DNA from: Tetradesmus obliquus
Lineage: Eukaryota; Chlorophyta; Chlorophyceae; Sphaeropleales; Scenedesmaceae
NCBI GenBank assembly: GCA_030272155.1
Contig: CP126194.1
Span: 2,843,501-2,907,500, forward strand
DNA length: 64,000 nt
Direction of reading: 5' to 3'
Shown: positions 1-64,000 of the stretch, in pieces
Layout: the number at the start of each line of letters is the position of its first letter
Position numbering within the stretch: the first letter of the stretch is position 1
The notes under the pieces: model-generated
Told to the model about the DNA's origin: nothing
The model's database searches: none
What the model saw: the letters and a program-made list of their open reading frames with translations, nothing else
Made by a program: the position numbers and the translations under genes

Positions 1-87
1 GGCTTGGTCGCTGGAGGCTTCCTATCAGCCCTACAGCAGGTGCAGCAGTTGCACCCTGGTGCCTCAGTTCCACAGCCAGCTGCCTTG

Positions 88-119
<32 letters not shown>

Positions 120-3100
120 GCGGCCGCAGCGGCCGGAGCTAACTCCCGAGCAGCAGCGGCGGCTCGCGCTGATACGAGCAACGCCAGCACAAGATGCTAA
201 GCAGCAGGCGATGGCGTTTGTGTACCTTGACTTAGATGAAGGGGGCGAGGACATCATCCACTTCAGCGAGCTGTTTGCACCCTCTGACAGCGCCCTGAGG
301 GTGAGTGCCAGCATATACCCTGCACATGTACATAACTGCAGTAGCACCGGCATATTAACAGTGCTACTGCAAGCGAGTTCATGCTGCAAGCGCCGCGGCC
401 TCTGTAGCAGTGCCTAGCTGCCCCTGCAACCCCTGTCTCCGCCTGCCCTGCTGCCCTGCAGGCTTCTCTCGTGGACGCTGCAGGCAAGTCAGCGCTGCGC
501 ATACTGCAGTGATTCCTGCAAGTGGTTCCTGCAAGCACTTCAGCCTCCTCAGTACACGGCTGCTCTTTTTAAACTACTCTCCCTGCTTGCCCTGCTTTTC
601 CTGCAGGCCTCCCATGGATGCTGCAGCAGATCCCCTTCACTGACTCCTGCAAATGCATCAGTATCTTCAGGGGTGTGCTGCTGCGCTTCAGATGCTGTCC
701 CTCCTTGCCGTGCCCTGCCTCTCTTGTAGGCCCTCCATGGATGCTGCAGCAGATCCCCAGTTGCGAGTGATGCTTGCTGCGCTCTGATGCACTCTCCTTG
801 CTTGCCCCGCTTTTCCCGCAGGCCTCCCTCATGGATGCTGCAGGCAAGTCAGCCGCAGCCCACGCAGACGCGCTCGAAAAGGCGCGCCAGCGCTCCGACA
901 GCAACCGCCAGCAGCAGCACCAGCACCTGCTGACCATCGCCGCCGCGCAGCAGCAGGCGCTGCTTGCGGCGCAACAAGGCGAGGACGCATTACAGCAGCA
1001 GCAGCAGCTGCAGCAGCTTGTGCCTGAGCCTGAGGTTGCTGAGGGTGATGAGGCGCTGTTTGGCCAGGCGGAGGGTGAGGCGCTGCGGCTGGCTGCGCTG
1101 CGCGTGGCGGACGGCACGCAGGAGCTGTCAGATGCTGAGGACGAGCTGTTCGTCAACAACGCAGGTGGGGGCTGGGTGTGTGCGTGTGTGTCTAGTTGTG
1201 TGTGTTTGAGCTGGTTTCCTCGCCGTGCGTGTGGTTTGGTGTGAGCTGGCTGCGCTGCGTGTGGCGGATGGCACGCAGGAGCTGTCGGATGCTGAGGACG
1301 AGCTTTTTGTCAACAACGCAGGTGGGGGCTGTGTGTGCGTGTGTCTGTGGCTGTGTGCGCTTGAGCTGGTTTATTTGTCGTGCTTGCTTTTGGTGTGATG
1401 GTGACGTGATGCGGTGCGGGGCATGCGGCTGTCAGATGCGGAGGAACAGCTGATTGACAACAATGCAGGTGGGGGCTGCGTGTTTTGTGATGTTTCTTCG
1501 TGCTTATTGGTCTTTGGGTGGCATGCTGAGTTGCGCTGCATGTGGCTGTCGAATGCTGAGGCGGAGCTGTTGCTCAACAACGCAAGTGAGGAGGTGTGTC
1601 TGTGAGCTTGTATAAGCTTGGCTCCTGGTGCTGCATATAATGGCATTGATTGCATGCCCACTTTTGTGTCTTGCTGCTGCAGGCTTAGGCAAGGCAATGA
1701 TGCGTGCATCCAAAACCAACGCAGCTGCAGCTGCAGCTTCAGCAGCGGCTGATGCTGCAGCAGCGACAGCTGCCACCAAGCGGGCCGCTGCAGCAGCAGC
1801 CAAGGCCGCGGCTGTGACAGCTGCAGCTGGAGATGACGCGCTGACAGTAGAAGAGGCAGAGACAGCTGCCGGGGTGCGGGCGCTGCAGGCAAACCCTTAT
1901 GCCCTAGAGTCGTTAGATGCAGGGATACTGCCGGATTGGGAGTCCAGCATAGATTGGGGCAGCAATCGCACTCATAAAGCAGGGGCAGGCGGCTACGGCC
2001 GCACAGCAGGCAGTGCAGCAGCAGCGGCTGCTGCAGCAGCTGCCGCAGCGGCAGCGGCAGCAGCGGCGCTGCAGGCTCAGCAGCAGCAGCAGCCGTTGTT
2101 GCTGCCGGGCGCTAGCTCGATGCTGCATGGAGCAGGTTCAATGCTGCCTGGAGCAGGATCTGTACTGCCTGGTGCTGGATCTGTACTGCCTGGTGCAGGA
2201 TCTGTACTGCCTGGTGCTGGATCTGTACTACCAGGCTTGCCAGGCAGTATAGGCCTTCCACCAGCCAGCTCAGGGCTACCTCTCTCTGCCGCTGATAGCT
2301 TGCTGCCTGGTGCTGCTTCTATGCTGCCCGGGGGTAGCATGGCGCTTGATGGAGCTGTGCTAGATGCAGCAGCAGCAGCAGCGGCGGCGGCGCCTGCTGC
2401 AGGTGCTGGTGCCGGCAGGGGCAAAGGCAAAGCTGGCAAAGCAGGCAAGCATGCAGCAGGCGGCAACCAGCTGAGCAAACCTCGGAAGCCGTTGGAAGCT
2501 ACGCTGCTTGACCTGAAGACAAACCGGCACATGCTGCGGCTGATGCCGCCGCTGTCAGCAGCTGCTGCTGCAGCAGCCAACGCTGGGGACCAGGCTGGCG
2601 ATCAGGCTGCAGCAGCAGCTGCTGCCGCGGGTGATCGCGCTGCTGCTGCCGCGCTGGCGCCGGCGCGCCAGTGGGGCAGCGGCGGCAGCGGTTCAGGTCT
2701 TGGCGGCATGCAAGGCAGTGTGCGGGGCTTTGGCAGCAGCAGCAGCAGCAGAGAGCAGCCAGCAGTGCTAGATCCTGAGGCTGCTGCAGCAGCAGAGGCC
2801 CTGCAGATCAAGCATGTTCCAGAGCTTCTAGCTCAGGAGTTTAGGCCTGTTCTGCCGGAGGGCGATGACTGGATTGCTGACATAGTTTGGGATAGGGATG
2901 AGGCGGCAGCAGCTGCTGAAGAAGCAGCAGCTGGTGCAGAGGAGCGGGGAGTGGTTAGCCAGCAGCAGCAGCAGCAGCACCAGCTGGAAAAGCAGGTGTC
3001 CAATGTTGACAAGCTCAGCAAGGCAGCACAGCACCATCATCATCAGCAGCAGCTGATGAACAACAACAATATCAATCAGGCGCTGCAGCTGGTTTCTGGC

Positions 3101-6100
3101 GGAGCAGCAGGCCGCCGTGTGCGCGTGGTGTGGGACTTGAATGATCCTCAAATGGTGTTTGAGGCGCCACAGACCGGGCAATACCGCAATGCAAGCGCTG
3201 TGGTGCAGCAGGCTGCGCCAAAGGTATGTGGCAGATGGGGGCAGGGAGCACGAGCAATGCTGGACTGGCTGAAGCTGAGGCATTGCTGGACGTGCAGATG
3301 TGCCGTGTGCAGAACATGGAGTATCATGGATCCTGCAGCTTGCGTCAAACTTGTTGCTATGCTATACCCATGGCTCTGTGCTTGCGACCTGTAGGTGCAT
3401 GTTGCTGCTTTCCAGCGCACAGCATCGTTGCTGTTCTCAGGCATCGACACATGCACGCGTTGCTGCTGCTGCTGCCGCTGCTGGCACTGGCTGCACGCCT
3501 GCTCTCTGCTACCCTGCAACCACTTGCACTTGCAGGTGGTGGTGCACCTGCCGCCGTACCTCCTCACAGAGCAGGACTCACATCGGCATCGTCTGCATCA
3601 CCCGTGCCGTGCTGTCCGCATGCCTGTCCCGCGCAGGTGGTGGTGCACCTGCCGCCGCACCTCCTAACGGAGCAGGACTCACATCGGCATCGTCTGCATC
3701 ACCCGTGCCGTGCTGTCCGCATGCCTGTCCCACGCAGGTGGTGGTGCACCTGCCGCCGCACCTCCTCACAGAGCAGGATGCGCTGCTGCGTGAGCTGGCC
3801 CCGCTGCACATCAGCCGGGACCATTTATACACCAGCGGTGAGCGCACTGCCGGGCGCACCACGGGCACCGGCAAGCACACCAAGATGGCGCTGGACTTCC
3901 AGAACAGCCTGCTGCCGACTGTTCCTAAGGACGCCTACACCGCATTCTGGCACAGGCCCAGGTGAGACAGTGGGATAGCTGACAGGACTGAGGAACGAGG
4001 TTCTAGAACAGCCTGCTGCCGACTTTGCCTACAGCACCTTCTGGCACAGGCCACGGTGAGAGACGGGGATTCCTTTTATCATCATGATTTGGTGGTTGCC
4101 AGCTGTTGATGGCTTTGCCAGCGGTGGGTGCTGCACAGGAAGCGCAGCACAGCTGGAAACACATGTGTAGTGCAGCGCCTGAAGCGTGCAGCTGGTGTCA
4201 TTGCCGCGTTGCTGTTGCATCTGGCACAAGTTACCTCGGCGCTGCAAGCACTTGCGATTTGCCGCACTGCTTCTGCATGCTCAGCTGCAGCTGCAGCTAG
4301 TGGCTGCAGAGTTGCGCCTTGGCTCGTGTGCTTTTACAGTTGAATTTGAACTTCAGCACCTTAACTCATCCTGCATCTTCTACACTATGTTTGCCCTGCA
4401 GGCACTGATGGAGCGCAGCGCACCTGCTGTACACGCTGGTGCAAGGTATATGCTGCAAGATGCAAGCATTGGTATGCCTGATGACACCTGACTTACCCCT
4501 AAACCCGTTGCTGATCTCGCCGCAGGCACTGGTGGAATGTGGCGCACCGGCTGTACGCGCTGGTGCAGTGCATTGGCACATGCGGATTGCCATTATATCT
4601 GACCTGCAGTAGCTGAACTCATCTGTGGCTTTATGCCCTGCAGGCACTGGTGGAATGCGGCGCACCTGCTGTACGCGCTGGTGCGGCGCCAGGCAGACCT
4701 GGACAGGGGGCGGGCGGCAGGCCGGGTGTACAAGTTTGAGGCTGTCAGCCTCACGCTGCGCAAGGGCAAGGTGGCCACCACGACTGACGGGGACGCTGAC
4801 CTGTCCAATGTCTGGCAGGTGAGGTGGTGAGGTGTGGATGAGGTGTGGATGAATGAATGAGAAAATGTATGAGCCACGCGTGGTGTGTTAATACTCGCCA
4901 CCCGCGTAGGTTAAGGGAGCGCGTGTGTGTGTATGACGATCAAGGTGAAGCGGTGAGGTGTGGATGAGGACTAGTTGTTGAAGGGCTGCAGGGGTTTGGT
5001 CAGTGTGTGCTGTGTTGTGCGGGCGCAAGGTGGCCACCACGACTGACGGGGATGCTGACCTGTCAAATGTCTGGCAGGTGAGGCGGTGAGGTGTGGATGA
5101 GGTGTGGATGAATGAATGAGAAAATGTATGAGCCACGCGTGGTGTGTTAATACTCGCCACCCGCGTAGGTTAAGGGAGTGTGTGTGTGTGTGTGTGTGTG
5201 TGACGATCAAGGTGAAGCGGTGAGGTGTGGATGAGGACTAGTTGATGAAGGGCTGCAGGGGTTTGGTCAGTGTGTGCTGTGTTGTGCGGGCGCAAGGTGG
5301 CCACCACGACTGACGGGGACGCTGACCTGTCAAATGTCTGGCAGGTGAGGCGGTGAGGTGTGGATGAGGGCAAGCTGGTGAAGGGCTGCGGGGCAGCAGG
5401 GGTTTGGGCAGTGTGGGCAGTGTGTGTCCTGCGAGGGCAAGGTGGCCACCACGACTGGCGGGGACGCTGACCTGTCAAATGTGTGGCAGGTGAGGTGGGG
5501 AGGTGTGGATGAGGACTAGTTGGTGAAGGGCTGCAGGGCTGCAGGGGTTGGGCAGTGTGGGCTGTGTGTGTCCTGCGAGGGCAAGGTGGCCAGCACGCCT
5601 GACAGGGACGCTGACCTGTCGCAGGTCTGGCAGGTGCGGAACGACAGAAGCGGAAGCTCAGCGCCAGGGAGGAGCAGCAGGGTCTGTGTGGGCTGACAGA
5701 GCGTATGGTTTGGTGCTGACCGCCAGCCATGCGGTGGGAGGTGTTGTGACAACGGTCAGTTGCACTGTGGTATGCTGTTCCATCTGGCTCTGTGGGTTGG
5801 CTCCGTCCGGGCTTGCGCCTTGGGGAGAGCGTGTTGCTTTGTGTGGCTGTCGAGCTGATCACCCTGTTCAGCGAACCTCCTGCTGGTGCAACGCAACCGG
5901 CACGTCTGCATGCTTCATATCACCCTTCTCAACATGTAAGCCCCACACACTGAACGCCTGTATATCTGCAACCTGCGCACTGTGTACTGTATGATTGTGT
6001 GTGCCGCCTGCAGGTGGTGTCGTCACTGCGGGCGTTCAAGGAGGCGTCTACTGCGGAGATGCCGCGCCTGTACGGCCCCGGAGCCAACTATGAGGCTCTG

Positions 6101-9100
6101 GGCTGGGTGGGCGCATGGCTGGACCCCGACAGGTGCGCTGCTCTGTGTGCTGTGTGGCTGTGGTGTGTGCTGTATGTCTGGTTGGCTCTGCTGCCAGTCG
6201 GGTGCGTGGGCGCATGGTTGGACCTGGACAGGTGCGCTGTTGCAGGGCGACGGCTGACCGCGTAGCAGTACGACACTGAGCCTGTATAGGGCCGGGTGTG
6301 GGGTGTCATTGGCTGGACATGGGCAGGTTTAAGGGTGTTGTGCTGTATGGCTGCACGGATCTGCTGAAAGGTAGGTTACGTGGGTGCATGGCTGAACACG
6401 ACAGGTGCGCGAGCAGCACGGAACACACCCAAGCAGCGCTGCATTTGTTCTGTGCGGTGTTGGCATGGCAGTGACTGACACCAGTAGATGGCACATACTA
6501 GCTTGCAGCAAGGCTGGCCCTGCTGACTCGAGTGTTGCTGTCTGCCCTGTCTTGCTGGCCTCCATGCTCGTGCTGCTGCCGTCCGCCCCCTCACTCCTTG
6601 CAACAACCCTCCACCCGGCGCAACAACACTGCAACGCTACCCATCCTGCAGCCCGCTCAGCAGCTTGGGCTTCACCCCGGGCACCAACTTTGTGGTGCCG
6701 GTGTGGATGCGGCTGCAGCCGCTGCGCACAGCAGCAGTGGGCTGCCTGCTGCCGCCAGACCTGCCCTGCAGGTGCGCGGGCAGGTCCTGCAGTCATCATG
6801 TGATGTTTCGAATCCAGGGTCTGGCTATTCATGCTGCATGCATTGAACCAGGCATTGTCGACATACATGTGGCGGCAGCATTGCACAGTCTACGAGTCGT
6901 GCTGTCCACTTGATGCTCTTGCTGGCGCTGCATGCGGCTGTGGCGGTGATAGGATGGACAAATGACTTAGCCTGTGCTGAGACGATTGCATGCAGTTGTG
7001 CTCGTGCTCCGCTCCCATCCAACGGCAGCGCTTGTGTAGTGTTGTGTAGAATGGCTGCACTTAAAGCAATATCACATGCACGATATATTGTGCGCATGCA
7101 GCTGACGCGCCCTCATCCTAACCGGGGGACTAACTGTCGCCGCTGCTGCTGCTCCAGGCCGCCTGCTGCCTTCAAGAACCTGAAGAGCCTCAGCGCTGCC
7201 TCCCCTGGCCACGTGCTGCTGCTGGAGTACCTGGAGGAGCGGCCGCTGCTGCTGCTGCAGCCGGGCATGGGCATGCGCCTCACCACATACTATAGGTGTG
7301 ACCGTGTGTTCGCTTTTCTTCTACTCTCATGCATGCCATGGCTGCTGCTGCTGCTGTCAGCACTTGAGGTGGTGGTTGAGTTGAGTGTTGCAGGATGCGG
7401 AGTCCTGTTGCTGTGTGATTGGTCGCTTGTCCACCTCAAGCAGCTGCCAATGTTTGCTGCCATGATATGCTGTGTGAGCTGCGAACTTGCATTGGCTGCC
7501 TGCATCTCAACTTCGCACTCACCTGTGCCGGTGTTGCCTGCAGGCGCAAGAACGACTCCGACATGCACTACCAGGCGCTGCAGGCTGAGTACAGCGAGGG
7601 GCTGCTGGCGCGGCAGGTGGGAGGGGACAGGGGTGACAGGCAGGCTGCGGGGTATGCTTTTGGCGTCCCTGTGTCTCGCTGCAGCTAGAAGAAGGGCTCA
7701 CAGGCCCTTCCGTCAGCGGCACCAGGGTTGTGCGCCGCCTTTGTAGAGTTGCATGTTGAGTGATGTGTTCAACTTCAGCTTGACTGACGGTTCGCCACAG
7801 CTGCAGCTTGCACAGACCATGCATCTGGCTTTGACCTCGCAAGGAATCACGCCTCTCCAGCAACAAGCTGCACACATATGTGTCTCACCCAGATTGCATT
7901 CACATACTCCGCTGCGCATTGTACGCATCATGCCGTGCAGGCGCTGCCGCTGACGAGTGAGGACCGCTTTGACGCGCGGCCGCCGTGGATGGTGGGCACG
8001 CCGCAGCTGCTGACCCCTGACGACGCCTCGCCCTTCTACGAGCTGGCGCCCATCCCTCCCGGGGAGATGCAGTACGCAGTCGACACACCATGCTTCAGGT
8101 GCGGCGCGCTGCACGGCAAATTGGTTTTGTGCGAGATTTGTACAACACGGGTTTCACCCCAGAGGCTGGTGTCCTGCATGCCATGTCGCAGCGGTCTCAA
8201 CCATTACCCTGCTGTCCTGCGCCCCCTTCCTGCGCACCGAGAAGCAGTTCGCCGTGGACACACCCTGCTTCAGGCGCGGGCAGCGCAGCACCTGAATCTT
8301 GTGCCCGAGCTGCCACCAGGATGAACAATCAGCTACCAGCAAGCGCTCTCCTGTCCTGCGCCTGCTTCTTTTGTGTCTGCAGGGCGCCGGCCGTGCCCCA
8401 TGCGGCGTCAGCCGCGGACCTTTTGCTGGTGCGCAGCGCCCACAAGCAAGAGATCAACTACTTCTCATCCATTTTGACTACTACGCCTCTGCTGTCCTGC
8501 ACCTGCCTCATGCTGCTCTGCAGAGCGCCCGCGGTGCCGCACGTGGCATCAGCCGCGGACTTCCTGCTGGTGCGCAGCGCCACGGGCCAGCTGTCGCTGC
8601 GCGAGCTGACCGGCTGCGTGGCTGTGGGCCAGCAGCACCCCAGCCTGCCCATCTGGGCGCCCATGTCGAATGAAGCACGGGACTACGAGTGCATACGCTT
8701 CAAGGTACGGCGCGGCGCAGCTGCATACGGCATTGTGTGGAGGGCTGGGAATTGACAATGCCAGTTTACCTTCTGCTGGGATTGGAGTTGGTACTAGACA
8801 GTTCAGCGTTGCTGGGGGTTGTAACAAAACTGGTAGCTGCCTTTACAGCTGCGCTTCACTAGTTGTGCAGGTGTTGTGAAGGGCAAGGAGATAGGCCCAC
8901 GGTACAGCTCTCAAAGGACAAGCGCATGCAAGACACAGCGCACTTGCAGCAGGTAATGCGCTGCACGCTGTTCAGTTTGGCTGCAAGCCTTTGAACACCT
9001 TATCACCGCATCAGCACTCGCAACAATATCTGCACCCGCTGCCGCTCCTTGTGTGATGGTCTATCTGCAGGCGCATGTGGTGCGGCTGCTGCGGGCACGC

Positions 9101-9461
9101 ATGGACAAGCCCAACGTGAAGGCAGGCAAGGCCGTGGCATTTGTCAGCATGAGCGAGCTGCTGACTGCCTTTGACGGCATGTCCATCGCCAACGAGGCAG
9201 AGATTATGCGCATGCTGCAAATGGAGTGAGTGGAGCGCGCTGAGTGGAGCCTGCTGCCGCTGTGTATTGTTGCAACCGATTGCTGAATAGCCCCTGCACT
9301 TTCTAACCAGTGGGCTGTGTCGTCAGACATACATCAAATAGCCGCTCAATGTCGGCAGCAGCTGTGCCTGCCTGCATGTCGCCGCCACACAAACCTCAAT
9401 GGAAGAGCTGCATCGGCACCTCAGTCCCTTTCCGCTACACAGCCATGTGACCCGTGCATGC

Positions 9462-9498
<37 letters not shown>

Positions 9499-12400
9499 AG
9501 CTGCCAGTGTGAGCCGGACCCTTTGAAGCCCGGCCACTGGGTGCTTGCAAGTGGTGGCAAGCTGGCCCTGGAGACAGACCTGCGCAAGGAGGTGCGTTTC
9601 CAACACACTGTCTTCTGTGTAAGCCGCTGTAAGGTCAAAGCATAGCTCTGAGCACTCACTGAACTTTCACTCTTGGGGTGACAGTGTAACTGATTGACAA
9701 GAGGTGCGGCATGATGTTAACCGCCTCACGTGTGTGTCATGTCACATGTGACATGTGCAGCTTGCAACGGCTTCTATCAGCTGTGCTTGCAGGGAGAGAA
9801 GTCGTGCTGGCCGGGTTGGCTACTGATGCTGCGTTGAAAAAGCAGTGCTGCTGTGCGCCTGACCTGGGCGGTGGCACAGCCAAAACAGCTGTGTTACATC
9901 CTCAACAAGATGCGCATTCAGCTGGGTCGCTGTGCTTCCTTGAACAATGTGTTTAAACCATGTATATAGTTTTGAGACAATGTTTAAACCATGTTTAAAC
10001 CAGTGAGGAGATAGCCAGTCTGCCCGGCTGCTGACACAGCTCTCCGTCTTCGCTTCCTCCCTCTTCTCTTCCCCACATGCACAGGTCACCCCGGACCAGG
10101 CCGTGCAGTATGAGGCGCTGCTAGCAGGCCTGGGCCAGCGCACCGTGCTCAACGTAATGGCTGCAAACGAGGTGCAGATTGCGCTGGAGGCGACAGGAGG
10201 GCCGGCGCAAGCCACGCTGCGACTGGTGCTGGACATGCTGCTGCCTGATGAGGCAGGGAAGCAGGCTGCTGCTGCCATCGAGGAGTGTGTGCTGGTGAGG
10301 GAGGCGATCTGTGCTGGTGTATGGTAGTTGATGGGTGCGCGCAGCTGTGTTGCGGCTGGTGCTGGACATGCTGCTGCCTACCGAAGCTGGCAAGCAGGCT
10401 GCTGCAGCCATCGAGGAGTGCGTGCTGGTGAGTGAACTGCATAGCTTTGCACGCTGCTGTGATGTACTGGGTGGTGGGATGCGTGCAGCCGTGTGCTGCT
10501 GGAAGTGTGGGTGCTGCTGCCTTTCGAAGGAGAACAGCAGGCCACTGCAGCAGTGTAATTGAAGGGTTGATTGATGATCCATAACATGGCAAATGCGCTT
10601 GCTTATCAACAGCACAGAGCTGGGACCCTGCTCATGCAAGTGAGCCCGCTGCAGTGTGACACGCCAGCCTCACCTTCACAACCCTGCGCTGTCTCTGCGC
10701 CGCACCATCCCGCTACTGTTCCGCAGAACCTGCCCTGGCAGCAGTCTGTCGCATACCACGCCGCGCTGCGTGAGAGCCGCAGCCCTGCTGCATCGTCACA
10801 TTGCGTTCTCACCTGCTCACCATGCTGTGCTGTGCTGTGCTGCGCACACACCATTCTCCTGCAGAACCCGCCCTGGCAGCAGTCCCAAGCGTACCACGCT
10901 GCGCTGCGTGAGAGCCGCATCCCTGCTGCATTGTGACATGGCGTTTTCACCTGCTCACCAAGCTGTGCTGTGCTGTGCTGTGCTGCCTCATCCACACTCA
11001 CCTGCAGACCCCGCGGTGGCAGCAGTCTGCCGCATGCCATGGCGCGCTGCGTGAGAGCGATAGGCCTGCTGCCCCGTGACGTGGCCTTTTCACCTGCTCA
11101 CCATGCTGTGCTGTGCTGTGCCGTGCTGCCATCACTCCCCTGTCCCGCAGAACCCGCCCTGGCAGCAGTCCCAGGCGTACCACGCCGCGCTGCGTGAGAG
11201 CCGCAGCCCCGCGGTGCTGCTGCTGGCGGGCCGAGCTGACCCCACCGGCCGCGGCAGGGGCTTTGCATACACAAGGGAGGACCCGAAGCGGGCTAAGGAG
11301 GAGGCTGCGCCGCCGCAAGGGGTGAATGCGAGGGGCGACGGCACCATCACAGGTGCGGTGCTGTGGCAGGTTGTAGGTTGCAAGCAATGCTGGAGTTTTG
11401 TTGGGGTGCTGGTCGTGTCAAGCAAGGATGACTGAGCAGTAGTGTAGACGCTGGGTTTCTAGCTGCTCTGGAGTGCTCGTCACCATGCGTGTGGCTATAG
11501 CTCACAGGGCTGTCATCGCACAACGCTGCCGGGCCGGGTGGCTGATCAGCTGCTCCTTGCGTGACGAGGCATCACGTGTGCATCTCATCTGCACGCCACG
11601 CGCCCACGCTGCTGACGCCGCAGGCACTGATGCGGACCTGCGCAAGCTGGGCCACAAGCGTGCTGGCGAGCTGCTGGTGGCCAAGCTGGGCATGACGAGC
11701 GATGAGGTGAAGGACCTGGCGCGCTGGGACCGCATCGACGCCATCCGCAGGTGAGCCTGGTTTGACCATTTTTGCTTTTGTTTGACCATGTTGGAATATG
11801 TTGGACCGTTTACCAAGCTGGGCATGACGAGCGATGAGGTGAAGGACCTGGCGCGCTGGGACCGTATCGACGCCATCCGCAGGTGAGCCTGGTTTGACCA
11901 TTTTTGCTTTTTGTTTGACCATGTTGGACTATGTTGGACCGTTGACCCAAGCTGGGCATGACGAGCGATGAGGTCAAGGACCTGGCGCGCTGGGACCGCA
12001 TCGATGCCATCCGCAGGTGAGCGGGGCTGGTTTGACCATGTTTGACCATGTTTGATCATCTTTGACCTTGACCAAGTTGAGCATGACGAGCGATGAGGTC
12101 AAGGACCTGGCGCGCTGGGACCGCATCGATGCCATCCGCAGGTGAGCGGGGCTGGTTTGACCATGTTTGACCATGCTTGACCATGTTAGACCATGTTTGA
12201 CCGTGACGAAGCTGCGCATGACGAGCAATGAGGTGAAGGACCTGGCGCGCTGGGATCGCATCGACGACATCCGCAGGTGAGCGGGGCTGCTTTGACCATG
12301 TTTGACCATGTTTGACCATCTTTGACTGTTGACCAAGCTGGGCATGACGAGCGATGAGGTGAAAGACCTGGCACGCTGGGACCGCATCGATGCCATCCGC

Positions 12401-15400
12401 AGGTGAGCCTGGCTTTGACCAGCAGCAGCTTTGCTTGTTGGACAACGAAGGGCAGCACATGCGTGCTGCTGTGCACTCATATCGCCTGCTAACATCACGC
12501 AGCCTGTCTGCACCAACATGAATGACGTGTCAGCAAATTTATGCTGCTGGTTGTGAACACTCGTTGCTGTGCTGTGCTCTTCACTGCTGCTGCCGCAGGG
12601 CTGTGCGCAACCCCTCCTGGGCGTCCGTGGTCAGCTGTCCCTGAGCTGCGGCATGGCTACGACCAACTGTCACCCTGCTGCTGCTCCTGCTGCTGCTGCT
12701 CCTGCACTGCTGTGCCGCAGGGCTGTGCGCGACCCCTCCTGGGCGTCCGTGGTCAACGTCGACCGCGAGCTGCGGCATAGCTGTGACGAACTGTTACCTT
12801 GCCGCTGCTGCTGCTGCTGTGTTGCAGGGCTGTGCGCGACCCGGCATGGGCGTCCGTGGTCAACGCGGACCCCGAGCTGCGGCAGTACGTGCGCAACGTG
12901 AAGATGAGCGCGGAGGACCAGAAGGCGCGCATGAGGGCAGTGGCGGCACCCATCTTTGCGGCACAGGTGTGTGTGGCAGCAGCTGATGCTGTTTCTCCCA
13001 TGCTTGTATGGCACACGAACGCAGTGATGCAGTTGCAGCACAGTCAGGTACAGAGCATGCGTGTCGCAGCCGCGATCCTCGTGCCGTTTGTGCAGTCGTG
13101 TCTGTGAGCATGTGTGCGCTTGAATGATGGTGCACTTTCTGCAATGTTTGCACGGATGTTGCTTGAGCTTGGAGAACCAGAAGCAGCCACAACCAAGCAA
13201 CCTGCGTTGATGTGTGTGTGCCTGCCCCGCAGATGAATGCGCTGCACGAGCCTTGGGCCGATGGTGCCCTCAGTGAGGACCTGAGCTGGGGCGCTGCACC
13301 GGCGCTGGCACAGTCATCAGAAGCGCTGGCAGACACAGCAGCATCTGGCAGCGCAGCAGCAGCAAGCATGCCCAGGGGACTTGCTGCGCTAGGGCCTACC
13401 GATGAGCTGGACCTGGGGCTGTCCTACAGGGGGCCTAAGGTAAGCGCTGCTCTTGTTAATGCGCTGTTGCCACTGCGCTTTTGCTGTTGTGATGGGAATG
13501 CTCTTGTTAATGCGCTGTTGCCACTGCGATTTTGCTCTCAATGCGAGTGGTCCATGTTGCGGCACCATGCCTGCCAGCTATTGCCACATTGCAACAGTGG
13601 GACCTGGCCAGGAGGTGGACTTGGGGCTGTCATACAGGGCCCCCGAGTTGAGACTGCTGCTGTTGTTGGCCCGCTGCTGCTTATGCTTCACTTTGCTGCG
13701 CAGTTCTGTTATAAACTGCATGGTGGCAATGCGAATCTTTGTTGTGTCAGCAGCGTGATCGCCACAGATGTCACCACGTTGCCGTATCACAACACAGCAC
13801 GACCTGGTCAGTACTTGAGCGCCAGCCTTCCCCCAACCGTCTGCCTGTTTTGCTGTGGTCTGTGCACATGCACTTTGCAGCCACTCACTGTGCGTGGCCG
13901 CCAGGAGGGCAATCCCTGGGAGCGTCGCATTCGCCACACAATCATAAAGCGTATTCTCTAACCACCACTATCCTTGCGCTGTTTGCTTCTGATCAAACCT
14001 GCAGCCGCCCACCGTGCGTGGCCGCCAGGAGGGCATGCCAGGGGAGCGCCGCATTGTGCGCAGGATCAACAAATCACCACTACCAGCCACGCCTTCTGTG
14101 CTGCTGCCTTCATTGCGCCTGCAGCCGCCCACCGTGCGTGGCCGCCAGGAGGGCATGCCAGGGGAGCGCCGCATCCGCCGCACCATCACCAAGCCAGCAC
14201 TAACCACCACCATCCTGCTGCTGTTTTCGTTCATGTAACACCTGCAGCCGCTCACCGTGCGTGGCCGCCAGGAGGGCATGCCAGGGGAACGCCGCATCCG
14301 CCGCACCATCACCTACAACCTGGGCAGCGGGGCGCGCGTGGTGCGCAGCATCCTCATCACGGGCCGCGAGGACATCGCGGCGCTGAATGCACTGTGCAGG
14401 CGCGGCGACAGCTTTGGGGAGCAGCGCATTCCCGCCAAGCAGAGTGAGTGCGCTGTGGCAGCCGGCAGGCATGTTGAGCTGAATAACTTGGATGCTGTTA
14501 GTGTGTACCAATGCGGCGACGGCTTTGGGGAGCAGCGCAAACCAGCCAAGCCCAGTGAGTGCGCTGGCAGCTGGCAGGCATGTTCAGCAGAATCAAATGG
14601 ATGCGGTCAGTGTGTACCAGTGCGGTGACGGCTTTGGAGAGCAGCGCATACCCGCCAAGCCAAAAGAGTGCGCTGGCAGCCGGCAGGCACAGTGTGAAAA
14701 TGTACAATGTGCCACATGTGGCAACCAGCAGGCCTAGGATTTTGTAAACAACGTGCGGTCAGTGTGTCCAACCCACCGCATCTGCTGTTCAGCTGCTGCT
14801 GGGTGGGTACGGGTCCATGCAGGGCCGTTGCTGCAGCAACTGCTCGCAGGACTTTGCTGTGAATCCACCACCAGCTGCCCGCCACCTCCTTCAATTGTAA
14901 TGCCTGCTCCCTGTCTGTTTGTATGTATGCAAATCAACCAGGCGCCGAGCCCGGAAGTGGGGCTGATCCATCGGAGGTCCCTGCATGCAGTTGCTGCTCT
15001 CAACCAGCAGCGCCCCTCGTTCCCGTATTGCCTGCCTGCCTATTTGCCTGCTGCTTCTCCAAATATGCCAAATATGCCAAGCCTCGCGTAGCTGAGGAGG
15101 GTGCATCCAGCTTTCAGCTGCCCTCGTGATGTTCCTGACGCCTGCCTGTACATGCTGCCTGCCTTTTCGTCTTCCTGCGTGGTCAGGAGTGTGCCTCCAA
15201 CCTCCAGCTGCTTTCCTTTTGTTGCTGTTGCCCGCCTGTATGTCTATTTCTTCACTATTTTTCCGGTGCCTGCCCGTCTGTCGATCTGCCTATCTGCTTT
15301 TGTCTTTCTAGACGCCAGGCCTCGCGTGGTCAGGAGTGTGCCTTTGGGCAAGCCCTGGCAGCCACTCATCCGCGAACCAGACATCCTATCACTGCTGCCG

Positions 15401-18142
15401 CCAGAGCTCGCAGCAAACCAGCCATCAGCAGCAGCACAAGCAGCCGCAGCCGCAGCAGCGGCAGCAGCAGCAGCAGCGAATGCCGCTGCTGCCGGCGGCT
15501 GGGCTGGGTATGCAGCTGCTGATGTAGCAGCAGCGGCGGATCCGGCTGCAGCTGCAGCATGGTCCGCGCAGCAGCAGCAGCTGGCGCTACAGCAGCAGCA
15601 GTATGCGGCTGTTAATGCGGCGCCTGCGCGTGCTCCCAAGGGTGGGGGTAGGCAGCTGAGCAAGAAGGAGCAGAAGGCGCTTGCAGCGAGGCAGGCGCGG
15701 GAGGCTGCTGCAGGGCGCAAGCGCAAGCGGGGCAGGCGCGGGCGTGAGGACTTTGACGGCAGCGATGACAGCTTTGAGGTGAGAGAGATGAGAGTCTTGA
15801 AGTGAGAGAGATGGGAGCTTGTTTGCGAGGGCTATGAGAACCTTGTGGTGAGAGAGATGAGAGCTTGTTTGTGAAAGAGACGAGAGCTTGTTTGCGAGGG
15901 CTATGAGAGCCTTGAGGTGAGAGAGATGAGAGAGATGAGAGCTTCGAGGTGGGAGAACGTTGTCGTGGGAGAGTTGAGAGCTTGAGGTGGGGTTTGTGGG
16001 ATGCCATGTGTAGCATGCATGTTTGCAGGATGGGTGATTGGTGAGTGTGACGGCAGCCGTGAGAGCTTTGACGTGAGGGCTGGCGCAAATGAAGGAGACA
16101 CACCACTCAGCAGCAATGCATCTGGTGTGCACGAGCAAGGAAGGCGGACAACTTTGAGTTGGATGTGTTGCTGTTGATCTTGTATACTGCAGGCAGTCAC
16201 TGCTGCGCCCAGCTCGCTCGCAGCTGCAGCACGCCGCACACCTCCTATGTACTGCCAACGAACGACGCGTGCCAACACCCCGCGCGCAGACACTCGCTTG
16301 CAACACAACTTCATTTTCGTCGCGCCTTGGCATGTTGCTTATGTTACAACATTATCCAGCGTGCTTAACTGTCGCCACTATGCACGCATTCCTGCTGCAG
16401 TGCAAGAAGATAGTGACATGTGGGTCCTGGCACCGTCTAAGGTTGATGTGTCCTGTGCATTGCTGTGTCCTGCTGCTGTGTGGCTTCAGATGACCGAGAG
16501 TGACAGTGAGCTCGAGGCTGAGATGGCGGAAGAAAGCGAGGAAGACAGCCCCAGCGCAAAGGCAACACGCGTCAAGCGGCCCCGCGCAGCAGCAGCGGTG
16601 GCAGCAGCTGGCGAGGGCTTGGCAGCAGCAGGGGCTGCGCTTGTGCCCGCTGCTGCTGCTCCTATGGGGTATGCTGCCGCGCCTGCGCCGGACAACGCAC
16701 CTGGTGCTGCTGCTGGTGCATCAGCCCTCATGAGGGCAGCACTGGAGGAGCTCAACCACAGGTGAGGCAGGGGCGGCAGCAGCACCGCCGCATGCGGCTC
16801 CCGCTGAATACCCTGCACCTACTTTGGAGTGGCAGTGCCACAAACTTTGTGGGCTTCGTTGCGACAGTACCACCCATGAACACATCTGATCGCGCAACAG
16901 CCACCTGACTGGTGCCGCGTGCAGCAACCCTGCCAACGTCGCTGCTGCTGCCGCTACTGCTGTGCAGGTTTGCTGTCGCGCTTGACGCCATGTTCCGTCA
17001 CGGCGCCAACAAAGCACGCGTGGGCCCCTTCAAAAACATATTCGAGAGGCCTGTGAACCTGGCTCAGGTCCCGGATTACGAGCGCTATGTGCCAAAAGAA
17101 CGCCAGATGTGGCTGATGAAGATCAAGAGCAGGGTGCGTGTGGGCATCCTGTAGACGCAACAATCAGTGCAGGAGAGCGCCGGCATCAAGGGCACAGTCT
17201 GTATGTTTTGAAGGTAGCTGGGCAATGCAAATCCGGCGACTGCTCCCTACAGCTGCTACCGCTTCATGCCTGCATGCATGTTGGCTGAAACACATCCTCT
17301 CCTCTGCTCGCTGTCCGCTGTTGTGGCTTGGCTGTGTCGCCACTCCGCAGGTGCAGCGCTGCTTCTACGGCAGCAAGCCGGAGTTTCTGGCCGACTGCCA
17401 GGCGATTGTGGATGCCGCGCGCGCCTACAACACTCTGGGGAGCGGCGGGCAGAGTGCCACGCCCGCGGTGATTGCTGCAGCGCAGGGCGTGATGAATGAG
17501 GGGCTGCGCGTGCTGGGCGAGGCGGTTGACCTGGAGTACTGGGAGAAGCGCGTGGCGGTGAGGGAGCACATAGCGCTGCTGCTGCTGCTGCTGCTGCGAG
17601 CCTGACGGCTGCAGCAGTGCTTGTGTGTCGGTGTGTGTTTGCTGGGGGGCTGCGGGTGCTGAGCGAGGCAGTAGACCTGGACTATCAACAGAAGTGCGTG
17701 GAAGTGAGGCTGCTGCTGCTGCTGCAATGTGATTGATAGACTGCCGCAACTTTGTATGTGTGCCAAAGGTGTGCAGCAGCCGTTGCTTGTACCACTCGCG
17801 TAACACTCGCTGTACGGTTTGTTCTAAGCTCAAGTCAACTCCCTGCCGCTGCTGCTGCTGCTGCCGCAGATCGAGCGCGTGCGGCAGCAGCCCAACGGCT
17901 TCCAGCAGCTGCTGCGCGGCGCGTTGCTCGAGTCGACTGCCAAGGCAGGCGAGGCACCCCTGGGCTGGCGCTGGGTTGGGTGTGACACCTGCCAGGCGTG
18001 GCGGCTGGTCACCGATGCTGCCTTGTATAACATGGGCTTGGGCCTTGAGGCGGATGGGGTGCCGTTTTATTGCAGCGCCAATGTGGACAGGCCTGGCGGG
18101 GCGGGCTGTGCCGAGCCTGCAGAGTGGGTGGAGTCTGGATGA
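1..18142 (+). CDS. TAF1: TAF1, transcription initiation factor TFIID subunit 1 (5' partial)
   Basis: Large TFIID scaffold subunit acting in the nucleus at RNA polymerase II promoters. Exons: <1-300, 822-1164, 1683-3223, 3738-3961, 4644-4818, 6014-6132, 6661-6771, 7158-7295, 7544-7616, 7941-8098, 8524-8704, 9071-9225, 9501-9591, 10085-10294, 11151-11352, 11624-11750, 12828-12966, 13233-13439, 14248-14443, 15312-15778, 16490-16761, 16968-17133, 17351-17557, 17870-18142. All phases close, giving about 2024 visible residues. TAF1 signatures in order: IIHFSELFAP; two acidic DW..I.W boxes (DWESSIDW, DDWIADIVW); RVVWDLNDPQM; the central core (HVLLLEYLEERPLLLLQPGM, ASAADFLLVRSATGQLSLRE, ADPTGRGRGFAYTRED, GTDADLRKLGHKRAGELL, DLARWDRIDAIRR); then basic/acidic linkers. 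A bromodomain (16968-17557) keeps the acetyl-lysine Asn in ARAYN. A CW zinc finger follows in the last exon (WVGCDTCQAWRLV, then FYCSANVD and a fourth Cys). I saw no TAF1 zinc knuckle. The N-terminus lies outside the window. Confidence 0.9.
462..850 (+). repeat. Four tandem copies of a TAF1 exon start (acceptor side)
   Basis: The opening bases of the exon that begins at 822, encoding ASLMDAAG, are preceded by AG acceptors and similar sequence starting at 462, 606 and 730. Only the copy at 822 leads into the long open frame. The upstream copies have diverged, for example GATCCCC replacing the continuation of the coding sequence. Confidence 0.7.
1120..1590 (+). repeat. Four copies of a TAF1 exon end (donor side)
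   Basis: The exon end encoding EDELFVNNA and its GTGGGGGC donor, functional at 1164/1165, recur with ends near 1321, 1468 and 1584. Spacing is about 157, 147 and 116 nt. The copies decay with distance; the last has AGTGAG instead of GGTGGG at the junction. Confidence 0.75.
3536..3790 (+). repeat. Three 101-nt tandem copies of a TAF1 exon start
   Basis: Acceptor plus exon start (VVVHLPPHLLTEQD) occurs at 3536, 3637 and 3738 with exact 101-nt spacing. 101 is not a multiple of three, so the two upstream acceptors would shift the frame. The last copy continues into the real exon. Confidence 0.85.
4400..4690 (+). repeat. Three copies of a TAF1 exon start
   Basis: CTGCAGGCACTG followed by sequence like the start of the exon at 4644 (HWWNAAHLLYALV) also occurs near 4402 and 4527, about 120 nt apart. 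The upstream copies diverge after 40-50 nt. Confidence 0.7.
4768..5640 (+). repeat. Five copies of a TAF1 exon end, unit up to about 265 nt
   Basis: The exon end encoding KVATTTDGDADLSNVWQ with its donor ends at 4818 and again at 5077, 5344, 5489 and 5633 (spacing 259, 267, 145, 144). The first units also share a long intron segment with GAGGTGTGGATGA repeats, TGAGAAAATGTATGAGCCAC and a GT-dinucleotide run (5178-5202). Confidence 0.9.
6096..6410 (+). repeat. Three copies of a TAF1 exon end
   Basis: The exon end encoding VGAWLDPDR with donor AG|GTGCGC ends at 6132. Degraded copies lie near 6200-6232 and 6380-6404. Confidence 0.65.
8250..8582 (+). repeat. Relic copies of two TAF1 exon edges in one intron
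   Basis: 8245-8275 resembles the end of the preceding exon (AVDTPCF, functional end 8098). 8380-8440 resembles the start of the next exon (RAPAVPHVASAADFLLVRSA, functional start 8524). The intron is therefore built partly from duplicates of both flanking exons. Confidence 0.7.
10205..10440 (+). repeat. Two copies of a TAF1 exon end
   Basis: The exon end LVLDMLLPDEAGKQAAAAIEEC with donor ends at 10294. A nearly intact copy, with P-T-E for P-D-E, ends at 10427 followed by GTGAGT. The copy is still translatable locally. Confidence 0.85.
10727..11220 (+). repeat. Four copies of a TAF1 exon start
   Basis: Acceptor plus exon start (NPPWQQSQAYHAALRESRSP) occurs at 10727, 10865, 11008 and 11151, spaced 138, 143 and 143 nt. 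The last continues into the exon encoding the GFAYTRED motif. Each unit includes intron sequence with TGCTGTGCTGTGC. Confidence 0.9.
11690..12402 (+). repeat. Six-copy array of a TAF1 exon end with decamer minisatellite
   Basis: The 65-nt exon end encoding LGMTSDEVKDLARWDRIDAI plus donor ends at 11750, 11882, 12016, 12141, 12276 and 12402 (spacing 125-135 nt). The intron part of each unit is itself a short repeat of TTTGACCATG. Only the first donor keeps the frame; read-through meets a TGA within a few codons. Confidence 0.95.
12598..12880 (+). repeat. Three copies of a TAF1 exon start
   Basis: CAGGGCTGTGCGCGACCC with the following codons (AVRDPAWASVVN) occurs near 12600, 12722 and 12828, each preceded by CTG-rich sequence. 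The last is the functional exon. Confidence 0.85.
13881..14300 (+). repeat. Four copies of a TAF1 exon start
   Basis: The exon start encoding VRGRQEGMPGERRIRRTI occurs after acceptors at 13881, 14005, 14125 and 14248, spaced 124, 120 and 123 nt. The last copy is the functional one. Confidence 0.92.
14400..14690 (+). repeat. Three copies of the opposite edge of the same TAF1 exon
   Basis: The exon end encoding GDSFGEQRIPAK with donor A|GTGAGT ends at 14443. Copies follow near 14515-14560 and 14628-14675. The exon at 14248-14443 therefore has its start copied upstream and its end copied downstream. Confidence 0.85.
15060..15330 (+). repeat. Relic copies of a TAF1 exon start
   Basis: Fragments like the exon start at 15312 (ARPRVVRSVP) appear near 15072 (CCTCGCGTAG) and 15180 (GTGGTCAGGAGTGTGCCT). 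Confidence 0.55.
15764..15990 (+). repeat. Donor-region short tandem repeat, GGTGAGAGAGATGAGAG
   Basis: The donor at 15778/15779 sits in a repeat of GTGAGAGAGATGAGAGCTTG that recurs about six times down to 15970. Several potential GTGAGA donors lie within 200 nt. Confidence 0.7.
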
Positions 18143-18300
18143 GCGCATGCGTGTGGGGAGGCAGCAGTGCCTGGTGTTGCAGCAAGCAGCGTTAACAGCG
18201 ATTGCGCAGCAGAGCAGGGCGAGGCGCCCCTTGTCTGGCGCTGGTTTTCGTGTAGCGGCTGGTGAGCCTGCGGAGTGGGTGGAGTCTGGCTGAGCTGGCG
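18118..18300 (+). repeat. Duplicate of the TAF1 stop-codon region in the 3' flank
   Basis: GAGTGGGTGGAGTCTGG around the stop (18140-18142) recurs at about 18273-18295. It is followed by repeats of GCGTGGCAGCACAGC near 18300, 18390 and 18470. Confidence 0.6.
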
Positions 18301-19742
18301 TGGCAGCACAGCGAAACGGGCGCAGCAGGCAGACCCTAGCAGCTGTTGTGGAGGGCGCGGGAGGACTCCGCGTGCACACATGCATGTGGCGTGGCAGCAC
18401 AGCAATACAGGTGCTGCAAGTGCGCCCAGTAGTGGAAGTGTCGGTAGTGGGCAGACTCTGCGTAAAGCTGGCGTGGCAGCACCGCAGGTCGGGTGCAGCA
18501 AGTATGGTCTTGCGGCATGTTGCCATGGCAGCGCCGTGTACAGCTTTACCGGTGCAGCAATTGAGCTGCGTCTGCAGTGTACGGTAGAGCGCTGTTATGT
18601 GTTTGTGTCCAATTCAATCATCATGACTGATCTGCTTTTCAACATTGGCTGGGTGCAGCACAGGCTGCATACGTCACATAGTTGTTACTGCAGCAGACAT
18701 GGCTATAACCATAGCTATGGGTAGGGGTAGCAGACTTTTCCCAGTTCGTGTGATGTATGTACAGCAACTGCTCTGGTTGTTGCAGCTGCACGTGCAGCAC
18801 GTGCTTGAAAGCGCGTGTGGATGGGCCCTGATCATTGTTATAAGGCTGGCCGGCCCTAGGTGCGCATGCACGTGGTACAGCCGCGGCCGGCATGTTTAAC
18901 AATGGCGTTGAGTCAAGGTATCTCCATGGATCCCGACATACGCAGCAGCACTCCTGTTACATTTCAATATGTTGGCAGTGAACTACCCTGCGGCGGTTGC
19001 AGGGTAAAACTCCCTTTGCAAGCCTAGCAACACGCGCAGTCAGGAGTGAAGCACACAACACACTGCCGCAGACGCTCCCTCAACTCGGCGCTGCGGCTGC
19101 AGGTTCACTTAACACTGGACGTTCAACGTTCAACATGGAAGTTCAGTGCAACATCACAACCTGCATGAAAAAACTCCCTTTACAACTCCCCCTCTTCTTG
19201 AGTGTGCTCTTGTGTTTGTCTGTACCAGGTGCTGCAAGGCACGCAACACCCTGCCTCCAGACCTTCACACACCAGAGAGACAAATGCTGGCTGTAAATGT
19301 TGCGTTGCGCACTGCGCAGCAGCTCTAGCAGCATACTTGCTCCAGGCCAACAACAACAACAACAACACCCAGAACACAACAGTCCTTGCAGCAGCAGCCC
19401 AGCTGTGGCTCACAAACAAACAATAACCACAACTGCAACCAGCAGGCGTCAACTCAACATTTGTGCAGAAGTATACCTGCCATGCACAATGTGCGCATGT
19501 GCATGACTCCAGCAACAGCAGTCTGGTGCATGTGTCAACATCACCAGGCATAGGACGCACTCAAGATGATTTGGTGCACCCTCGCAGCAAGCCCCAGGGC
19601 ATATGCTTCAATGCACAGCACGTTGAAACAAACATTTTCGCAGCATGTTGGCAGCAGTCAAGAACATGGTGGCAATGACCTGCACCCAGAATGAAAGCCA
19701 ACCTTTCAACCCACGGATCACAACTGCAGCTGACCTGAACAG
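18143..19742. other. Convergent intergenic region, no gene seen
   Basis: Lies between the 3' ends of TAF1 and the minus-strand ADP-ribosylglycohydrolase-family gene. It holds degenerate GTGGCAGCAC repeats (18290-18560), two related stretches around AAACTCCCTTT (19005 and 19170), a plus-strand TGTAA near 19286 and a minus-strand TGTAA at 19180-19184 that could end the converging transcripts. No coding exon could be supported. Confidence 0.6.
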
Positions 19743-22700
19743 CTACGCAACCTCCCTAGCTCCACACACAGCTGCAGCCCATGCCTGTACATCACTGCCA
19801 GCATCGCAGCGCTCCACCCAGCTCTGTGGCACAGCCTCAGGCCCCAGCACAGCACCCAAGCAGGCTCCTGCATAGCTCGCCCGGCTGGCACAACAGCCCC
19901 CAGCCAGCATAACCTCGCGTATCGCTGTCACAAAAACGCGCTGCTTCGCCTGCAAACTCAAGTCATGCAGGGGACTGCCAGCGCTGCTGCTTTCCGCCTG
20001 CTGCTGCTGCTGCTGTTGTGCTGCCAGCCACTCGTGATGCAGCACTGCATGTATGGGTGTCTGCAGCGCATTAGGCATGTGGCAGTTGCGTCCCAGCTCC
20101 TGCACAGCATCAGCATGTGGCGTCTGCTGCAGCTGCAGTGCCTTTTCTAGATGCCCAGCAATGGCTGCAGACAGCTCAGGCTGAGGCATGCGACCTGTAT
20201 GAGGGCAGCATGCAGCAGCGGGAGCAGCGGCAACCAGGCAGAGAGTGATGACAGCGGCAGCGGCAGCAGATCACTGCAGGAGCTACTAGCCGCCTGCCGC
20301 AAGTAGCTTCCTTCCGGTTTCTACAGCTCACCTCGCGCTCACTCTGCATGCATGCATCCCTGCTACCTGGCTGGTGCTTGCAGCATGGCGCTGACTGCTC
20401 GTGTCACTGCTGCCAGCAGCAGCTGCCTCATACTGTGCGCCGCTGCAGCTGTGCATGCTTGAGCACCGCCTTCTGCAGCACTCACCTCCTCCGTTGTGCT
20501 GCTGCTGCAGCTCCTGCACAGTCTCCCTCACAGCTTGCTCAGCAGCCTGGCCCATCAGCAGCCTCTCAAGCACAGCTGCACCAGCACAGCCCCATGCGGC
20601 AGCTGCATCCGTGTTCTGTGTGGTACGCGTTGCCGCCTCCACCAGACGCATCAGGCACTCGTCCCCTGCATACATGGCAACTAGGGGTGCCAGGCGCGCC
20701 ACGCAGTCTGCCTGCTGGTCCTCTGCGCCTGTTGCTGGCGGCTGCAGGCCCCTGGCCCTGTTGCGCAGGAAAGCCTGAGCAGGCGCACAAATGCAGGGAC
20801 AGTACAGAAGACAGCAGGCACAGCAGGTGAGTGCGAAAAACAGGACAGGCTTGGGAAGCAGGCCCCTGGCCCTGTTGCGCAGGAATGCCTGAGACCGGGG
20901 CAATGCAGGGACAGTAGAGAAGACGGCAGGCAAAACAGTTGAGTGGAAAGAAACAAAATAGGCATGGGAAGCAGGGTTGTGGTCCTGTTGTGCAGGAAGG
21001 CCTGAGCAGGCGCACAAATGCAGGGACAGCAAGCAGCGAGGGAACAGCAGGCACAGCAGCTGAGGGCATGAAACTGGATAGAAATCAGAAGCAAAGGGTA
21101 TCTGTACAAGGCGAGAGAGGAGGAAAGACAATCAACAGCCTCAATTCAGAGCCAGCACTCGCCACAGTGGATGCGTTCATGCAGCCATTGCATCCGCTGC
21201 TTTACGCTGCTGCAATGCTTTCAACGTCATGCGCTGAATGCGACCCTCAGTCTAGCACTCACCACTGTGGAGGCGTTCATGTAGCCATCAAACCCGCTGC
21301 TGTAGCTTGCACCGTACAGCTCAGCGTAGCGCCCGCAGTGCAGCCCCGCTTGCTCGGCCAGGCTGCGCAGCAGCAGCAGCGTCTGCTCCCCATAAGGGCT
21401 ATTCCTGCCTGTGGTGTACATTGGCAGAAAGCTGCTCTGCACTGGGTCAAAGAACTCAAGCCCGACTGAGCCTGCTGATGCTGCTGCTGATGCGCCACTT
21501 GTCGGCTGCAGGTGGGGCGAGAGAATGAAGGAGATGCAGCACAGACAGCAGCAGCAGGTGCTCTTGAGTCTGGCATGCGACACGCTAGGCTGGCGATAAC
21601 AGTTTGCAGATGCAAGACACATGCCGCCGTGTGTGCCCAAACCTTTGCAGTAGTGCAGCCTGATGATGGTATTCTTTGTTTAGTTGCTTCAACCACTGGT
21701 GCTTCCAAGCGTATGCACAACAGCAAACCTCTTGCCCGTTTGCTCATTGCTTGTGCATCTGGACCAGGCGCCACTCACCCGCTGCCGTTGATGCAGCAGC
21801 TGCTGCAGCTTTGCCACGTCGTAGATCCACTGCACTGGCGTGGCGGCAGCATCCGCCACGCAGCAGCCAATGATGGCGCCAGCAGCACGCTGCGCAATGC
21901 TCAGGCCACCTGCAGTGTCACCACAATCAGGTGCTTGAACGTTTTGCATGCTACATGACTTGGCAGATCTGGCTGGCAACAAATTCTAAAGGCAAGTGCA
22001 TGTGATATTGCCACACACAGGCCCGCAACCTGCTCAGCTGTACTCAACGCAGCTAGCAACGGCAGCTGCTAGCACGCCAGCTATTTCCGATCTCACGTGC
22101 TGCCATACCACCACCCGCATAACAGGTTCACCACTCTTGCTGATGCATGTGGACATATGAGATGAAAATCAACATTTGATGTCTTGGCAACAGTGCTAGG
22201 ACTTCACGGTTGTACCTGTAGCTGATGCAGCCACAGGCCATGCACTAGGCGTGTGCAGCTGCTGGTACAGCTGGGGGTCGCCAGGCTGCTGCTGCTGTTG
22301 AGCATCTGCGCGGCTAGCTGCTGCTGCTGCAGCTGCCTGTGCGCAGCTGGGGCAGCCGAGCGCTTGTGTGGCTTCCAGTGCTGCTGCATCGAGCCGCCGC
22401 ATCTCAGCATACTTCGCCTGCGCCTGCAGCAGCAACAGGGGATGCGTGCAGTTGTCGATGAGTGCGATTGAATGGCAACTGCAGTCAACCACATCATTTG
22501 TCAGGATCAACATAGCTGCGTGGATGTGAGTGGCATATGACCGGACATAAACGAGTCATACGCAGGATGCACCAGGCTGGCCAGCTTTGCTCAGGCAAAG
22601 TTGCACCAGGTGCGTGCTGTGTGGCCTCGCCTGCAGTAACTCCCTTGCAACTTGCTGCGATCCTGCAAGGCCATGATCCGAAGCTCCTAGCTGCAGGCAC

Positions 22701-23037
22701 TGAGAGCTGCTAGCTGCTAGATGCAGGCACTGATGCATGGAGCCCGCCAGGCAAACAACCCTACCTCCTCAAAGCGGCCCTGCTTGTTCAGCGCCTGTGC
22801 CTGCTCGTGCGCCTCCATAGCTTGCCTCTCTAGCTGTTCAACAAGCTGCCTGCCCTTCGCTACATCTGTTGCACCTGGAGCTGGGGTTGCCACGGAGTTG
22901 CTGGCAGCAGCAGATGCCACGACCACTGAGTGCACCCCCATTTTTGAGCGTCCGGCCGGCCGCAAAGATACAGCTAACGACGACCTGCTGTGTGTGAAAG
23001 CGCCAGCTAGTACTGGCCTTTGCAACAGCACTGGCAT
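19743..23037 (-). CDS. ADP-ribosylglycohydrolase / J1-crystallin family protein
   Basis: Exons (high to low): 23037-22765, 22423-22216, 21909-21779, 21505-21263, 20774-20486, 20194-19743. All phases close to 531 aa. The N-terminus from the ATG at 23037 is rich in Ala/Ser/Arg with almost no acidic residues (MPVLLQRPVLAGAF), resembling an organelle transit peptide. A charged helical stretch follows (ALNKQGRFEEAQAKYAEMRR), then the family core: GAIIGCCVADAAATPVQWIY, TTGRNSPYGEQTLLLLRSL, RLAPLVAMYAGD, TQNTDAAAAWGCAGAAVLER and GGCCASRASYAGACLGAVLG. These match the J1-crystallin branch. The canonical ADP-ribosylhydrolase Mg-binding acidic motifs are not visible, and the usual GGDN motif reads GGCC. 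Activity is therefore doubtful. Confidence 0.85.
20760..21070 (-). repeat. Three copies of an exon start of the ADP-ribosylglycohydrolase-family gene
   Basis: On the minus strand, acceptor plus exon start (AFLRNRARG) is functional at 20774 and recurs with boundaries near 20888 and 21001, spaced 114 and 113 nt. The shared part includes the intron motif GTCCCTGCATTTGTGCGCC. Confidence 0.85.
21160..21320 (-). repeat. Two copies of an exon end of the ADP-ribosylglycohydrolase-family gene
   Basis: The minus-strand exon end encoding FDGYMNASTV with its donor (boundary 21263) has a decayed copy about 85 nt into the intron, near 21165-21235. Confidence 0.65.
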
Positions 23038-23860
23038 GAGGGCGACGAACCCAGTGCGGTGGAACAATTGCCTGTAAAAGGCGGAGCAGATGTACAAGCT
23101 CCAGTAAAACGATCTTGTCGAGGAAGCCACAATTGCAGGCGATGCACTGTTGCATTACCACACGGTGCCACACACAACCCTACCCGTAATTGTCAATGAC
23201 ACTGCTGCTCTCTGTGCCAAGTTTGACGCTACAACGTGCACGGCAATATATCGTCAGTTCGTTGCGGTGTTAGCGCAGCTGAGTTCAACCTGGAAATTGG
23301 CCCACCACATACAGCTCTACTCAAAGGCGCACCGGATAAGCGTGTATGTATGCTTACATATAAGTTGTAGCTTTTGTAACAATGGGAATGTCTGTCTGGA
23401 GAACGGCGCAGAGGTGGGCAACACAAAGGCAGCAGCAGCTGTAGCAGCAGCAGCAGCAGCACCATGGCTTTGACCCAACACATGCCATTATGCCCAGCTA
23501 CAGCTACTCACCTCATACCTACACATAGCTGCGCTCACAAGTCTTTCATGCGATTTGCAGTCTACACACCAACTGCAGGGGTCTTCAACCAACGCGTGAG
23601 TCTAATATATTCTCATAGGCAACAGTTCTTGTACCGGTTAGGCAGCTGCTACCCTTGCAGGCTGGCGTGTGCGCAGCCGGCTTGCGGGTGTAGATCCTTG
23701 CAAAGCCATGGCTACAGGCACACAACACCTAGCGGCACCCAACTGCAGCTGTGCAAATGTTGTGTTACGGCCATAACAAGGCCAGTCCAGTCTGCTGATC
23801 CTGTGGCCCTGCCTGCCTGTTTCACTTTGTGCCCTGTCCTGAAATACTGCAGCATGCAAC
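23038..23860. other. Divergent intergenic region / promoters
   Basis: About 0.8 kb separates the start of the minus-strand ADP-ribosylglycohydrolase-family gene from the first coding segment of the plus-strand protease. It must contain both promoters and possibly a 5' exon of the protease. No clear TATA box or conserved element was recognised. Confidence 0.4.
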
Positions 23861-23899
23861 ACACTTGGCCGCAAGCCTGCGCCTGCTCTGCACGGCAGC

Positions 23900-24017
23900 A
23901 GTCAGCCTCAGCAGCAGCAGCAGCAGCGCAGCAGGCACCAGCAGCGCTGCCGAGCACCTGCAGCAGCAGGCGGCGAGGTGGGCAAAAGCGCAAAGCGGCC
24001 CGGCAAAGGTGCAGCCA

Positions 24018-24055
<38 letters not shown>

Positions 24056-27000
24056 GCTGCACCGCCACCTCAATCACGTGCTGTTGATGACTGGGAGCAT
24101 GACATGGACGATGACGAGGATGAAGACAACTTCCTGGTGAGAGGCGCAGCTGCAAAGTTGGCTGCTATAGTACAGTATGCTGCGCATGCAGGTCTTTGTT
24201 ACACACATTTCCCCCCGCTCGTTGTGTGTTGTTATGTATCGCACGCACGTGGGTAAATGAGATACGGGGAATGTGAATGAAGCAGTCCGCAAGTGCACCT
24301 GTTGTGGTCGTCAACAGGGTGCTTGCTTCGATAACAAGCGCAAGCAAAGCACAAGCCACATGAAATGAGAGGATAGATGGAGGCGCAGCAGAAGGCGCCA
24401 GAGGCGCCACGCAAGAAGCATGCTGCGCAGCTGCGCAAAGCTTCTTTTGAGCCCAACTACTCGCTGCTGCCACGCTACTTGACTGCACACACTCTTTTCC
24501 TTGATATATGTGCAGGCGCCCTACTTTGACGCCGTGGTTCACATGCACTGCTCACAATGCATGCCAAGCAGCTGTGCTGACACATCACAGCTGCCACCCC
24601 TCATAGACACGAACAACCTGCTGTTCTGCTGGCGCAGGCGCCGTACTTTGACGTGGTGGTCAAGGTGCACTGCTCACAATGCTTGCTAAGCAGCTGTGCT
24701 GACACATCACAGCTGTCACCCCTCATAGACACGAACAACCTGCTGTTCTGCTGGCGCAGGCGCCGTACTTTGATATGGTGGTCAAGGTGCACTGCGTGCA
24801 CATGGAGCCCAACTACTCGCTGCTGTCTTTCACTATGAGCTGAGCTAGGGCCTAATGTCATGCATACCCCTGTTGCCTTGGTGTCTGCTCAGGCGCCGTA
24901 CTTTGACGCGGTGGTCAAGGTGCACTGCGTCCACACGGAGCCCAACTACAGCCTGCCGTGGCAGCGCAAGCGCCAGTTCACCTCCACCAGCAGCGGCTTC
25001 ATCGTAGCAGGGCCAAAGCCCGGGGACCGCTGGCTGCTCACGAACGCACACTCCGTGGATTACCACACGCAGGTGCGGTGCTGCTGCTGCTGCTGCTGGT
25101 ATGCTGCCGGTTGCTGGTGGTGGTGAGGTGACGCTGCGACGGCTGTCTGCGGCCGTTGCTGCTGGCAGCTTTGGAGCACGACACCATGCAATTGCAAACG
25201 TCACCCGTGGTAGTACATGTGTCACTATGGGTATGGGCGTTGGCTCGCGTATGCTTCCACACTCATTGTTAATCACTACTATGCCGTTTGCTGTGCAGAT
25301 CAAGGTGAAGCGGCGTGGTGACGACCAGAAGTTCCTGGCGCGCGTGCTGGCCATCGGCGTGGAGTGCGACATGGCGCTGCTCACCGGTGAGTGGCATGGT
25401 TGCATTGCTGAAAGAGGCACAGGTGTTGAATCTTGCGGGTCGTGGCAGTCACATGGTGCTGCGCGTGCACGCACTGCTGACTGGAGTGCGACAAGGCGCT
25501 GCTTACCGGTGAGGAGGAGAGGCTCCTGAGCCTTGACAGTTGTGCGGGGTGTTCATGTGGCTGCTTTTGTTGTTGTGTCAGCAGCATTGCATCCAGCTCT
25601 AGCGCACAGCCGTGCCACTGCCAGTTGATGCAAAAGACCAGTGGCTTTCTGTCATCTCTTTGTGTTGTTCACTGGAGGTCTCGACTGTTGCTGCTGCTGC
25701 CGCTGCTGTGGTGCGTGCAGTTGACGACGAGGCGTTCTGGCAGGGCGTGCAGCCGCTGGAGTTTGGGCCGCTGCCGCGCCTGCAGGACAGCGTGGCGGTG
25801 GTGGGCTACCCCATTGGGGGTGACACCATCAGTGTAACTGTGGGCGTGGTCTCACGCATTGAGGTGGGTTTTTTGCGTCAGGATGCATTGCAATTCAGCA
25901 CCCCGTCAAGGTGGCACAGGGCTGTGGAGGTTGCTGTCGCTGTTTGCTTGACTGGCAACGTTGTGATGAACGGGTGCTGCAGCACATGTGACACACCCCA
26001 AAGCACGCCAGAGCATGCCTGCAATTGGCGCCAGGACCCACACACATCAACCTCTTGCAGCAGGCACAAACCATATGTTCGCTGCCGCCATGCAGGTGAC
26101 GGAGTACAGCCACGGCGCCATCGACCTGCTGGGCGTGCAGATCTGATCTGATCTGATCTGATCTGACCTGATCTGGCTGCTGGCTGTTGCGCAGGTAACG
26201 GAGTACAGCCACGGCGCCATCGACCTGCTGGGCGTGCAGATCGATGCAGCCATCAACGGAGGCAACAGCGGCGGCCCCGTGTTTAACAAGCGGGGCCAGT
26301 GCTGCGGCATTGCCTTCCAGGTACGAGGTGTACAAGGACCATTTGGCTTCTGGGATCAACACGCACACACACTCTCTTTCTCTTTCTATTTTAGTGCTGC
26401 GGCATCGCCTTCCAGGTGGGGGGCGTGGCCTGCAAGCTTGCGCTGCTGCGGCCAGTGTTTGGGCGAGCAGCCGTGTAGCGGTGACGCTGATAGATCCGCC
26501 GAACGCTTGTGAAGGTGGTCACCGTCGACATCACAAACACTGTGAATCAGCCTGTGTTGTCGCACCCTGTTGATCGCACATTGTCGCAACCTGTTGGTCT
26601 GGATGCTGACACACACACCCTCTCTGCCTCTGACCCTGTGTATGTTCTGTGTGCTGTATCGTCTCACTTCTCCCCGCAGGGCCTGTCAGGCAGTGACGTG
26701 GAGAATGTGGGCTATGTCATCCCCACCCCGGTGGTGCACCACTTCCTAAATGACTATGTTGCCAATGGCCACTTCACGGGCTTCCCTAGCCTGGGCATCC
26801 AGTGGCAGCGCATGGAGAGCGCGGCGCTGCGGCAGGCCTACAAGATGGCGCCAGGGCAGAAAGGTGAGCAATAACAGATATGTTGACAAAGGTATGTGGT
26901 TGTGTAAATTGCAGTGGCAGTGCATGGAGAGCGCGGCGCCTCGCAGGGCTACAAGATGGCGCCGGGGCAGAAAGGTGGGCAAAAAGGTGGGCAATGTTAT

Positions 27001-27897
27001 AAATGCGATTGTGTATATGGTAGCAGCATGCGCCATGGAGAGCGCAGCGCTGCGCCAGGCCTACAAGATGGCCCCGGGGCAGAAAGGTGGGCAATAGTTT
27101 CAATCACCAGAGATATGATTGTGGAGCTGGCAGTAGAAACAGAGGTGGAGAGCGCGGCGCCTGGCAGGGCTGCCAGATGGCTCCGGGGCAGAAAGGTGGG
27201 CAGAAAGGTGGGCAATGTTGGAAATGTGGAATGTTTATGTAACAGCAGCGTGCGCCATGGAGAGCGCGGCGCTGCGGCAGGCCTACAAGATGGCCCCGGG
27301 GCAGAAAGGTGGGCAGCACCAGCCACGCTCCGCTGCAGACAGCAGGAGAAACACTGCGGTGCCTTGCTTAGGGGTTCAGCATCATGTGATGTGTGTTAGA
27401 TCTCTCCCTGGTGCTTATGAGTAAAGTGAATGCAAGAGGACTAAGGTGACAGCCCTTGCATGGCCAGGCTCTGTAGCAGTTTCCCAGAAGCAGACCAGCT
27501 GCAGCGGCGGCATGCTACATACAACCTCAACCAACACCAACTGCTGCCACGGCTGCTGCAGGCGTGCTCATCCGGCGTGTCAACCCCACGTCTGCCGCTG
27601 CGCAGCACCTGCGCGCAGACGATGTGCTGATGAGCTTTGATGGCCAGGACATCGCCTGCGATGGCACAGTGCCCTTCAGGTAAGGCGTAGACATGGAGTA
27701 CTACAGGTGAAAGATAATCTTATCCACAAACTGCAATTCTTGAGTAATTGTGCTGTGGCTTTCACGTGATGCCTCTGCGGGTGTGGCGTTGCAGCTGCAG
27801 CGGCTACCTGCTGGTGTGCACTTTGAAGCACAGGCAGCAGCTCCTAGTCGCATAAAGCAGCGCGGTACGCTCTTGGGTCGTGAGCGGCCATCCTTAC

Positions 27898-27950
<53 letters not shown>

Positions 27951-28850
27951 AGGACTGGAGAGCGCATTGCATTCAGTTACCTCATCAGCAACAAGTTTGT
28001 CGAGGAGGCAGCGCGTGTGGTGGTGCTGCGTGACGGCAAGCAGCAGACCTTTGACATCAAGTGAGGGGGCAGGCTGGTATCACAGCAGCTTGTGCACACG
28101 CTGTGCATTTGGTGACGCACGCTGCATGTTGGTTGGCCAGCTCTACTTCCGTGTTTATCAGCAGATTTTAGTTGTGGCGCACTGCTAGTGCTGCTGCCGC
28201 ATCGGCTCAACCCACCCACTAGGCCACACCCAAGCTACCAGCTGTCTGCTCGCAACAGCGCATGAACATCACGGCTGCGAGTTGGGCACTGCCTCTCGCT
28301 GACGCTTGGCTGGTTGCTGCATTGCCCGCAGCTTGTCGCGGCCTGGCGTGCTAATGCCGCCTCACCTCAGCAACAAGGCGCCATCATACTTCCTGGTGAG
28401 CTTGGCTGCTGCTGCTGCTGCTGCTGCTGCTTAGCAGTACGGACTAAATGCAGCGCATTGCTGCTGAGCCCAGGCAGTGCACTTGTTGATGATCTCCTGC
28501 TGCACCAAGCAACAGCGCTGCCGATGCTGTGGCATGCTGCTGTAATGGCGTGTTGCTTCCACTGCTCCATGCATCCCCATGATCAACTGAGGCCAGCTTG
28601 TGGCTTCCTCTGCGCATCAGGTGCAGTCCCGTGTGTGCTGACTGTAAACCAACTTAAGCTGAGTCTGCTGCTCACATTGTTGCTGCTGCTGCCGCTGCTT
28701 GGCATGTACCGCACACCCACAAGTCAGCGGTGTGGTGTTCACCGTGGCGTGTGAGCCGTACCTTGAGAGCGAGTACGGCCGCCAGCGTGTAGCCTCCTCT
28801 GCTCCCTGTGAGCAGTCCTGTGTGTTTCTCTGCACTGACCCTGCTGCCCA

Positions 28851-28883
<33 letters not shown>

Positions 28884-29873
28884 GGCTGCTACATGTTCCA
28901 TGTGGTACTTGGAATGCCTCCCCCCGCAGGTCAGCGGTGTGGTGTTCACAGTGGCGTGTGAGCCATACCTTGAGAGCGAGTACGGCGGCGAGTGGGTGGG
29001 CGAGGCCCCAATCAAGCTGCTGGACAAGCTCAGTGAGATGCCGGGGCAGGCCGGGGAGGAGGTGGTGGTGGTGGGGCAGGTGCTGGCTGATGAAGCGACG
29101 CTGGGCTACGAGGACGTCAGTAACATGCGGGTGAGGGTTCAGGCTGAGGGTTTAGGCTTGGGGTTTTACGCTTCAAGGGGTGTGGCGCGAACTGTTGGTG
29201 GGCCAAGTGCTTGCTGGTGAAGCTACGCTGGGCTACGAGGACGTCAGTAACATGCGAGTGAGGGTGCAGCCTATGCTTGAAGTTTTGAGTGGAAAGGGAG
29301 GCTGTGTGGTATAGTGCTAACTGCTGGTGGGTCACGTGCTGGCTGATGAAGCGACGCTGGGCTACTAGGACGTCAGTAACATGCGGGTGAGGGGTTATGC
29401 TGAGGGTTTAGAATGAGGGGTTGAGGCTGTGACAGGGAGTTTGCAGAGTTCTTAGCCTGTAAAGCAGAGCGGAAGCAGCGCGGAAGCGTTCGACCTCCGA
29501 GGTCGAGTCAGCCCTGGATCCAGTCTGTCTGCTGGAATGCTGACTGAAGCGCAATCCTGCTGTGGTTTGTTCGCTGCTCCTGCAGGTGCTGACCTTCAAC
29601 GGGACACCTGTGCTCAACCTGCAGCACCTGGCAGAGATGGTCACAGCGTGCCAGGAGCCCCACCTCCGCTTTGACTGCGAGTACTATGAGACCATAGTGC
29701 TGGATAGGCAGCAGGCAGCAGCAGGCACAGCAGGCGTGCTTAAGACACATAGCATACCAGCAGCCATGTCGCAGGACTTGCAGCAGGCGCTGCAGGTGCA
29801 GTGGCCGCCGGCAGCAGCAGCGGCAGCAGCAGGGCAGGAGGCAGTGCCAGCAGCGACGGCTGCCAAGCGATAG
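23900..29873 (+). CDS. DEG9: DEG9-type trypsin-like serine protease with PDZ domains
   Basis: Deg/HtrA-family endopeptidase; Arabidopsis DEG9 is nuclear/nucleolar. Exons: 5' part ending at 24136, then 24893-25072, 25299-25386, 25721-25863, 26195-26320, 26680-26863, 27562-27679, 27953-28060, 28332-28395, 28930-29130, 29586-29873. From 24893 the phases close to 499 aa. The catalytic triad is present: His in LLTNAHSV, Asp in ECDMALLT, Ser in GGNSGGPVF. Other DEG9 hallmarks are [70 protein letters not shown] and [19 protein letters not shown]. The 5' segment is basic then acidic ([12 protein letters not shown], poly-Gln, [17 protein letters not shown]), which would suit a nuclear protein. No in-frame ATG lies upstream of it, so a 5' exon is missing. 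The start given is approximate. Confidence 0.93.
24516..24960 (+). repeat. Four copies of a protease exon start
   Basis: Acceptor plus GCGCCGTACTTTGACG ([12 protein letters not shown]) starts at 24516, 24638, 24760 and 24893, spaced 122, 122 and 133 nt. Upstream copies break into stop codons. A further fragment resembling the EPNYSLLP part lies at 24445-24470. Confidence 0.92.
25370..25520 (+). repeat. Two copies of the exon end with the catalytic Asp
   Basis: GTGCGACATGGCGCTGCTCACCGGTGAG at the functional donor (25386/25387) is repeated in degraded form around 25487-25512. Confidence 0.75.
26090..26250 (+). repeat. Duplicated exon start and ATCTG microsatellite
   Basis: The exon start [16 protein letters not shown] is functional at 26195 and has an almost exact copy at about 26096. 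The upstream copy runs directly into five to six ATCTG repeats (26141-26175), as if replication slipped inside the unit. Confidence 0.85.
26800..27308 (+). repeat. Five copies of a protease exon end
   Basis: The exon end encoding [18 protein letters not shown] plus donor ends at 26863, 26974, 27086, 27195 and 27308, spaced 111, 112, 109 and 113 nt. The fifth copy is almost identical to the first, so recent homogenisation or duplication is likely. Confidence 0.93.
28725..28990 (+). repeat. Two copies of a protease exon start
   Basis: GTCAGCGGTGTGGTGTTCAC and the next 40 nt ([19 protein letters not shown]) occur at about 28726 and, functionally, at 28930. Only the second has an open continuation. 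Confidence 0.88.
29085..29400 (+). repeat. Three copies of a protease exon end
   Basis: The exon end encoding [16 protein letters not shown] with its GTGAGG donor ends at 29130. Copies end near 29257 and 29388; the last carries an in-frame TAG. Confidence 0.88.
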
Positions 29874-29964
29874 CTGCTGCTGGACAGCGACTTGTATGGT
29901 CAACAGGTTGGTGTTATTGTGAGTGGCTCTGCAGGTTCTGGCAAAGGTTATCTGTGTGGCTGCA

Positions 29965-29969
29965 TGTAA
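29965..29969 (+). terminator. Poly(A) signal TGTAA for the DEG9-type gene
   Basis: TGTAA lies about 92 nt after the stop codon, a normal position for the green-algal polyadenylation signal. Confidence 0.5.
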
Positions 29970-30434
29970 CTTCGCATGGATGTGCACTACCAGGGGTCTG
30001 GTGTTGACTTAGACCTTGACTCTACACGGTAGCAGTCCACATTGCATGCTCAGTTCAGGCATGGGCCCCACACTCTTGTTTGATAGATCAGTGGTCGATG
30101 TCCATGCACGCTTGCAGCTGCAAAGAAGCCACAAGAGCCTGTCTGTCGATCGGCGAATGAACCTGTCTGGTGTCAACGGGCAGTGCCCCACAAAGCTGCC
30201 TGCAAGGTCTTGCTGAAATGCAACGTCGAAACGCAGGTGTGCTTACTGTGTGTAAACAGATGCCTGCGTAGATTTTTTCTGACGTAACAGCCACACACGG
30301 TTGATTCACCTTGTGTCACCCGACGCCAGGCTGACCCTCACAAGGGATGACGAAGCCCAGCAGGTCGCGTGTGTTGATCACCTCTGCGTCTTTACTGTTC
30401 TGATTGAGCCGCTGCCCTCGCCTGCATCATCAAC

Positions 30435-33013
30435 ATGAAGGCCGGAGCGATCGCAGCAGTGCTGCTGCTGGCATTTGCCGGTGAGTGATACCTACAAAAG
30501 TTTGTGTAAAATTTACGCCAATGTGTGTAGTGCAGGGGCTTTGTTCGCCACAAACGACGATAGCTGACGGTGCCAACCCTTCTTGTGCTCTGCAGGCGTG
30601 GCCAGTGCCCAGAATGCCGCTACGTGAGTTTAAATCCACTCAATGATGCAGATCCCGCAGACTATATTTAGATCAACAAGCCGTGACGCCGGGGTGGCGT
30701 CACCAGCCAGATAGTGCCGAGCATTGTTCTGACACCACCGTGAATCAACTTCAATGTGTTGTTCATTTAGAACGTGTTAGTGATGTCCACCGCTCATCCG
30801 TGCAGGAGATGCTTGCCTGCATCGGCAGCAAGTTGCTTGCTACGGACTCCATACTCCCCGTGCTCCCGTGCTGGCATGCGTGGATATGTACTTGTGTGCA
30901 GCAGCCCAGCTCTCAGCCCTAAACATCATCAGCGTTAATTATCGAATGGTATATGAAACGTGCCTGCTGCGTCGGCGGCGCTGGCCTCATCCTCCTTCTG
31001 TGCTGCTGCCTGCCTGCTCTGCAGCCTGACCATCGAGTTTGACAACCGTGGCAGCAAGGTGCGAACAGCTGGATGCAGCTCGGGCTGTGCCATTTTATCA
31101 GCCTGCCATTGCATAGGAATACCTGCCTGCACCTGTGAATGCAGCAGAGGAGACAGGCGGGAAACATGCTTGCACACAGTCGTGCAACAACTGCCCAGCT
31201 TCACCAGCTGTCGGCGCCACCAACCAGCGCCATCATCACCCTCTACCAAATGCTGCCCTCCTGACTCGTCCTAACTGCTGTTGCATGTCTGTTGCCGCTC
31301 ATGTTGATGCTGGTGGAACCATGGACAGGTCATGGACAAGGTGGGTTGTTGCCGCTGCGCAAGCACAGCCAGTCAGTCTTGAGCTCAACATGCCCCAAGA
31401 AGCATCCAACAACAACAGCCGCTAATGTAGCTTGACCACAAGCATGCCTGCCTGCTGCTGCAGAGGTTGCAGCAGCTGCACTTGTACAGCACAAACAGAA
31501 GATAACCTGGCAGGCCAGCGCCATTCTTGCTTGTGCTCAACAACTGCATGTGCTGCTGCTGCTGTGCAGAGCACCAACCAGAAGATCCTGAAGGCCCTGT
31601 GCGAGAAGGTAGGCGGCGCACTTGCAGTGCATGCCCTTGCTGTGTACCGCTTGACAAATAACAGGAACAATCAGCAGGGTGATGCAGAGCACCGTCCAAA
31701 TATGCACTGGAAGTACTGTTTGTCGGGGCTGCGGGGTGCCAGGCTTGTTGTGCCACTGTCCTTGCTTGCGCCTTGAACAAGCTCTCCCAGTGCAAGTGTA
31801 ACGTTACACCGACCTACACGATGTACTGCTGCCTGTGCCTATGCCTGTGCCCAGCGCAAGTGTAACAATGCGCTGACTACTGTGTCATTGCCTGTGCCTG
31901 TGCAGGTGTTCCAGGTCAAGAGCTGCCAGCAGGTGGAGATGGTGGGCGGCCTGGGCCAGAGCAGCCTGATCAACCACAAGGTGAGGACGCGCAACTTAAA
32001 AACATACACAACAGTTCAAACAACCATTTAAAGGACGTTCTAAACATAACAAATCAAATAACGATCAATAAACCAATGAAACTTTGTAGCCGCCTGACCA
32101 ACCACAAGGTGATGCCGTATAAAGAATTGCAGGAACGGCAATACATTCTGCAATGGCTGCATGCAACATAGTGCAAAATAGTGCTGAACACCGCCACGCC
32201 ACAACTCATGCGGCCTGGCGCTTGCACTACTGCATTGGTGTGCTGCAGTCTGCTGTGCATGAGCATGCTGCCAGAGCTGGGAAGCAAGGCCTGCTGCTGC
32301 TGCTGCTGCAAGCCATGCTTTCATGCCTGCACTATCACCAAGATGCAGTCTGCTGTGCTTGATCCTTCTGCCAGCGCTGCGAAGCAGAAGCAAGGCCTGC
32401 TGATGCTGTTGCTGCTATGCAACTTGCTGCTGCATGCCGGGCCCCCGGGCCACCTCCTAGCACCTGTCCGTGGCTCTCACCCTGCCACAGCAGCCGCACA
32501 TTGTGCAAGGTGCTGTTGTCCTGCCGCTAACTGCTGCTACTGCTGCTGCTGCTGCCGCCGCAGAGCACTGTGGTGTACGCCGCCGTGGGCGCCACCAGCA
32601 ACAACAAGAGCGTGCTGCAGAACTGCCAGGCCAACATCAAGTCCGGCTGGTTCCGCGGCTCCGAGCTGGAGCGCTCCCTCAAGAAGGCCACAGACACCTG
32701 GCTGCCCGGAGACTGTGAGTGGCGCTGCATAATGTATTGTTATTGTTTTGATGTCCCATCACTGCTGTTGATGGTATGTTGTTTGTGGAGCGCTCCCTCA
32801 AGAAGGCCACAGACACCTGGCTGCCTGGTGACTTTGAATGGCTGCGGCGGCTGCATATGTTCACTGATTATGTGTGGCTGCGGCGCTGCATTTGGTCGCT
32901 CTGTACTTTGCGTCAAGTGCTTGCGCGGCAAGTTAATTGCGTCGAAGGTATTTGCCGCATCATAAACGGCCATGCCTGCCATCCAGCTGAGAGGCCTGGC
33001 GATGCTCAAGCTG

Positions 33014-33044
<31 letters not shown>

Positions 33045-33125
33045 CTTGCTGCTGCAGCCGTCAAGGTGAAGGCTGCCAACTGCGGCACCCCAGTGGCTGG
33101 CCTCGGCCGCAAGATGGCCCTGTGA
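30435..33125 (+). CDS. Small secreted protein with four cysteines, unknown function
   Basis: Seven exons: 30435-30480, 30596-30623, 31025-31058, 31570-31608, 31906-31980, 32564-32714, 33058-33125. Phases close to 146 aa. The start MKAGAIAAVLLLAFAGVASA is a textbook signal peptide, with likely cleavage after ASA. The mature part is about 125 residues, mildly basic, with four Cys (ALCEK, KSCQQ, QNCQA, AANCG) that could form two disulfides. It contains VVYAAVGATSNNKSV and ends in GLGRKMAL. No known domain was recognised. Coding sequence is only 441 nt in 2.7 kb, so introns dominate. The chain rests on splice signals and phase and needs transcript support. Confidence 0.75.
32635..32835 (+). repeat. 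Two copies of an exon end of the small secreted protein gene
   Basis: The exon end encoding LERSLKKATDTWLPGD ends at 32714. A close copy lies at 32787-32833, 119 nt downstream. A shorter duplicate of the previous exon end (LINHK plus donor, 31980) is at about 32094-32112. Confidence 0.85.
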
Positions 33126-34610
33126 ACACAGCACACAGCATGAAGAGAGCACCGCCAGGCCGGCAGCACAGCCGCTCAAGCTAGCAGGAAGCTGTGTCAT
33201 GCAGTGTGCCTGACTTTGATTGATGGCTTGCTGAGCCGGCTGTTGCTGCTGCAGCGAGGCGTGCTGATGAATAACCCCTGCGCAAACACGTGCTGTTGGC
33301 AGCTGTGTTTTGCGGTGGGCTGATCAATGATGCCGGACGTTTTATTACGGATCCCTGACATGCAGCAGGGCCTCAGTGACGGTGATGCATTTCATGGGCA
33401 TGCTACTACCTTGACAAATGAATGCGCCGAGTGTATGTTGTGCACACAATGACCGCATCTGAAGTGTTCAAGGCAGTGTTCTTGTACCTACTGCTGCAGC
33501 ATTTGAACGCAGCAAACGCAGGAGGAAGTTGTGCATACTGATGCCTGTGGTATTTGCGTAACGGCTGTCAGCCCTTAGTGTTGACACGTGCACGCATGTG
33601 CCAGCTGCCATGCACAGTACAGTTGATGTTTATGTCCTCAAGCGATGTGCATGGCGTTTTTGAAGGCCCCTGAGTGACCAGCTATGTAACGTTGCAACTG
33701 TTTGCCTGCCCAGACTATGCACATGATGCTGCCGGTGCTGCCAAGCCGTTTGAGCGATGCCAATGCTGGCAAGCCTTACCACACTAACGGCCCTAACCTA
33801 GCACAGCTCTTGAACAGCAAAGTGTTACCTGCAACTCTATAACAAGCCTCAGGCTTGTGTCAGAGGCTCTGACAACCAAGCCCTGCGGCAGCACCAGCCG
33901 CAGTGTTGACTGCATAAATATGACCAGGGCGCATGCGCAGTGTGCATTGCACGGATTGTTTGAAGAGAAAGGCAGCCACTGCAACAGGGAGGTGCTGCAC
34001 ATGCTTTATGAAGATGCACCTGCCACGATGGTAGGAAGCTATGCAAGGCTCTGCAGAGCTACAGCATACGCCTTATGCATAACCTCATAATCTCACACAT
34101 GCACACACACCGAACTCTGCACCGTGCCAGTGGCGCAATGCCATCAAACGGCATTCAATGCATCCACTTCAACAGGGGCAGTGCATGCACGCTGCTGAAC
34201 GCAAGGGACAACGCACCTGACACGTACGGAAGCTGTTCCCCCCACACAACAAGCGCAACCGTTGCCTTGAAGGCAGTGCAGCAAGCAGGCCACGCATGTA
34301 CACGTCTGTGAACAGAACAGCATCACCCAGTGCAATCCATCTTCCAACCACTGCAGGTGGCATGATACCACGAGCTGCAGTATGCACCTCAATACAGCCT
34401 TCACAGGGCATTCTGTACATGCGGTCTGTGACTGTTCAGCTCCACAAGCTTTTACAAATGGCCCAAGCACGGCACACCCCTACCAGGCCATTTCAAGCAT
34501 CGTGCACAGATGTGTCATCTGCGGCCCGTGATAGGCCACCTGGGCTAGATATTCTGCTAGATTGCGCTAGATCTCCAGCACTGCATCTAGCTGCGAGATC
34601 TCAAAGAACA
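33126..34610. other. Intergenic, no gene seen
   Basis: About 1.5 kb without a supportable exon. It holds a TGTAA near 33686 and a tandem half-copy of the next gene's stop region at its right end. Open frames here are short and lack coding-like composition. Confidence 0.55.
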
Positions 34611-34660
34611 CTAGATCTCCAGCACTGCATCCAGCTGCGAGATCTCAAAGGACACGCCGC
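34561..34660 (-). repeat. Tandem copy of a stop-codon region
   Basis: About 45 nt from the stop codon inward (CTAGATCTCCAGCACTGCAT on the plus strand) occurs at 34611 (functional) and at 34567. The last codons and stop of the minus-strand gene are therefore duplicated into its 3' flank. Confidence 0.85.
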
Positions 34661-36758
34661 CGTAGTCCACGTCAACAGCCGTGTTGCCGTTGCTGCCTGA
34701 GCCGCCCAGGTGCCTGCAGCAGCAGCAGCAGGATAAGCAGGATAAGCAACGAACATTTGCCTGCCTCCGCGTGCATTCAGCACGAATGCTGCACGGTCAT
34801 GCTTTGGGCGTCAATGCCACTGAAGCAACGCACCAGGTATGAGCTAGAAGCAAGCAAACATCCTGAGCTGGTCGTACATACAGTGCAGTGCAGCATGCTG
34901 CGCAGCATGCACTGTGGCTCACCCCTCCAGGTCTGGGAAGTGTGCCTGCATGTTCCACTTGGCCCGCAGCTGGAACGCATCCGACACCTGCGCCTGCAGG
35001 GATGCATGGCATGGCATGCAGCGCACAGCAGGTCAGGCCAGCAGCCACAGCCGAGCGTCGGCCGGGTGATCAGATTGCAGGCGTTGCGTTTGGCACCTGC
35101 CGCTGCTAAGACGAGCGTGCCAGTGCATGCACAAAAAGTATGATATCAACTGGTCAAGCTGCAGCGCTCCATCGCACAGCTAACAAGAAAGCCTGGGCGG
35201 GCTGTTGCCGGAAAGTAACAATGCGCAGCAGCTGTCAGCGCCAGCCATGGCACTGGCCTCACCCGCTCCTTGCGCTTTAGCCGCGGCCCGTCTCCCCACT
35301 TGGTGGTCAGCCTGCAGCAGCAGCAGCAGCAGCAGCAGCGGTAGTGCTGTCAGGGATAGCAGCGGAGGGCGGCAAGATCGACCAATCAGGCCTCTGCAGC
35401 TACCCGACTGCTGTCAGCAGCGCCCTCCAAAATTGTGCAAGTTCAAGCTCTGGCAGTGTTCTGGTGGTGCTGCCGCTCAAAGCTGCCACCTGTTGATTCT
35501 CTGGTGCCCAGGAAGCCCCAGAAAGCGCAGCTTTGATGCAGTCTCACACAGTCCTCGTGCTATTTCTTGTAGCCGGAGGCGCCGTGAGGCCCACCAGCCA
35601 CCCACCTGTAATCCAGGCTGGGTGTGTGCTGCTTCCAGTTGTATCCCAGCACAAACTGCAGCCTGAACACGTTAATGTTGATCTTGGAGGAGAACACCGC
35701 GGCCTGGCCTGTCTCAGGCACCAGCAGCAGGCTGCGCACGTACTTGCTGACATGCCTGTCGTGCTCCACTGGCTTCAACTGCAGTCAGGGAGGCAGGTGT
35801 TCCAAGCACAGCAGGGTTTTGGTGTATAGAAAGGCCCAGCAGCAAGCAAGCCAAGAAGGCAGACAACGCTGATGGCTGATAGTGAGGTGATAGTGCAATT
35901 GCCTGGTTCAAGGGCGCTGCTGCGTAGAGCACGCTGCTGTGCTAGGTGCAGTAGGATGGCCCAGCACTCGACAGCTACTGCAAGTGCTGCATGTCCTACG
36001 CCTGCGTTCAGCCCTTGTTCAGCCCTAGCACACAGCCGAGCACAGCCAGCCATGTCAAGACTACTTCACTGCTGTTATCACATGATTGCTACTGTTTCCC
36101 CGGCTGCAATGGAACAGCTGCTGCTGCTGCTGCTGCTGCTGCTCACAGTGAAGCGCCACCTAGGCTGGGCATGCCAGGGTCTGCTGTAGCAGGCACAGAG
36201 TGCTAGCTGCGGCAGCCTGCACGCATCACCAACACAAACAGGGCGGCAGACACCTGAAATGAAGTGTCTTTCTCGTATTTCAGGTTTGAATTGGTGTGCT
36301 GCGCAATGTGGCGTGCACCTAACAGTAGTGCTGACACGCGGGAGGCTTACTCGCTCAGGTGGCTGCGGTATGCGCTTGCAAGTCACTGTACATTGTGACC
36401 TGGACACATGATTCTGCTGCTATGCTTCAGACAACTGGCATGTCACTTGGTCAACATGCTGTTGAGTGTGCTTCCATTCCGTAATATACATACAAAGCGG
36501 CATACGCGCACTGCTGTCCTCTCCACAAGCAGGTGCACTGCTGGGACAGCCTTGGACCGCCACACTTGCTGGTGCATTGCTGCTTGCGCACTTGTGTTTC
36601 AGCTTGAACCGCAGCTCCGGCTGGCACTTAAACTCATAGTTCTCTAGGATGCGCTCTATCAGCTCGTCTGTGTATGCCTCTGAGTAGTCTTGACTGTCTG
36701 CCTCGGACACTGAGCCAGGTGCTGGTTCAGGCCTTGTGCTAGTCCTGCCGCTGCTCAT
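34611..36758 (-). CDS. Beta-strand-rich protein, possible organelle outer-membrane barrel (incomplete model)
   Basis: Securely phased exons: 35778-35606, 35311-35263, 34993-34923, 34713-34611 (stop at 34611). The probable first exon starts at the ATG at 36758 (MSSGRTSTRPEPAPGS..., then an acidic helix and YEFKCQPELRFKLKHK). A small exon near 36300-36260 (NSNLKYEKDTSFQ) fits by style, but its junction to the first exon could not be phased. Segments such as FSSKININVFRLQFVLGYNW and FQLRAKWNMQAHF alternate polar and hydrophobic residues like beta-barrel strands, which led me to consider an outer-envelope pore protein. No family was recognised. An unassigned frame at 36870-37005 (FVPDNFDLHYGFTAPK) may be an extra 5' exon. 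Confidence 0.5.
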
Positions 36759-37168
36759 GCCTCCTTACTACAGACACGCTGGCAGCTGCTGGAGTCAGCA
36801 GCGGAGGTCTTGGATTGGCTATGATACACGCGTACTTTGCATGCACACAGCACTGTACAGCAGCAGCAATAGAAGGTGATGCTGGCAGGAGTCAGTTTCG
36901 GTGCTGTGAAACCGTAGTGCAGGTCGAAATTATCTGGCACAAAGAAGTCGTTATAAGCATGAGCAGCTCCCTGATCCTGATCCTGGCCATGCGTCCAGGC
37001 TACCTTGCAGTGCAACTGCCACTGCTGTCATATGACACACAACCCGCTTGTTTCAAACTCGACGAAACCCTCTCGTCGAGAATGCACGTATCTGTAACCG
37101 CGTGGACGTATTGTTTCTGCTGCAGAGCTACGAAATCACACGTGTACCGTGATTGGTTGTGAAGCAAC
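36759..37168. promoter_or_regulatory. Divergent promoter region
   Basis: 410 nt separate the ATG of the minus-strand beta-strand-rich gene from the ATG of the plus-strand ARID-PHD gene. An inverted pair CTCGACGAAA / TCTCGTCGAG is visible near 37058-37080. No TATA box was identified with confidence. Confidence 0.4.
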
Positions 37169-40100
37169 ATGAGCACCGAGTTAGCGGGACCGTCCGGGCA
37201 AGCATCTGATCAACCAAACAACGGTGCAGCAGGGATGGAAGTAGACGCACAAGCAGCGCAGCAGCAAGCGGGGACCACGGCTGACCAACCAAGCATACGT
37301 GTGCTGGCGCTGTACTGCACTGGCAGCAGCGACGAGACCGATGAAGGTTTTGATCCACCTGAAAGCAGCAATGCTAGCCTGCTTACAGTCCGCCCAGGCG
37401 TGCAGGTGAGGTTGCAATGCAGCAGCAGCAGCACAGTGCTGTTACACGTCCCTGTCAACCTGCAGGACGCCCGTGCTCTCGATCTCACGGTCTTGTGCCT
37501 TTATTTGTTGCACGAACGTGTTGTGTAGGTGGAGATCATGCGGGGCCCCTCTCTGGATGAGTTTTCAGCCAGGGTGGAGTCTTATAAGCCCACCTTTGTA
37601 TACATCTCTGGACCATACAGTGGGCTGGTGGACAGCATCAAAGGAGCCATAGGTCCCATCACACTGCAGGGTAGGGCACACAGCTGTGTTGAGCAGCTGG
37701 CAGTGCACAGCAGGGGGTGTGAGTAACACAGCTCAGGCCACACGCCAGCACGCAACCAGCTTGGCCAGACCTACTGGCCATCTGTTGCAGTGACAGCAAT
37801 AAGTGCTCAGCTGGCTTGCAAATCATGTCAGCAACGGCAAGGTCAGCTGCTGTGGCACTGCAGTGGTAGCCACAGGCATTGCAGCACCTCCAGCCTGCTG
37901 TGGGGTGTTTGCTGCTGTGCTGCTCCTGCAGGCAAACAGGTCACACCTGGAGAGCTGCTGACAGCGCTGGAGGGAGCACCACTGGACACTGTGTACCTGG
38001 ATGCAGCAGGCCAGGAAAAGGGTGCGTCAGTGCAGCAGCAGCAGCAGTACGGCAGCTGGCTGTGCCACAAGCAGTGCGCAAGCAACGGCAGGCTTACAGC
38101 AGAGGCACGCGTGCAAGCAAGCCTGTCACTCTCTCGGCGTGTAGCAGCAGCAGTCTGCAACACAAAACCCATGCCCCACGCAACTTGCACCACCTGTCAC
38201 TGCTGAGCCAGTGCAACAGCTGATGCGTTTCTGTCACTTCACCTGACAACGAGCTGTGCTGTGTGTAACCTCACTGCATAACAAATGCAGTTGCGGAGCT
38301 GCTGCGTGCCAAGGGTGTGCCCAACGTGCTGTTCTGGTCCGAGGACCCCTCCGGGCTGGTTGCTGCACACTTTGCCAGCATCTTCTTTGGCACGCTGGCA
38401 CTGGAGGGCAGTGTGAGCCTGCTGGAGGCGTACGCACTGGCGCTGTTCTCTACACAGGTGGGTTTGGCCAGCATGTGATGCTGCATGTTTATATGTTTAT
38501 TGTGTTCCATGGGGTGTTGCAAGCTGGCGCTTTGAGGGTAGCGTGAGCCTTCTAGAGGCCTATGCATTGGCGGTCTTCTTCACACAGGTGGGTCTGGCCA
38601 GCATGTGATGCTGCAATGCGTGCTGCTGCTTGTGTTTCATGGGGTGTGTGCAAGCTGTGGCAGCAGGAGTGAGCCTGCTGGCGGCGTACGCGGTGGCGCT
38701 CTATTCTACACGCATGTGCACGCAGCTGCTGCAGCGGCATGCATTTCATAAGCTGTGCCGTGCAACAACCATGTCATGCTAGTGCACCTGGCAGCACATG
38801 GCTATTGTACACTTGGCACACGAGCGGTGTTTAAAATGCTTCAAGGTCCCTTGTGAACATCTCCTGCTGGTAGACGGACAATCTTCTGTCAGTTTTCCTG
38901 CTGGTACACGCCCAGATGGCACGCGCACCTGGGACCAAGGTTGACAGCACGCTGACCACGCCTGTGACACACGTTCATGTTGGCTCGTGCACGTCGGCTT
39001 GATGACACCTTTGTCGCGGTGCATAGCGCTGTTGCTGTGCGCCATGCCCAACATGCACCATGTAACTTGCAGCAATTGTCACATTGTTCTGTCATGCTCT
39101 GCTGGTCACCTTCACACATGTGCAGGCACACTTGGGAGCCAAGGTTGACGGCAAGCTGACCATGCCCAACATGCCCGACCTGCTCACCGGGCCAGCTGAC
39201 GACCCTGATGGTGTCAGCCTGGCCCTGCCTGACAACGCCAGCGTGCCGCTGCCGCAGCTGCCCGGCCTGGACCTGACACGCGGCGTAGCAGCAGCAGTCG
39301 AGGGTGCGTGGCGCGTCTTTGCTTGGTGGCTGCACGCTGGGGCGGCAGCGTGCACATCTGTGTCCTCGCATACATGCCGCAACAGGTGCCTGCTTTGCTT
39401 GTCCCTGTGCTGCTGGGTAGGTTGGATGGATGTGCGTCACCCCTCTCCTCAAGCACCTTGTGCCTCTCACTGCTTGCTCTGCCACATGTCTGACTCCTTG
39501 TGCTGCTGCTGCTCCCGCAGGCTGGATGGATGTGCGGCTGCTGGCGCCGCGGGCGGAGCTGCGGCTGCAGATCGGCGGCGGCAGCAGCATGGTGGACGCA
39601 GGGCGGCTCAGCTACCTAGGGGAAGCGCTGCGTGCGCTGCTGGTGCTGGAGGTGCGGACAGCAAGCAGCAACCTGTCGGCAGCAGCAGCATGGTAGCAGT
39701 AGCAGCAGCAACAAAGATAACAGTTGTTCTGATGACGATAGGTTGTGCTGGGCCGGGTGGCTGTTTCATGCATGGCAGCATGCTGTGCCATGTGGAGTTG
39801 TGTGGCAGTGTTGCAGGAATGCGCCTGTGTTGACGTGGCAGCTGTTGGTTATGTGACATAACTCATGCCCTTCTGTCTTCTAGCTCAGCTTGTTGAAATA
39901 TTGCGTTGCCACCATAGCTGCTGCTGCTGTTGCTTCCCTTGTATCATGTGCTGCACACAGGTGCGGCGTGCGCGGCTGGTGTCTGCCAACCCACCCAGCC
40001 GGCTGCCCAGCCACCTGCTAACAAGCTGCTGCTGCTGCTGCTGCTGTCTCGTATGCTGTTGCTGCTGCTGTGCACACAGGTGCGGCGTGCGCGGCTGGTG

Positions 40101-43100
40101 TCTGCCAACCCACCCAGCCGACTGCCCAGCCACCTGCAGGAGGGCTGCAGCGCATTGCTGTGTGAGGTAGCAACCAGCAGTGGGGCCACTGTGCGTGTGG
40201 TGCTTGGGGGCCGGCCTTCCGTGCTCAGCAACCAGCAGCTGGTGGAGCACGCGCTGCGGCAGACGCTGGTGAGGCGCTGTGGCTAAGTCTGCTTGTCGAC
40301 TTGTTTGTGATTCCCTGAAAGGTTGATTGCTGCGGCATCTGCCCGTGATTTGTGTGCAGCACGTGGCTGCCTCAGTTTCGCAAGTGCAAAGAACGTGATT
40401 AGCACCATTCAGGTCGTTCCCATTTGCACCTCGCAACCAGCAGCTGGTTGAGCACGTGCTGTGGCAGACGCTGGTGAGCCGCTACGCAACAGCAGTCAGC
40501 AGTTAATGATGGCTGTGGTTGATATTGGGCAGGCGTCACAGCGCTGTTGGTGTTGGCGCAGGGCAAGCTGCAGGCGATGGCAGCTCAGCGACTGCTGTTC
40601 ACGTTCCGACCATACACCGAGCTGCATACTTGACCACACACCACTACTCAATGCTGCACCGGTCCTGCCGCCGTTGCGCTTCTCACCCTCCTGCCATTCT
40701 TGCCTCCCTTCTGCTGCTGCCACTCTGCTGCTGCCGCTGCCGCCAGGTTGCTGACGCACTCAGTCTGCAGTTCTAACCTGCCTACATCGCACCTCCTATC
40801 ACTTCAACTCACCCTGCTGCTCTTGCTGCCACCCTGCTGCTGCTGCTGCCGCCAGGTGGCTGACGCGCTCAGCCTGCAGTTCCGGCTGCCGCCGCCGGGC
40901 GTGCCGCTGCCGCTGCCTCGCGCGTCGCAGGACGTGCTGGGCGGCTGCCCCTGCGTGGACACGCTGCTGCTGACCAGTGTGTGGGCAGTGGGAGTGCTGC
41001 GGCAGCTGGCACAGGTAGGTTGCGCAGCCGCGAAAATTATGCACTGCGGGTCTGCAGGATCAGTAATGATAGTCTCATTGGTGTTGGTGCGTTGGCAGCT
41101 ACTGCAAAGCCAGGTTGGCTGGTTGATTGTCTTGCAGACCTCAGTGCAAGTTCGGTGCTCTTTCGAGTGGTGGCTGGTGATTGTGTACAAGATTGCGGTT
41201 GGGCAGCATGTGGGCAGTGGGAGTGCTGCGGCAGCTGGCGCAGGTAGGTTGCGCAACAAATCACTAATAACTGCTACCATTCAGCGCTGCAGGACTGTTT
41301 AGAGTTGCTGTGGAGGCCATCGCAGAGTCTTGTCAGCGGTTGCATGGCTGCTGCTACTGCTGCCACGCCCGCTTTTGGCACCTGTGGTCAGCCTGCAATG
41401 CTTCTGTTGGCCTGAGCTGTTGCTGTTAACATGGAGTTTGTTAACATGGAGTTTGTTGCTGTGACTTATTATCTTTGCAGAGCGCAGCCTATCGGGGCCT
41501 AGTCAACCCAGGCAGCAGTTGAATGATTGTCTGCTGCTGCCGCCCTCGCCTTCTGCACATGCGCCTGCAATCAGCCTGCAATGCTTCTGTTTGCTGAGCT
41601 GTTGCTGTTAACATGGTGTTTGTTAATCTGGAGTGTGTTGCTGTGACTTCTGCACAAGCGCCTGCAACCAGCCTGCAATGCCTCTGTTTGCTGAGCTGTT
41701 GCTGCGACTTGTTATCTTTGCAGAGCGCAGCCTACCGGGGCCTAGTCAGCCTAGGCATCGGCAGCGTGGGCGGCGCGCCAGTGGCCGGCTGCAAGCCCGC
41801 CGACGCGTCCCGCCTGGGTGTGATTGTGACTGGCATGCGTGGCGGTGTGCTGCTGACTGAGGAGCTGCTGGCGAATGGGCTGCCCATCGATGGCATCAGT
41901 GGCAGCCTGGTGGGAGGCATCCCCAGCAGCAACCCGCTGGCAGTGCCCGCAGACCCGGTGAGCGCGCGTTGTGTCTGGTTTAGCGTTGAATAGATTGCTG
42001 TGCTGCATTCAAGCATTGGCATGAAGTTGATGTTGCAAGCTGAATCTGCTGGTAAATAACTGCACTATCATTCGCATGCAGCCTTTCACAGGAGAAGCCG
42101 CAGCACACGGCACTCAGATCCATAGGCGCTGACACCGCACCTGCTGCTGCACATGCTGTGTTTGCTGTGTTCTGTGTGCTGCAACTAGCCCATCGCGCCG
42201 CACAACTGCGGCCGCACGCCCATCAGCGCTGTGAAGAAGAGATTCACCACACGCGGCATTCAGAACGAATCAAATGCACTGACACCGCGCCTGCTGCTGC
42301 ACGTGCTCTGCCTGCTGCTTTTGTGTCATTGTTGCAGCCCATCGCGCCGCACAACTGCGGTCGCACGCCCATCAGCGATGTCAAGAAGAGACTCACCCCG
42401 CACGGCATTCAGAACAAATCAAATGCACTGACACCGCGCCTGCTGCTGCACGTGCTCTGCCTGCTGCTTTTGTGTCATTGTTGCAGCCCATCGCGCCGCA
42501 CAACTGTGGGCGCACGCCCATCAGTGATGTCAAGGAGGAGGAGTTCATGGCTGACCTCATCAGCTTCCTCAGCCACAGGCGGGGGCGTTACATTGACCGG
42601 TCAAAGTTCCCGGACGCAGGTGAGGCCAGCCATGCTGATGCTGCTGCTGTTGCAATATGGATGCTGGTGCTGGCCGCACGCATGGTGTCTTGCAGGCATG
42701 CAATGAACGAGGGTTTCTTTTCTGCGAGTCAGCTTGCTGCACCAATTGGGGCCGAGGCAGAACAGCCACAGGCAGTTTCCTGCAAGGTGGATGTATCAGC
42801 TGTCAGTAGTATCAGCATCACCCTTGATTTTGAATGAAAAGTCACACATTTTTATAACACATCACTGTCTGTGCATCACTGTGTCCTGCAGTGCTCAACG
42901 GCATGACACTGGACCTGTTTGGGCTGTACAAGGAGGTCGTTACACGTGGCGGCTTCCGCGTGGGTAATGGCATCAACTGGAAGGGCCAGGTCTTTGGCCG
43001 CATGCGCAACTGGACCGCCAACAACAGGCAGACCGGGGTCGGCAACAGCCTGAAGAAGCACTACGCCAACCTGCTGTGGGAGTATGAGCAGGTGAAATGA

Positions 43101-43690
43101 GCACTATATGTTTGAGGGTAGAGAGCAGCAGGAGACGCAGTGTGGGCGGCGGTCAAACTTGTGTAACACTGTGTTTGACTGACTGCTCATGATGCTGGTG
43201 TGTCGCTGACACAACATGTCGTCCTGCATGCATGAGCAGCATGCACCACCTGCTAATTGACTAAAGCATAGTCTTACATGCTGACTTAGCGCTCTTTCCT
43301 TTCAATGCATGCCTGCAGGCGCACCCGCAAGATGTAGTAGTAGACCGCTGCACGCTGTGCGGTCGTGGTGAGGAGGCAGGTGCCACCGACTGGATCGCCT
43401 GCGACAGCTGCAACAGCTGGGTGCACTTCTCCTGCGACAAGCGGCCAAACCTCGGCACGTTTGACGACTATGCAAACGCAGAGCAGCCACGCAGCTACAA
43501 GTGCCCCAACTGCGCGCGTGCAGAGGCGCGAGCAGCAGGCAGGGGTGCGGCAGCAGCAGCGCGAGCAGCAGCAGCGGCGGCCGGTGGGGATGAGGCAGCA
43601 GTGGAAGCAGCAGGGGCAGCGGCAGCAGCAGCAGTGGAGGCGCAGCAGCAGCAGCAGCAACAGCAAGAAGCCGAAGCTATGGAAAGCTGA
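37169..43690 (+). CDS. ARID/BRIGHT-PHD chromatin protein (At3g43240-like)
   Basis: Twelve exons: 37169-37405, 37529-37670, 37932-38021, 38291-38457, 39126-39303, 39521-39651, 40080-40268, 40856-41014, 41724-41957, 42487-42619, 42892-43091, 43319-43690. Phases close to 743 aa, close to the length I recall for the Arabidopsis relative. The long N-terminal region matches that plant family (SLDEFSARVESYKPTFVYIS, TPGELLTALEGAPLDTVYLD, GVPNVLFWSEDPSGLVAAHF). An ARID DNA-binding domain follows (about residues 560-620; NGMTLDLFGLYKEVVTRGGF, WKGQVFGRM, LKKHYANLLWEYE). A C4HC3 PHD finger comes next (CTLC, IACDSCNSWVHFSC, YKCPNC). The C-terminus is Ala/Gln-rich. Expected role: DNA and histone-tail binding in a SWI/SNF-type or related complex; this is inference from the family. 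A TGTAA lies at 44175, about 485 nt downstream. Confidence 0.9.
38400..38715 (+). repeat. Three copies of an ARID-PHD gene exon end
   Basis: The exon end encoding GSVSLLEAYALALFSTQ ends at 38457 with GTGGGT. Copies end at 38587 (130 nt later) and near 38710. Confidence 0.85.
38880..39170 (+). repeat. Relic copy of an ARID-PHD gene exon start
   Basis: The stretch 38920-38960 (CACCTGGGACCAAGGTTGAC and onward) resembles the exon start at 39126 (AHLGAKVDGKLTMP). Confidence 0.6.
39960..40130 (+). repeat. Two near-identical copies of an ARID-PHD gene exon start
   Basis: Acceptor plus VRRARLVSANPPSRLPSHL occurs at 39961 and 40080, 119 nt apart and nearly identical. The unit includes a CTG tract. 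Using the upstream acceptor would read into a different continuation after about 20 codons. Confidence 0.92.
40223..41244 (+). repeat. Further exon-edge copies in the ARID-PHD gene
   Basis: Exon end NQQLVEHALRQTL (ends 40268) recurs near 40436-40473. Exon start VADALSLQF (40856) is preceded by a copy near 40746. Exon end WAVGVLRQLAQ (ends 41014) recurs near 41211-41243. The exon start at 41724 (SAAYRGLV) has a copy near 41480. Confidence 0.8.
42189..42540 (+). repeat. Three 149-nt copies of an ARID-PHD gene exon start
   Basis: Acceptor plus PIAPHNCGRTPISDVKK starts at 42189, 42338 and 42487, exactly 149 nt apart. The unit also repeats the intron stretch GACACCGCGCCTGCTGCTGC. Only the last copy continues open. 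Confidence 0.93.
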
Positions 43691-45612
43691 TGAGGTGACG
43701 CGGGATGACACGGACGATCTTGACACGGTGCACCGAAGTGCAGCAAGCGAGGCACAGTACGCGGTTGGGGCGCTTGTGCACGCTGTGCATGTATACTAGC
43801 CGTGCCGGTGATGTCCTGTTAAGTCTCACTGTTTTTTCACCCGTTCTGTGCCACGGTGGAGGCAATACCTTTGCTTCGGCATGGAACGTGGCAGCATGTC
43901 GGCTGCCTGTGGCAGTTGCCTTTGCTGGGCTCCAGTTGGCGTGCACTGGTGCACCGCACAACTGTTTTCAGCCCTCATTTGCTGCTTTTGCAAAGGTTTG
44001 CTGGAGATCACGTGTACTGTACAGCGCGTTGCTCATGCCGTTTGTGTGTGATGCTGCTTCCCGTGCACACGCCATGCAAGGTGCAGGCAGGCACGTCTTG
44101 TGGCAGTGGCAAGTTGCTCGCTGCATAATGCACCATATGGTGTGCACCGATGGCAACGTTGCTATGGCTTAAATTGTAACATGATGGTATGGTTTCAAGG
44201 TGTTCACATTTCTTTCCTGGTCTCACACCATGTGTTCACCTTGTGGCTCACACCGTCAAGATGGTGCCAGGACCCGCATGCAACAACCTCTATTACAAGT
44301 GGTATAGTGCGTCTGCAGCTGAAACCAGCGGCATGCTGCACCCCCCAGGTGTAACCGTTACCCTGACTGAGTTCTAGCACTGCGGTGCTTCATGAAGCAG
44401 CAGCACAACGCTGGCATAGAAAGATACAGGGGCAACTGTGTAAAGGTGCACAGTGGCCTGGGCTGACTCACGTTATGGCAGGCAGACACCCTTGCAGGAC
44501 AGTAAGTTACATCAGGGAATGCTGACTCAACGAACCGCAACATGCGGCAGCAGCCTGAGACCACAACCGGGGACACTTTCTTGTTTAGCCCCATCATCGC
44601 TCCCTGAACTGTTCAGCTGCACAGGGACTGCTGCTCACAGCAAGCCGCTCTTCATTCACTTCCTTCCTTTTTTCACTTCCTTCCTTTAAACCCGAGACAT
44701 AAGCAGCTCCTGATACAGATGTCACGTAGTGACATCCACTCCTCCAGCTTCAAAACCGATTATGATTATTAGTGGTGGTGATGAGGATTATGATGATGTG
44801 AAGGGGGTGATGGTGATGCACTCTGATCAGGGCGTAAGGTAGTTTGCAACTTAAAGGCCCTGAGTACAGACTACGGTGTTTGTACTACAATTAATCACCG
44901 TGATCGTAACCAGTCTCGCCTTTGTTGCTTCGCCGTAACCACCCTGGCGATTCCAGTTGCTGTTATGCCCAGCCCATGGATCGCATCACCATGGATCGCA
45001 AACATAGCATGGAGCTGAAGTACATGCGCTGTACGAAACAATGCAACTCGCGTCCGGAACAAGAGACACCCTGATCATCAGGGCAAGCGGGATGAAAACA
45101 AAGCGTGATACCCTGACGCCATTCCTCTTTTTTCCCCAGCAGAGCTTCTCTGCATGAGGCCAAATAGAAGCAGGCACACCAAAGGCATGCTTTCCTGCAC
45201 GTGACACGACCATACAGCAGCAGCAAACAGGTACGGCACAATGGAAGCCAGATATTTCGCAACGCCAGCATAACAGAGGACGGCATAACGCATCCCAGTG
45301 GTGATGCAACAAACAGCCAGCGGTACTGCTGTAGCCCAATCAACAGCACAAGCAAGGCAAAACAGGTGCAGATGCATCACTGCAGATCACTACAACCCAA
45401 AATCGTTCAGCGCAACACAAGCAGCAAGCAGATTTCAACCATACTCAAATTGAGGACGCTACTGAACAACAGTGTTTTGTATATCTCCCCTGCAGATCTT
45501 GGGTCACACCACCATGTTGCAAGCTGCACACAAACCAGGGAGCTCTTGGCACTGGGCCCCTCCACATCACCACCACGGGTGCAGTGGCAGTAGGGACAAG
45601 CGCAAAACACCG
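43691..45612. other. Intergenic, no gene seen
   Basis: About 1.9 kb between the convergent ARID-PHD and small secreted protein genes. It holds a TGTAA (44175), duplicated CTTCCTTCCTTT (44662-44687) and a GAT/GGTGATGA-rich microsatellite (44758-44820). No exon could be supported. Confidence 0.55.
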
Positions 45613-46309
45613 CTACACATGGCTCAGCAGCAGGCGACCGGACTTGACGGGCGCTGGCGCAGTCGCAGCCTTGGCAGCCGGCACAGCTGCCTTCTTTGGG
45701 ACCATAGAGGCAGTTGCAGTGGGGGTCATTTTGGCCTGAGGGGCAGCTGGGACCTTGTCAGTGCCGGTCTTGGCGCCCGGGGCTGCAGCAAGCGCCGTGT
45801 ATTCCTTTTTTTTATTTATCCTACGGTCTATGATGAGCAGGTGCCTGCCCTGCTGCAGCTCTTGGGTGTCAGGTGTTGCACCTGCACGGACAGGAACAAA
45901 TGATACACACAGCGGGCAGAGCAGGCAAGAGGGTCAGCTGCATACACCATGTCGATGTCAAGAGCCATGCTGTACAACTGCACCAGCGGCAGCTGCCGCT
46001 GCTGTACAGCTGCACTGCAGCTGGTGACCAGCGGCAGCAGCACAGGCAGTGACGCATGTCTGACATGCAGTTCGCCGGGCAGCAGGCCCCCACCCTACTC
46101 CGTATGGCCAGTTTGAGCATCATATGACCGTCAGCGGCCCATGCGCATGGCTGGGCGTTGCTAGCTTTCGGGCACAGGACCGGGTGACCTGAGCACAATC
46201 AAAATGCTCCGAGAGGAACATGAACTGCTGGATCAACCTCACCTGCGTTGTCAAGAAGCTCTAAGGCCACCAGTAGCCCAAAGCACACGAGGAGAACGGC
46301 TTTCGCCAT
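45613..46309 (-). CDS. Small secreted Ala/Pro/Lys-rich protein, unknown function
   Basis: Two exons, 46309-46243 and 45881-45613, joined in phase (GCA G / GT GCA), give 111 aa. MAKAVLLVCFGLLVALELLD is a strong signal peptide. The mature part has a charged segment (GRHLLIIDRRINKKKEY), then a low-complexity Ala/Pro/Thr/Lys region (KKAAVPAAKAATAPAPVK), and ends in SGRLLLSHV. Composition recalls arabinogalactan-like cell-wall proteins, but no defined domain is visible. An A8 run inside exon 2 codes for the Lys cluster and keeps the frame. The gene ends about 120 nt before the tandem repeat region begins on its upstream side. Only splice signals, phase and composition support it. Confidence 0.6.
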
Positions 46310-46425
46310 GGTCCGTTTGGGCTCGTACGATGAACTCTTGGGGTGCTTGACTGAGATGAGCAACGAGTGCAAGCAAGGTGAGAATAAGGTGGCATAGGGT
46401 TTGAAGTGCCTGCACACATGCACGC

Positions 46426-47614
46426 ATCCACTACTAGAAAAAAATACGGTCCGTCAGTCAGAAGCCTGGCTTAGGACCTGGCCGTTGAACCCCAGGGCGA
46501 TCCGAAAAAGTGCAGAGGACGCAAACGAAGGCGCGAGAGCAACAGATAAAAGTTAGTGTAGACATGTGAAGTCGTTTCGAAGCCGTGGGCTGGGTGCAGC
46601 GGTGTTCTGTTGCTGGGGTGCTATGCAAAACATCACGGGCTACAGCAGGAACAGCAGGCAGTGAAGCAACAATATCTGAAAAGCGATGGCGTGAGAATAT
46701 TACTTTCAGCGAAAAGCGAACGGGATAGGGATGATCATGGGTGGCTGCTAAGATTGCAGGTGTTGCAGTTGCTGCCTTGAGGACAGCACCAGCAAGCACG
46801 GGTGCCTCCCATCATTACTAGATAGGAGTGACGTAGTCACGGGAAACTGCTATCCACTACTAGAAAAAAAAACTGTCCGTCCGTCCGTCAGTGTAGACAT
46901 GTGAAGTCGTTTCGAAGCCGTGGGCTGGGTGCAGCGGTGTTCTGTTGCGGGGTGCTACTGCAAAACATCACGGGCTACAGCAGGAACAGCAGGCAGTGAA
47001 GCAACAATATCCGAAAAGCGATGGCGTGAGACTATTAGGCGAAAAGAGAACGGGATAGGGAGGATCATGGGTGGCTGCTAAGATTGCAGGTGTTGCAGTT
47101 GCTGCCTTGAGGACAGCACCAGCAAGCACGGGTGCCTCCCATCATTAGATAGGAGTGACGTAGTCACGGGAAACTGCTATCCACTACTAGAAAAAAAAAC
47201 TGTCCGTCCGTCAGTCCGTCAGTCCGTCAGAAGCCTGGCTTAGGACCTGGCCCTTGAACCCCAGGGCGATCCGAAAAAGTGCAGAGGACGCAAACGAAGG
47301 CGCGAGAGCAACAGATAAAAGTTAGTGTAGACATGTGAAGTCGTTTCGAAGCCGTGGGCTGGGTGCAGCGGTGTTCTGTTGCGGGGTGCTACTGCAAAAC
47401 ATCACGGGCTACAGCAGGAACAGCAGGCAGTGAAGCAACGATATCTGGGAAGCGATGGCGTGAGACTATTAGGCGAAAGGCGAACGGGATAGGGATGATC
47501 GTGGGCGGCTTCTAAGATTGCAGGTGTTGCAACTGCTGCCCTGAGCACAGCACCAGCAACAAGGGTGCCTCCCATCCTTACTAGATAGGAGTGACGTAGT
47601 CACGGGAAACTGCT
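46426..47614 (+). repeat. Three tandem copies of a non-coding unit, 426/327/436 nt
   Basis: Copies 46426-46851, 46852-47178 and 47179-47614. Each begins ATCCACTACTAGAAAAAAA, then GTCC/GTCAG microrepeats, and ends GACGTAGTCACGGGAAACTGCT. The middle copy lacks about 105 nt after the GTCC repeat. Copies are otherwise very similar. Internal CTGGCTTAGGAC and GTTTCGAAGCC resemble RNA polymerase III A and B boxes, and the oligo-A recalls a retroposon tail, but no terminator or target duplication proves this. Confidence 0.85.
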
Positions 47615-48827
47615 AGTATTGGTGCTTTTTGGAGCCTACCACGTTTTGCCTTTGGGCTTAAGACCTGGTGTCACTACGGTATTGCATGCCCATGCTGCAC
47701 ATCCAGTTCACGCTGTGCCAATGAGAATGCTGAGAATCATGTACCATGTTTAGTTAACCGTTACCGGGCTCGGCCTGGTCCAGTGCTGTACACATCGAGG
47801 AGGCACAAGCAGGTGAACGGGACAAGTAACTGCAGTCACATTGCAACAGAATTCAGCTACGTGAGTACATGTTTGTCTTCACGGGCGTGCTTCCGAAGCA
47901 GGACGTCGATATCAAGGCCCGCGTGTTGGCGCCTTTTGACACACATGACAATGCATTGCACATGCTGGGAACTGCCTGGCTGCCTGAGTCTTATAGCATC
48001 TGCCAAAACGCGCGCAGCTGCTGCCACTAGCCAAAACCCAAGGAGCGTGACAGCATCAGCCTCGCACTTATCTGGCCCGCTTGCACACCCATGCAATGAT
48101 GGCCTGCTACCATTTCTGCGTGTATAGCTGCATTCAGACTGGACATGCCACTTTACTTGCATACCCGCCAACTGGACACACATAGCTGCAACTGGACATG
48201 CGCAGATCATAGAAAAGTTACATGAGCGTCACAACACATTGCCCGTCTTAGCCATTGACGTGCTCTTTCAGCAACCGCTTGACTCAACATCCATCAGCAG
48301 TTCAGCTGCTGGGGCACGTGCACTTCTGTTGAACTGCCCGCCTCCAAGTCTCACTAGACATCCATGACGGCAGCGTCGATAAACGGTGACACAATCGATT
48401 GCAATCGCAGTAGCAAGCAGTTCTTGCCACAGATGGTACCAACAAGCAACATGAATACTCTGAACATAACGCAAACATTGAATGTTGTGTAAGACGCAAC
48501 TTCTCAACATGCGCCTGCTGCCAAGCAAGTGCAACCTTGTGCACCATTCCCCCCATGAGCGAGACTGTGCCATATGCAATGCATGCTGCAAGTGCAGCGT
48601 CAACACCGTCACACACGGCAAATCTACTGAAACTGCTCACAACGCCAGTGCTGCCCACCAGGCCCCAGCCCCCGCGGCGCAATGCCGCTGATGAGTGAGT
48701 GACCAACGGCGACACCAGGCCATATTAACCCTAACACAGCAGCTGGGGGTGTAGCACTGCAGACGATGCTGACAGTATAGCACTGCACCGCAGTCAACGC
48801 TGGCAGCCGCCGCAACATCACCACCCA
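47615..48827. other. Intergenic, no gene seen
   Basis: 1.2 kb 3' of the JmjN-JmjC gene (minus strand), next to the tandem repeats. It may contain that gene's 3' UTR; a minus-strand TGTAA is at 48218-48222. CTGCAACTGGACA-type short repeats occur near 48150-48200. No supportable exon. Confidence 0.5.
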
Positions 48828-51800
48828 TCACCACTCAAAGTCATCAATGCCATCCACAAGCGGCTCCAGCTCCAGCTCCTCCATTTGGTCACACCCAGGC
48901 GGCTTTGGCACACTGCTCACACTGCTCACCGCAGACGCAGCAGGCCGCACAGGCAGCAGGAACGGCATCGGCGGCGCAGCAGGCACAGCAGCAGCAGCGC
49001 CTGCAGCAGCCTCCTCAGCATCCCCGACACCCTCCACAGCAGCAGCAGCTGCAGCAGCTGCTGCTGCTTCGGCGGCGGCTGGGCTTGCGCCGCTGCTGCT
49101 GGCGCCCTCACCAAGTGCAGCGGGATCTGCTGCAGCAGCTGCTGCTGCTGCTGCAGGCATTGCCGCAGCAACTGCAGGTACAGCAGCAGCTGGCGCACTG
49201 CTGCTTGGCGCTGCAGGCACTGCTGGTGCCTCTGCAGCGCCTGCTGCTGCTGCTGCTGCTGTTGCTTCCACCCCATCCTGCTGCACCTGCAGTGCAGCTG
49301 CTGCTGGTGCTGCGGTTGCTGAGGGAAGCTTGCCTGGTGCTGGTGCTGCTGCTGCAGCTGGCAGCAGCTGCTGCGGGCCTGCTGAATGCTGGTGGCTCAA
49401 GCTCGCTGCCAACCGTGCCTCCGCTTCTGCTGCTGCAACAGCCTCAGCAGCAGCCCTGCTAGCCACAGCCTCAGCTTCTGCTTGTGCAGCTGCAGCAGCT
49501 GCTGCAGCGCTTGCTGCCTCTGAGGAGCGCTGCTGCGCCCCATGCGCATGCTGACTGTGGTCAGCAGCAGCGCCTGCTGCTGCAGCCATTGGCAGCAGCT
49601 GCCCCTGGCCCGGGGTGATTGCTGGCGCAGCAGCAGACACCACAGCTGCAGGCGCTGCCAGGCTCGTTGCAGGCAACACAGCAGCCCCAGCAGCCACAGG
49701 TGCAATTGGCGCCGCACCTACAGGAGCGACCAGCTGCGCCGTGCTTGCTGTTGCTGCTGCTGTTGGATCCAATGCTGGTGCAGCAGCAGCGGCAGATGCA
49801 GGCGGCTGCCCTGCTGCAGCATCACCAGCGGGCACTGCTGCTGCTGCTGGTGCACCAGCAGCTGCGCCGTCACCAGCAGCAGCATCGCCACCACTCGCAG
49901 CAGCAGCAGCAGCAGGTGTAGCAGCTGCAGCAGCAGCGGGTGCCTGACTGGTTGCCGGCTGCACTGGCTGCTGCACTGCATACAGCAGCACAGGCACGCC
50001 ATTCACGTTGTGCACCACCACAGGGAAGCCTTGGAACCCTTGCGGCAGCTGCCCACCAGACACTGCAGCAGCCGTCAGCGCTGCTGCCCTGAGCTGGGCC
50101 TGCATCTGCAGCTGCGCCTGAAGCTGCGCCTGAGCCTGCAGCTGAGCTTGCAGCGCCAGCTGCGCTGCCAGCTGCTGCTGCTGCCCAGCCCCACTGCCAG
50201 CCGCACCCTTACTCAGCTTGCCACCTTTCCCGTCGGCCCTGCTGCCAGCTTTAGCTCCCTTGTAGCCTTTTCCAGCAGAGCCTTGCTGGCCGCTTTCCAT
50301 ATCGACTTCCCAGTCATAGTCTTTGTCTTTCTCGCGCTGCTGCTGCCGCGCGCGGCCTGTTTTAGAAGCGCGCGGCTGCTGCTGCTGCGGGTACGGCTGG
50401 TACACCGGCTGCTGCTGATGATGATGAGGGGGCTGCAGCTGAGGTGGCAGAGCTGCTGCTGCCAGCTGCCGCTGCTCCTGCGCTTGCCGCATCAACTCGG
50501 CCTCCTGCTGTTGCTGCAGCAGCATTTGGCGCGCCAGCCACTTCTCCCGTAGCCGTCGCCGCTGCTGCCGCCGCTGCTGCTTCTGCTGCTGCCGCTGCTC
50601 CTGTGTCTGCTTCGGCTGAGGCGCCGCTGCAAGCGCATCCAGCACATCTGCTGCAATCCCCACGGCCTCTTCTTCACTAACCAGCAGCTTGCTTGTCACC
50701 GCAACACCAACCGGCATGGCAGCAGCCTCTGCAGCATCAAGCTGCTGCTGCTGCTGCTGCTCCTGCTTGCTGTCTGCTGCTGCTGCTGCTGCCCCCTCGC
50801 CATCCAGCCGCCGCTTGCCTGCCTTGCTGCTGCCAGCTTCTGCTGCTGCAGCATCCTCAGCAGCTGTCTTCACTCGCTTTGCAGGCACATGCTCCACAAC
50901 AACATCCTCCGACAGCCATCCCGGAAGCTTCCGCTGCCTCGGCTGCAGCGGCGCATCGTCCCTCTGCGCTGCACCACCCTGCAGCGCCGGCTGCTGCTGC
51001 AGCTGCAGGCTCTGCCGGGCCCTGCTGCCCTTGCCGCCGCGCCGGCCGCCGCCAGACGCCGCAGCTCGCGCGCGCTGCTCCTGTAATGCCAGCAGCTGAC
51101 TCAGCACCTGCTGCACAGCATCATCTTGGCGTGACAGCGGCGGCACTGGCAGCTGCTGCCCGAGGTCCAAGCTGTCAATGTCGCTGCTGCTGCTGCGGAT
51201 GGTTGCCATGGCAGCTTCTGCCAGCACTGCAGCCTCGCTGACTGCTGCGATGCGCTGCCTGCGTGACATGCGGCTGGACGCGCCGTGGCCGACTAGTGGG
51301 AGCCGGCTGGCTGCCAGCTGCATCAGCTGCTTCACCCAGTCTGCAGCAGCAGCAGCAGCGCAGTGGTCCGGTGTCAGTAGATGTCGCAAACAACATGCCT
51401 GACCTTCTATCACGACTCATCAAACGTTTGCTGTGGCAGTATCATCTCCTTCCATCCACCCCGACCAGCCATACCCCGTGCACATGCAACAGCAGAACAT
51501 ACACCACGCCCGTCCCTCAACTCACCTGCCACTGGCGTCGCCGGCTCCCGCCCACACAACACAACACGGCCTCTTGCTGCTGTTGCAGCACTCCACATCA
51601 TGCCCTCTATGCACACCCCACACATACACAGCATCAATCCTGCACCCCTAGAACCCACCTGCCGCTGGCGTCGCCGGCTCCCGCCTACCCAGCTTCAGCT
51701 CAGGGCAGCCCGGCACCGCCAGCACCTGGCAACAACACCCTACCAGCCGCACACACCAGCAAGCCCTCACCACCTAGCCCCAGCCCCTACCCACCTGCCA

Positions 51801-54160
51801 CTGGTGTTGCGGGCTCCCGCCCCCCAGGCTTCAGCTCAGGGCAGCGCGGCGCCGCCAGACCCTGCCCCGCCTCAGCATCAAGCGGCCCCAGCGACTTGAC
51901 CCGCATCCACGGCCGCTGCCGCGGCCGCTGCTGCGCTGCTTTGATGTAGCCCTCCACAGCAGGGAACAGCACCGCAGCCTCAAACACTAGCCGCTGCAAC
52001 TCCACAATACTGTGCCGGAACAGTAGGCTGCAGGAGGCTGGAGTGGCAGCGAGTGCTGCTGCGTGCTCGGGGCACACAGTGCGGCCTGGGGCCTCGCTGC
52101 TGACGACTGCGGAGAGCCACAGGTCGCATTGGCAGAGCTCGCAGACGCAGCCGGCTGTGTCGGTGTGGCAGCCGGCGGCATCTTGGAGCTGCGGGCTGCC
52201 GTGCATGCGCTGCTCCTGTGGGCAGAAGCAGCAGGTTTTGGCAACAGCAGGAATGGGGCAACAGCAGGGTAGTAAGGCGGTCGGTCGGCGGCATCAGGCA
52301 ACAGCAGCAGCTGAAGGTACAAGGCAGCTGGTAAAGGGCGAAATGAGGCTGCAAGCATGAGGAGCAGCATGATCAAGCCAAAAGTGCACACTGCCTGTCC
52401 TTGACGTAGCCAGCGTAACAAACAACAGCTGCTGCAGGTAGCAGCTAGCCTGCTGCTGCTGCTGTTGCCGCTGCATGCGCAGCATCAACATGCTGACGAC
52501 CGCTTTTGACATCAGACAGAATCTGCTACTCATCAGCTAATCACTAGCTAATGTTGACAGCTGCTCACCCGGCCCACGCCAAACAGCAGCGCCGCCTGCT
52601 GCCGGCCCTGCTCCTCCTCAATGCGCAGCACCAGCTCGCCTGCAGCAGCCATCAGTGCAGACTTGGCCACGCTGCGCTGCTTCACACCAGCAGCCCAGCG
52701 CTCACACCAGCTGGCAGCAGCCTCACCCTGCTGCTGCTGCTGGTTTTCACCTTCTGCTGCAGCATCTGCACCTGCACCTGCTGTGGCTGCTGCAGCAGGC
52801 TGGCCTGCCGCCTCGTCATCATCTTCACCAGAGCCCGACCCCAGCTCCGAATTGGAAGACTCCAAGTCAATGCGGGGGTCAAACCTGCCGCCTGCTGCTG
52901 CTGCCGCGCCTGCAGCCACGCCATCCAGCCAGCCCAGCAGCAGCTCATCTTCTGAGTCCTCAGCATCAGACGGCACGTCATCTGCTGCTGCTGCTGCCAG
53001 CTGCTGATGTCCACTGCCGGCAGCAGCAGCAGCCTCAGAGGTGCCAAGCTGCTGGCCATCATCAGCAGCAGCTGCAGCAACAGCGCCATCAGCAGCAGCG
53101 GCCTGACCAGCAGCAGCAGCAGCAGCGTCCTGCTGCAGGTCCTCCTCAGCTGCTGCAGGCTTTGCTGCTGCCTTGCTGCTGCGCTTGGCAGAGCCCGCCT
53201 GCGGCGACTTGCCTGCCTTGGCTGCTGCTGCTGCTGTCGGAGTCTTCGCCTCTTCTGCCTCTGCCTCCTCCTCCTCAGCAGCAGCAGCAGCAGCAGCAGG
53301 ATCTGCTGGATCTCCATCTGCTGCAGCAGGCTTTGCTGCTGCTGCTTCTGCTGCACTGTCTGCGGGTGCTGCGTCTGCTGACTCCACCCCTTCTGTAGCT
53401 GCCGCGGCAGCAGCAGCTGCTGTCGCTGCCTGCGCTTCTGCCGCAGCTGCTGCTGCCGCCTGCCTTGCTGCGCGCCGCTCCTGGCGGGCCAGGCGCGCCT
53501 GCAGCGCTGCCATTGCTGCTGCTGCCACTGCCTCTGCATGCTCCTGCTGCTCCTCCTCGGGTTCCCCTCCCCCTAGGCCATGCGCAGCAGCAACTTGCTT
53601 CGCAGCAGACACCTGCATGGAGCGAGACGCACACAGAGCAGCAGCAGCAGCAGCAGGCAGACATGTCAAGCAGCAGGCAACAAGCACAGAGAGAAGCCCA
53701 GCCCCACCTCAAAGCTTGCTCGTTACTTGCACTTACGGCCGCTGCTGATCATCAATACCACCAAGCCTGCCTACGCTTTGGACACACCCTCACTACCGCT
53801 ACATACGACTGATAAAGTCAGATCGCCAGATGTAAACAGCAAGCACACCCACCAGCGCCACCAGCAGCTGGTCCATGCTGAAGGCATGCCCCAACCCCAC
53901 CACCTGTCCACCACCAAAACACAAACACTAAGCCAACAATTGCACAAGCACACCCACCAGCGCCACCAGCAGCTGCTCCATGCTGAAAGCAGCCCTCCTG
54001 CCCTGCAGCCGCGCCTTGCGCGCCGCATCGCAGCCGTGCCCCAGCCAGTCCCAGGGCGCCAGGCCCAGCCCCTCAGCAGCACAGAAGCCTGTGGCCACGC
54101 TGCAGGTGAAGGCCCCAGGCAGTGCCAGCACAAAGCTGCCGGGCTCCTGCACCAGCCTGC

Positions 54161-54198
<38 letters not shown>

Positions 54199-57100
54199 CC
54201 CGTATAAGCCAGGTGGAGGGCGCCAGACGTCAGTCACAGGAATGATATTGTCTCGAGCGAGGCCATGAGCATGCACCAAGGCAGTGGCTGCTGGAGACAC
54301 CACGCGCCTGCCAGCCTCCAGTCATAGTGCCACAAGTTCAGCGGAGCCATGCAGCTGCCAAGCAAGTGCGTGTCTGCATGCTGCTGTTACATGCTGTGGT
54401 ATTTGAGCCTGGCTATCCTTGCCACTCACCTCGACACTGGCAGGCCCCGTGCAGAGAGCTCATTGGGGCTGACTGCCACCGGCTGCCGCGCCAGCAGCAG
54501 CGGGTCTGCTGCTGCCAGCTGCGGCAGGCAGTCTGCCACTGCCACCTCAAAGGCCTCGCCTGCTTGGCCAGGCACAGCATACCACACCTGATTGAGTGAT
54601 AGCAGGACACAGGCAAACAGTCAGAGGGTATTCGAGATTGTGGCATTGGCTGAACTTCTTGTTTGGCCATCGTATGGCAAGTTTGAGAAAAGCAGGACAC
54701 AGCAAGAAGCACATCAACCGTTTCAACCCGGCCACGCCTGCTTCATCAACAACAAAACAACAAAACACCAAAGATGCATCCAAAGTTCAGACGCGCACCT
54801 GTGGCGCCCCGCTGTGCATGTACTGCAGGCTGTACAGCCCCTGCTGCTCGCAGCGCCAGCCGCTCACAGCCAGGCAGCTGCCCAGCTGCAGCCGCGGCAG
54901 CAGCAGCCCAGGCAGAGGCTGCTCAAACGGCAAGTGCCGCAGCACGCTGCCTCGGCTGCGTGGCAAGCTGTTGAGGTTCCAGCTGCTCGCCGACACCACA
55001 CCTGAAGCTGCTGCTGCTGCTAGTCCTGCTGCATTTGCATCTGCATTGCCAGGCAGCCGCCGCCACGCTGGCAGAGCAAAGCCGCTGCCGAATTTGCTGC
55101 TGTCTAGATCTTGGCCATGCAGAGCTTCCACCAGCCTGCCTGCATGAGGCCGCTCAATGAGCCGCCACACCTCAGCCTCGATCTGCTCTATGCTGGGGTG
55201 CTGCTCGGAAGCATCAGCAGCAGCGCCAGCAGCAGCATCACGCCCTGCAGCAGCTGCAGCAGACGACGCGCCAGCAGCAGCAGCAGATGCATGCCGCTTG
55301 CTACCGCCGCCACTGCCTGCAGCAAGAGCGGCGGCATCGCTGCTGATAGTACCTGCAAACGCAGCAGCAGCTACCGCGCGCGCCTTGCTGCGTGCCGACG
55401 CCTTGGCAGCTGCAGCAGCTGCTGCAGCAGCAGACCCACCGCTGCCAGCCTTCTGCCGCGAGCCCTTCTGCGCGCTGCGCTGCTGTATGCGGGAGCTCTG
55501 TCGCTCTGGCAGCACTGCTGCACCTGCTGCTGCTGCTGCCTTTCCTGATTGAGGCTCCCATTCGTCTGCTGAGCCACTGCCTGCAGCAGCATGCTCATCA
55601 TCTTCCATTTCATCTGCACTGCCATCTTCAGAAGCATCTGACGAGGCTTTCAGCTGCTGCTGCCGCTGCCGCTGCGCCTGCCTCTGCGTCGTCTGCCGCT
55701 GCTGCTTCGGCTTGGCGTCTGTCTTCTGCCGCTTGCCTGGTGGAGCATCCTCATCCTCTTCTGCTGCCTCGTGCTGCTGCTGCTGCTGCTTGGTGCCAGC
55801 AGCATCAGGGGCAGCATTGCTGCCCTGCCCCTGCAGTGCTGCATTGCACGGCTGTGACGAGAAGTGCACACGCGCTGCCCAGTCAGCATAAGCAGCAAAG
55901 GAGCGCAGCGAATGCATCCTGTGCGCTGCCGGCAAGTGCTGGTGCTGCTGCTCGTGCTTGCAAGGCGTCTGCTGCTGATCCAGCTCCTGCTTGACGCGCT
56001 GCTCGCCATGCTCCTGCTTCACTTCAGGTTGCTGCTGCTGCTGCTGCTCCTCGCCCTCGTGCTCCTGCTGCTGCTTGTGTTTGCCGGCAGCGGCCTTGCC
56101 CCGCTGCTGCTTGCCGCGCTGCTTGCTCGCTTTGCTGGCTGATGGCAAAGTGCTGGCAGCAGCTGCCTCTGCAGCTTCTGCCATCTCCACATCACTGCCT
56201 GCATCTGCGCCAGCTGCAGCCGCTAATCCTTCTGCCTTGATGCGTGCTCTGCTGCTGCCAGCAGCGCCTTTCGCACCAGCAGCTGGGCTTGCTGCTGCAC
56301 CGGGTCCTGCCTCTGCAAGGGCATCCAGCTGAGCCAGCAGCGCTGAGTCCTGCCCCAGCAGCAGCTGCAGGCGCTCCTGCTCGCTGGCACTGTCCCAGGG
56401 CAGCTGCGAATGCCTGCAAGCAGCAAGACAGCAGCAGTGATTAGAATTGATCAGTGAGCGCCCCGTGCAAGCAAACGCACACGGAAACAAGCCGCAAGGC
56501 TCGCAGCTCTACGACTGCCTTGTGGCCGCCGCATCCATGCATACCGGAAAAGTAACGTGGAAGCCACCACATGTATGATGCAAGCACTCAAGTCCGCCGC
56601 CGGCGCATGCTGAGAGCGGCACTCAGGCCTCACCTGCCCTCTGCATCCTGCTGCTCCATGCCTGCCGCTGCCGCTGCTGCTGCTGCTGCTGCTGCCACAG
56701 GCGGCGCCGCCCGCATGCACAGGTGGCTCACAAACTGCCGCTGCGCCGCAAACTGCAGCCCCTGCAGCAGCGCCGCAGCATCAGGAGGGGTCCAGCCCTC
56801 TGGCGGGATGATCTTGCAGATGCCGTGCTGCCTTGCAATCTCATCATACACCGCCATGATGTAGCCAAAGGGGTCTGCAAACTCCTCAGCTGTGGGCCTG
56901 AAAGTAGGTGCTTCCGGCAGCTCCACTTGCACCCTGCCTGCATCTGGCTGCCAGCGGGCCATGGGGCGCCATGCAATCGGCTTGATGCGGCAGGCGCTGC
57001 AGCCGGCCTGCAGGACATACAGGAAACAGATGGTGTGGTGAGTGTAAGGTGGCACAGCAGAGCAAGTGACAGGAGAAGATGAGGAAGAAGAGGATGGCGC

Positions 57101-59363
57101 AAGCAGATTGCCTCATAAAGGACAACAGCTGGGGCGCCAACATGTCGACCTTGCACTGTAGTAGGTGAGCTGACAAAGGGTGAGCAGCAGCTGCTGCTGC
57201 TGGCATAGCGACAAGCAAAAAGAGAACATGTGCTGAAGTCGCCGCGAACAACGTGTGTGATGTCCTGCAATCATGCATGGGTCAGAGCTAACACTGTTAT
57301 CCTCATGGCCCCGAAGGGCTTTCAGCGAAGTATGAGGCAGAGTGTACAGTCATCACACCCAACACAAAGCCATATCCAGCATGCAGCAGGTAAAAAGGTG
57401 CAGCAGCACCAGGTTTTAAGGGAAGTGCATGAACCATGTGGTGCATGAAACCTCCTGCAGGTCAGCTCTAACACTGTTATCCTCATGGCCCCGAAGGGCT
57501 TTCAGCGAAGTATGAGGCAGAGTGTACAGTCATCACACCTGCACGTGCACAAACCAGCACAGACACCTACCCAGCACGACTATTCATGAACAGCGTGCAA
57601 CAGCAGCATGCCCATACACAAACACACACAACCATACACAACACAACCCTGCTGCAAGCTCACCTGCTGGTCAAAGCTGCAGCTGTCACAGCCCAGCATG
57701 AACTCGACCTGCTGCTGCTTGCTCAGGTCGTCCTGCAAGGCCCTGCAGCGTCGCTTGTTCAAGTGGGCTGTGCCCGCATCGACCTCATCTAGCCAAGCAG
57801 GCCGAGAGCCAACAGGCAGCGGCTTTCCTGCAAGCTGCGGTTGCACTGCCAGCGCAGCGGAGCTTGCCCCAGCTGCAGCTGCAGCCGCGGCTCCTGCAGG
57901 ACCAGCGATTGCTGCATCTTCGCCCACAGGCATGGCAGCTGCAGCTGCTGCTGCATCCATGTCCGCAGCAGCTGCCTGGCTGCGCTTGCGCTTTGCGAGG
58001 CGCTGCTGCTCTTTACTCATGCTCCAGCACGCACCATCACACCCAACTGCCTGCCCTGCTGCTGCGCCTGTGCCGCTATCGGGGCCCCTATAGTTTGCAG
58101 GAACCATCAGCGCGCGGCGCAGGCCAAAGCCAGCAGTGCCAGCACGCCTGCCAGCGCCACCTCCACTAGCTCTACTGGCTGCCAGCAGCTTGCTTACATC
58201 AACAGGCATCGCAGCAGCCATGGCAGCATCCATAGCAGCATTCTCTGCGGCTGCTGCAGCAGCGGCGGCGGCCGCAGCTGCTGCTGCGGCAGCAGCAGCA
58301 GCATCCGCAGCAGCAGCAACCGCCGGCAGCGGGCCTGCGCTTGGCGCTGCAGCTGCTGCCGCTTTTGCAGCTGTCGCTGCTGCGGCTGCTGTGGCTCCTG
58401 CAAAGGCATCTGGCATGCTACTGTCGGTGCCAGCTGCTGCTGCTGCTGCTTCATCCTCTTGCGCCGCTGGTGCTGCAACAGTCAACCCATTGCCATGTTC
58501 CGCAAGCGGCTGCGGCAGCGGCTGGCTGGGGTTCGGCAACTGCTGCTGCTGTTGCTGCTGCTTTGTGGGCGTCTGCTTTGCGCCATCCAACGTTTTGCGC
58601 TTGGCTTTTGATGCCTCTGCTAGGGCCTCTGTCTCCTGGTCTGCCTCTGCTTCCAGCGTCTGCACACAAGCCACACAGTCAACGCAACACTAAGAATCGA
58701 TGCATGGATATCAATCAACGCACTGATGGTACAACACTCAACAGGTGAACAGCGTGCATGCATGGCTGCTTTTGATGTGCTGCACCTTGTGCAAGACGTT
58801 GAGAAATGAAAAGCTGTATGCATGCAAGCATACAGGCATATCCTGCCCTCATTGTGCCAAGATGACCCTGTGCACAGTTGGCATGCATGACACAGCAGAG
58901 TACTGATGACTTAGCGCGTTTGTAGGGGCGCAATATACCAACTACTGTGCTGCTGCACTAACAGAAAGGCGCAGCACTGCACAGAATGCCCACACCAGAC
59001 TGTGATACAATCCGTTCCTCAAGACACAGGCACTGTAAAACACCATTTGTGGCTGGCCCTGGTGCCGCAGACTGGCTGCTCAGGGGGGCCATAGCTTCAT
59101 GCACAACAGTCACCCTTCCCCTTATATGCCCGCTGTCACTTGCAGGCTTCGCGGCATTGTGTGCACCAGCCTGCTGGCCTCACCCGCAAGTCCTTTGCTT
59201 CCTGCTGCAGCAGATCCCTCAGGCGACCTCCAGCACCAGCACGCGATCTGCGTCCCCGGCCGTGATCAGTGCCCATTGCTGCTGCTGCTGCTTCATGCAT
59301 TTCACCGTCATCAGGGTCCTGCTGCTGGTGGCTGCCCTCACTGCCATTGCTGTGGGGCAGCAT
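48828..59363 (-). CDS. JmjN-JmjC protein of the plant KDM5/JMJ14 type, probably catalytically dead
   Basis: Nine exons (high to low): 59363-59184, 58659-57664, 57007-56634, 56413-54799, 54587-54430, 54156-53958, 53612-52569, 52215-51795, 51340-48828. Phases close to 2499 aa. Order: AT-hook-like GRGRRSRAGAGG; a Cys cluster (LGCDSCSFDQQ, GCSACR); JmjN (about 425-460; TFRPTAEEFADPFGYI, GICKIIPPEGW); linker with MHSLRSFAAYADWAARVHF; JmjC (about 900-1170; DLDSSKFGSGF, WNLNSLPRSRGSVL, LYSLQYMHSGAPQVWYAVPG, LAPWDWLGHG); a C5HC2-like finger in the 52 kb exon (CELCQCDLWLSAV, VCPEHA); and an 800-residue Ala/Gln-rich tail. The Fe(II) HxE motif reads RCE (R1037, E1039), the distal His is Thr1125, and the 2-oxoglutarate Lys in DPKVWY is Gln1055. 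A histone-binding scaffold role, like animal JARID2, is likelier than demethylation. Confidence 0.9.
51526..51840 (-). repeat. Three copies of a JmjN-JmjC gene exon end
   Basis: The minus-strand exon end encoding PELKPGGREPATPVA has its donor at 51795 and copies with boundaries at 51659 and 51526, spaced 136 and 133 nt into the intron. Confidence 0.88.
53840..53990 (-). repeat. Two copies of a JmjN-JmjC gene exon end
   Basis: The exon end encoding FSMEQLLVAL plus GTGGGTGTGC (boundary 53958) has a close copy at about 53848-53885, 108 nt downstream on the minus strand. Confidence 0.85.
57281..57539. repeat. Perfect ~70-nt direct repeat inside an intron
   Basis: 57281-57358 and 57461-57538 are 180 nt apart and identical over about 70 nt (CTAACACTGTTATCCTCATG onward). 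They lie within the second intron of the JmjN-JmjC gene, away from exon edges, so the duplication process is not confined to splice junctions. Confidence 0.92.
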
Positions 59364-60535
59364 TGAGCTTGTGCGCTGCACGAAACCAGATGTGTGATAG
59401 GCGGAAGAAGTGAAGGCAGTGGTCCGGGATTTGTGTGCACAGGCTATCAGGCAGCAGCAGAGAGAAGCGTGCAATGAACGTGTGATGTGCCAGGTCAGGA
59501 TGCAGGCAGTAACAGAATTCAGCTGCAGCTGAGCATGCCAGACAACATGCTGCAGCAAGTTAGGCATGCCTGCCAAGGCAGGGTCCCTACCTCACTGTGA
59601 TTCTGGCTGCTTGATCATTGTCAGCGGGCCGCATGCAGCCACTGCTGCCACTGGGTTCTCTGCACACACCCAGAGAGACAAAGTGGAGGATGTAGGTTCA
59701 TATCAGCTCTCTGTGGCGTCACATCGTGCCTGCCTAGGTCATGCAAGCAAGAATGAGCACCCATACAGCAGCCATGCACTCTGCTGCCGCTGGCGTTGGA
59801 GGTGACGAGCAGCCTCGAAACAACAAAAATGCCAGACTTTCACTGCAGTAGCAAAGGCTGCAGCATCCAGGTTGCTGCTCGGCTGGCGGAGGGCTGCGAC
59901 AGTGTGTGGGCTCTGCACAGCCAGAGTGCAACAAGCAGCCGAAATGCGAACCTTTACTCGATTACGGTTCCGCGTTGTATCGCTAGCTAGAATGGCTGCT
60001 TGTCGCTCCTCGTTGTTGAGGCGGTGCCTCAGGCAGTCACCTGGTCCCTTGAAAGCTGCACAATCTCGCAAGACGTTTTTGTTGAAGCCAGGCACGCCCC
60101 ATGCCTGGTGGCACCAGCTGATCTGACACAGGGCTCGTGCTGGTGGCCTGGAGTAAAGCCCTAGATGATGACTGTGCCTATGACTGCTCAGCAGTGACAC
60201 CCTAGTGCTGCTCCTTCTGGTTCCGTTCAAGGAGAACAGTGTTAGGAATTTATAGCCGCAATAAGGAGTTTAAAGCCTCCATCAGGACCCCGGCATGGAT
60301 GCCTTCTTGCGGTCAAGCGCATCATGGGTGCGATGGCCCTTTGACCAGGATGCACAGCGGCGCCAAGCATGCTGCCTGCTACATGCATGTGTCCAGCTGC
60401 AACCTCACTCAAGTGGCTGCGAATACACGGCGATCGACCGCCATCAGCCAACCACGCTCGCTTACACCCATGCCATACCTTGCGCACATGCATGATCACA
60501 ACCAGCACCCTCGGTTGGGGGCCCCAAAGAACGCT
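59364..60535. other. 5' flank of the JmjN-JmjC gene and 3' flank of the glycosyltransferase gene
   Basis: 1.2 kb between two minus-strand genes. The first ATG of the JmjN-JmjC gene lies 9 nt inside an AG acceptor-like GTGCAG, so an additional 5' UTR exon is possible. No further coding exon was supported. Confidence 0.45.
60462..60466 (-). terminator. Poly(A) signal TGTAA for the glycosyltransferase gene
   Basis: Minus-strand TGTAA about 70 nt after the stop codon at 60536, the expected green-algal position. Confidence 0.55.
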
Positions 60536-61662
60536 CTAGCCGCCTCCTGCTGCAGCAGCCGCATACGCAGGCAGCTTCAGCGCAGCCGCAAAGTTGCTGC
60601 GCAGCTGCTGCATGACCAGCAGCCGCACACTTTCCGGCACGCCTGGCGAGTTGAACATCTCGCTGGGGTTCAGCTGCACCACATGAAACACACGTTCACC
60701 GGCGGCTGGAGCAGCCACATCCCACGGGCATGCCTCTTTGTACCTGGCTACAGACCACGCAAAGGCGTCGAGCTGTGCAAACACATTCACCTTGGCAGCA
60801 ACCGCGCTGTGTGCTGCAACTGCCATGCCTCGCAATTCAGCCCAAGCGGCATCTAAAGTAGCACCACTGGCCCCTTCCTGCTTGGTGCGGCTGCGTTCAC
60901 TTCCTACACCCAACATCTGAAACGCTTTCTCCTCCAGGTCACTCAAATCATACACAAACTGCTGATAATGCACCCCAGGCTGCAAGTCCCAGTCCAGCCA
61001 TGACTGATAAGGACTCGCCTGCTTCAGCACTGCAGACGGCAGCAGCAGCTGCTGCGGCAGCCGGAATGGCGGGCCGTACCCATCTATTGACAGCGTGGCA
61101 GCACATGACGCCCATGCTTCCAGACCAACTGCCTCTCCATGCAGTAGGTATGCCAGCGCCCTAAAAGCATGCGCTGTCATTGCCGGGTTGTCAGGTGCTG
61201 CCTCATCGCTGCCGGCATCTCCTGCTGTTGCTGCTGCGCTATCGGCTGCATCAGCCTGTGCAAGTGCTGCACGCCCAGCTGGCGCATTCCAATGCATTCC
61301 AGTACCTGACAGGTTCAGCTGCCATGCTTTGCTGCCTTCATCTACTGCTGCTGCTGCTGCTGCTGCTGTTTCCATACCACCGGGGTGTCGCTCTGCCGCA
61401 ATGCCGCCATCCTCATCCTCATCGTCTTCATCTAGTGTCACACGGAGGGGTTGCCGCTTTCTTCTGCGGTATGTGCCTGGCTGCGCGCCCATCCCCAGGC
61501 ACTCTGGTGTCAGCTGCGGCAGAGAGCTGATGCCCACGTCAGCCACATGAGCATATGGAAACAGCCGCAGCACCGCCTGCACCCGCTTGTTGCGCAGCAA
61601 GTGCGGCTGCGGCTGCTGCCCTACCGCCACAGCAGCTGCATTGCCAATGCTGGCTAAACCAT

Positions 61663-61696
<34 letters not shown>

Positions 61697-62689
61697 GGTG
61701 TGCTGCAGCCCTGGTATGGGCCAGCCCCTGCTGCAGCCTGTTGCCTGGCCTCTCCAAAACAGCACCCTGCGCTTGGCACTCCAGGGGTACGTTTCCTGCA
61801 AGCAGCGCTGGTATTCCTGCAGCTGCGGCGGCGTGAGTGACAGCGCCCGCCACGCCTCTGGGCTTGGGATAGTAAAGCCACGGGTGTATGCTGATAGCTG
61901 TACTGCTACTGCACTGCTGCCTTGCTGGCCTGTCGGTTGATTTGAATCGGACACAGCAGCAGCAGCAGCAGCTGTGGCTGAAAGCCTGCTGGCGTAGCCG
62001 TGTGGTACCCATGCAGGGGCTAGCAGCTCAGTGATGTTGTACTGCTGCTGCTGCTGCGGTGGCCCCAGCCCAGAGGCGTTGAATATGGAGAAGCGCAGGA
62101 AGGGGATGCGCTGGTCACACAGCTGTGGGTGGTCTGTGAAGTCAACCACGAGGTCAACATCTGGGAAATCCTTGTAAAGGAACATGGCCTGCAGTGCAAG
62201 ACATCAGAAAATAAACTCAGCTGGAAAAGATGGGCTGTCAGGTTGCAGTTGAAAGGGTACACCCGCAGCACCAGCAGCAGCAGCACTCACCAGCACCAGC
62301 TGCTCGAGGAAGCCATCTCTGTACTGCTTGTACCTTGCATCACTGTGGTCATGGTCAACGTACACCACCCCTTTCACCACCTTGTAGCGGAATATCGGCG
62401 CCTCTGCATGGCAGGGCTTATAACTAGATGTCAGCTGCTGCTGGTCTGCTGCTCCTCCGTTCCAGTCGTATGCTGCGAGTATTGGCACCTTAGGCGGCAT
62501 GCGCCTGCTGCCACGTGCAAAGCCTGCTGCATCTGGCGGGCTTACACTCCTCAGGCAGAAGCTGGCTTCGTCTGCTGCACACCGCAGACCCAGCAGCAGC
62601 AACGACAGCACCAGCAGCAGTAGCTGTAGTGCTTGCTGCTGCTGCAGCAGCTGCTGCTGTCGCTGCCGGGCTAGCAGCTGATTCCACAT
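60536..62689 (-). CDS. GT90 / CAP10-family O-glycosyltransferase, type II membrane protein
   Basis: Two exons, 62689-62291 and 62188-60536, join in phase 0 to 683 aa. The start is the ATG at 62689. A Gln-rich cytosolic tip precedes a hydrophobic anchor (ALQLLLLVLSLLLLGL, about residues 20-36), then a luminal domain. CAP10 hallmarks: PIFRYKVVKGVVYVDHDH, YRDGFLEQLVL, DFPDVDLVVDFTDHP, IPFLRFSIF, WVPHGYASRL, RRVLFWRGQATG, LSIDGYGPPFRL, LLPSAVLKQASPYQSWLDWD and FVYDLSDLEEKAF. The family includes POGLUT-type and fungal CAP10 xylosyl/glucosyltransferases acting in the ER/Golgi on glycoproteins or wall polysaccharides; donor and acceptor here are unknown. Several Ala/acidic inserts (61400-61250, 61680) enlarge the domain. 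The single intron is compact (102 nt) and lacks exon-edge copies. Confidence 0.87.
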
Positions 62690-63014
62690 GAGCAATGGGC
62701 CATGTTAAATAACGGTGCAAGCTTAATGAGCAAGTGCGGGGATGAAGCAGGCTGCACCTTGTTGTACAAGCGATCGGTCAGAGGAACGCGGGTGACCTAG
62801 CGGTGTTACAGTGGCCGATATATAGAGAATACTGAAGCCATGAGCAAGGAAAATTGAATTGAGAACAAGCCGTGGACGTCTGCTGGCTTAGCCTGCAGCT
62901 GCCGACGGTAGGGTTTTCAGACTGAGCAGTTGCCCAACTGACAAGAAAGGAACAATACCCTCAACCACCAACAACATGGCTTGCTTGTTTCACAGGCTAC
63001 ACAGGATTACTGCA
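62690..63014. other. Promoter of the glycosyltransferase gene and 3' flank of the IQ-motif gene
   Basis: 325 nt between two minus-strand genes. A minus-strand TGTAA at 62805-62809, about 205 nt after the IQ gene stop, may end that transcript. GATATATAGAG at 62817-62827 is AT-rich. No gene seen. Confidence 0.45.
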
Positions 63015-64000
63015 TCACTTGATGTCTCTCCTTGACTTGACCACTGCCATGGCCTCCTGTAGCTTGCGGAAGCTGCTGCCAGCCATGGACGTCCTGAGCG
63101 CCAGCTCCGCCTGCTGCTGCTCCTCACTAGCTTGCAGCTTCCCTGCCCTCCACACCAGCTGCCGCGCCAGCTGCTCCGTACATGCTGAGCCAGCACTGCT
63201 GCAGCCATCGCCATGCTGGGTGGCTGTCCGCATGTCAGCAGCACTCCTGATGACCAGCTGCCTGCCAGCCAGCATGTCAACCTTGGAATCTGCTGCGCCG
63301 ACAGCCACAGCATCTGCTGTTGGCCGGCCACTGCCTGTTTTGCTTGAGCTTCTGCAGGTTCCCACAACAATCTCAGCCGGAGGTTGCTGCTCAGGCAGAG
63401 GCATCCCTGCTGTCTGCTTACTGCTGCTGCTGCTGCTGCGACTGAAGTGACGGCTTCCGTGCGATGGTGCAACCTTGCTGCTGCTCCCCCCTCTGCTGGT
63501 CTTGCCATCACCTGGCACACTGCTCCGACTCCTATCACTGAAACTTCTGTCATCACTGCCTTTCCCACTGCTGCATCTACTACTGCTGTTACTACTGCTG
63601 CCGCTGCTGCTGGGGCAGATGGTGGCGACACTGTCTGGCAGCGCTTCACAGACAGGCTCATCAACACCACCACCGCCAGCGGCTGGCTCAACACCAGCTT
63701 GCTGAAGCACAGTATGAGCTGCTGTCTGTCGTGCTGCTGCTGCTGCTGCTGCTGCTGCTTCTATGGCTGCCTTGTGCTGGGCAAGCTGCTGCAGCTGACG
63801 CCTAGCCAGCAAGCCCCTGCACATCGCCTGCAGCACCATCGCCGCCTCCCGTCGCTGCTGCCGCTGCATGTTCAGCACTTGCTGCTGCTGCAGCTTGTGC
63901 TGCTGCTTCTGCAACCTGGTTCGCAGCAGATCTGCAGTGGCTCGGCGCACCAGCCAACCCCTACAGCAGGCCTGCAGGACAGCTGCTGCTGCTTGCTGCT
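63015..64000 (-). CDS. IQ-motif (calmodulin-binding) protein, C-terminal part
   Basis: One open frame from the right window edge to the stop at 63015, about 327 residues; the N-terminus lies outside. Two IQ motifs with the LQxxxRGxxxR pattern are visible: LQACCRGWLVRR (about 63990-63955) and LQAMCRGLLARRQ (about 63832-63795), separated by a Gln/Lys/Arg-rich helix. IQ motifs usually bind calmodulin or myosin light chains. A long Ser/Ala/Gly-rich low-complexity region follows, then a short conserved-looking tail (SFRKLQEAMAVVKSRRDIK). It could be the tail of a myosin, a kinesin-like or a scaffold protein; nothing here decides. Confidence 0.7.
   Translation of the reverse strand, partial: QQAAAAVLQACCRGWLVRRATADLLRTRLQKQQHKLQQQQVLNMQRQQRREAAMVLQAMCRGLLARRQLQQLAQHKAAIEAAAAAAAAARQTAAHTVLQQAGVEPAAGGGGVDEPVCEALPDSVATICPSSSGSSSNSSSRCSSGKGSDDRSFSDRSRSSVPGDGKTSRGGSSSKVAPSHGSRHFSRSSSSSSKQTAGMPLPEQQPPAEIVVGTCRSSSKTGSGRPTADAVAVGAADSKVDMLAGRQLVIRSAADMRTATQHGDGCSSAGSACTEQLARQLVWRAGKLQASEEQQQAELALRTSMAGSSFRKLQEAMAVVKSRRDIK

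Follow-up and report, generated by a model that had tools for sequence, protein, structure and literature searches.

In the green alga Tetradesmus obliquus, the edges of exons are copied into the adjacent introns at nearly one junction in five (114 of the 632 exon junctions sampled in 304 kb), with 58 of the affected junctions at 5' and 56 at 3' splice sites. These copies look like pieces of another version of the same gene, so that DNA repair between two dissimilar parental chromosomes may have left them as scars, a process which would also have lengthened the introns. The window considered here is a stretch of 64,000 nucleotides (contig CP126194.1, positions 2,843,501 to 2,907,500) from an assembly of 104.66 Mb in 17 contigs. 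A sequence-only reading of it had claimed that exon edges are tandemly copied into neighbouring introns, at no fewer than 30 junctions in seven genes. The copying was borne out in the window, where an edge search found it at 39 of 136 junctions, as well as in the larger sample; the number of junctions stood, while the number of genes fell to six gene models, two of which are probably one TAF1 gene. Gene models are the output of a self-trained finder, and 26 called exons were dropped as decoys through a similarity rule, which illustrates how the copies mislead gene finders. Two of the 39 junctions (5536 and 12276) are sites where the finder mis-called or split TAF1. Two genes, the Deg-type protease and the ARID/PHD gene, were verified by homology through spliced alignment. 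The protease product is 98-99% identical to a T. obliquus protease (12 residue differences and 3 gaps over 617) whose gene lies on a contig of 7,693,345 bases, the present contig (C4) having 7,755,718; such a difference between two similar contigs is expected for two haplotypes or strains. Families of copies within one gene are non-independent observations.

The TAF1-like gene, on the plus strand, carries arrays at 3' splice sites at 436–853 (exon start 822; copies at 461 and 606 and a diverged one near 730), 3532–3778 (start 3738; copies 3535 and 3636, a 101-bp unit at 96%), 4392–4684 (start 4644; copies 4401, 4525), 10645–11212 (start 11151; copies 10726, 10864, 11007), 12570–12884 (start 12828; copies 12598, 12720) and 13876–14313 (start 14248; copies 13880, 14004, 14124). 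Arrays at its 5' splice sites occupy 1088–1604 (exon end 1164; copies 1321, 1468, 1585), 4766–5639 (end 4818; copies 5077, 5344, 5489 and, by eye, about 5633) and 11677–12421 (end 11750; about six copies), the last being where the finder split the gene. Further 5' splice-site copies were found at 3897–4070 (end 3961; copy 4055), 6101–6239 (end 6132; copies 6231, 6404), 8064–8291 (end 8098; copy 8273) and 10218–10551 (end 10294; copy 10427).

The two verified genes are also on the plus strand. In the protease gene, 3' splice sites are copied at 24496–24949 (an array; exon start 24893; copies 24515, 24637, 24759), 26092–26242 (start 26195; copy 26095, 52 bp at 98%, with a GATCT run as spacer) and 28659–28992 (start 28930; copy 28722), and 5' splice sites at 25360–25513 (exon end 25386; copy 25508, similarity stopping 5 nt past the splice site), 26298–26417 (end 26320; copy 26415), and in arrays at 26800–27316 (end 26863; copies 26974, 27086, 27195, 27308) and 29066–29411 (end 29130; copies 29257, 29386). 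By eye, copies 1 and 3 of the array at 26800–27316 have one common frameshift, and copies 2 and 4 are intact. The ARID/PHD gene has a 5' array at 38390–38718 (end 38457; copies 38587, 38713), 5' copies at 40228–40483 (end 40268; copy 40473) and 40980–41255 (end 41014; copy 41243), 3' copies at 38878–39166 (start 39126; copy 38922), 39916–40137 (start 40080; copy 39960) and 40706–40882 (start 40856; copy 40746), and 3' arrays at 41334–41757 (start 41724; copy 41480) and 42104–42537 (start 42487; copies 42188, 42337). In these two genes all 15 arrays span junctions, the copies lie outside the coding exons, and the exon models agree with the earlier claim that only the copy attached to the exon body keeps the frame. 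Other 5' splice-site copies belong to a small gene model on the plus strand (32667–32842; end 32714; copy 32833 with its GT changed) and to the minus-strand gene model 48828–59363 (51502–51864, junction 51658, copy 51525; 53840–53995, junction 53957, copy 53852).

Recognisable copies are truly biased towards junctions. When the window was compared with itself by BLAST, 79 of the 85 direct-repeat HSPs were less than 3 kb apart, and 37 of 42 array loci span a junction of our own gene models, the others being intergenic (3), intronic (1) or exonic (1). Young arrays (HSP identity of at least 90%) fell at junctions in 44 cases, in introns in 3, and once each in intergenic DNA and within an exon. 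Random placement would give 81 intronic and 99 intergenic cases per 74 at junctions, and planted duplications were recovered at 99-100% in every compartment. Duplicates no commoner at junctions than inside introns had been named as grounds for abandoning the idea; for recognisable copies these grounds fail, the counts being 44 against 3. Similarly, 81 of 567 exon edges matched their own intron and 1 of 567 a random intron, and among 296 exons of sufficient length the interiors matched in 4 and the edges in 50. However, the description of dense repeats across most genes has to be tempered, since density is uneven: it differs between genes (chi2 67 on 32 df), and a 40-kb block of contig C2 holds 1 family in 104 junctions. 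Had the copies differed from the moment they arose, those lying wholly inside introns would frequently be missed, strongly diverged copies being able to escape detection, and thus the bias may partly reflect what stays recognisable.

The geometry of the copies is regular. Over three blocks totalling 264 kb, the commonest repeat offsets are 100-160 nt, with further harmonic peaks around 240 and 360, and the nearest copies lie about 120 nt apart, each with about 50 nt of exon. The exon part measured 20-85 nt in 63 of 71 arrays, compared with the terminal 25-90 nt first proposed, and the fraction of the unit that is exon departs from a uniform distribution (KS p 2e-5, n=44). The splice site does belong to the unit, and its dinucleotide is intact in 153 of 179 copies (GT in 81 of 93, AG in 72 of 86). 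That some intron is always included was too strong a claim: similarity often stops at the splice site, with which one end of the common block coincides, and in 68% of 111 outermost copies intron-side similarity is over within 20 nt of it. Inner copies have the spacer in common far more often (i >= 40 in 40% of 68, against 13% of the 111 outermost). At the expected register, intron-side identity averaged 0.57 in outermost copies and 0.68 in inner ones, against 0.40 in controls. The spacer is detectably homologous to the adjoining intron in 33-35% of outermost copies (37 of 111 in one comparison; 35% of 94 in another, although copies 22% diverged with 7% indels would be detected), and about two-thirds of spacers have no detectable homology to it. 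This homology does not drop with third-position divergence (rho -0.04, p 0.73).

A process coupled to splicing or transcription, cutting or copying at splice junctions, would account for the junction bias and for blocks that end at the splice site, and the unequal density of arrays between genes, including the nearly empty C2 block, looks as if expression mattered. The same two observations suit the junction-directed duplication suggested at the outset, yet there is no sign that splicing itself or its signals are the driver. Since such a process does not by itself explain the third-codon-position differences described below, we consider it improbable. Ordinary tandem duplication of about 120 bp, on the same chromosome and at random places, deserves more weight. 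Coding-only events would be purged while junction events survive, and junction copies would stay recognisable longer because one of them is conserved exon. This is consistent with the raised intron-side identity of outermost and inner copies, and perfect young cases exist, such as an 84-bp duplication at 100% (C9 block 20022–20194). Array-free introns also show slightly more hidden self-similarity than controls (9.0% of 424 windows exceed the 95th control percentile), as does intergenic DNA (7.5% of 480 windows), in a test that would catch only 35% of known cases, so that intronic events may be undercounted. The observed placement and the non-uniform exon share nevertheless argue against it, as do the differences between copies, and we regard it as unlikely, although it is the strongest competitor.

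Plain tandem duplication does not explain how the copies differ. Between true edges and decoys, the differences at codon positions 1, 2 and 3 were.064,.069 and.196 (122 comparisons without indels), or.043,.063 and.163 in the verified genes (23 comparisons); between decoys they were.083,.066 and.176 (47 pairs). Simulated neutral duplicates gave.080,.078 and.124, a third-position ratio of 1.6, and cannot reach the observed ratios near 3. The concentration at third positions, present even between two non-coding copies, therefore makes plain duplication insufficient. In 17 decoy-decoy pairs with homologous spacers the exon parts differed by.049,.025 and.127, and the spacers by.194 with 36 indels in 677 nt; in a looser set of 41 pairs the contrast between exon (0.126, 21 indels) and spacer (0.181, 96 indels) was weaker. 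Across 90 families third-position divergence is nearly uniform (chi2/df 1.49) and that at positions 1 and 2 is not (3.09), and in the 25 families whose first and second positions are all unchanged, 54 of 331 third positions are nonetheless different. The best fit is a model in which copies already differed at 0.082-0.090 of third positions (8-9%) when joined; it beats the neutral model by 29-33 AIC units and models of constraint or unequal rates by 8-13. Random tandem duplication with selection, also put forward in the sequence-only reading, alone predicts many intronic and intergenic cases and neutral differences, and both are contradicted, though recognisability may inflate the bias. A minority does look neutral: the frameshifted copies (19 of 141 comparisons) differ by.175,.146 and.209 at the three positions.

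The codon-position pattern between decoys might also arise if the extra copies were in use as alternative exon edges, with purifying selection acting on them as coding sequence. Stops are indeed scarce in decoys (4 in 1572 codons, with about 16 expected at the observed rates), and most GT and AG dinucleotides are intact, as given above. However, spacing shows no preference for multiples of three (remainders 0, 1 and 2 in 21, 25 and 31 cases), stops occur in 45 of 77 spacers (49% of random segments are closed), 28 of 29 indels in the copies shift the frame, and a search for splice sites at the copies' inner edges found none. A 721-codon reading frame without any of the ARID-gene copies lies on a contig of 2928 bases, which is too short for the 6.45-kb gene, and this too counts against coding use, as does the poorer fit of the constraint model. 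It seems that such use is a rather improbable origin of the pattern, on a level only slightly above that of the splicing-coupled process.

Arrays add length to ordinary introns of some 270 nt and do not build them. The median intron has 274 nt when free of arrays (n=223) and 488 nt with an array (n=93), or 232 after whole arrays are subtracted; for introns with one copy, length minus offset is 266 or 242. An array-free intron plus one spacing thus equals a one-copy intron, which fits lengthening of existing introns. The notion that introns were built inward from duplicated edges is not supported, since introns minus their arrays are ordinary in length and the geometry of intron birth by duplication, an offset equal to intron length within 6 nt, was seen in 1 of 94 copy pairs. 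Intron gain, whether by introners or by an exon piece with AGGT duplicated in tandem, would explain why spacers are flanked by direct repeats, but the same two results make it scarcely credible. Besides local copies, moreover, the window intron stretches compared had no matches elsewhere except a paralogous gene and short pieces, most of them resembling simple sequence. No shared element or intron family was found in the alga's own genome with window introns from three gene regions (10.6 kb), among best candidates only and in a search that skips common words. An intron-gain origin for most arrays here is ruled against by the 1-in-94 geometry and the lack of a shared family. Introns of T. obliquus are long for its order, with a mean of 462 bp against 230-302 in three relatives according to PMC5966456, and the arrays may partly explain this.

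The explanation that we tentatively prefer, at somewhat less than an even chance, is that the arrays hold two versions of the same exon edge, left by repair from a diverged homologue and subsequent end joining. According to PMC12636532, a diploid T. obliquus with extensive heterozygosity, possibly due to hybridisation, was described by Biondi et al. 2024. A break would occur inside an exon, no more than about 100 nt from a splice site, and the conserved exon would allow one broken end to pair with the diverged homologue. That end would be extended by about 120 nt, across the exon edge and splice site into the homologue's intron. The other broken end could not anneal with so different an intron, and the two ends would be joined without homology. 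The product at a 5' splice site would read body-E(new)|spacer-E(old)|old intron, with the mirror image at a 3' splice site: coding exon and working splice site would be restored, the old edge would become a decoy and the intron would gain about 120 nt. Subsequent exchanges among the E copies could give arrays of the form (E spacer)n E. Here we infer the donor (the other haplotype), the break under repair and the end joining; what is observed in support is the junction bias, the spacing, similarity that often ends at the splice site, outermost copies adjoining different intron sequence, the excess of third-position differences, the superior fit of divergence at birth and the lack of coding use in the two verified genes. 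Against repair, allelic introns should show more homology than 35% of the 94 outermost copies, and it leaves the two-thirds of spacers without homology to the adjoining intron unexplained. Perfect local duplications, the flat relation of spacer homology to divergence and the weaker contrast in the 41-pair set also count against it.

Two haplotypes assembled in series, where conserved exons meet diverged introns, would also yield exon-anchored repeats with allelic differences, and the reported heterozygous diploidy (PMC12636532) would allow for this. Yet many copies have decayed (besides the frameshifted ones, 22 have a broken splice dinucleotide), and their mean position-1/2 divergence of 0.07 is far above the 12 substitutions in 617 residues that separate the protease from its T. 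obliquus homologue. Arrays contain up to five near-identical copies (C1 block 19320–19859), and no N occurs in the 335 kb examined. We therefore hold such an artefact to be very improbable.

Repair between haplotypes would imply, with slightly greater doubt than attaches to the origin itself, that recombination between diverged haplotypes fails systematically at the borders of exons and introns. Repair would be able to start in conserved exons but diverged introns would block its completion, each failure leaving a duplicated edge and a longer intron. If true, heterozygous or hybrid lineages would possess a continuing engine of intron growth and decoy splice sites, the decoys preserving former alleles as a kind of fossil record. 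Should the other haplotype be the source of the copies, failed repair events would be recorded in the introns of species that are hybrid or very diverse, an idea that can be tested directly with a phased diploid genome.

Several known systems resemble the arrays in part. The potato RdRp gene, as portrayed in PMC4974935 (Ma, Lan and Niu 2016), has a local tandem duplication with an intron 3' end and the start of the next exon, and in all 15 verified-gene arrays the unit likewise contains a splice site with exon and intron, the intron share often being a few nt in outermost copies. There, a single event gave a new intron and added exon sequence, whereas in the alga 114 of 632 junctions are affected, at both intron ends, the copies differ like alleles, and neither a new intron nor altered mRNA was found in the two verified genes. 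Intron birth by duplication of an exon piece, described in PMC4974935 and PMC2891723, shares local exon duplication with splice signals, but it predicts an intron length equal to the offset, unlike all but one of the 94 pairs. Introners resemble the arrays in fast intron change, which PMC9860276 (Gozashti et al. 2022) reports chiefly from fast-evolving lineages, green algae among them; they have target-site duplications of 3-9 bp, while the direct repeats here are 20-85 nt of exon. Neutral tandem duplication should give copies identical at birth that drift blind to codons, a behaviour seen in the alga in a frameshifted minority. In plants, tandem duplications reportedly arise from repair of adjacent nicks or patch-mediated breaks, as Schiml, Fauser and Puchta (2016) and Vaughn and Bennetzen (2014) are said to have described; these are short and local, sometimes with filler, like those of the alga, but are reportedly copied from the same molecule, whereas the algal copies seem to have differed from the start. 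Rearrangements that result when diverged or heterologous sequences recombine likewise make failed homologous repair a source of tandem structures, though in the portion of PMC5783719 concerned they are not tied to exon-intron borders as the arrays are. A single duplication that crosses an intron-exon border is already known, but one library of open-access literature yielded no description of copies at nearly one in five junctions.

The exon-edge arrays described here, in which an exon edge (E) is repeated together with its splice site in the adjoining intron, were mapped on gene models of the assembly (17 contigs, 104.66 Mb, with the window at G000:C4:2843501-2907500), and the N count was 0 in the 335 kb of sequence examined. 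The models come from a purpose-written semi-Markov gene finder, self-trained on the window and two 100-kb stretches, which converged on 36 genes and 296 introns with the strong consensus CAG|GTGAG and CTGCAG|G. Spliced alignment served to check the exons of two window genes: those of the Deg-type protease against protein match P0020, and those of the ARID/PHD gene against P0140 (721 residues), which is cDNA-like, since its source contig of 2928 bases is too short for the 6.45-kb gene with introns. The remaining window genes are as called by the gene finder. The exons of one of them, the TAF1-like gene (window 0.2-18 kb), are based on the finder and on conserved domains; the gene matches TAF1 of solved structures, and the protein search returned distant homologues only (best 31%). 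Its coding sequence carries a 21-bp minisatellite (window 2123-2229) beside long alanine and glutamine runs.

Recognisable arrays are found predominantly at exon-intron junctions. In three blocks (264 kb; the window and samples of C1 and C9), near repeats less than 1 kb apart were mostly direct (90, 74 and 97 HSPs, against 14, 9 and 18 inverted), and the near-repeat offsets peaked at 100-160 nt. A 40-kb stretch of C2 joined the sample later, and in the resulting four blocks (304 kb) 104 of the 121 array loci lay at junctions, with 6 intronic, 6 intergenic and 5 exonic; with HSPs restricted to 90% identity or more, the corresponding counts were 44, 3, 1 and 1. Planted duplications (95-150 nt; 2, 5 or 10% divergence) were recovered at 99-100% in every compartment, and random placement outside pure exons in the 2% run put 99 in intergenic, 81 in intronic and 74 in junction positions. 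Over the junctions of the two verified genes lay 7/7 arrays of the protease and 8/8 of the ARID/PHD gene, the random expectation being 48% for each. The clearest intronic exception is an 80-bp unit repeated 180 bp away at 97.5% with a different spacer (window 57280-57539). An intergenic tandem duplication at window 46426-47615 (335-bp period, 95% identical) is unlike the 120-nt arrays. Further arrays lie beyond the called genes at window 20744-21093 and 21154-21304; the unit of the former, which by eye resembles an exon end plus AACAG|GTGAGTG, may belong to an uncalled exon.

An edge search found 114 families (a junction with its copies) among 632 junctions; 5' splice sites account for 58 families and 3' splice sites for 56. 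By block, the junctions affected were 39/136 in the window, 35/186 in C1, 39/206 in C9 and 1/104 in C2. Left out before counting were 26 called exons judged to be decoys (copies outside the used exon), three of the 114 families as low complexity, which left 111 families and 179 comparisons, and, in a comparison of exon edges with their own and random introns, 25 of 592 edges that measured under 25 nt. The C2 block (G000:C2:3000001-3040000, L022-L025) is nearly array-free; even a 36-exon gene model there carries no array. Homozygosity of the region, another class of genes or a mistake of the finder could be the reason. The same block contains a 4400-bp tandem pair that is 100% identical (7041-15839, L022-L023).

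The arrays have a regular anatomy. For 80 pairs of nearest copies the offset was 123 ± 20 nt, with an exon part of 53 ± 24 and a spacer of 71 ± 25, in a set restricted to offsets of at most 170 nt, a cut which sharpens the spacing and adds to the negative correlation between exon part and spacer. In outermost copies (farthest from the exon body) similarity is gone at a median of 9 nt past the splice site, and within 20 nt in 68% (n = 111), whereas inner copies have the spacer in common far more often; thus, the arrays read E-spacer-E-spacer-E. The last exon edge adjoins other intron sequence, after it at 5' sites and before it at 3' sites. Splice dinucleotides are preserved in 153 of 179 copies. 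A GATCT microsatellite (window 26140-26175) has expanded at the very point where a copied exon edge ends on its inner side.

Insertion of the exon edge alone (about 50 nt) was considered, but when 50 nt is taken off for each copy the median intron still measures 395 nt versus 274 nt for array-free introns, whose size-biased median (366 nt) is also lower. With whole arrays subtracted the median is 232 nt, which favours, without proving, the insertion of spacer and exon edge together; one-copy introns minus the offset measure 266 or 242 nt, similar to array-free introns. Translation of the copies, whether through the spacer or as mini-exons, was rejected, as there was no frame, no open spacers and no inner splice sites. 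Decoys might also be carried by alternative transcripts among the protein matches, but none was seen by eye in P0144, P0150, P0183 and P0184.

If decoys were born identical to the used exon and drifted freely, differences would be even across codon positions except for silent change in the used exon, with a ratio of at most about 1.75; simulated neutral copies gave.080/.078/.124 for positions 1/2/3. Indel-free copies gave.064/.069/.196 (122 comparisons) and one copy per family.065/.072/.186 (90 families); the codon tests used 38 of the 41 gene models, the other three having internal stops. Frameshifted copies gave.175/.146/.209 (19 comparisons), and those whose splice dinucleotide is broken gave.177/.157/.274 (22 comparisons). 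The same bias holds between decoys (.083/.066/.176, 47 pairs), which carry 4 stops in 1572 codons versus about 16 expected. In the 17 decoy-decoy pairs with homologous spacers, the exon part differed by.049/.025/.127 and the spacer by.194; a looser set of 41 pairs showed a weaker contrast (substitutions.126 vs.181, indels 21 vs 96, exon vs spacer).

Between families (n = 90), third positions varied little (chi2/df 1.49) and positions 1+2 much more (3.09), and in the 25 families without any position-1/2 change the third positions differed at 54 of 331. A model with a third-position divergence of 0.08-0.09 already present at joining, followed by drift, beats neutral drift by 29-33 AIC units. Its advantage is 8-13 over models with constraint on the decoys or with faster evolution of the used exon. 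All these figures on differences between copies overstate certainty to some degree, since families in the same gene are not independent. Since the differences between copies are allele-like, they point to a diverged sequence as the template.

A homologue could supply such a template. A diploid T. obliquus with extensive heterozygosity, possibly of hybrid origin, was described by Biondi et al. 2024, as told in PMC12636532, where the cited title concerns genetic divergence of UTEX 3031 haplotypes. The window protease has as its best protein match T. obliquus OEZ85_006615 (602/617 identities, 12 substitutions, 3 gaps), followed by Scenedesmus sp. NREL 46B-D3 at 90%; the contig bearing OEZ85_006615 (7,693,345 bases) and C4 (7,755,718) appear to represent the same chromosome in two haplotypes or two strains. 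As proposed, one broken end would be extended by copying from the homologue through the exon edge, with end joining as the last step where the homologue's intron does not match. Repair would need a conserved exon to start and would fail at the intron, which would produce the junction bias. This route would also account for the shared blocks that end at the splice site, the added intron length, the mirror-image arrays at 5' and 3' sites and the allele-like differences.

Turnover was followed in gene copies. A protease paralogue on C15 (G000:C15:4216501-4224500, L026), 75-88% identical to the window gene in matched pieces, has 21 of 25 near-repeat HSPs with the exonic part in exactly one copy. 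Its arrays, placed on less certain exon edges, occur at many junctions, some of them array-free in the window protease; array turnover therefore outpaces gene-copy divergence. A recent tandem triplication of about 7.1 kb on C10 (G000:C10:4272001-4292000, L027-L028; 97-98.5% identical by BLAST) has a copy 2 that is separated from copy 1 by 24 substitutions (7005 aligned bases) and from copy 3 by 2 differences (5414 bases). No array gain or loss was seen among these copies, only CAG/CTG-type run length changes.

The homologue route does not account for everything. An allelic relation between spacer and adjoining intron should leave most of them recognisably homologous, yet only 35% of 94 are, while planted copies carrying 22% substitutions and 7% indels were detected every time; nor does spacer homology track third-position divergence. 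Either the haplotype introns differ beyond point changes, or the spacers come from elsewhere, or part of the arrays arose in a different way; a few, if not more, are simple tandem duplications. A small self-similarity excess was found in array-free introns, where 9.0% of 424 windows exceeded the 95th control percentile, and in intergenic DNA (7.5% of 480). As most spacers lack recognisable intron homology, further intronic duplications may be hidden, and once a sensitivity of 35% is allowed for, junctions might be only modestly favoured over introns.

Among known systems, the AGGT model of intron gain does not fit, since its geometry holds for 1 of 94 pairs, and introners do not fit either, as no shared element was found in the regions searched. 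A genome-scale description of such arrays was not found in the one open-access library searched. The nearest published case, as given in PMC4974935, is from potato, a single tandem duplication across an intron-exon border. We rate the type of event as already known, and the density of the arrays and their proposed origin as new.
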